Shown: positions 1-25,391 of the stretch, one piece after another
Layout: each line of letters opens with the position of its first letter
Position numbering within the stretch: the first letter of the stretch is position 1
DNA from: a virus
Virus record (IMG/VR): IMGVR_UViG_3300021962_000596
Span: 1 to 25,391 of that record
Reading direction: 5' to 3' (one strand)
Length of the DNA: 25,391 nt
The notes under the pieces: model-generated
Told to the model about the DNA's origin: nothing
Seen by the model: only the letters and a program-made list of their open reading frames with translations
The model's database searches: none
Position numbers and translations under genes: made by a program

Positions 1-84
1 GAATTGACGAACACGGCTAGCAGTTTCGGCAACGCCGGAGACTACGTGGGCGAGATCGCAGTTTCCAATTTGTCATTCAGCTAA
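1..84 (+). CDS. C-terminal end of an unknown protein (partial)
   Basis: The window opens inside a reading frame (frame 1) that runs 27 codons to TAA at 82-84. The visible tail is rich in small and polar residues (ending VSNLSFS), as in beta-rich phage structural proteins, but there is too little to name a family. It is followed by a strong intrinsic terminator, so it is the last gene of its transcription unit. The structural-protein role is inferred from context only. Confidence 0.6.
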   Translation, partial: ELTNTASSFGNAGDYVGEIAVSNLSFS

Positions 85-108
85 TCCATTTAGTTGTTTT
101 TCAATATC

Positions 109-134
109 AAAAAACCTGCTTCGGCAGGTTTTTT
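109..134 (+). terminator. Intrinsic terminator with UUCG tetraloop
   Basis: An 11-bp stem (109-119 with 124-134) closes on a C(UUCG)G tetraloop at 120-123. The lower stem is A-rich on the left and a run of T on the right, giving a typical rho-independent terminator. It ends the unit of the partial gene that stops at 84. Confidence 0.9.
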
Positions 135-172
135 GTTGACTCAAATAGATTGCGTAATGCGTGTGATTATGT

Positions 173-180
173 TATAAATA
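173..180 (+). promoter_or_regulatory. T4-type late promoter TATAAATA
   Basis: This is an exact match to the T4 late promoter octamer, lying 38 bases after the terminator. It ends only 4 bases before the ATG at 185, and no Shine-Dalgarno sequence lies between. If it is used as in T4, the transcript would begin at or next to the start codon. Confidence 0.7.
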
Positions 181-184
181 CATT

Positions 185-988
185 ATGAAATATCACATCA
201 TCTATAAAACTACTCATAAAAACGGCAAGTATTATGTTGGCCGTCACAGTACCGAAAACCTAAACGACGGTTACATTGGTTCTGGTTACTGGCCTGCGAG
301 TATTAAAGATAGAACATCAGTAACCAGAGAGATATTAGAATTTGCTGATAACGAAAAGCATCTGAAACAACTCGAAGGTGAATACTTAGCAGAGCACTTT
401 GGTAAACCAAACTGTATGAACGGAACGTCTGATCCGATTGGATTTGATAGCGAAAATAACCCAATGAAGAATCCAGAAGTAGCTGCTAAAATAAGTGGCG
501 AAAATCATTATATGCGTAAAGATCCTGCTGCCAGGGAAAATAGTAGAATTAGACAAAAAACCAGAGTAGAACAAGGTATACACAATTTACAAGGCGATCG
601 TAATCCAAACAAAGACGGACAAAATGCTAAAGTAGCAATGGAACGTGGTACACACATAAATCTGACAAACAATCCCAGCAAGTGGCGTAGCGAACAAGGT
701 ATCCATCACTGGCAAAATGGTAATAGTCCTAACAAAGACGGAAAAGTAAATGCTAAAAGAATTGCTAACGGTACACATAACTTAGTAGGTCCAGAGCACA
801 ATAAACGCATGATTGCCGAAGGAAAAAATCCCTGGGTCGGCCCAGACGCTAATCGTAAACGCTTAGAAGCCGGCACACATCCGTCACAGCAAAAGAAAAT
901 ATGCGAGCATTGCGGCAAAGAATCGAGTATTGCAATGTACAAGCGTTGGCATGGTGCCAACTGCAAATCCTTAAAGGAAACAAAATGA
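185..988 (+). CDS. GIY-YIG homing-type endonuclease with NUMOD3-like repeats and zinc-finger tail
   Basis: The 267-residue product begins with a GIY-YIG-like nuclease core: IIY at residues 5-7, YYVGRH at 16-21, the G-Y-I-G-S-G segment near 29-34, a conserved-position Glu in the QLEGEY region near 63-68, and Asn near 76-80. This is the Seg-like variant in which YIG is followed by [KR]H. The middle carries several NUMOD3-like DNA-binding repeats (NPNKDG, NNP, GTHNLxG or GIHxxQ). The C-terminus has CEHC...HGANC, a likely zinc finger. Such free-standing enzymes cut DNA and spread themselves among T4-like phages. It starts right behind a late promoter and overlaps the next gene by ATGA. The class is clear; the target site and present activity are unknown. 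Confidence 0.85.
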   Translation: MKYHIIYKTTHKNGKYYVGRHSTENLNDGYIGSGYWPASIKDRTSVTREILEFADNEKHLKQLEGEYLAEHFGKPNCMNGTSDPIGFDSENNPMKNPEVAAKISGENHYMRKDPAARENSRIRQKTRVEQGIHNLQGDRNPNKDGQNAKVAMERGTHINLTNNPSKWRSEQGIHHWQNGNSPNKDGKVNAKRIANGTHNLVGPEHNKRMIAEGKNPWVGPDANRKRLEAGTHPSQQKKICEHCGKESSIAMYKRWHGANCKSLKETK

Positions 989-1233
989 AAGAAACAGATG
1001 TTGTAGAAGTATTGCCCGATGGTACTGTGTATCATTTTGATATTGACGTATGCAATAAAGCAGCCGACCAAGCATTGGAACAACTATACGAAAAAGAAAA
1101 CAACGAAATAGGGTTCGATTATACAGCAACCGTGTTTAGTTTGTTTATAAGTGCTATACAAATCTTGTCTGAGTCTGGTTGGACAGCCGAAGAATTGCAT
1201 CGCGAGGTAGAGGATCATTCTAGTAACAGCTAA
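985..1233 (+). CDS. Small conserved-type phage protein of unknown function
   Basis: This encodes 82 residues starting MKETDVVEVL. I chose the ATG at 985 because it overlaps the TGA of the endonuclease (986-988) as ATGA and has AAAGGA at 973-978. A longer in-frame start at 901 would lie deep inside the endonuclease gene. The product is acidic, with no signal peptide, and has a mixed hydrophobic segment (TVFSLFISAIQIL) followed by an acidic helix (GWTAEELHREVED). This could be a small helical regulator or virion accessory, but I do not recognise a family. The tight coupling suggests translation together with the upstream gene. Confidence 0.75.
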   Translation: MKETDVVEVLPDGTVYHFDIDVCNKAADQALEQLYEKENNEIGFDYTATVFSLFISAIQILSESGWTAEELHREVEDHSSNS

Positions 1234-1236
1234 ATA
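1229..1236 (+). promoter_or_regulatory. Late-promoter-like octamer GCTAAATA
   Basis: This is a late promoter variant with the TAAATA core, overlapping the TAA stop of the preceding gene (1231-1233). It lies 25 bases before the ATG at 1262, which also has its own AAGGA at 1249-1253. The same GCTAAATA variant recurs before 13902 and, on the minus strand, before 24485. Confidence 0.5.
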
Positions 1237-1261
1237 AAACAACGAACCAAGGATTTCCCCA

Positions 1262-2677
1262 ATGACGATCAAACCTGTGCTAGTACCCGACCAAGACGCA
1301 AAAACTCTACGAGCACTATTAGAAACGTTCGACGCTGCTGCTGCGGGCACAGCTAAAAAACAGTTAAATGAAATGGATTATGGTGGTGGACGTAGCCCAC
1401 ATGGCGGACATGGATTGCCACGCGACGATGACGATGCCGATGCTGGTAAAAAAGAGATCATGGTCAAACCAGAAACGGCAAAAAAAGCAACTAAAAATGC
1501 TAGCGATGCACTGAATAAAGCGTTCGATGCTTCATACGATAAGAAAGGTGTAGAGGAAGGCTTGTTTGGCGATAAGGCCGGCCGAGAAATAAATCACGCT
1601 GCTATCGGCAAACTCAGCGACGAAGAATTGCAGAAAGCATACAAGTTTAGCGACTCGTTTAACATTGATCCAGAACACGCTGCAACAGCCAAAGCCTTAC
1701 GTGCTGAAATTAAAAAACGTAAAGAGCAAGGTGTGGCGGAAGCTGCCCCTAAAATCACAGGCCACGCAGACTATACTGGTAAAGATTTAGTCAAAGATGC
1801 CAACCGATTGTTTACAGCAGGTGGATTTAAGTTGGCCGACAAACAAGTAGAACCCCGATCGGATGACCCAAAGAAAATCAACACAATTTACTTCTGGCGT
1901 AAAAAGATTCCGGGCCTGGGTGTTCAAGAACTAATGATTGAGGTCTACAACTATGCACCTCACAAAACATATTATGCTGTAAATGATCTCAGCAAAGACG
2001 GAGCCCGAGTGACTCCCGACCTGGCACAAAAGATGTGGCGTGAGATGGAATTTCAAATCAAAGACATGTCTTCACAGCGGGGTCTGGAGGAAGGTGGCGG
2101 CATGAGTCGTGCTGCCAAAGGTTATGAAAAGTACGGTAAGGCGGGTATGCAGGCTTTGGCTCAGGCAGGTCGCGAAGGCCGAGCGTTAGACCCCATCCGA
2201 GCCAAGTACGACCGGTATGACGAAGGTGCCGAATCAGAAAATCTTGCCATTGGTGAAAAAATGGCACGCGACGGTATTGAATATGATCCAGCCCGGGAAG
2301 GTGAAATAATTTCCATGATAGGCGATTATCTCAGACGCGACGGAATGACCACCCGACAAGTTCGTGGTTACATGATCGACCCAGATTTTATAAGTGATCA
2401 GTTGAGCTACTTGCCAAGAAAGTCTGGTGTTGCAGAAGCAGATGTGCCCTACAATGATCCCAACTTGGCCAAGGCCTACCGCTTGGGCAACGAAGCATAC
2501 AAGGCATTAAAGAACGACCCTGCTCGTGCTCAAGCAGCACAGGACAAGATTGAAGCAGAATTTCCGCAGTATGCTCGCATGTGGTTGACAGGTTATCGCG
2601 ATGGTGAACGCTTTGATCAAGAAAAATCTCTAAAAGAAAGTCAAGATCCCTTAGAAGATCTCCGACGTCTGTTATAA
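1262..2677 (+). CDS. Modular virion-like protein with repeated (V/L)xE-(A/G) processing-type motifs
   Basis: This encodes 471 residues. It is charged and soluble, with an Asp-rich stretch near residues 56-61, a helical middle and a folded segment around 165-275. Helical blocks follow, and the end is PLEDLRRLL. Short motifs GVEEG (near 98), GVAEA (near 158 and 390) and GLEEG (near 275) separate the blocks. They resemble the T4 prohead protease gp21 consensus [LI]-x-E|[AG]. This suggests a head-internal or prohead-processed protein, but cleavage is inference, and Val at the first position departs from the T4 rule. AAGGA at 1249-1253 supports the start. A terminator follows directly. No catalytic domain is recognised. 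Confidence 0.7.
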   Translation: MTIKPVLVPDQDAKTLRALLETFDAAAAGTAKKQLNEMDYGGGRSPHGGHGLPRDDDDADAGKKEIMVKPETAKKATKNASDALNKAFDASYDKKGVEEGLFGDKAGREINHAAIGKLSDEELQKAYKFSDSFNIDPEHAATAKALRAEIKKRKEQGVAEAAPKITGHADYTGKDLVKDANRLFTAGGFKLADKQVEPRSDDPKKINTIYFWRKKIPGLGVQELMIEVYNYAPHKTYYAVNDLSKDGARVTPDLAQKMWREMEFQIKDMSSQRGLEEGGGMSRAAKGYEKYGKAGMQALAQAGREGRALDPIRAKYDRYDEGAESENLAIGEKMARDGIEYDPAREGEIISMIGDYLRRDGMTTRQVRGYMIDPDFISDQLSYLPRKSGVAEADVPYNDPNLAKAYRLGNEAYKALKNDPARAQAAQDKIEAEFPQYARMWLTGYRDGERFDQEKSLKESQDPLEDLRRLL

Positions 2678-2682
2678 TATAT

Positions 2683-2704
2683 AAAGCCCCGTCAGGGGCT
2701 TTTT
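2683..2704 (+). terminator. Intrinsic terminator
   Basis: An 8-bp stem AAAGCCCC (2683-2690) pairs with GGGGCTTT (2695-2702) around the loop GTCA and runs into TTTTT (2700-2704). It lies 5 bases after the stop at 2675-2677. A late promoter follows 6 bases later, so units are punctuated here. Confidence 0.9.
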
Positions 2705-2710
2705 GTTCTC

Positions 2711-2718
2711 TATAAATA
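2711..2718 (+). promoter_or_regulatory. T4-type late promoter TATAAATA
   Basis: This is an exact late-promoter octamer just downstream of the terminator at 2683-2704. It lies 4 bases before the ATG at 2723, with no Shine-Dalgarno sequence between. The arrangement is the same as at 173-180. Confidence 0.7.
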
Positions 2719-2722
2719 AAGC

Positions 2723-3328
2723 ATGCCCACATTTGTCACACCCTATTCTGGTTCTGCAGAACTCACAGCATCAAACGGATTAACTGTTGTTACACCTGGC
2801 CTATGGACCTTTAGTCGCCAAGGCTACAATGATGGCGCCACTTTTGGACTCAGCCTGGGTCATCCTCAGCCCTTGAGCGGCGAACTTCTGCATCTACGGG
2901 CCCAAGCATGGCCTATTGCTGTGATTGGCAACGAACTAACCAGCTATACTGATCCTCAAACCAGCATCACTTACGGCCCTGAGCTGTGTAGGATTGTGAT
3001 CACTGGTGCTTGGTTGGTTGTGCGCCAACAAAATTCTAACAGCTACAACAGTTTCAACATCACATATTCTGCCACCACTGTAACAGACTTGGGTGATCGT
3101 GAGATGGCACCCTATCTTTTAAACTATGCAAGCCCGCAGGCCACTTATGTGATACAAGGGTCAGGTGTAGCAGGTGGTGCACAAGATACGTTTACCAATC
3201 ATGTGTGGGAATTTCGTGCCACCGAATCAGCTGCCAGTACCAACAGCAACCGAGAATTCCAAAGTAATACCACTACCAGACCAGCTTGGGTCTATACCTA
3301 TTCGAAGAGTTGGCAAACTGCTGCCTAG
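2723..3328 (+). CDS. Beta-rich probable virion protein, family not recognised
   Basis: The 201-residue product is rich in Ser, Thr, Gly, Tyr and Trp and poor in Lys, with no signal peptide or membrane segment. This is the composition of a phage beta-sandwich or fibre-type protein. It is driven by its own late promoter and follows a terminator, so it can be expressed alone. Its TAG stop (3326-3328) lies in a CTAG that also gives the TAG stop of the opposing gene. The virion role is inferred from promoter, composition and neighbours only. Confidence 0.65.
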   Translation: MPTFVTPYSGSAELTASNGLTVVTPGLWTFSRQGYNDGATFGLSLGHPQPLSGELLHLRAQAWPIAVIGNELTSYTDPQTSITYGPELCRIVITGAWLVVRQQNSNSYNSFNITYSATTVTDLGDREMAPYLLNYASPQATYVIQGSGVAGGAQDTFTNHVWEFRATESAASTNSNREFQSNTTTRPAWVYTYSKSWQTAA

Positions 3329-4458
3329 ATTTTAAAAAGATTTAGGTGCCGGGAAATTTGAGTCACAACAGGTCCCCAGTTGCCCATTGTGGGTTGGCGA
3401 AATAATCTCACAGTGGGATACCAAGGGCTATCAGCACGATTAAGTAACCAACGCCAATCCTGTCCGTATTGATTCAACATGATCCACGTGGTGCGGCCTA
3501 ACGCACCGGCCAAATGACTCACAGCAGTATCAACACCGACAACCACATCCATGCATGTTATTAGCGCAGCTGAATCTGCCATGCAGGTGATAGTGCCAGG
3601 ATATGTAGTACAGCCCAAATCAGTTAGTATTTTGGATTCCTTGTCGCTGGCATCGATCTGTAGATTTATCCATTCGCATTCGGGGTTGTATTTTATCAAC
3701 TCGACTATTTGACTAAACGGAACTGATTTGTGTTGATGTATCCAAGTATCTTTTCTACCTGACCAACTAAATCCCACGCGAAGTTTTTTCTTGGTACCCA
3801 GTCGCTGTTGCCATTGCCTTACAAGAGCTTGATCAGGAGATAGATAGCTCAGCGGGCTAGATAAATTTTCTAAAGTGATTCCCAGGATTCCTGGAATACT
3901 CATGATAGTAATCCAGTAATCGTACGGCGGTAAAGGATCGTTGTAGGCTATTGTGCTTGGACCAAACAAACCAATCATAGCAGGATCAACTACCATCACA
4001 ACCGTGGCTCCTAGTTGCTGCAAATTGAGAACAAATCTTGCAAATTGAATAGTGTCTCCTAATCCCTGTTCTCCGATGACCAAGATTGTTTTGCCTGAGA
4101 GATCTTGGCCCGACCATCTGGGCTGCGGCAACTGTGGTAATGTACCTTTGAGATGGGCAAATGTCCACCGATCTTCGTAGGCGGGCCAACCCTGTTGATA
4201 GTTGCCTTGCAACAGTAAACACACTGCTAGGTTGAAACGTGCTGTTTCGTTTGCGGGATCTAACCGTATGGCATGTTCTAAAAATGGTTGAGCACGATCT
4301 GGAAATCCCATTTCTCTCATGACATTGCCATAGTTGTTGAATGCACTAGTGGATGTATAATCCTGTACAAATGCCTGAGCATAACAGGCCAGGGCCAAGT
4401 CGGGTTGATGACGTTCTCTATGAGTGTTGCCTTGTGCTATTAACAGTTCTGTTTCCAT
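3325..4458 (-). CDS. TPR plus GT9-like (heptosyltransferase-type) glycosyltransferase
   Basis: This encodes 377 residues from the chosen ATG at 4458. The frame extends 7 codons further, but this ATG lies 5 bases behind a minus-strand late-promoter-like octamer. Residues 1-100 form tetratricopeptide helices (NNYGNVMREMG, LEHAIRLDP, RFNLAVCLLLQG). A Rossmann-type GT-B region follows, with GEQGLGD at about 129-135 and GVDTAVSHLAGALG at about 308-321, then DWRWL near 334-338 and a closing SPWYPTVRLFRQ. This is the usual end of bacterial TPR-fused GT9-like proteins. Family enzymes transfer sugars from activated donors; donor and acceptor here are unknown. It lies antisense among virion genes, so modification of fibres or host glycans is inference. 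Confidence 0.8.
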   Translation of the reverse strand: METELLIAQGNTHRERHQPDLALACYAQAFVQDYTSTSAFNNYGNVMREMGFPDRAQPFLEHAIRLDPANETARFNLAVCLLLQGNYQQGWPAYEDRWTFAHLKGTLPQLPQPRWSGQDLSGKTILVIGEQGLGDTIQFARFVLNLQQLGATVVMVVDPAMIGLFGPSTIAYNDPLPPYDYWITIMSIPGILGITLENLSSPLSYLSPDQALVRQWQQRLGTKKKLRVGFSWSGRKDTWIHQHKSVPFSQIVELIKYNPECEWINLQIDASDKESKILTDLGCTTYPGTITCMADSAALITCMDVVVGVDTAVSHLAGALGRTTWIMLNQYGQDWRWLLNRADSPWYPTVRLFRQPTMGNWGPVVTQISRHLNLFKI

Positions 4459-4463
4459 GCAGA

Positions 4464-4471
4464 TATTTACT
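4464..4471 (-). promoter_or_regulatory. Minus-strand late-promoter-like octamer AGTAAATA
   Basis: Read on the minus strand, the octamer AGTAAATA ends 5 bases before the ATG at 4458. This is the same close spacing seen at 173-180 and 2711-2718. It supports the shorter start of the TPR-glycosyltransferase. Confidence 0.5.
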
Positions 4472-4496
4472 GCGTACATGTGATATCAAATTATTT

Positions 4497-4504
4497 TATA
4501 AATA
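4497..4504 (+). promoter_or_regulatory. T4-type late promoter TATAAATA
   Basis: This is an exact late-promoter octamer, 83 bases before the ATG at 4588. It leaves an unusually long leader carrying a hairpin (4532-4550) and a good Shine-Dalgarno sequence. It is divergent from the minus-strand element at 4464-4471. Confidence 0.75.
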
Positions 4505-4531
4505 AATCATACGACGCACGGGTTGCGTTTT

Positions 4532-4550
4532 ATGCGGTATCCCACCGCGT
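4532..4550 (+). other. Leader hairpin upstream of an abundant-type virion gene
   Basis: The arms 4532-4538 and 4544-4550 form a 7-bp stem (one T-G pair) around the loop ATCCC, inside the leader of the gene at 4588. There is no T-run, so it is not a terminator. It may stabilise the mRNA 5' end, but that is inference. Confidence 0.45.
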
Positions 4551-4587
4551 AGGCCTAGAACGCCTAACTTTTAAAGGAAAAGAAAAA

Positions 4588-5190
4588 ATGGGTCGTCCAC
4601 TAAAAATCAAAAAATCCACAACCACTGACATTGGTTTCAACGCTTGGAATCAGTTGACCAATCCAGTTTACCCTGCCACATTCAACGCTGACCAGTACGC
4701 TGGTGTAGTTGGTGGTGTTGGCAACGGCGGCGGTGTTGCTACAGCAGCTTATCCTGTTGTCAAGTGCAGAGTTTTCATTGCAGGACAAAGCGAAGAAGAC
4801 GGTTTTATTATCCGTCAAAAAGGCACAAGAAAGTACCTAGTTGAAGGTGCCAGCTCGGGCGAGCAAGGTGTTTGCGTACTAGCTAACGAAGCACAAGGCG
4901 CACTAACAGAAGGCAACATGAACATCAGTTTTGCATTAGATGCTGACAGTTCAGAAGTGTTGATCAGCAAGTTGACCAACAAATACGCTTATGATTTTAC
5001 AGGCGGTGAAGTTGGTGGGGCTGCTCCAGGCGGATTTGCCCAAGATCTTGTACAACAAAACGTGCGTTATGCAGCTGACTTCTTCACAGACGAAGGCACT
5101 GCAATCAAGTCGGGTACCACAGGTCAGCAAAACACTGCTACACAGCAGAACTTGTTGAACTTTGTAATTGTAGAAAATTACACAAGCTAA
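4588..5190 (+). CDS. Probable abundant virion protein (MGRPLKIKK... family), function unknown
   Basis: This encodes 200 residues. I chose the ATG at 4588 because AAAGGAAA (4573-4580) sits at the right distance and the protein then starts MGRPLKIKKSTTTDIGFNAW. The open frame upstream to 4480 only runs through the leader. It has a short basic start, then a beta-rich body with a Gly-rich loop (GVVGGVGNGGG), IIRQKGTRKYLVEG near 74-87 and NKYAYDF near 130. I recall similar MGRPLKIKK proteins in T4-like marine phages without assigned function. The strong late promoter, structured leader, strong ribosome site and terminator right behind it fit a highly expressed structural protein. Confidence 0.75.
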   Translation: MGRPLKIKKSTTTDIGFNAWNQLTNPVYPATFNADQYAGVVGGVGNGGGVATAAYPVVKCRVFIAGQSEEDGFIIRQKGTRKYLVEGASSGEQGVCVLANEAQGALTEGNMNISFALDADSSEVLISKLTNKYAYDFTGGEVGGAAPGGFAQDLVQQNVRYAADFFTDEGTAIKSGTTGQQNTATQQNLLNFVIVENYTS

Positions 5191-5204
5191 TTTTATACTA
5201 CCTC

Positions 5205-5237
5205 AATCCTCTCAGCTACATACTGGGAGGATTTTTT
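5205..5237 (+). terminator. Intrinsic terminator whose 3' arm is the next gene's ribosome-binding site
   Basis: The arms 5205-5215 and 5223-5233 make an 11-bp stem with one G-T pair around a 7-base loop, followed by six T (5232-5237). The right arm contains GGGAGGA (5225-5231), which is also the Shine-Dalgarno sequence of the ATG at 5238. Folding would therefore both stop transcription and hide the ribosome site. Confidence 0.8.
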
Positions 5238-5822
5238 ATGGCCGCTTTTGTACTAGGTAATGGTGTTAGCCGCAGCAGCATTGATGTTGATCAACTGCTG
5301 ACATTGGGCATGGTCTACGGGTGCAATGGCCTGTATCGTACACACACACCCACAGTTTTGGTATCAACTGATCGTCCCATCAGCACTGTAATACAGGAAT
5401 CTGGGTATAGTAACAAAAACAGATTTTACACACGCAGACCTGCACCGGGATCGGGTGCTCAAATGGTGCCGCAAAAATATCGCGGTTTTAGTTCAGGTCC
5501 CATTGCTGTCAGCATTGCTTGTGAAGACCTAAATCGCAGGATTTATCTCTTGGGATTTGATATGGGTCCAACCGTGGTGGGAAAGTTCAATAATGTCTAT
5601 GCTGGAACTGAGTTTTACAAGCCTGCAGATGCCAATCCCACGTTTACTGGCAACTGGATTAGGCAATTATCTCAAGTAATTCGTGACTTTCCTGGGGTGG
5701 AATTTATACGTGTGTCTGGTGATACCACTGCTGATATCTCGGACTTCAACGGGCTAACAAATTTACAAAGTCTGCCGATTGCGGACTTTGTAGCTCGAAT
5801 AAATACAACAAAGGATCTATAG
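5238..5822 (+). CDS. GT42 sialyltransferase/MptE (DUF115)-like Rossmann protein
   Basis: This encodes 194 residues. The N-terminus FVLGNGVSRSSIDVDQL is followed by YGCNGLYR (about 27-34), with a central FSSGPIAVSIAC and RIYLLGFDMG. This matches the pattern of GT42 sialyltransferases and DUF115/MptE-like proteins: a nucleotide-binding G-N-G-x-S loop, C-N-x-x-Y, then S-G-x-x-A ... I-Y-L-x-G-x-D. Known members transfer sialic acid-type sugars or pyrophosphate groups. At 194 residues it is shorter than full-length sialyltransferases, so catalysis is uncertain. It starts right at a terminator that carries its GGGAGGA site. A diverged relative lies at 20661-21326, at the other end of the fibre cluster. 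The fold is likely; the reaction is inference. Confidence 0.6.
   Translation: MAAFVLGNGVSRSSIDVDQLLTLGMVYGCNGLYRTHTPTVLVSTDRPISTVIQESGYSNKNRFYTRRPAPGSGAQMVPQKYRGFSSGPIAVSIACEDLNRRIYLLGFDMGPTVVGKFNNVYAGTEFYKPADANPTFTGNWIRQLSQVIRDFPGVEFIRVSGDTTADISDFNGLTNLQSLPIADFVARINTTKDL
5798..5805 (+). promoter_or_regulatory. Late-promoter-like octamer AATAAATA
   Basis: The TAAATA-core octamer lies inside the 3' end of the preceding gene, 21 bases before the ATG at 5827. AAAGGA (5810-5815) follows. It probably starts transcription of the fibre run from 5827. Confidence 0.5.
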
Positions 5823-5826
5823 ACAT

Positions 5827-6444
5827 ATGGCTACCCACAAACGAATAGATGGTACCTACTACATCAACACTGTCAACGGTATAGACAACGTTGAAATTAC
5901 CACACATACTGTAAAAGTATTTGGTAACTTGGATGTACAAGGTAACATTACCTATATTGATACAACGGAACTGGACATCACAGATCCTTTTATCACGTTG
6001 GCTGCCAACAACACCGGCCTTTATTCAAACGTGGGAATTCTGGCACAAAAGGCATCAAGCCCCAATACCTACGCTAGTCTGCGTTGGAATACCAATAGTG
6101 GAACCTGGCAAATCAGTACAGATAATGCGACGTTTTTAGATATTGCAGCAGGCAATACCACAACGCCGCCGGGTGGTGCCAACAAAGACATACAGTTTAA
6201 CAGTGTAGGTGCTTTTGGCGGCAATGTCAACTATACATTTGATGTGGCCAATGTCCGAGTTACCTTGCAAGGACATCAGGTATTTGGCAATATTGTTACG
6301 GCTCCCACTGCTGTAGCCAACTCGGTAGCTGTGTATCACAACGCAGAAGGCACAGGTGGTACTGGTCTTTATGTCAAGAGTCCCAGTGTCCAAGATGAAT
6401 TAGTCAGCAAGAGCAAAGCTATTGTGTTTGCTATTATATTTTAA
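5827..6444 (+). CDS. Fibre-type virion protein with a 'DPxIxLA' domain
   Basis: This encodes 205 residues. The N-terminal half has GNLDVQGNITYIDTTELDITDPFITLA, then NVGILAQK, SLRWNTNSGTWQIS. This block recurs in the large fibre (residues about 50-115) and in the fibre at 13902 (VVGDPLIFIGED...WVRDASDGTWKL), so it is an exchangeable fibre domain. The C-terminal half has GTGLYVKS and ends DELVSKSKAIVFAIIF. There are no membrane or catalytic signatures. AAAGGA at 5810-5815 is 11 bases from the ATG. A role in a tail-fibre or baseplate appendage is inferred from shared domains. Confidence 0.7.
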   Translation: MATHKRIDGTYYINTVNGIDNVEITTHTVKVFGNLDVQGNITYIDTTELDITDPFITLAANNTGLYSNVGILAQKASSPNTYASLRWNTNSGTWQISTDNATFLDIAAGNTTTPPGGANKDIQFNSVGAFGGNVNYTFDVANVRVTLQGHQVFGNIVTAPTAVANSVAVYHNAEGTGGTGLYVKSPSVQDELVSKSKAIVFAIIF

Positions 6445-6453
6445 GGAATAAAA

Positions 6454-6768
6454 ATGTCAATTTTCGTAGGTAACGTAACTACCGCAGCATCAAATGTTTA
6501 TGTCAGCTCTGGACAAACTGCAATCACTTTTATGAGTTTGTGTAACTATACTGCCGGTAATGTCACAGCAAACGTGTATGTTGTGCCCAGCGGTGGCAGT
6601 GCTGGCAACGCCAACATTGTGTTGGCCAGCATCGAACTCACAGCTTTAGACACATACCAACTGTATGCCGGTGGAGAAAAACTCTTGTTGGGGGTGGGAG
6701 ATACAGTACAAGTTAATGCCAACGCCAACAATTCCATAACCACAGTGGTCAGCTACACTTCGATCTAA
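6454..6768 (+). CDS. Small beta-sandwich-type tip or appendage protein
   Basis: The 104-residue product is an all-beta pattern: NVYVSSGQTAITFMSLCNYT, VYVVPSGG, ELTALDTYQLYAGGEKLLLGVGDTVQV, VVSYTSI. The general layout is like the 108-residue protein at 15909, and I recall similar small proteins beside phage tail-fibre genes. AAGGA (6443-6447) precedes the ATG at 6454. Its stop overlaps the next start as TAATG (6766-6770), implying translational coupling. Appendage function is inferred. Confidence 0.7.
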   Translation: MSIFVGNVTTAASNVYVSSGQTAITFMSLCNYTAGNVTANVYVVPSGGSAGNANIVLASIELTALDTYQLYAGGEKLLLGVGDTVQVNANANNSITTVVSYTSI

Positions 6769-7166
6769 TGGGCTACTACGTAAAAAATCGTACGATACCT
6801 TCGGGCAGTTCTGGTGTGCGCTTGCCAACTGGAACGTCAGCCAACCGACCTGCTAACCCAGCGTTTGGACTCATGAGATTCAATACCGAAACAGGATTCA
6901 TTGAATATTTTAACGGAGTACAATTTATCAGCGTCAGTGCTGGCGGCAATGTAGTTTATGATGTGGATTCGTTCACAGGAGATGGTTCAACCACAGTTTT
7001 TACCATGAGCGAACAAGAATCCACTGCTAGCCAAATTATTGTTTTTGTGGGATCAATTTATCAAGACTCTACCTCTGCTTACACAGTGGACGGTAGCTTT
7101 GACATTACTTTTACATCGCCACCACCTGCTGGGGAACCTATATCTGTAATACACAGCTCGGTTTGA
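6768..7166 (+). CDS. Small fibre protein with two modules shared with the larger fibres
   Basis: The 132 residues carry two modules. Residues 20-50 have LPTGTSANRPANPAFGLMRF followed by a Y-F-N-G-V-Q-F turn. Residues 65-132 have DSFTGDGSTTVFTM, VFVGSIYQ, AYTV and ITFTSPPPAGEPISVIH. Both modules recur in the same order in the genes at 7196 (near the C-terminus) and 8007 (about residues 1436-1535). The start overlaps the upstream stop as TAATG. It looks like a stand-alone version of a fibre domain pair. Structural role inferred. Confidence 0.7.
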   Translation: MGYYVKNRTIPSGSSGVRLPTGTSANRPANPAFGLMRFNTETGFIEYFNGVQFISVSAGGNVVYDVDSFTGDGSTTVFTMSEQESTASQIIVFVGSIYQDSTSAYTVDGSFDITFTSPPPAGEPISVIHSSV

Positions 7167-7169
7167 CGC

Positions 7170-7177
7170 CATAAATA
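7170..7177 (+). promoter_or_regulatory. Late-promoter-like octamer CATAAATA
   Basis: It lies between the stop at 7164-7166 and the ATG at 7196. TAAGGA (7184-7189) follows at a normal spacing to the ATG. Confidence 0.6.
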
Positions 7178-7195
7178 TCTCAGTAAGGATACCCC

Positions 7196-7933
7196 ATGGC
7201 AATCAACCGAATTTCCGGCAACATACTACAAGATAATCTACAGCGAGGTGCTGACCTCAGCATACAAGGCAACCTTATCTATTTTGATGTCATCAACAAT
7301 CGCGTGGGCATCAAGACCAGTGTTCCGTCTGATGATTTTGAAGTTGATGGAATTTTTCGCATTGGTAATGTGGTCATTACTGCAGGAGGAAACATTGATG
7401 CAGGAAATGTCAATATTAACAACCTGTCTGAACCTGTAGCCAATTCTGATGCTGCTACAAAATTTTATGCAGACGCAATAGCAGCAAACAGCAACATTGG
7501 CAACTTTACTTTTAGCAATACCACAATATCTACGTCAGTTACCCCCGGAAACATTACTTTGTTTCCCACTGCCAACAGCACAGTGATCATAGATACTGTA
7601 AGTGGATTAGTTATACCGGTAGGAAACTCAGCACAAAGACCTAGCCCAGCTGCAACAGGCACCATTAGATACAATACAGAATCTGAAAGAATAGAAGTTT
7701 ATGATGGTACCGAATGGGATTTAGTGGCCAGCGATATCAGTTCGCAGTTGATTACTCCCGACGGATCCAGCTTGAATTATGCGCTAGATAGAAGTACCAC
7801 ATCTTCTGCAATATTGGTAATCACTAACGGTGTGGTACAAACACCTACATTGGCTTACAGTGTGGCTGGTAATGTGTTGACTTTCGTAGAAGCACCCTTG
7901 ACAACAGATACTGTTGACATAAGATTTCTTTAA
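7196..7933 (+). CDS. Tail-fibre-type protein
   Basis: The 245-residue product begins MAINRISGNILQDNL, sharing the M-[AS]-[IL]-[NT]-R-I start with the fibres at 8007 and 13902. Residues 20-75 have GADLSIQGNLIYFDVINNRV and a GNVVITAGGNIDAGN stretch. NNLSEPVANSDAATKFYADAI near 78-98 has a counterpart in the large fibre (INDLAQPVQNQDAATKLYVDN). The C-terminal part has IPVGNSAQRPSP and ends with the NGVVQTPTLAYSV...LTFVEAP module. The composition is that of a fibrous trimer. It has its own late promoter and TAAGGA site. A fibre identity is well supported by shared modules; the position on the virion is unknown. Confidence 0.75.
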   Translation: MAINRISGNILQDNLQRGADLSIQGNLIYFDVINNRVGIKTSVPSDDFEVDGIFRIGNVVITAGGNIDAGNVNINNLSEPVANSDAATKFYADAIAANSNIGNFTFSNTTISTSVTPGNITLFPTANSTVIIDTVSGLVIPVGNSAQRPSPAATGTIRYNTESERIEVYDGTEWDLVASDISSQLITPDGSSLNYALDRSTTSSAILVITNGVVQTPTLAYSVAGNVLTFVEAPLTTDTVDIRFL

Positions 7934-7967
7934 ATTAAAACCCTGCTGATGTAATATTCTGTCTTTT

Positions 7968-7975
7968 GGTAAATA
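7968..7975 (+). promoter_or_regulatory. Late-promoter-like octamer GGTAAATA
   Basis: The TAAATA core lies 31 bases before the ATG at 8007, directly upstream of a hairpin that covers the ribosome site (7977-8000). Confidence 0.5.
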
Positions 7976-7976
7976 A

Positions 7977-8000
7977 CTCCATAGCCCCCTGGCAATGGAG
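7977..8000 (+). promoter_or_regulatory. Hairpin covering the Shine-Dalgarno of the large fibre
   Basis: CTCCAT (7977-7982) can pair with ATGGAG (7995-8000) around a 12-base C-rich loop. GGAG at 7997-8000 is the only ribosome site for the ATG at 8007. The fold could lower translation initiation on this very long gene; that is inference from base pairing. Confidence 0.4.
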
Positions 8001-8006
8001 ACCTAA

Positions 8007-11000
8007 ATGTCAATAACTCGCATTAATAACAATCAGATAACAGACGCAATTGCAGGTAATGTATACGTAGGTATTAATGCAGCAGCCAAGTTACAGAATT
8101 ATTCGATCACTTCGCAGAAGATCTCTAATAATTTAACATACGGCTCGGATCTTATTATTGCAGGTAACCTTACTGTTCAAGGTAACGTTACAGCTATCGA
8201 CACCATTGACTTGGTGGTTGAAGATCCCTTAATCTTATTGGCCAAAGATCAAACAGGATCTCCAACTTTAGATATTGGTTTTATTGGCGAACGCGGTTCT
8301 TCGGAAAATATAGCGTTTATATGGGACGAAAGCGCAGGCCAATTTGCCACTGTTTTTACCAACGATGCCATTACCAATTCTGTAGTCACCATATCTAGTT
8401 ATGCTAGTCTACGTGCAAACACTATCACAGCAGCAAATCTTAGTGTAAGTGGCAACGTCACATTCAGCGGTACCATTTTAGGTAATATTTCAGCCACCGG
8501 TAATGTGTCTGGTGGTAATCTTATAAGCTCAGCTTTGGTTCAAGGCGTCACTGTATCGGCTAGTGGAAACGTTCAAGGTGGTAACTTACGTACAGCTGGA
8601 CTGGTCAGTGCCACTGGTAATGTAACTGGCGGAAATCTTACTACAGCTGGAATTGTTTCTGCTGCCTCCACCGTGGGTGGCGTGATCACTGGTAGCAGTG
8701 TTTCAGTAACAGGCACACAAACAGCCGCCAGTACTGTGGGTGGCGTGATCACTGGTAGCAGTGTTTCAGTAACAGGCACACAAACAGCCGCCAGTACTGT
8801 GGGTGGCGTGATCACTGGTAGCAGTGTTTCAGTAACAGGCACACAAACAGCCGCCAGCACTGTGGGTGGCGTGATCACCGGAACAAGTGCTAGTGTATCA
8901 GGTAATGTCACAGGTGGTAATGTATTAACAGGCGGTGTAGTTTCTGCTGCTGGCAACATCATAGCCAATCCTGCTAGTTTCTTTATTGGTAACGGTAGCC
9001 AACTCACAGGTGTTGCTGCTGCATCAGCTGGATTCCCAATCAGTAATGGTACCAGCAACATCAATGCTGCAATCAATGCCCCCATCACTTTTGGTGTGTC
9101 TGGCACCAGCAACGTAGTTGTATTCACAGCAACTGGTGTTGACGTTACTGGTAATATAAGTGCCACTGGCAACGTATCAGGCGTAAACTTCTTTGGTACA
9201 AATACCAGTGTCACAGGAACAACCACCGCAGCATCAGTTGTGGGTGGAGTTATTACAGGTACTTCGACAAGCGTCACAGGAACAACCACAGCAGCATCAG
9301 TAGTTGGCGGGGTTATAACTGGTTCAAGTACCAGTGTCACAGGAACAACCACAGCAGCATCAGTAGTTGGCGGGGTTATAACTGGTTCAAGTACCAGTGT
9401 CACAGGAACAACCACAGCAGCATCAGTGGTTGGTGGTGTGATTACCGGTTCAAGTGTCAGTGTTACTGGCAACGTATCTGGTGTAAACTTCTTTGGTACA
9501 AATACCAGTGTCACAGGTACAACCACAGCAGCATCAGTGGTTGGTGGTGTGATTACCGGTTCAAGTGTCAGTGTTACTGGCAACGTATCTGGTGTAAACT
9601 TCTTTGGTACAAATACCAGTGTCACAGGCACACAAACAGCCGCCAGTACTGTTGGTGGTGTGATCACAGGTTCAAGTTCATCAGTAACTGGCACACAAAC
9701 AGCCGCCAGTACTGTTGGTGGTGTGATCACGGGTTCAAGTACCAGTGTAACAGGTACTACCACAGCAGCATCAGTTGTGGGTGGCGTGATCACAGGTTCA
9801 AGTACCAGTGTAACAGGTACTACCACAGCAGCATCAGTTGTGGGTGGCGTGATCACTGGTTCAAGTGTCAGTGTCACTGGCAACGTAACTGGTGGAAACA
9901 TACTAGCTGGGTCTGGACAGATCAGCACTTCGGGAAATGTCAATGGTGGCAATCTCAATACTAGCAAGATTGTTGGAACAAGCATATCCGTTACAGGTAC
10001 ATCTGTTTTATTCAACCTAACCGGTAACGTAAACCTAAACACCAGATATATCAATGACCTGGCACAACCAGTACAGAATCAAGACGCAGCCACTAAATTG
10101 TATGTGGACAATGCTGTAACTACTTCAATCTCTTATCACGACGCTGTAACAGCGGCCACCACAGGAACATTGGATACCATCACAGGCGGTACCATAACAT
10201 ACAATCAACCCAACGGTGCAGGAAATGGTGTAGGTGCTACACTAACTACTACAGGTAGTTTTAACCTCATCGACACAGCCAACGTTCAAACTATAGGCGC
10301 AAGAATCTTGGTCAAAGACCAGGGCAATGCTGTACAAAATGGTGTGTATGTGTGGTCAAATGCCACAGCAATCACACGTAGCTCAGACACTAACAGCTAT
10401 GCACCAGCCAGTGCCAATGCACTGAGTATAAACGATTACTTCTTTGTTACCAGTGGTAACGTAAACGCAGGATCAGCCTGGATTGTTGATGCTCCATCTG
10501 GTACCATTACATTTGGCACCAGCAACATAGAGTTTGCTCAGTTTAGTAGTAGCCAAACTTACACAGCTAACACAGCAGCTGGTTTGACATTAAATGGTCA
10601 AACGTTTAGTGCCAAAGTTGACAACAACACCACGGCATTTGATGGTGCTGGTAACATATCAGTCAAAGCTGGTGCAAACTTAACCACACCCAACATTGGT
10701 GCAGCCACAGGTACAAGTTTAAGTGTCACAGGTACTGTAACAGCCGCATCAACAGTGGGCGGTGTTATTACAGGTACTTCAACAAGTGTCACCGGAACAC
10801 AAACTGCTGCTTCAACAGTGGGTGGTGTAATTACTGGATCAAGTACCAGTGTCACAGGAACAACCACAGCCGCATCAGTTGTAGGTGGAGTTATTACAGG
10901 TACTTCAACAAGTGTCACAGGAACAACCACAGCCGCATCAGTTGTGGGTGGCGTAATTACAGGATCAAGTGTCAGTGTTACTGGCAACGTATCCGGCGTA

Positions 11001-13835
11001 AACTTCTTTGGTACAAATACCAGTGTCACAGGAACAACCACAGCAGCATCAGTTGTGGGTGGCGTGATTACTGGTACATCAACCTCAGTAACAGGAACAA
11101 CCACAGCAGCATCAGTTGTGGGTGGCGTAATCACAGGTACAAGTACCAGTGTCACAGGAACACAAACTGCTGCTTCAACAGTGGGTGGTGTAATTACTGG
11201 ATCAAGTGCCAGTTTGACTGGTAACGTAACTGGTGGCAACGTCCTAACAGGCGGTTTAATTTCTGCTACTGGCAACATCACAGGCGGCAATATTGCCACA
11301 ACTGGTTCATTTACAGCAGCATCTTTTAGTGCAAGTGGTAACATCACAGGCGGTAATTTATTAACAGGCGGACTAATTTCTTCTACTGGAACAATTACGT
11401 CAGCTACTACTATCACAGGCGGTAATTTAGCAACCAGCGGAACGGTAAGTGCCACAGGCAATATCACTGGCGGCAATATATCTGCAACAAATCACACAGG
11501 TACTAATGTATCAGTAACTGGTACCGTAACAGCCGCATCAACAGTGGGCGGTGTAATTACTGGATCAAGTGCATCAGTCACTGGTACTGTAACAGCCGCA
11601 TCAACAGTGGGTGGTGTGATCACAGGTTCAAGTGCCAGTGTTACTGGTAATGTCACAGGCGGCAACGTCTTAACAGGTGGCTTAATAAGTGCTACTGGCA
11701 ACGTGTCTGGTGGAAATCTCAACGTCACAGGCAACATTGTTGACACTGGTCCCTTGTCTCTGATCACAGCAGCTTCGGGTAACGTCAATCTAGCACCCAA
11801 TGGAACCAATGTGTTAGTGGTCACTACTACAGGTGCCAATATTGCAGGTACGCTCAATGCTACTGGTAATGCCACATTGGGCAATCTCAGTGTTACCAGT
11901 GTTACTGGTACCAGTGTTTCAGTATCAGGCGGGGTAACAGCCGCAAGCGTAGCAGGCGGCGTGATTACAGGTTCAAGTACAAGTGTCACAGGAACAACCA
12001 CAGCAGCATCAGTTGTGGGTGGCGTGATTACAGGTTCAAGTGTCAGTGTTACTGGCAATGTAACTGGTGGAAACGTCACTACTACTGGTATAGCTAGTTT
12101 AGGTAATATTCGTATTAGTGGAGACACAATCACTGGCACCAACGGCCAGGTCTTGATTAACTCAGCCGGTGCAGATGTAAACTTCATAGTTTCTGGAGAT
12201 ACACAAGCCAATCTGTTGGTAGTGGATGCTGGTTCTGACACAGTGCTGATTGGTACAGGAACACCAACTACAAACGCAGCACTCAAGATTGGAACTACAA
12301 ATTCAATCCTGATTCCGGTTGGTAACACAGCACAGCGTCCTGGTACAGCAGTGACAGGTATGGTTCGATTCAACACCAGCTTGGATGTGTTGGAATTCTA
12401 CGACAGCGATTCATGGGTGTCTGCTACTAGCGAATTTACAGTTATTACAGCCGACGAATTCAACGGCGATGGCAGTACTGTTGCATTTACTCTGTCAACT
12501 GCCTCAACAACAGCAGGCACAGTGGTTGCGATCAACGGCATTGTACAGATCCCAACTACAGCCTACTCGGTATCAGGAACTACACTGACATTTACTGAAG
12601 CTCCAGGGGCTAGCGACGTAATTGATGCCAGAGTGTTTACAACCACAACATCAGTGACCAGTATCAGCAATAGTGGAGCAACTGCTGTAGTAGAAACATT
12701 GTCTACAGCCAATGTACAAATCACAGGCAACTTGATTCCTGCAGCCAACGTCACATATGATTTGGGTTCAACTACTAGATTCTGGAATGACTTGTATCTA
12801 GCTGGTAACTCAATTTACTTGGGCACACTGGTAATCAAAGATGTTGGTGCAAACCAAATTGGATTCTTCCAAGCAGACGGTACAACACCTGCCACAATCG
12901 ATGCTGACAACGTAGATACTACACAGATTGCAAGTGGAACATCTAATGCCAAAGTGTCTACAACCAACGGCAATATCACAATGAGTGTTGCTGGTACCAG
13001 CAACGTGGTGGTAGTGGCCGGCTCTGGTGTTTCGATCACAGGCGCACTGGGGGTGACCGGCAACATCACCGTCGGTGATGGCACTGGTGGCAATATTAGC
13101 AATGCCAATGTTATAACTGCGAACACTATAGTGCTGGGTGATGGCACTGGTGGCAATATTAGCAATGCCAATGTTATAACTGCGAACGCCGTCATAGTTA
13201 CTGGTAATATCTCCGGTGGTAACTTGTCAGGTACAAGCATTGTGGGCACCTTGACCACAGCAGCTCAAACTAACATTACATCAGTAGGTACATTAGGTTC
13301 ACTATCTGTAACTGGTAATATTACAGGTGGCAACTTGTCTGTATCAACTGGCACAGTGACACTGGGCAACATTGTCAATTCCAATGCCAACGGTGTAGGT
13401 AATATTGGTAGCTCAACCACATACTTCAATACAGTATTTGCCAAGGCAACAAGTGCTCAATACGCCGACTTGGCTGAGATGTACGAAGCCGACATGCCAA
13501 TTGAACCAGGTACTGTTGTGTGCTTTGGTGGTGCCAAAGAAGTCACCTTGTGTGAAGAAGACGCTTGCCGCAGAATAGCTGGTGTTGTTAGTACAAACCC
13601 CAGCTACTTGATGAACTCGGGTCAGACTGGTGAGTATGTAGTGGCAATCGCTCTACAAGGTCGTGTACCAGTTAAAGTAACCGGCGTCGTTTGCAAGGGC
13701 GACATGATGGTTGCTACCAGCAATGGTCGTGCAAGAGCCGAAGCCAACCCACAAGTGGGTGCAGTAATTGGTAAAGCACTTGCTGATTTTGATGGACAAG
13801 ACGGTGTGATTGAAGTGGTTATTGGGCGAGTGTAA
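8007..13835 (+). CDS. Giant repeat-rich tail fibre with Peptidase_G2-like C-terminal domain
   Basis: This encodes 1942 residues. In order: the N-terminal tag MSITRINNNQI; the ITDPF-like block (IDLVVEDPLILLA) near 50-115; a long shaft with about 24 copies of a 21-residue repeat centred on [VA]GGVITG; an inserted RILVKDQGN...NGVYVW domain near 712-850 that resembles the N-terminal domain of the fibre at 13902; the IPVGNTAQRPG and DGSTVAFTL modules (about 1436-1535); DLGSTTRFWNDLYL near 1586; two copies of DGTGGNISNANVITAN; and the C-terminal domain from about 1816 (AQYADLAEMYEADMP, GVVSTNPSYLMN, VGAVIGKALADF). That last domain resembles Peptidase_G2-type intramolecular chaperone domains; whether it cleaves itself is unknown. 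Repeats contain almost no charged residues, as expected for a beta-helical trimeric shaft. The ATG at 8007 has GGAG at 7997. Confidence 0.85.
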   Translation: MSITRINNNQITDAIAGNVYVGINAAAKLQNYSITSQKISNNLTYGSDLIIAGNLTVQGNVTAIDTIDLVVEDPLILLAKDQTGSPTLDIGFIGERGSSENIAFIWDESAGQFATVFTNDAITNSVVTISSYASLRANTITAANLSVSGNVTFSGTILGNISATGNVSGGNLISSALVQGVTVSASGNVQGGNLRTAGLVSATGNVTGGNLTTAGIVSAASTVGGVITGSSVSVTGTQTAASTVGGVITGSSVSVTGTQTAASTVGGVITGSSVSVTGTQTAASTVGGVITGTSASVSGNVTGGNVLTGGVVSAAGNIIANPASFFIGNGSQLTGVAAASAGFPISNGTSNINAAINAPITFGVSGTSNVVVFTATGVDVTGNISATGNVSGVNFFGTNTSVTGTTTAASVVGGVITGTSTSVTGTTTAASVVGGVITGSSTSVTGTTTAASVVGGVITGSSTSVTGTTTAASVVGGVITGSSVSVTGNVSGVNFFGTNTSVTGTTTAASVVGGVITGSSVSVTGNVSGVNFFGTNTSVTGTQTAASTVGGVITGSSSSVTGTQTAASTVGGVITGSSTSVTGTTTAASVVGGVITGSSTSVTGTTTAASVVGGVITGSSVSVTGNVTGGNILAGSGQISTSGNVNGGNLNTSKIVGTSISVTGTSVLFNLTGNVNLNTRYINDLAQPVQNQDAATKLYVDNAVTTSISYHDAVTAATTGTLDTITGGTITYNQPNGAGNGVGATLTTTGSFNLIDTANVQTIGARILVKDQGNAVQNGVYVWSNATAITRSSDTNSYAPASANALSINDYFFVTSGNVNAGSAWIVDAPSGTITFGTSNIEFAQFSSSQTYTANTAAGLTLNGQTFSAKVDNNTTAFDGAGNISVKAGANLTTPNIGAATGTSLSVTGTVTAASTVGGVITGTSTSVTGTQTAASTVGGVITGSSTSVTGTTTAASVVGGVITGTSTSVTGTTTAASVVGGVITGSSVSVTGNVSGVNFFGTNTSVTGTTTAASVVGGVITGTSTSVTGTTTAASVVGGVITGTSTSVTGTQTAASTVGGVITGSSASLTGNVTGGNVLTGGLISATGNITGGNIATTGSFTAASFSASGNITGGNLLTGGLISSTGTITSATTITGGNLATSGTVSATGNITGGNISATNHTGTNVSVTGTVTAASTVGGVITGSSASVTGTVTAASTVGGVITGSSASVTGNVTGGNVLTGGLISATGNVSGGNLNVTGNIVDTGPLSLITAASGNVNLAPNGTNVLVVTTTGANIAGTLNATGNATLGNLSVTSVTGTSVSVSGGVTAASVAGGVITGSSTSVTGTTTAASVVGGVITGSSVSVTGNVTGGNVTTTGIASLGNIRISGDTITGTNGQVLINSAGADVNFIVSGDTQANLLVVDAGSDTVLIGTGTPTTNAALKIGTTNSILIPVGNTAQRPGTAVTGMVRFNTSLDVLEFYDSDSWVSATSEFTVITADEFNGDGSTVAFTLSTASTTAGTVVAINGIVQIPTTAYSVSGTTLTFTEAPGASDVIDARVFTTTTSVTSISNSGATAVVETLSTANVQITGNLIPAANVTYDLGSTTRFWNDLYLAGNSIYLGTLVIKDVGANQIGFFQADGTTPATIDADNVDTTQIASGTSNAKVSTTNGNITMSVAGTSNVVVVAGSGVSITGALGVTGNITVGDGTGGNISNANVITANTIVLGDGTGGNISNANVITANAVIVTGNISGGNLSGTSIVGTLTTAAQTNITSVGTLGSLSVTGNITGGNLSVSTGTVTLGNIVNSNANGVGNIGSSTTYFNTVFAKATSAQYADLAEMYEADMPIEPGTVVCFGGAKEVTLCEEDACRRIAGVVSTNPSYLMNSGQTGEYVVAIALQGRVPVKVTGVVCKGDMMVATSNGRARAEANPQVGAVIGKALADFDGQDGVIEVVIGRV
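8676..8864 (+). repeat. Three near-exact 63-bp tandem repeats in the giant fibre
   Basis: Units start at 8676, 8739 and 8802, each encoding 21 residues with GGVITGSSVSVTGTQTAAST. I see a single base change in the third copy. A fourth, diverging unit follows from 8865. Near-identity at the DNA level implies recent expansion or conversion. Confidence 0.9.
9204..9880 (+). repeat. Second 63-bp repeat block with a 111-bp higher-order unit
   Basis: Nine copies of the VGGVITG unit lie here, with TTTAASVV and QTAASTV versions interleaved. A longer unit carrying GNVSGVNFFGTNTS repeats with a 111-base offset (for example 9441 against 9552) and recurs near 10970. Confidence 0.85.
10721..11220 (+). repeat. 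Third 63-bp repeat block in the giant fibre
   Basis: Seven copies of the VGGVITG unit follow the inserted RILVKDQGN domain. The pattern of T- and Q-type units is like the second block, which suggests a duplicated shaft segment. Confidence 0.8.
11511..11647 (+). repeat. Short 63-bp repeat pair (TVTAAST type)
   Basis: Two VGGVITG units are separated from the other blocks by TGNITGG-type shaft sequence. Confidence 0.75.
11921..12056 (+). repeat. Last 63-bp repeat pair of the giant fibre
   Basis: There is one AGGVITG and one VGGVITG unit just before the shaft gives way to non-repetitive domains. Confidence 0.75.
13074..13187 (+). repeat. Two copies of a 63-bp-spaced repeat shared with the next gene
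   Basis: The 51-base cores at 13074-13124 and 13137-13187 encode GDGTGGNISNANVITAN. The same core appears three times in the following fibre (15357-15533) with hardly any base changes. It is a natural recombination site between the two genes. Confidence 0.9.
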
Positions 13836-13841
13836 ACTCGC
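13826..13841 (+). other. Small hairpin across the stop codon of the giant fibre
   Basis: GCGAGT (13826-13831) pairs with ACTCGC (13836-13841) around the loop GTAA, a GNRA tetraloop. There is no T-run, so it is not a full terminator. It may protect the transcript end. Confidence 0.35.
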
Positions 13842-13872
13842 TACAACCAAAATAAGGCAGCCATATCTTCCA

Positions 13873-13880
13873 GCTAAATA
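13873..13880 (+). promoter_or_regulatory. Late-promoter-like octamer GCTAAATA
   Basis: It lies 21 bases before the ATG at 13902. The 3' side of this promoter and the start of the gene are duplicated at 20269-20360 upstream of a decayed copy. Confidence 0.6.
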
Positions 13881-13901
13881 ACATATTGATCGGGTAGAAA
13901 A

Positions 13902-15908
13902 ATGGCATTAACACGAATCCGTGCGCAACAGATATCAAACATTGATTACAAACAAGCTGCACGGGTAGTCACGACCACAAACATCACATTGGCAGGTGGA
14001 GCACCTAGTTCTGTAGACGGAGTTATTCTGGCCGCTAACAACAGAGTCTTGGTCAATGGACAATCAACTGCCACACAAAACGGTCTTTATTTGGTACAAA
14101 CACTGGGTACAGGATCCAATGGTACCTGGGTAAGAACCAACGATACCAATACCACAGGCGAAATGCAATCAGGTATGATTGTAACAGTGACCGAAGGTGA
14201 CCAATACAAAGATACCCTTTGGACTTTGACCACTAACGATCCCATTGTGTTGGGCAGCAGCAACATCTCGTTTCAGCAAAGCACATCTTACAGCTTTGGA
14301 AACATATCAGCCAACGGCACGGCCATCCTGGCCAACACAGTAGGCGATGCTGTTTCATTTGTTGCCGGTGACAATATTTCAATCACAGGAAATGCCACTG
14401 CTAAAACTGTGACCATTGGCGTCATTGGAATTCAATCAACACAAATCGTCAACGGAACCAGCAACGTCAGTATAGGCGCTGTCAACGCCAATGTGGCAAT
14501 CAGTGTCGCTGGAACCAGCAACGTGGCAGTGTTTTCAACTGGCAGCACTGTTTTCAAAGGCAATGCATTGCCAGCTGCCAACATCACTTACGATCTGGGA
14601 TCAACAACACAGCGTTGGCGAGATATTTGGTTATCCAACAGCACAATATATCTTGGCAACACCACTATCACTGCCAACAGCACCAATCCACTTTTGGTCA
14701 ATGGACAAGGTGTTGTCACAGCCAGTGCTACTGATTCTATTTCATTGACTGGCAATATTACCGGTAACTATATTTTTGGTAACGGTAGCCAACTTACTGG
14801 AATATCTACATCATCGTACAGCAACAGTGATGTCACTTCGTTGCTGGCAAGTTTTGGTAGCAACACAATCAACAGTACTGGTACAATCACTACCACTGCC
14901 AACATATCTGGTGGCAACTTGTCGGGTACAAAAATTGTAGGTACTTTGACCACAGCAGCACAACCCAACATCACCAGCGTGGGCACACTCAGCGGCCTTA
15001 CTGTTGTGGGTGTCAGTAATTTTACCGGCAACGTTGACATTACTGGTAACATCAATGCCACCGGCAACTTAAATTATTCCAATGTAACCGACCTAGTAGT
15101 AGGCGATCCACTCATTTTCATAGGTGAAGACAACCCTGGAAACGTTTACGATCTTGGCATGATAGTGTCCTGGAATGACGGCACATATCAACACGGCGGC
15201 TGGGTACGCGATGCATCTGATGGCACTTGGAAATTGTTTGGTAATGTAATACCAGAACCAACTACCACTGTTGACTTCACCAATGCCACTTATCAAGCTA
15301 TGCAAGTTGGTGCCATCACTGCTACCGCGGGTACGTTCAGTGGTAACTTGATTCTGGGTGATGGCACTGGTGGCAATATTAGCAATGCCAATGTTATAAC
15401 CGCGAACACCATAGTGCTGGGTGATGGCACTGGTGGCAATATTAGCAATGCCAATGTTATAACCGCGAACACTATAGTGCTGGGTGATGGCACTGGTGGC
15501 AATATTAGCAATGCCAATGTTATAACTGCGAACAGCGTATTAGCTGGCACAATAACAGCAACTGGTCTAACTGGTTACGTCAAGGGCAATGGTACAGAGG
15601 CCATGACTGCATCGGCCACAATTCCTAACACCAACATCGCCGGTTTAGGTACAATGTCGACCCAGAATGCTAACGCCGTGGCCATTACGGGCGGCACAGC
15701 AAACAACTTGACGATCGGCGGCGTTAACCCTGCAGCCGGTGTCTTTACAACTCTTCGCTTTAACTCGACTTTGTCGGCTAACGGCTCGACAGGTACATTG
15801 GGTCAAGTGCTAACGTCTAACGGTGCCTCTCCCCCTAGTTGGACAACACCAACCGGCGGCGGCGGAGCTTCTGGTTTCGAACAAATATTTCTTTTGATGG
15901 GGGCCTAA
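13902..15908 (+). CDS. Second tail fibre protein
   Basis: This encodes 668 residues. It starts MALTRIRAQQISNIDYKQAA (tag shared with other fibres), then an N-terminal domain of about 125 residues with RVLVNGQSTATQNGLYLVQ and a W-V-R-T-N-D motif. The giant fibre has a similar domain internally. Later it has ANITYDLGSTTQRWRDIWL (about 225-245), LTTAAQPNITSVGTLSG near 350, the ITDPF-like block (DLVVGDPLIFIGED) near 398, three copies of DGTGGNISNANVITAN (485-545), and a GTMSTQNANAVAITGG tail ending GFEQIFLLMGA. It lacks the Peptidase_G2-like end of the giant fibre. A fibre or receptor-binding role is strongly suggested by shared domains. Confidence 0.8.
   Translation: MALTRIRAQQISNIDYKQAARVVTTTNITLAGGAPSSVDGVILAANNRVLVNGQSTATQNGLYLVQTLGTGSNGTWVRTNDTNTTGEMQSGMIVTVTEGDQYKDTLWTLTTNDPIVLGSSNISFQQSTSYSFGNISANGTAILANTVGDAVSFVAGDNISITGNATAKTVTIGVIGIQSTQIVNGTSNVSIGAVNANVAISVAGTSNVAVFSTGSTVFKGNALPAANITYDLGSTTQRWRDIWLSNSTIYLGNTTITANSTNPLLVNGQGVVTASATDSISLTGNITGNYIFGNGSQLTGISTSSYSNSDVTSLLASFGSNTINSTGTITTTANISGGNLSGTKIVGTLTTAAQPNITSVGTLSGLTVVGVSNFTGNVDITGNINATGNLNYSNVTDLVVGDPLIFIGEDNPGNVYDLGMIVSWNDGTYQHGGWVRDASDGTWKLFGNVIPEPTTTVDFTNATYQAMQVGAITATAGTFSGNLILGDGTGGNISNANVITANTIVLGDGTGGNISNANVITANTIVLGDGTGGNISNANVITANSVLAGTITATGLTGYVKGNGTEAMTASATIPNTNIAGLGTMSTQNANAVAITGGTANNLTIGGVNPAAGVFTTLRFNSTLSANGSTGTLGQVLTSNGASPPSWTTPTGGGGASGFEQIFLLMGA
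15357..15533 (+). repeat. Three 63-bp-spaced repeats shared with the giant fibre
   Basis: The 51-base cores start at 15357, 15420 and 15483. They match the two copies at 13074 and 13137 apart from isolated base changes (ACTGCG or ACCGCG). Confidence 0.9.
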
Positions 15909-16235
15909 ATGGCAACGGTATATAAAGTTCTTGGACAGGTCAAACCCGTAGCAACTACAGCAACTACGCTTTATACAGTACCTGCTGCTACTTCAACTGT
16001 GTGTAGCACGTTATCTATCTGTAGTATTGGGGCGAGTACAACATACCGGGTCGCAATTCGCCCCGCCGGGGCTATACTCGCAGACATTCATTACATCGTT
16101 TATGAAGCGGCGATTAGTCAATACACCACAACGTTACTGACGCTTGGGATTACTCTTGCAGCAACTGATGTTGTGACTGTATATGCGGGTACTGCTAACG
16201 TAGTCTTCAATTTGTATGGATCGGAGGTTACTTAA
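15909..16235 (+). CDS. Small beta-sandwich-type appendage protein (ATVYKVLGQ type)
   Basis: This encodes 108 residues: MATVYKVLGQVKPVATTATT, LYTVPAATSTVCSTLSIC, TYRVAIRPAGA, IHYIVYEAAI, LGITLAATDVVTVYAG, NLYGSEVT. I recall this pattern as a common small protein next to tail-fibre genes of marine phages; no biochemical function is known to me. It begins directly after the stop of the fibre and ends in a TAATG overlap with the BspA-type gene, so the three genes should be translated as a set. It may cap or decorate a fibre (inference). Confidence 0.75.
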   Translation: MATVYKVLGQVKPVATTATTLYTVPAATSTVCSTLSICSIGASTTYRVAIRPAGAILADIHYIVYEAAISQYTTTLLTLGITLAATDVVTVYAGTANVVFNLYGSEVT

Positions 16236-18100
16236 TGTCTATTCGGACAGTCGGCGCATCCCCTACGACAAGTAATGCTGGGCTATACGAAAAAACTTTA
16301 TTCGATTTTATTCCACGATCACCTTGGGTGCGTAATCCAAGCTGGCCCGCATGTACAGCCAATATTGGTGATAACAGAGTTCGCGGGTTGTATGCAGTAT
16401 ATCCCGGCGGCGGAAATTTTATTGCTATGAATATTTCAGGCAATTACACTGTAAACTTTGGGGATGGCACAATCAACAATTATACCAGTGGGATATCTAA
16501 TTATGAATATAATTATAATTCAGCCCTCTTAGTCGGAACAGAAGCTCCCGTTACATTTACGGATGTAAGTGATTCTGTGAACCGTGCGGAGCACGGGTAT
16601 TCAAATGGTATGCAAGTGCGATTTTTTAACATTACCACAACTACAGGTATTGTAAACGATCAGTATTACTTTGTTATTAACGCTACGACCAATACATTCC
16701 AAGTTTCGGCTACTCTTAATGGCCCTCCGATTGTATTGACTAATGATGGTACAGGTCAATTGTTACCATACAGAGTTGCAACAGTCACAATAACACCTCA
16801 AGCTGGCAGTAATCTAACAACCATTAACTTTCAAACAAAACACAACCAAGCTGGGTTGGCTAATGGATACGCATCTGGGTGGCTGGATTTAGCTATTGCC
16901 TCGCCAACTATTACAGGTATTTCTATATTTTCCAACAGCTTTGTTCGTAATACTAATATCGAAAGCGTACAAATAAATCAAACGGGAAATATACTTAGTT
17001 TTAGCAGCTTATTTAATGGTCTTAACAGTTTACAAAATGTGGTAATTAGTCCCACAATTACAACTGTAACAAACACGAATTTTATGTTCTCTAGTTGCTA
17101 TTCCATACAAACAGTACCATTATTTAATACGGCTGCTGTAACAAGTATGCAAAGTATGTTCTCTGGTTGCTATTCCTTGAAATCAGTACCACCATTTAAT
17201 GCGCCTCTTGTAACAAACATGAGCAATATGTTTAATACTTGCTATTCCCTAGAATCCGTACCATTATTTAATACGGCTGCTGTAGGCAACACGGCCAGTA
17301 TGTTTAGTAATTGCTATGCCCTAAAATCCGTACCATTATTTAATACGGCTGCTGTAACAAGCATGAGTAGTATGTTCAATGCTTGTTATTCCCTAAAATC
17401 TGTACCATTATTTAATACGGCTTCTGTAACAAACATGAGCCAGATGTTCTCTAATTGCTATCCCCTAGAATCCGTACCATTATTTAATACGGCTGCTGTA
17501 ACAAATATGTTTGGTATGTTCACTAGTTGCGCTTCCTTACGAACAGTACCACTATTTAATACGGCTAATGTAACAAACATGGACAGTGTGTTTGTTGGTT
17601 GCACTTCCTTACAAACAGTACCACTATTTAATACGGCTAATGTAACAAACATGGCTGGTATGTTTAGTAATTGCAATGCCCTACTGTCAGTACCACCATT
17701 CAATACGGCTGCTGTAACAAGCATGATTGCTATGTTCAATAATTGCTTTTCCTTACTATCAATACCATTATTTAATACGGTTTCTGTAACAAACATGACC
17801 CAGATGTTTGCTCTTTGTTCTTCCCTAGGATCTATCCCCGCTTTAGTGACAACAGCGGTTATATCAGGAGGGTTTGATAACATGTTTCTTAGTTGTCCTA
17901 GTATTGCACGAATTGAAGCTAAAAACTTTAGATTTTCATTTTCGGTCTCTGGCTGCAAATTATCGGCAACTGCACTTAACGAAATATACACAAATTTACC
18001 AACAGTAACGTCGCAAACAATTACGGTAACAAGTAATTACGGCACTGCAACGGACAATCCCGCAATAGCTACAGCCAAGGGCTGGACAGTCACAGGATAA
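16235..18100 (+). CDS. BspA-type leucine-rich-repeat adhesin on a phage
   Basis: This encodes 621 residues. The N-terminal 100 residues include a PKD-like NYTVNFGDGT strand-turn near 70-80, then a beta-rich segment. From 292 to 531 there are ten tandem 24-residue repeats of the form [KEQRL][ST][VI]P-[LP]-F-N-x(3)-V-x-N-M-x-x-M-F-x-x-C-x-[SA]-L. These are DUF285/BspA-like LRRs, with a degenerate eleventh. The end, KLSATALNEIYTNLPTVTSQ ... ATAKGWTVTG, is typical of these proteins. Known relatives are surface proteins that bind host or bacterial partners, so a receptor-binding role is likely. The gene is visibly more AT-rich than the fibres before it, which hints at transfer. The start overlaps the previous stop (TAATG). 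Confidence 0.85.
   Translation: MSIRTVGASPTTSNAGLYEKTLFDFIPRSPWVRNPSWPACTANIGDNRVRGLYAVYPGGGNFIAMNISGNYTVNFGDGTINNYTSGISNYEYNYNSALLVGTEAPVTFTDVSDSVNRAEHGYSNGMQVRFFNITTTTGIVNDQYYFVINATTNTFQVSATLNGPPIVLTNDGTGQLLPYRVATVTITPQAGSNLTTINFQTKHNQAGLANGYASGWLDLAIASPTITGISIFSNSFVRNTNIESVQINQTGNILSFSSLFNGLNSLQNVVISPTITTVTNTNFMFSSCYSIQTVPLFNTAAVTSMQSMFSGCYSLKSVPPFNAPLVTNMSNMFNTCYSLESVPLFNTAAVGNTASMFSNCYALKSVPLFNTAAVTSMSSMFNACYSLKSVPLFNTASVTNMSQMFSNCYPLESVPLFNTAAVTNMFGMFTSCASLRTVPLFNTANVTNMDSVFVGCTSLQTVPLFNTANVTNMAGMFSNCNALLSVPPFNTAAVTSMIAMFNNCFSLLSIPLFNTVSVTNMTQMFALCSSLGSIPALVTTAVISGGFDNMFLSCPSIARIEAKNFRFSFSVSGCKLSATALNEIYTNLPTVTSQTITVTSNYGTATDNPAIATAKGWTVTG
17108..17827 (+). repeat. Ten 72-bp LRR-coding tandem repeats
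   Basis: The unit begins around GTACCATTATTTAATACGGC and recurs every 72 bases (for example 17114 against 17186). The strand-forming V-P-L-F-N-T part is nearly fixed at the DNA level, while the M-x-x-M-F-x-x-C-x part varies more. Confidence 0.9.
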
Positions 18101-18103
18101 ATC

Positions 18104-18295
18104 ATGGAAAATACAAGCGGTTTTTATAAATTAGATGACGAATTGCTTTACGGACCAAATTTCGTCCTTAACGCAAATTACGAGTTACGCAAAGAAACAC
18201 ATGAGCAAAACGTTTACCCTGTAGACGGGTGGTATTGGTTTAATTCGGAAGAAGAAGCCAGAGTGTTCTTTGGGCTACCGCCCAATGAAGAATAA
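18104..18295 (+). CDS. Small phage protein with 'PVDGWYWF' motif
   Basis: The 63-residue, acidic product reads FYKLDDELLYGPNFVLN, then YPVDGWYWFNSEEEARVFF. I recall short proteins of this kind beside tail-fibre genes in marine phages, with no known function. It starts 3 bases after the stop of the BspA-type gene, so it is probably coupled to it. A chaperone or fibre-associated role would be inference. The pattern, with a conserved aromatic cluster, argues for a real gene. Confidence 0.7.
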   Translation: MENTSGFYKLDDELLYGPNFVLNANYELRKETHEQNVYPVDGWYWFNSEEEARVFFGLPPNEE

Positions 18296-18307
18296 TTAAC
18301 CTACATA

Positions 18308-18403
18308 ATGTTCAGTATAATTTCATTTGCTCAGTCGCTTTTTGCCGGGTTAGGTGCCTGGTGGGTTTATTCATTTACCTCATCGGGCACATACACAGCA
18401 TGA
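18308..18403 (+). pseudogene. Remnant of a fibre C-terminus
   Basis: A 31-codon frame contains GAWWVYSFTSSGTYTA, the kind of Trp/Tyr/Thr-rich strand pair found at fibre or tip ends. Its TGA (18401-18403) overlaps the ATG of the next remnant as ATGA, the same architecture as the junction at 20661-20664. I read it as the last piece of a deleted fibre gene. A tiny functional gene cannot be excluded. Confidence 0.5.
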
Positions 18404-18519
18404 TACCCACCCGATACCGTAGAGATTATGCCGGCGAATTTGTGGTCACCAGAACCAGAATGGCCAATGTACGTGGTCATCAGGCACGTGAGTGGATTCC
18501 CAACGCACTTAAAACATAA
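18400..18519 (+). pseudogene. Truncated copy of the GT42/MptE-like gene at 20661
   Basis: It codes for 39 residues (MIPTRYRRDYAGEFVVTRTR and on to EWIPNALKT) that align with the first 39 of the 221-residue protein at 20661, then stops. Over 89 bases (18418-18506 against 20679-20767) I count about ten mismatches. The rest of the gene is missing, replaced by an AT-rich inverted repeat (18516-18532) and the promoter of the kelch-like gene. Confidence 0.8.
18418..18506 (+). repeat. Direct repeat, left copy (partner 20679-20767)
   Basis: About 89% identical over 89 bases to 20679-20767, in the same orientation and 2261 bases apart. It brackets the kelch-like gene, the coiled-coil gene and the fibre pseudogene. 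Confidence 0.85.
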
Positions 18520-18540
18520 TATGAAATATTATTGGGTCTT

Positions 18541-18548
18541 GATAAATA
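18541..18548 (+). promoter_or_regulatory. Late-promoter-like octamer GATAAATA
   Basis: It lies 46 bases before the ATG at 18595, which has AAGGA at 18584-18588. The same GATAAATA variant precedes 19609 and 20298. The three appear only in this mosaic segment. Confidence 0.6.
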
Positions 18549-18594
18549 TTAAGATATAATATTGCAACAACTCATGGTTAACTAAGGAAATATA

Positions 18595-19545
18595 ATGCAA
18601 ATTACTGGAATGACATTGACAGGGATTACAATAACTGCCCCGGTACCACCGCCACCTGCGACACCAAAAAAGGCAATATTTGGATATGGGTTTAGTGGCT
18701 CTGGTCTTACTGGCGTGACAAATTTAGTATCTGATACTGGCGTAGTTGCCACAGATACTACGGGTGTTGGTACTATTCGTTCCGATTTGGCAGCCGCCGG
18801 CTACGGAACAGACAAGGCAATATTTGGATATGGGGATGATGGTGGCGGCCTGGTGAGCATGACAAATTTAGTATCTAATACAGGCGTAGTTGCCACAGAT
18901 ACCGCTGGTGTTGGTACCGCTCGTATGGGCTTAGCCGCAGCTGGTTATGGATCAGACAAGGCAATATTTGGATACGGGTATGACTATAATGTCCCAACCA
19001 TGCTCAATCTGACAAATTTAGTATCTAATACCGGTGTAGTTGCTACAGATACTACGGGTGTTGGTACTGCTCGTGCGTTCTTGGCAGCTGCCGGCTACGG
19101 AACAGACACGGCAATATTTGGATATGGTGCTGATGGGTCCTTTGCTCTTCAGAGCGTGACAAATTTAGTATCTAATACTGGTGTAGTTGCTACAGATACT
19201 ACAGGTGTTGGTACTCCTCGTCAGGCCTTAGCGGCCACCGGCTACGGAACAGACAAGGCAATATTTGGATATGGAGACGAATTCGCTCCCTCTATAAGTG
19301 TAACAAATTTAGTATCTAATACTGGTGTAGTTGCCACAGATACCGCTGGTGTTGGTACTGCTCGTAGCAGCTTAGCCGCCGCTGGTTATGGAACAGACAC
19401 AGCAATATTTGGATATGGTGTAACCACCGGCGTTGCTATCTTACGAAGCATGACAAATTTAGTATCTAATACCGGTGTAGTTGCCACAGATACTACGGGT
19501 GTTGGTACTGCTCGTAGCAGCTTAGCCGCTGCATCATACGGCTAA
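18595..19545 (+). CDS. Six-repeat kelch-like propeller protein, likely binding or tip protein
   Basis: This encodes 316 residues. A short leader (TLTGITITAPVPPPPATPK) precedes six tandem repeats of 48-50 residues from residue 26 to the end. Each reads [KT]AIFGYG, a variable 9-11 residue loop, TNLVS[ND]TGVVATDT[TA]GVG, R-x-x-LAA.GYG. The order of elements (a glycine-rich strand, a variable loop, a threonine strand, then R-x-x-L) resembles kelch blades, but GYG replaces the usual GG and the kelch Trp is absent. The fold is therefore a tentative six-bladed propeller. Loop sequences differ strongly while the scaffold is almost fixed, also at the DNA level. It has its own late promoter and AAGGA site. 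Virion display is inferred from position in the fibre locus. Confidence 0.7.
   Translation: MQITGMTLTGITITAPVPPPPATPKKAIFGYGFSGSGLTGVTNLVSDTGVVATDTTGVGTIRSDLAAAGYGTDKAIFGYGDDGGGLVSMTNLVSNTGVVATDTAGVGTARMGLAAAGYGSDKAIFGYGYDYNVPTMLNLTNLVSNTGVVATDTTGVGTARAFLAAAGYGTDTAIFGYGADGSFALQSVTNLVSNTGVVATDTTGVGTPRQALAATGYGTDKAIFGYGDEFAPSISVTNLVSNTGVVATDTAGVGTARSSLAAAGYGTDTAIFGYGVTTGVAILRSMTNLVSNTGVVATDTTGVGTARSSLAAASYG
18670..19542 (+). repeat. Six 144-150-bp tandem repeats encoding the kelch-like blades
   Basis: Units have lengths of 48, 48, 50, 49, 48 and 48 codons. The stretch ACAAATTTAGTATCTAATAC and the following GTAGTTGC segment are nearly the same in all units, while the loop codons after GGATATGG differ in sequence and length. 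Confidence 0.9.
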
Positions 19546-19576
19546 CTAATAAAATTCATACAACTACGGATGGCAT

Positions 19577-19584
19577 GATAAATA
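19577..19584 (+). promoter_or_regulatory. Late-promoter-like octamer GATAAATA
   Basis: It lies 24 bases before the ATG at 19609, with a weak AAAAGAG ribosome site between. Confidence 0.6.
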
Positions 19585-19608
19585 TTTTTACTTCAAAAAA
19601 GAGATATT

Positions 19609-20220
19609 ATGCCTTCCAAATTAAATTCAGAATTTAACTATCGCTATCAAGTAATTGGTGAAACTGTTTGGGAAAAAATCAAAACACTACAGGGCTTTTT
19701 AGAGGGTCGTATTAGAGCTTCTAAATTGGAAGAAGTTTCTATTATTCGTTCCAAAGCAAAAAAAGCAAAACTTGAATACTTAAAAACAAAATACGATACC
19801 CCGGAATATGAAATCTTAGAACTAGAAGCAGAAATAAAAGAAGCTGAAAGTTTTGGTGATCCCAGTTATGCATATGAACTCAATCGTCAAGAAATAGAAA
19901 TTCTACAAAAATTGTTGACTGAATATTATGAAATAGCAGAACCAACTCGTATTCCTGGATATACCGATGAACAAATGTTTGAAGTCAACGCCGCCAATGA
20001 ATTTACCGCTGTGATAGGCAAAGAAATTTACGCAGAAATATTAGCTACGGGTCATCCAAGTCCGGCAAAAATTCGTAATGCTATGAGTAATCCAGTGACA
20101 TGGAACGCACTAAAAGGTCTGGGTCTAATTCCAAAAGATTCATTTTTGTTAAAATCCAGCGATGACCCTCTGAAAATTGAATTAACACAATCAGACGTAA
20201 AATCTCTCACTAATGAGTAA
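19609..20220 (+). CDS. Coiled-coil protein of unknown function paired with the kelch-like gene
   Basis: This encodes 203 residues. It is highly charged and helical: WEKIKTLQGFLEGRIRASKL, then KAKKAKLEYLK and a ILELEAEIKEAE segment (about 40-105) form a probable coiled coil. A smaller C-terminal part has MSNPVTWNALKGLGLIPKDS. There are no membrane or catalytic motifs. The acidic and lysine-rich composition contrasts with the neutral fibre proteins around it, so a non-virion role such as a fibre-assembly chaperone is possible (inference from position only). It has its own promoter and ends in a strong terminator. Confidence 0.7.
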   Translation: MPSKLNSEFNYRYQVIGETVWEKIKTLQGFLEGRIRASKLEEVSIIRSKAKKAKLEYLKTKYDTPEYEILELEAEIKEAESFGDPSYAYELNRQEIEILQKLLTEYYEIAEPTRIPGYTDEQMFEVNAANEFTAVIGKEIYAEILATGHPSPAKIRNAMSNPVTWNALKGLGLIPKDSFLLKSSDDPLKIELTQSDVKSLTNE

Positions 20221-20236
20221 ACTGTTTTGGTAATCT

Positions 20237-20268
20237 AAAAATAGGGCAGCTGCTGCCCTATTTTTTTT
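20237..20268 (+). terminator. Intrinsic terminator
   Basis: AAAAATAGGGCAG (20237-20249) pairs with CTGCCCTATTTTT (20253-20265) around CTG, with T continuing to 20268. The next base begins a late-promoter octamer. Confidence 0.9.
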
Positions 20269-20276
20269 GATAAATA
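20269..20276 (+). promoter_or_regulatory. Late-promoter-like octamer GATAAATA abutting the terminator
   Basis: It lies directly after the terminator T-run and 21 bases before the start of the fibre pseudogene. It could still drive the intact gene at 20661, giving a reason for the region to persist. Confidence 0.6.
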
Positions 20277-20297
20277 TCATATTGATTAGGTAATAAA

Positions 20298-20664
20298 ATG
20301 GCATTAACCAGAATCCGTGCTCAACAGATATCAAACATTGATTACAAACAAGCAACTCGAGTAGTGACCACTAGCAATATTGTATTGAATGGTGGTGCAC
20401 CCAATCAAGTTGATAATATAAATCTTGCTATTAATGACCGGTTACCGGTCAATTAACTGCCAGCCAAAATGGCATATATTTTGTGCAATCCTTGGGTACA
20501 GGTTCCAACGGAACTGGAGCATTTACAGTTCCAGTTGTGTTGCTGGAGTAGCAACTGCATTAAACAACAACTTGTACAAGCCCGGCTCAGTGATTGGTAA
20601 ATCACTAGAGTCCTACAACAGTATCAGTGAAGGCGTCATAGAAATACTATTAGGAAGATTGTGA
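20298..20664 (+). pseudogene. Decayed chimeric fibre: N-terminus of the 13902 type, C-terminus of the giant-fibre type
   Basis: From the ATG at 20298 the first 20 residues, MALTRIRAQQISNIDYKQAT, match the fibre at 13902 almost exactly. The reading stops at TAA 20454-20456. The homology continues in another frame (QLTASQNGIYFVQSLGTGSN) to a TAG at 20549-20551. A third frame then gives PGSVIGKSLESYNSISEGVI and ends EILLGRL at the TGA 20662-20664. That last part aligns with the end of the giant fibre (VGAVIGKALADF ... VIGRV). At least two frameshifts and a large internal deletion are needed. Its promoter region is also a copy of that at 13873. Confidence 0.85.
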
Positions 20665-21326
20665 TACAGGCTAGATATCGTAGAGATTATGAAGGCGAAT
20701 TTGTGGTCACTAGAACCAGAATGGCCAATGGACGCGGACAACAGTCACGTGAATGGATTCCAAACGCTGTAGAAAATCAACACATATCAGGTCGTGCTGC
20801 TGTGATCGGAAGTGGTATAGATCGTGAACGCTTTGACTATGCTAGACTACAGCGACATCGCGGTGGATTACTGGCCAAGAAGCGACTACAGACCTATGCC
20901 AGTGATCAAATATGGTCCGACATGCCCACAGATTTCTTTGTCACTATCAACCGCAACACAGCCAAACACATACGCGAGGCTGACTATCACACAAACAGCA
21001 TAGTGTATACTTCGCCTAACATTTGTATGACTTATCCAGGTGATTTTTTTCTAGTGCCCATGTCGCCGCAGTTGAGTGAAATTGCTCTAGCTGTTTACTT
21101 GGCAGCGTTTGACGAACACGAAGAAATATTCTTGCTGGGCTACAACAACGAAACTCCTGTACAAGACAGCGGCTGGATACATCATGTGAATTCAGTGTTT
21201 GAAGCCTACACATCAACTCGTTTTGTATTGGTTGGTACCGCAGTGAACATGCCTGACATGTGGCGCAGTAATCGCAATGTTGATACTGTAAAGTATCGCG
21301 ATTTTGTGACCTATTGCGATATTTGA
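20661..21326 (+). CDS. GT42/MptE-like Rossmann protein, second copy type
   Basis: This encodes 221 residues from GTG at 20661, which overlaps the pseudogene stop (GTGA) and has AGGA at 20652-20655. The first 40 residues are a basic arm (YRRDYEGEFVVTRTR). Then come AAVIGSGIDRERFDYARL (about 46-63) and MPTDFFVTINR. Near the end of the fold is SEIALAVYLAAFDEHEEIFLLGY, the S-x-x-A ... I-F-L-L-G pattern of the GT42/DUF115/MptE group. It ends RDFVTYCDI. The protein at 5238 has the same core order, so both probably share a nucleotide-sugar-type binding fold. The GNG loop is GSG here, and the C-N-x-x-Y motif is not evident, so activity is uncertain. Its stop overlaps the convergent Nudix gene by 16 bases. 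Confidence 0.6.
   Translation: MIQARYRRDYEGEFVVTRTRMANGRGQQSREWIPNAVENQHISGRAAVIGSGIDRERFDYARLQRHRGGLLAKKRLQTYASDQIWSDMPTDFFVTINRNTAKHIREADYHTNSIVYTSPNICMTYPGDFFLVPMSPQLSEIALAVYLAAFDEHEEIFLLGYNNETPVQDSGWIHHVNSVFEAYTSTRFVLVGTAVNMPDMWRSNRNVDTVKYRDFVTYCDI
20679..20767 (+). repeat. Direct repeat, right copy (partner 18418-18506)
   Basis: This lies within the intact GT42/MptE-like gene. See the left copy at 18418-18506 for the comparison. Confidence 0.85.
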
Positions 21327-21736
21327 ACAGCTGATTTTATAATTTCGACTTTTTCTTTGATGGTATCAAAATTTACAGTTGACCATAGGCCCGGATGCAT
21401 GGGTTTGGGCCAAGCAGTTGAATCTATCCAGGCATAACCCAAGTGTTCTTCGTTTAGTACAGGTTGGAATTCTCGGGCCACGCAACAGAAAAAAGTATGA
21501 TAACTGAAAGCACCGTCGGCACTGGTAAACTGATCCAACGGCAACAGTTTCACGTACTCGGGAAAAGAACCCAGTTCTTCGCAGCACTCACGTTCGATGC
21601 TGTCCAATAAGGTTTCTCCTGCCTCGCATTTGCCACCGGGCAATCCCCATGTGCCAGGATACTTGGTGTCGTTGCGCATCAAATACAGATAGCGTTGAGT
21701 GTTGTGAGCATAAAACCATACTCCCACTGCCATCAT
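21311..21736 (-). CDS. Nudix hydrolase
   Basis: This encodes 141 residues from the ATG at 21736, chosen because it overlaps the TGA of the gp15-like gene as ATGA with GGAG upstream. A start 5 codons earlier is possible. The Nudix box is complete: G-K-C-E-A-G-E-T-L-L-D-S-I-E-R-E-C-C-E-E-L-G at about residues 35-56, matching G-x5-E-x7-R-E-U-x-E-E-x-G with Cys in the hydrophobic position. WGLPGG precedes it. Family enzymes hydrolyse nucleoside diphosphates linked to another moiety (for example oxidised nucleotides, ADP-ribose, dinucleoside polyphosphates, RNA caps); the substrate cannot be read from the sequence. It is the last gene of a gp14-gp15-Nudix run and would be made with neck proteins. 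Proximity to glycosyltransferase-like genes makes nucleotide sugars a possible substrate (inference). Confidence 0.9.
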   Translation of the reverse strand: MMAVGVWFYAHNTQRYLYLMRNDTKYPGTWGLPGGKCEAGETLLDSIERECCEELGSFPEYVKLLPLDQFTSADGAFSYHTFFCCVAREFQPVLNEEHLGYAWIDSTAWPKPMHPGLWSTVNFDTIKEKVEIIKSAVQISQ

Positions 21737-23115
21737 AGCACAATACTCCATTCGCCAGCAGGGTAAATTCCCTCAAAACTTTTGACCCAGTTTGTTCCTG
21801 TCCACAAGTACTGTAGGCCTGTGGTCATGTTGGTCATGTATTGTATGTTGGTGGTATTGGTTGTGCTGCCAAACGCCACGTCCCAAAATGTGCCGTCGTA
21901 TTCGATGATGTCATTGGCCGCTGCAACTAGTGGTCCCCAAGCTGTGGCTGGTTGTGGATTCTGATCATCGCCGATGGCGTCCAAGATCAAATAGCGTTGC
22001 CCTGCCGCAGCCACTGGCAGTCCTGCCCCAGGCCCACTCAGCAAGGGATCAATCACAGCATCAACAGGGTCTAGAGTATTTTGTGGAACAGTGTCAGGAT
22101 CAACATCAAACAACAGGAATCGTTCGTCAGTGGGATCATAGCTGACAGTACCAATCACCTGATCGTCGGTACCCCATTGATTGTCTAATCTGATTTGTGT
22201 AATACCAGATCTAAATGCACCATACATGCCGATCACTGCTGGCCAAAATTCATTGCTGGGCGGCGAATCTGGCAACTCAGTAGACGAGTTGGGTTGATCT
22301 ACTGTGGCGGAATTCTTTAACACCTGTAGTTTGTTGCCAATCAACAGGGTCTTGTACATGAAAGGAGTAAACTTTTGTCTTGTGCCCAACAAGAGATCGT
22401 TGTTGGTAATAGCCTCAACAGCGTCGCCTTGTGCGTCGTATACAGATGCAATGATCTTTTCGATTACACCCAACTTCTTGACCTTGGCCGGAGACGAAAT
22501 CCAAATTGGTATTGAGAATCTCATGCTCATGATGTCAATGGGGTTTTCTGTGCCCTGCGGAATAGTTCTGCTGGTCCAAGTCACTTGATCTAAATCCACA
22601 GTGCTCAAACTGGTCCAATCCAAAAAGCTGTCAGTGCTTTGTATTTCTAAACTGGGATTGAACAAGGTAGCAATTTGTTCAAACAGCTGAAACTTTTGAT
22701 TCGTGTTGCTGGTCCAAAAATCCACAGTCAGGCCCATCTTGTACGGTACTGGCATCAAGCGTTCAATGGTAAATGCATTGCCTTGTGTGGTTTCGTAAGT
22801 GTTAGTGGCTTCGTCAAAGTAGCGTTGGCGTACTTGTACATTGCTCACAAAGTAAGGATCCTGCATGCGCGGACGATCGTAGTCCATGCTGGTGATATAA
22901 AAAGTTATCAGCGGTGTAGATGGTAAGGCACTGGCTGAGTTATCTTGCTGTACAGTTTGTCCCAATCTAGTCCAGTCGCCGTAACGAACAGGCACACGCA
23001 CCAGGGATGCCTGATCGCTGTTGGCAGGACCGTATTCTATTTGGAAGTTACTGAAAATTCTAGTAAACTGTAGTAGGAAACGGCGTATTTGTTCGTCGTA
23101 GAAGAAATTTTGCAT
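21733..23115 (-). CDS. 15: gp15-like tail sheath stabiliser/completion protein
   Basis: This encodes 460 residues. The first 230 match the T4 gp15 pattern: FFYDEQIRRFLLQFTRIFSN at the start, VRVPVRYGD, ITFYITSMDYDRPRM, VPYKMGLTVDFWTSNTNQKF, QLFEQIATLFNPSLEIQ, and a closing SMRFSIPIWISSPAKVKKLG. gp15 caps the tail tube and sheath and joins the tail to the neck. T4 gp15 is about 270 residues; the extra C-terminal part here has AGQRYLILDAIGDD, ANDIIEYDGTFWDVAF and QYLWTGTNWVKSFEGIYPAG, an added beta domain I recall from neck and fibre proteins of marine T4-like phages. Its start overlaps the gp14-like stop (TAATG). Confidence 0.8.
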   Translation of the reverse strand: MQNFFYDEQIRRFLLQFTRIFSNFQIEYGPANSDQASLVRVPVRYGDWTRLGQTVQQDNSASALPSTPLITFYITSMDYDRPRMQDPYFVSNVQVRQRYFDEATNTYETTQGNAFTIERLMPVPYKMGLTVDFWTSNTNQKFQLFEQIATLFNPSLEIQSTDSFLDWTSLSTVDLDQVTWTSRTIPQGTENPIDIMSMRFSIPIWISSPAKVKKLGVIEKIIASVYDAQGDAVEAITNNDLLLGTRQKFTPFMYKTLLIGNKLQVLKNSATVDQPNSSTELPDSPPSNEFWPAVIGMYGAFRSGITQIRLDNQWGTDDQVIGTVSYDPTDERFLLFDVDPDTVPQNTLDPVDAVIDPLLSGPGAGLPVAAAGQRYLILDAIGDDQNPQPATAWGPLVAAANDIIEYDGTFWDVAFGSTTNTTNIQYMTNMTTGLQYLWTGTNWVKSFEGIYPAGEWSIVL

Positions 23116-24485
23116 TAACTTGACCTCTGTCCGGGTTGTGTGCCAGGGTAAGGATTGGCTGGCTTGTTGCCACCTTGACTACCGTTGTCGGCCTTGGGCT
23201 CTAAAATCTCGCTTAGGCTCTGACGACTTGGTATGTTACCTTGATCCGTTGTGGGCACAGTGTATGTATTGTTGACAAAGCCTGACCGTAAAGTATTGTT
23301 GCTGACGCCATTGGTCAAGTTGGTGCGTACAGATTCTTCAATCTTGATCCACATGCGTCCGTTGTATCTAAATAGACGATTTGGGAAATAGTCCAGGCGC
23401 AAACAATAGTCGCCCTCATAGGCCACTGACGGGAAGTTCACTCCCGGAGTGACCGGCAATCCGTTGGGTGCTATGCCATCGCCGGTCAAGTAACCCACTG
23501 TGTAACCATCACCTCTTGGTGTTGCTGTGCCATCGCTGACCAAGGGATCAGCTTGACTGGCGTTGACCAGATTGGTGTCAATGGTTACACCGTCTGTGTC
23601 AGCAGGTGTACCATCGGGATTGGTGGGAAATATGTAAAACTTTACTGTATCGTAGCCTGATAAGGGAACTTCAGCTTCGGCCTGCTGTATAATGGCATCG
23701 TTTACAAGATAGTCTTTATTCTGTGTGCCAGCAGTATCGCCGATGTTGGCTGGATCAGTGGGTTGCCAATAAGCTGCGTCGCCAATAGGTGTGCCAGGTG
23801 GAACAGGCTGCAATGCTGTGTAATATGTGTCGCCATCCTTTACCACACTGCCTGGAGGATAATAATTGCCCGGATCCCAAATAGTGGGTGTGCCTGGGAT
23901 TTGATTAGTAATGTCTTTGTATTCTTGACTCATTACCAAGGGCGTGGCTTTCACACGCCACAGGTGTGGCAACCAAGTTTGGCTGAATCCTTCTGATGCA
24001 AAGTTGGCATCTTGAATGACATAGAAGCGCGGTAAGGGTGGTTTGGTTCGGTCTAAGGGATTCCAATCTTTCAAGTTGGGAAACTCTAGCACATCGCCCA
24101 CCATTAGTTTACGTTGGAATGTGTCAATCATGTCGTTGTAATGGAATGTGATAAACAAGGTATCATTGTTTAAAAACAAACCAAACTGTGTTAGGTCAAA
24201 GTCGATATCCTGTTGACGATAAACACCGCGCATGACATAAATGTCTGGATCGTAAGATCGATCTCTTATCTCGCCCAACAACAGGTCTTGTACAAATAGC
24301 GGGTCATTTACTTGGTAGTTTGGTTGTGTTGCATCACCATTTATGCCAGTGGTTGTAGGGTTGTTTTCTACAATGGTTGGACCTAGATATTTGTGAATAT
24401 ATATGTCGAGACCACCCACAGTAAATTGTTCACTGATGGTTCGATCAAAAAAACGATAGTCATTCGTCTTATTAGGACGATACAT
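23115..24485 (-). CDS. 14: gp14-like neck protein with a carbohydrate-binding-type insert
   Basis: This encodes 456 residues. The N-terminal third resembles T4 gp14: DPLFVQDLLLGEIRDRSYDP, IYVMRGVYRQ, QFGLFLNNDTLFITF, and MVGDVLEFPNL like gp14's GDLIYFPL. Near residues 195-245 a segment WDPGNYYPPGSVVKDGDTYY, then TALQPVPPGTP and YWQPTD, has the W-x-x-Y-x-x-G-x-x-V ... Y-x-A ... P ... W spacing of CBM5/12 chitin-binding-type modules. The C-terminus is long and disordered (GNKPANPYPGTQPGQRSS). It is larger than T4 gp14 (about 256 residues). Gene order gp14 then gp15 is as in T4. The gp14 assignment is moderately sure. A late-promoter-like octamer lies 34 bases upstream, but no good ribosome site is near the ATG (GGAG is about 22 bases away). 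Confidence 0.65.
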   Translation of the reverse strand: MYRPNKTNDYRFFDRTISEQFTVGGLDIYIHKYLGPTIVENNPTTTGINGDATQPNYQVNDPLFVQDLLLGEIRDRSYDPDIYVMRGVYRQQDIDFDLTQFGLFLNNDTLFITFHYNDMIDTFQRKLMVGDVLEFPNLKDWNPLDRTKPPLPRFYVIQDANFASEGFSQTWLPHLWRVKATPLVMSQEYKDITNQIPGTPTIWDPGNYYPPGSVVKDGDTYYTALQPVPPGTPIGDAAYWQPTDPANIGDTAGTQNKDYLVNDAIIQQAEAEVPLSGYDTVKFYIFPTNPDGTPADTDGVTIDTNLVNASQADPLVSDGTATPRGDGYTVGYLTGDGIAPNGLPVTPGVNFPSVAYEGDYCLRLDYFPNRLFRYNGRMWIKIEESVRTNLTNGVSNNTLRSGFVNNTYTVPTTDQGNIPSRQSLSEILEPKADNGSQGGNKPANPYPGTQPGQRSS

Positions 24486-24519
24486 ACTTAGGCGTGGAAT
24501 TTTATTTCTCCGTTTTTAC

Positions 24520-24527
24520 TATTTAGC
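24520..24527 (-). promoter_or_regulatory. Minus-strand late-promoter-like octamer GCTAAATA
   Basis: On the minus strand this octamer ends 34 bases before the ATG at 24485. It fits late expression of the gp14-gp15-Nudix unit. It is divergent from the sigma70-like promoter at 24543-24571. Confidence 0.55.
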
Positions 24528-24542
24528 AGTAATTTTTAACGG

Positions 24543-24571
24543 TTGACCACTAACCCTAAGTCTGTTAAAAT
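24543..24571 (+). promoter_or_regulatory. Sigma70-like promoter for the last gene
   Basis: TTGACC (24543-24548) and TAAAAT (24566-24571) are spaced by 17 bases, each one mismatch from consensus. It lies 32 bases before the ATG at 24604. TATAAATT at 24576-24583 is a one-base-off late octamer, so dual control is possible. This is the only plus-strand gene here with such a host-type promoter that I noticed. Confidence 0.55.
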
Positions 24572-24603
24572 GCTATATAAATTTGAAACTCTGCGAGAAT
24601 ACC

Positions 24604-25391
24604 ATGAACGCAACTGCAAAAAAACCTGTCGCTAAAAAAGCTGTTGAGAAAACAGCACACAAACCTCTCAAATCTATGACTCCGCGTAGTCAAGATATTG
24701 GGTACGGTCCTGAGCCCACTTGGAAAGAACAACCTGCAGAAATGGAACGTATCAGCGCCATGACCAGAATGTTTAATTGGTACAACTACCATTATGGCAA
24801 AAAAGAAGCCAAAGACTGTATTGTAGATTGGCTAGTACGCAATGATCGTACTGTAGATGCCAAAGCATTTAATCGAGTACCCGAAGCTGCTGTTTACAAA
24901 ATTGGTATTGGCTGGATTTGTCGTGCTAATCTGTTGGGTCTCGAAATCACAGCCAAAGAATTAGACACAATCAACAGCACCATTGCTGATTATATTGAAG
25001 CTGGAAAGTCGGTTAAAGAAGTGGTTGAAGTAGCAGAAGTAGCAGTCAGGCCCAATATTCAAGATCGCCTGCGTGAAAAAATGAGCGAAGCTGCCGGTGA
25101 GCTGGAAGGCATGTATGATGAAATGATCCTGGCCGGCGGCAAGATGTCAGCTGACTATAAGCCTGTCAGCTTATTGCGTAGTATGAACGTGGCACCACAG
25201 CTGATCGGTCAGGTAAAAGAAATTTGGCAACGCCGCTTGGTAGAACTCAAAGAAGTTGCAGCAGGCAAAGATGGCGACCTAGCAGAAGGTTACGGTCATT
25301 TTGGTAAATTACAAGTACGCAATTTTATTAAATTTGCAGAACAAGTTGTTGCTGATTGCGATGCTTATGTACAAATCAAGAAAGTAGAGCG
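24604..25391 (+). CDS. Unknown phage protein, 3' end cut by the window
   Basis: The ATG at 24604 opens a frame with no stop to the window end (262 codons visible). It begins MNATAKKPVAKKAVEKTAHK, a Lys/Ala-rich flexible arm that could contact nucleic acid or acidic partners. It continues with ERISAMTRMFNWYNYHYGKK, DWLVRNDRTVDAKAFNRVP and helical, charged sequence to the end. No family is recognised. The ribosome site is weak (GCGAG about 8 bases upstream). A sigma70-like promoter and divergence from the neck genes suggest earlier or separate expression. Base and codon use are like the neighbouring phage genes. Confidence 0.75.
   Translation, partial: MNATAKKPVAKKAVEKTAHKPLKSMTPRSQDIGYGPEPTWKEQPAEMERISAMTRMFNWYNYHYGKKEAKDCIVDWLVRNDRTVDAKAFNRVPEAAVYKIGIGWICRANLLGLEITAKELDTINSTIADYIEAGKSVKEVVEVAEVAVRPNIQDRLREKMSEAAGELEGMYDEMILAGGKMSADYKPVSLLRSMNVAPQLIGQVKEIWQRRLVELKEVAAGKDGDLAEGYGHFGKLQVRNFIKFAEQVVADCDAYVQIKKVE

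Follow-up and report, generated by a model that had tools for sequence, protein, structure and literature searches.

Two plausible glycosyltransferases and a fibre-coupled pseudo-glycosyltransferase in the fibre island of a T4-like, probably jumbo, phage

The 25,391-nucleotide stretch of viral DNA analysed here (the window; IMG/VR record IMGVR_UViG_3300021962_000596) is the fibre, or host-recognition, island of an uncultivated T4-like, probably jumbo, myovirus. It carries a conserved cassette in which two plausible glycosyltransferases, a TPR-domain protein of the GT9 type (TPR-GT9) and a GT42-like protein (GT42A), accompany the fibre genes together with a relative of the latter (GT42B) that is, judged by the loss of its motifs, a catalytically dead pseudo-glycosyltransferase (Table 1). 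Our best guess, to which we give about an even chance, is that the two glycosyltransferases modify proteins of the virion itself.

The original prediction had read four genes as a single modification system for fibres or host glycans, made up of three sugar-transfer proteins and a Nudix enzyme. All four ORFs are present in the window at or near the predicted positions, the first reaching 4479 with a likely start at 4458 and the Nudix ORF reaching 21751. Large antisense ORFs inside the fibre genes were rejected as genes.

Table 1. Features of the fibre island and adjoining neck genes, in window coordinates
Feature	Position	Strand	Remarks
TPR-GT9, TPR + GT9-like glycosyltransferase	3325..4479	-	likely start 4458
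Small putative virion protein MGRPLKI... ("TUBE"), candidate acceptor	4588..5190	+	GT42A neighbour
GT42A, GT42/Maf/MptE-fold enzyme	5238..5822	+	invariant motif set
Fibre array, ORFs 5827, 6454, 6768, 7196, 8007, 13902, 15909, 16235	5827..18100	+	
5' remnant of second GT42B copy	18400..18519	+	39 codons then TAA
Decayed last fibre gene	20298..20664	+	fibre-like N- and C-terminus
GT42B, pseudo-glycosyltransferase, N-terminal beta-hairpin + GT42/Maf fold	20661..21326	+	
Nudix hydrolase, neck-operon gene, convergent with GT42B	21311..21751	-	intact Nudix box
Tail-sheath-stabiliser-like neck/tail protein	21733..23115	-	phrog_11196, phrog_227
Neck virion structural protein	23115..24485	-	phrog_11591

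A cassette conserved across phage lineages

Different lineages share one gene order, namely TPR-GT9, small protein, GT42A, fibres, GT42B, Nudix. Gene order in the relatives places the island between a major-capsid-like gene on one side and neck genes on the other, the left boundary being a 398-405 aa protein that is taken as the major capsid protein from gene order alone, and in the window and its relatives alike we find the arrangement of a host-recognition cluster, a fibre island with glycosyltransferases that ends at neck genes. A small structural-type ORF, in the window the 4588-5190 gene, lies directly upstream of GT42A in every locus examined (49/49), a fibre-type ORF directly downstream in 42/45, and TPR-GT9 is syntenic in 37 of 42 GT42A loci; in nearly all relatives the two genes accompany virion and fibre genes. 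Parts of the cassette are missing independently in several relatives (G016, G008, G017, G001, G003), which argues against one obligate pathway. With GT42B a pseudo-enzyme and the Nudix hydrolase a neck gene, the reading of four genes as a single enzyme system is abandoned; what survives of the proposed modification system is a pair of plausible glycosyltransferases that are associated, in the relatives, with genes for virion proteins and fibres.

The large fibres are as rich in Ser/Thr/Asn as had been claimed (35-38%, where the four genes and the neck proteins have 14-22%). The late-promoter-like sequence ATAAATA shows no excess by count alone, and 8/8 sites lie on the plus strand, 11-90 nt ahead of plus-strand starts (post hoc P ~1e-12). 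Such sites had been reported near the glycosyltransferase-like genes; they could serve the operons containing 5238 and 20661, with a site at 4498 ahead of the 4588-5190 gene, but the GT9-like and Nudix genes have none, since all lie on the plus strand.

Two plausible glycosyltransferases

The product of 3325-4479 combines TPR repeats (E 2.6e-9) with a match to the GT9 family PF01075 (E 8e-5) that is a marginal pass, at 22.4 and 23.3 bits for a curated Pfam cutoff of 22 bits. The C-domains of 9/9 relatives match the same family, the EQG.GD loop and the VDTA..HL..ALGR motif are conserved, and a profile search of the C-domain against the PDB returned weak heptosyltransferase matches only, amid chance hits. 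The assignment as a TPR-GT9-like glycosyltransferase is upheld by the repeats, the family match and the key motifs. With TPR-domain GT9 heptosyltransferases the phage gene shares the PF01075 match and the DTxxxHLxxALG motif region; it differs from GT9 heptosyltransferases as a TPR fusion that is phage-borne and lies on the strand opposite the fibres. One phage relative carries the annotation TibC.

GT42A, of 194 aa, matches a PHROG sialyltransferase profile (E 3e-6), and its PDB profile matches, all weak, are GT42 in 8/8 cases. Its AF2 model (pLDDT 91) is structurally closest to the central Maf_flag10-like domain of Maf (5mu5; Z 12.3, 166 residues) and has the GT42 fold by comparison with CstII (1ro7; Z 10.6, 170 residues, rmsd 3.8), and these matches bear out its description as GT42/MptE-like. 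The motifs GNG.SR, YGCN..YR, D45, GFD and NN.YA.T..Y are invariant; G7, N8 and G9 together with C29 and N30, invariant in 37 members, align with the GNG and CN of the Cst proteins, and four of these members weakly match CST-I. An NCBIfam search returned no match for GT42A or GT42B. On this sequence and model evidence GT42A is a plausible glycosyltransferase.

If the two enzymes act on the virion, as we propose, then TPR-GT9 and GT42A would use host-made nucleotide sugars, and the acceptor would be a late-made virion protein, either the 4588-5190 product, a putative virion protein and candidate for glycosylation for which tblastn found nothing, or the Ser/Thr-rich fibres, or both. A search for NeuB in 12 larger relative records and for a CMP-sugar synthetase in 10 relative records found neither, so the donor would come from the host. 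The main alternative is that the glycosyltransferases modify a host surface glycan (LPS or O-chain), blocking superinfection or the rebinding of progeny. GT9 enzymes are typically LPS heptosyltransferases. Modification of host LPS is also the published interpretation for glycosyltransferases in marine T4-like phages, including those of the pelagimyophage host-recognition cluster (PMC7029224). This alternative would not, however, predict the small structural-type neighbour that GT42A keeps in all loci, nor does it sit well with the late-type promoter common to both genes or with the TPR-GT9 relative of an unrelated podovirus, which adjoins the major capsid gene in a capsid gene cluster; we judge it unlikely, while granting it a real chance. 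Another TPR-GT9 relative, in a cyanophage, is located among fibre genes.

A pseudo-glycosyltransferase coupled to the last fibre gene

GT42B is a homologue of GT42A by profile comparison (hhalign probability 99.7, E 3.9e-26) and its model matches Maf with Z 12.1, so that fold and common descent are shared, with the addition of an N-terminal beta-hairpin at about residues 1-42. The family databases gave no family match for it, and a PDB sequence search with its profile gave a single chance hit. Where an active enzyme of this type would have GNG.SR, YGCN..YR and GFD, the window copy reads GSG.DR, YASD and GYN, and the NN.YA.T..Y loop is deleted; YGCN and the loop are absent in 89/92 distinct orthologues, the window copy included. 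The prediction of a sugar-transfer-type protein therefore stands for descent and fold and falls for function, and we rejected the notion of three equivalent glycosyltransferases on the same motifs. The eroded copies form one clade (support 100/99), so one loss accounts for the motif loss. With a dN/dS of 0.06-0.12, GT42B is a pseudo-glycosyltransferase kept by purifying selection, and its reading as a pseudogene or decaying gene was rejected.

GT42B begins at the stop of an upstream ORF, usually a fibre, in 109/114 loci. In the window this ORF is decayed: its N-terminus resembles the 13902 fibre, a stop and loss of frame follow, and the fibre C-terminus (...SISEGVIEILLGRL) then overlaps the GT42B start. 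The remnant at 18400..18519 has 80% DNA identity to intact GT42B. A tblastn search of 50,697 phage records with GT42B (the window copy at 20661 and L228) found nothing, and the same search with the motif-intact copy L040 found pelagiphage hypothetical proteins only. These pelagiphage proteins also match GT42A, and their gene contexts differ.

We propose that GT42B arose as a paralogue of GT42A whose donor-binding site was lost once, before the clade spread, and that it is now most likely a non-catalytic fibre partner, such as an assembly factor, cap or tip, whose translation is coupled to that of the last fibre gene. In the gp37-gp38 pair of T4, a small gene right after the terminal fibre gene serves fibre assembly or the tip; GT42B is alike in position, and it is from position that its role is inferred. 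Could GT42B still be an enzyme, with changed chemistry and a new site? It has conserved residues of its own (H66-x-GG, FD-x-H153, W201, N206, D220), which vary hardly or not at all among 28 orthologues and for the most part hold in 92, and HxGG and FDGH are present also in the three motif-intact orthologues. The ancestral donor-binding motifs and an entire loop are nevertheless gone, and the strict coupling to fibre genes fits a structural or assembly role, so we consider continued catalysis distinctly unlikely.

Possible catalysis by GT42A and the place of the Nudix gene

GT42 enzymes use a His base, His188 in CstII and His202 in CstI (PMC4202792). Unlike them, GT42A has no conserved His in its alignment, which counts against our main reading. 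The fold is also compatible with pyrophosphokinases (MptE-type HPPK, Z 9.1 over 132 residues), and 6 of the 37 members weakly match Pfam MptE-like (PF01973; best E 0.017). Together with the missing base, these matches would suit a pyrophosphokinase or nucleotidyl-type enzyme of the MptE kind in place of a glycosyltransferase, but the Maf and CstII matches are better and longer, and the PHROG and PDB profile matches point to GT42, which makes this reading very unlikely.

The Nudix hydrolase is what it was predicted to be, with a Nudix domain (E 1e-15) and a complete Nudix box (G-x5-E-x7-RE-xx-EE-x-G, GKCEAGETLLDSIERECCEELG), and is a separate gene of the neck operon. That it belongs to the same sugar system, cleaning or supplying nucleotide sugars, is highly improbable: although it faces GT42B in 124/124 loci, it lies on the opposite strand, downstream of and overlapping the sheath-stabiliser-like neck gene, PA5oct-type jumbo phages show the identical overlap in a stretch where neither a glycosyltransferase nor a fibre is annotated, and the gene stands beside neck genes also where GT42B is absent (L113, L059, G001, G003).

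Relation to known systems and significance

Glycosyltransferases in fibre islands are already known. The pelagimyophage and cyanomyophage host-recognition cluster likewise has glycosyltransferases among its fibres and ends at neck genes, but there GT8 enzymes predominate and VrlC and gp14 flank the island (PMC7029224), whereas here the cassette is fixed across lineages and includes the GT42B pseudo-enzyme. Maf, the flagellin nonulosonic-acid transferase and best structural match of both GT42 proteins, modifies a protein acceptor (Ser/Thr) in its own system; it has three domains (PMC11339370), of which the phage proteins lack the N- and C-terminal ones, as the length of GT42A implies, and their PF01973 matches are weak and their searched relatives without NeuB. 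CstI and CstII share with GT42A the fold, the GNG and CN motifs and the GID/GFD motif, and differ from it in the His base and from GT42B in its lost motifs. Phage-coded glycosyltransferases have a role in mycobacteriophage virion glycosylation. Glycans on virion proteins, as we propose them here, have been placed there on capsid and tail tube (Freeman et al. 2023, as cited in PMC12619734), targets and phages other than ours.

In the literature searched, which took in few subscription papers, there was no earlier report of a phage fibre protein of the GT42/Maf-like or pseudo-glycosyltransferase kind, and the fixed cassette and its fibre-coupled pseudo-enzyme appear to be new. We suggest, tentatively and with more doubt than confidence, that GT42B represents a class of fibre protein new to phages, in which a sugar-transferase fold lost catalysis once and turned into a dedicated, translationally coupled factor for assembly or receptor binding, while its intact paralogue glycosylates the same virions; it would be present in hundreds of uncultivated T4-like and jumbo phages, and it was not found in the named phage records searched. 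Because the motifs are lost, an intact sister clade exists and the position is fixed, both claims are directly testable. If they are true, then uncultivated phages of a widespread lineage add sugars to their own particles, which would affect host recognition and the evasion of defence, and have repurposed a dead glycosyltransferase as a fibre partner.

Gene order of the fibre island

The gene order of the window recurs in larger relatives, including a 344-kb record, in which a 398-405 aa protein at the left of the island, taken from gene order to be the major capsid protein, is followed by TPR-GT9 (-), a small protein (+), GT42A (+), the fibres, GT42B (+), a Nudix hydrolase (-) and the neck genes (-). 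The general kind of island is already known, since T4-like phages carry a host-recognition cluster with glycosyltransferases (PMC7029224). The neck-type genes have their closest named relatives in the jumbo phages Phosso and Atu_ph07 and in those of the PA5oct/Paride types.

Features of the fibre island and its flanks (window length 25,391 b)
Feature	Position	Strand	Remarks
Putative GIY-YIG-type endonuclease	185-988		assigned by eye
TPR-GT9	3325-4479	-	likely start 4458; TPR repeats, marginal GT9 match
Small protein	4588-5190	+	begins MGRPLKI...
GT42A	5238-5822	+	AlphaFold2 model, mean pLDDT 91
Fibre array	5827-18100	+	several genes
Fibre-like protein	16235-18100		DUF285 (BspA-type leucine-rich) repeats, E 7e-47
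ORF	18104-18295
GT42B remnant	18400-18519		39 codons
316-aa protein	18595-19545		imperfect repeats
Last fibre gene	20298-20664		broken
GT42B	20661-21326	+	homologue of GT42A plus extra N-terminal segment
Nudix hydrolase	21311-21751	-
Sheath-stabiliser-like and neck proteins	21733-24485	-	two genes

Co-occurrence was counted over 53 distinct GT42A loci, with denominators restricted to loci with enough sequence. The small protein lies directly 5' of GT42A in every case (49/49), a fibre-type ORF lies directly 3' in 42 of 45, and the TPR-GT9 gene accompanies GT42A in 37 of 42. The parts of the island are separable among related viral records: one (G016) is without GT42A, two (G008, G017) are without TPR-GT9 and two (G001, G003) are without GT42B. 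Near the fibres of the window, the 316-aa protein carries imperfect repeats AIFGYG...TNLVSNTGVVATDTTGVGTAR and has weak family matches only. The putative endonuclease has a late-promoter-like site immediately 5', and a gene that looks similar by eye lies between neck genes at a related locus (L160:12421-12978).

The two left-edge enzymes

The predicted structure of GT42A aligns in VIA-align with Maf (5mu5; Z 12.3, 166 residues, rmsd 3.6), CstII (1ro7; Z 10.6, 170 residues, rmsd 3.8) and an MptE-type HPPK (Z 9.1, 132 residues, rmsd 3.1), and the matches in a PDB profile search were GT42 enzymes only, every one of them weak. Its core motifs are invariant across all relatives. The catalytic base of GT42 enzymes is a histidine (PMC4202792), whereas no conserved histidine was found among GT42A relatives. 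GT42A is therefore a Maf/GT42-fold protein and putative enzyme with an intact site of its own. A 268-aa GT42A relative in Pelagibacter phage HTVC008M (L147:4180-4983) occurs in a different context, with 2OG-Fe(II) oxygenases and a carbamoyltransferase encoded close by.

The GT9 match of TPR-GT9 is marginal in the window but was recovered in 9/9 relatives tested, and an E-Q-G-x-G-D loop and a V-D-T-A-x-x-H-L-x-x-A-L-G-R motif are kept across 14 relatives, with most positions invariant. One relative adjoins the major capsid gene in an unrelated podovirus, and another sits inside a cyanophage fibre cluster. The small protein always found directly 5' of GT42A is conserved and gave no database match; it could be a decoration protein as well as an acceptor of glycan.

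Loss of the GT42B site

Outside its extra N-terminal segment, GT42B is homologous to GT42A (hhalign E 3.9e-26). The same fold is seen in its model (pLDDT 84; Maf Z 12.1), which also shows a beta-hairpin spanning 12-34. In 89 of 92 distinct orthologues, however, YGCN is absent and the NN.YA.T..Y loop is deleted; the site is retained in only three, at the viral loci L034, L037 and L040. A single loss suffices to explain this erosion, since the eroded copies form one clade (100/99) beside the intact three (98/95). Other residues are conserved in place of the lost motifs (H-x-GG-x-L, FD-x-H, W, N and D), and the dN/dS of GT42B within the window's clade (0.06-0.12, versus 0.09-0.18 for GT42A) indicates that purifying selection maintains the gene. 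Of the three sugar-transfer-type proteins in the original prediction, TPR-GT9 thus holds by its GT9 match and GT42A by fold and motifs, while GT42B belongs by homology and fold but has lost the site.

GT42B is encoded at at least 553 loci of the viral collection and was found in none of 50,697 phage records at the sensitivity used. An upstream ORF stops no more than 9 nt from the GT42B start in 109 of 114 loci, an arrangement that fits translational coupling, and most ORFs ending there carry the fibre C-terminus ...GKALE...G.IEVxVGRL. Beyond the DUF285 fibre cassette and a short ORF, the window holds a remnant of a second GT42B 5' end (80% DNA identity), and the last fibre gene before the intact GT42B retains its N- and C-terminus only. 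Together these traces suggest that fibre cassettes are exchanged by recombination at the conserved GT42B 5' end, although they come from one contig and an assembly fault is therefore possible.

Late-promoter-like sites and the Nudix gene

Each of the 8 ATAAATA sites lies on the + strand and precedes a + start by 11-90 nt. Their count alone shows no excess, so the case rests on position, assessed post hoc. The site at 4498 could drive the small protein and GT42A, and that at 20270 the decayed last fibre and GT42B; TPR-GT9 and Nudix, on the opposite strand, cannot be served by any of them. The proposed late-promoter-like elements near the glycosyltransferase-like genes therefore survive for GT42A and GT42B alone. 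The Nudix enzyme, also included in the possible modification system of the original prediction, does have an intact Nudix box, but it is a neck-operon gene: it overlaps the end of a neck gene, as in PA5oct-type phages, where the 19-kb stretch covered contains no annotated glycosyltransferase or fibre. It is convergent with GT42B in 124/124 loci.

Sugar donor and target

No NeuB was found in 12 larger relatives and no CMP-sugar synthetase in 10, which hints at supply of the sugar donor by the host, weakly, since several of these records are fragments. The analysis establishes fold, motifs, selection and gene order; the donor, the acceptor and what GT42B does are inferred. The main rival is that a host glycan, not the virion, is the target. 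Most likely, the two left-edge enzymes, TPR-GT9 and GT42A, would glycosylate the virion with donors from the host, and GT42B would serve the fibre without catalysis.

Follow-up and report, generated by a model that had tools for sequence, protein, structure and literature searches.

A predicted kelch-type propeller with two hypervariable sites per blade, probably an interchangeable receptor-binding head of tailed phages

The open reading frame (ORF) at 18595 to 19545 of the window, the 25,391-nucleotide stretch analyzed here (positions 1 to 25,391 of IMG/VR virus record IMGVR_UViG_3300021962_000596), probably codes for an interchangeable head with which a tailed phage binds its receptor. Its product is predicted to fold as a six-bladed kelch-type propeller, and every blade carries two sites that are hypervariable among relatives. 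We infer its position on the virion and its binding function from its fusion partners, its gene neighborhood, a structural alignment with KEAP1, and the precedent of a kelch protein in phage CBB.

The 316-residue protein consists of a 25-residue N-terminal peptide followed by six repeats of 48, 48, 50, 49, 48, and 48 residues (Table 1), and Tandem Repeats Finder reported the DNA as a 144-nt array at 18670 to 19529 (5.9 copies; score, 828). The repeat consensus is [KT]AIFGYG - 9-11-residue loop - TNLVS[ND]TGVVATDT[TA]GVGT[AIP]R - XX - LAA[AT][GS]YG, where XX stands for two variable residues. An earlier note, made from the letters of the window, had described six 48- to 50-residue repeats with a differing 9- to 11-residue loop after IFGYG, and this pattern is present far beyond chance; no two of the six loops are alike. 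The same note had each blade vary in that loop only. The loop holds, but a second hypervariable site had been overlooked, namely the XX residues between [A/I/P]R and the LAA[AT] strand, for which the window's blades share one state only, SS in blades 5 and 6.

Table 1. Features of the propeller gene and related ORFs (window positions unless a locus is named)
Feature	Position	Strand	Basis
Predicted six-bladed propeller protein, 316 aa	18595..19545	+	ORF; AlphaFold2 (AF2) model; kelch structure matches
N-terminal peptide, 25 residues (MQITGMTLTGITITAPVPPPPATPK), proposed attachment peptide	18595..18669	+	related Gly-rich peptides on other heads
Blade 1 (residues 26-73)	18670..18813	+	repeats, AF2 model
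Blade 2 (residues 74-121)	18814..18957	+	repeats, AF2 model
Blade 3 (residues 122-171)	18958..19107	+	repeats, AF2 model
Blade 4 (residues 172-220)	19108..19254	+	repeats, AF2 model
Blade 5 (residues 221-268)	19255..19398	+	repeats, AF2 model
Blade 6 (residues 269-316)	19399..19542	+	last strand would close ring with blade 1 (from strand order)
Hypervariable loop, blade 1: FSGSGLTGV	18691..18717	+	repeats, site-wise variability
Hypervariable loop, blade 2: DDGGGLVSM	18835..18861	+	repeats, site-wise variability
Hypervariable loop, blade 3: YDYNVPTMLNL	18979..19011	+	repeats, site-wise variability
Hypervariable loop, blade 4: ADGSFALQSV	19129..19158	+	repeats, site-wise variability
Hypervariable loop, blade 5: DEFAPSISV	19276..19302	+	repeats, site-wise variability
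Hypervariable loop, blade 6: VTTGVAILRSM	19420..19452	+	repeats, site-wise variability
XX site, blade 1: SD	18781..18786	+	repeats, site-wise variability
XX site, blade 2: MG	18925..18930	+	repeats, site-wise variability
XX site, blade 3: AF	19075..19080	+	repeats, site-wise variability
XX site, blade 4: QA	19222..19227	+	repeats, site-wise variability
XX site, blade 5: SS	19366..19371	+	repeats, site-wise variability
XX site, blade 6: SS, aligned with KEAP1 Ser602-Gly603	19516..19521	+	structure alignment and available text of PMC4506958
203-aa ORF (LNSEFNYRYQVIG...)	19609..20220	+	among 160 testable locus-strand arrays, 48 have the motif ORF directly after the last head (no deduplication of loci)
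Second kelch-like family ORFs	L011:2951-3925; L036:2981-3982; L034:4952-5926; L196:4895-5875; L129 (three ORFs)		

AlphaFold2, given the window protein with 70 relatives (71 aligned sequences), returned a model with pLDDT 91.1 and pTM 0.84. The best solved match found by Foldseek was the kelch domain of KLHL12 (E = 5e-15). In VIA-align, designed symmetric SAKe propellers, KLHL17, KLHL2, KLHL12, and KEAP1 tied at Z of 33.6 to 34.8 (34 to 35 when rounded), and 270 to 281 residues aligned with solved kelch propellers at an rmsd of 2.2 to 2.3 and 11 to 16% identity. Blade 1 of the model opens with its second strand (KAIFGYG, 26-34), and the final strand of the chain (311-315) is a first strand that closes the modeled ring at the C terminus, as in kelch domains. 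The window protein is thus predicted to be a six-bladed kelch-type propeller superposable on kelch domains; the structure prediction that the earlier note had proposed as a check gave this fold and not a non-propeller fold with buried loops. No Pfam kelch family matched the protein at E up to 1, and the Pfam scan otherwise yielded one sub-threshold, chance-like match. The glycine doublet that ends the second strand of kelch repeats is absent, and the conserved motif is G-Y-G. Since no Pfam kelch match was obtained, we claim a kelch-type fold and not membership in a Pfam kelch family.

Both variable sites appear to lie on the side of the propeller that binds ligand in KEAP1. In several KEAP1 alignments from VIA-align, model residues 25, 26, 315, and 316 pair with KEAP1 residues 326, 327, 609, and 610, respectively. 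If no gaps are assumed near these ends, residue 33, where the first loop begins, falls on Tyr334, and the XX of blade 6 (308-309) falls on Ser602/Gly603. According to the available text of PMC4506958, Tyr334, Ser602, Gly603, Ser363, and Arg380 are among the KEAP1 ligand-recognition residues, the first-blade hairpin spans 334 to 338, and the ligand side is opposite the termini. Because loop and XX both align with ligand-contact positions, they are predicted to occupy one face, a placement read from alignment end points and not from a full superposition. The suggestion in the earlier note that the loops would lie on one face of a propeller is supported by this alignment.

A pattern scan of IMG/VR matched 371 stretches, 368 of them relatives, from which 80 loci were taken; a degenerate pattern scan gave at least 120 stretches. 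The 199 loci hold 365 repeat-bearing ORFs (218 unique, 207 not contained in another, and 172 complete among those). Six blades predominate among the complete ORFs (157), with five blades in 6, two in 4, three, four, and twelve in 1 each, and eighteen in 2. The best five structure matches in BFVD were uncultured Caudovirales proteins with 21 to 68% identity, named uncharacterized or glycine-rich domain-containing. Searches of 50,697 cultured-phage records by tblastn and blastn returned no match, an absence that is not firm because low-complexity filtering may have masked the protein. A pattern scan across 84,980 prokaryotic species, each represented by one genome, gave 45 stretches and no relatives. 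An exact 23-mer from the gene downstream of the propeller matched only the window, and no other allele of this locus was obtained. Some relatives depart from the usual layout. Short ORFs with an N-terminal peptide and only two blades (L002:5741 onward and L085:11401 onward) may be silent donors or decaying copies, and the L099 record (G011:C1:16931-24100, - strand) has two heads within a single open frame of 3587 codons.

The variability measurements covered 174 viral genes with 1061 blades, 991 of them distinct. Among the distinct blades, the 34 scaffold positions had a mean entropy of 0.61 bit (maximum, 1.79), compared to 3.59 and 3.57 bits for the two XX positions; the hypervariable sites span 2.8 to 3.8 bits, with the loop reaching 3.8. 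Loops ranged from 3 to 16 residues in length, and 955 were distinct among the 991 distinct blades. The pN/pS ratio was 0.20 in the scaffold versus 0.93 to 1.14 in the loop body and XX. The alignment of relatives that the earlier note had called for therefore found loops far more variable than scaffolds, not equally conserved. As the loop ratio is about 1 and not clearly above it, diversifying selection is unproven by rate.

A pN/pS near 1 in loops and XX is what would be expected of unconstrained drift, in which nothing depends on these residues and the scaffold is conserved because folding or virion assembly requires it; in close pairs, too, loops and XX show nonsynonymous changes at roughly the per-site frequency of synonymous changes in the scaffold, as estimated from counts. 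However, the residue composition of the hypervariable sites does not fit drift. At XX, Tyr makes up 18.5% versus 9.4% expected from codon-position base frequencies, Gln 7.3 versus 2.4%, Cys 0.1 versus 6.6%, and Lys 0.8 versus 3.8%; the loops show the same trend, and Asp and His are also depleted against the codon expectation at hypervariable sites. Exactly two residues vary between the conserved R and L, loop and XX both align with the ligand face, and whole heads are replaced within fixed flanks. We therefore consider drift quite unlikely. A fixed stock of reused loop cassettes was ruled out as the main source of diversity, since nearly all amino acid loops are distinct and the same nucleotide loop is shared by only 20 gene pairs, mostly near-identical alleles. 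Thirteen loops with identical nucleotides are each found beside two or more XX nucleotide sequences, although in some cases the XX differences are synonymous only. This points tentatively to recombination within blades, but the number is small.

Hypervariable sites in a fixed frame also resemble the targets of diversity-generating retroelements, and many variable codons end in T, like the NNT codons derived from mutated AAT. Targeted hypermutation by such an element or similar machinery is nevertheless extremely improbable. Third-position T is nearly as frequent in the scaffold (46%) as in XX (52%). The codons are mixed and include TGG, CAA, TTA, and GAG without an adenine-only pattern. Loop length varies, and near-identical strains mostly carry identical loops. 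No reverse transcriptase (RVT_1) match was found in any of 18 records, which include ones of 525, 297, 180, and 171 kb and may be fragments, while the control search was positive in 3 of 14 control genomes. Lack of a reverse transcriptase in these records makes a retroelement unlikely, and together with the codon pattern and the mixed codons it led us to reject this origin.

The view put forward earlier, that concerted evolution keeps the blades alike, holds in part. Where two repeats have the same residue at a given repeat position, their codons were identical in 61% of comparisons within a gene (76% in the window gene), 60% between genes of a locus, and 48% between loci; for the same residue at different repeat positions the figure was about 35%. 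Higher codon sharing within genes and loci indicates that blades of a phage lineage have been exchanged or share a recent origin. Synonymous divergence was 0.48 within genes, 0.31 in the window gene, and 0.63 between loci. Given the divergence within genes and the scaffold pN/pS, purifying selection does much of the work of keeping blades alike. Loops differ even where scaffolds hardly do. In 113 pairs of distinct blades, the scaffolds differ at no more than 3 of 102 bases, yet in 68 of these pairs the loops are unequal in length or diverge by 25% or more. Loci L104 and L134 are the clearest case, with different loops within near-identical scaffold DNA.

Alleles at the proposed binding surface differ between close relatives. 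Such change is not rapid, since strains with near-identical flanks mostly carry identical heads (51 of the 60 pairs listed, of 75, had no repeat difference; many flank-matched pairs come from few phages and are not independent). L179 and L196 differ by three substitutions in one loop and by none elsewhere in 3.8 kb, and L159 and L186 differ by a codon indel in a loop. Substitutions in nine pairs affected 31 of 1248 bases in loop and XX versus 58 of 4896 in the scaffold (odds ratio, 2.1), with nonsynonymous substitutions numbering 24 versus 26 (odds ratio, 3.7); these pairs were picked for recognizable loops and their members overlap, so P values are indicative only. This count left out four blades with more than 10 scaffold differences and two loops with indels, and a separate pair table that includes paralogues of one locus with the same flanks was not used for rates.

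Loop diversification as first proposed stands as far as the loops do vary, but the largest allelic changes are replacements of whole heads and not of single loops. Between L166 and L138, compared in 60-base bins, identity is 96 to 100% upstream, about 57 to 93% in both tandem heads, 94 to 95% in the stretch between the heads, and 88% in the bin at the stop codon, after which it returns to 96 to 100%. Between L132 and L090, the nearest 400 bases upstream are 98 to 100% identical, the head 66 to 91%, and the downstream DNA 91 to 100%. In both pairs, divergence starts and stops at the head edges. A further locus, found by an exact 32-mer in the N-terminal coding part (11 loci), has four heads behind upstream DNA that is 97.5 to 100% identical where comparable. 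Head 1 occurs in six loci (L091, L123, L159, L186, L201, and L203), head 2 in three (L138, L204, and the cut-off L200), and heads 3 and 4 in one each (L166 and L202); L205 and L206, without the start pattern, were left out of the allele comparison. Recurrence of two of the four alleles in several records argues against assembly errors, while the third and fourth come from a single contig each. L166 and L202 differ by 2 to 7 of 102 scaffold bases in blades 1 to 3 and by 21 and 15 in blades 4 and 5, and in blade 3 the XX changes from EQ to GW next to two scaffold differences. No whole donor of a swapped head was found.

The segments joined to the heads vary widely. Ahead of the first blade, the 172 complete ORFs have 166 different sequences, of tail-fiber, LamG, and Gly-rich types. 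The commonest type is a short Gly-rich peptide, which also occurs on 16 unique ORFs without the propeller repeat (Gly-rich heads, LamG, FN3-like, and a second kelch-like family); the window protein has its 25-residue peptide only. Nine of 20 listed ORFs with long N-terminal parts were scanned. Pfam matched Laminin_G_3 in four, Gly_rich_2 in one, and, weakly, Calx-beta and Ig in one, and six of the nine matched PHROGs (tail fiber, 2; baseplate wedge, 3; virion structural, 1), several of these matches falling on the LamG part. Heads often stand in tandem. Downstream of the L166 array are genes for a head-tail adaptor, a head closure protein, and a tail sheath stabilizer, and two downstream matches in the window are to tail sheath and virion structural proteins. 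Matches per record reach 18 in 525 kb and 9 in 171 kb, some being pieces of one gene.

Many copies per record and very different N-termini suggest several virion sites, as might be expected if the propellers were decorations sticking to mucus, polysaccharide, or particles generally, with diversity serving persistence or escape and not host choice. A weak profile similarity to PLL/PHL lectins (E of 2e-5, or 1.9e-5 to PLL2) points the same way, but it may be compositional, and these lectins have seven blades where the phage heads have six. Sharp allelic replacement in fixed flanks would also be more typical of host-range determinants, and we regard general decoration as unlikely. Kelch domains often bind cellular proteins, and poxvirus kelch proteins are among the BFVD matches, so the propeller might instead act inside the cell by capturing host proteins, as poxvirus kelch proteins do. 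Fusions to fiber- and baseplate-like segments, nearby tail genes, and the presence of the phage CBB kelch protein in the mature virion (PMC5259590, available text) speak against this, and there is very little chance that it is correct.

Several other features surround the propeller gene. Just upstream, window positions 18401 to 18506 are an 85% direct repeat of 20662 to 20767 and form a truncated start copy of the 221-aa ORF at 20661 to 21326, perhaps the scar of a module insertion. A 621-aa ORF at 16235 to 18100 has DUF285 (BspA-like) repeats (E = 7e-47; nine copies spaced 72 nt apart) and is possibly another repeat adhesin, and a 1942-aa ORF at 8007 to 13835 has fiber-shaft-like 21-residue repeats in 63-nt tandem arrays. 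An ORF at 185 to 988 looks by eye like a GIY-YIG homing endonuclease, judging from its motif. Elsewhere, the second kelch-like family (GWFGGG...RITYATDTATASVRGPL; GWFGGG...RITYATDTATASVRGPLSSAR xx LAATGN) has six repeats with variable loops behind the same N-terminal peptide as the propeller heads. It had no Pfam kelch match, and its predicted model, made from 8 sequences, was poor (pLDDT 54 and pTM 0.55). With tblastn, a marine virus and Synechococcus phage S-SKS1 matched it weakly.

The kelch propellers of KLHL12, KEAP1, and SAKe share the predicted six-bladed fold and correspond one-to-one with model residues 25 to 315, and in KEAP1 the ligand-contact positions coincide with the hypervariable positions of the phage head. 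The phage heads differ in their low identity, the lack of a Pfam kelch match, and FGYG in place of the glycine doublet; they are viral, and their blades are near-identical with two hypervariable patches. Among phage proteins, the jumbo-phage kelch proteins (CBB_552, BcepSaruman, and PS119XW) are likewise kelch propellers. That of BcepSaruman matches the window model with a TM of 0.76 and 22% identity, and CBB_552 is part of the mature virion, but the available text of PMC5259590 describes neither near-identical blades nor hypervariable sites in it.

The closest evolutionary pattern is that of the fungal HET-D/HET-E (HNWD) WD40 sensors, in which, per the accessible part of PMC12222747, concerted evolution keeps repeats alike and a few sites on the partner-recognizing propeller are hypervariable. 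In contrast to the phage heads, which mostly have six blades or a multiple and loops of varying length, HNWD proteins are intracellular NLRs with WD40 rather than kelch repeats in variable number. Closest in role is the T2-type gp38 adhesin, whose hypervariable loops on a conserved frame at the fiber tip govern receptor choice (PMC12892980, available text). gp38 is a polyglycine sandwich, whereas the phage heads are predicted propellers in several paralogous copies, yet Gly-rich heads share the N-terminal peptide with the propeller heads. Tentaclins, which are receptor-binding proteins diversified by retroelements, also combine a fixed frame with hypervariable positions (available text of PMC10743442), but the phage heads vary in loop length and have neither an adenine-only pattern nor a reverse transcriptase in the records searched. 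In the literature searched, which excluded most subscription papers and all preprints, we found no published description of such a phage propeller or of the IFGYG motif, nor the combination of a kelch-type fold, mostly six blades, two hypervariable sites per blade, tandem copies, and head swapping.

If the receptor-binding reading is right, the head would be a rigid six-bladed kelch-type propeller in which purifying selection, helped in part by conversion among blades and paralogues, allows little change. Twelve hypervariable patches (in each blade, the loop between strands 2 and 3 and the two residues before strand 1) would lie on a face like that which binds ligand in KEAP1. The N-terminal part, whether a short Gly-rich peptide, LamG, or a fiber- or baseplate-like segment, would anchor the head on the virion, with several heads in tandem per phage. 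Whole-head replacement, presumably through recombination in the conserved flanking DNA, would be the main route of allelic change, followed by conversion from one blade to another; substitutions and codon-sized indels within the two patches would act more slowly. More tentatively, and with somewhat less than an even chance in our view, the heads may form an antibody-like repertoire on a kelch frame without a retroelement, in which the 12 patches are recombined blade by blade and whole heads are swapped between loci and phages to give combinatorial binding faces.

The propeller can be likened to an antibody in that the frame is near-constant and the tips vary, and it is probably a swappable tool with which the phage grips its host. 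If so, a single symmetric propeller would have served in nature as a scaffold for binding, its face sampled in hundreds of variants whose sequences already lie in public contigs, and these variants would show which positions of a kelch face can vary. More than 170 natural head variants on one frame would then be at hand for protein engineering. The system would also offer a test of how host switching proceeds in uncultured tailed phages without a retroelement.
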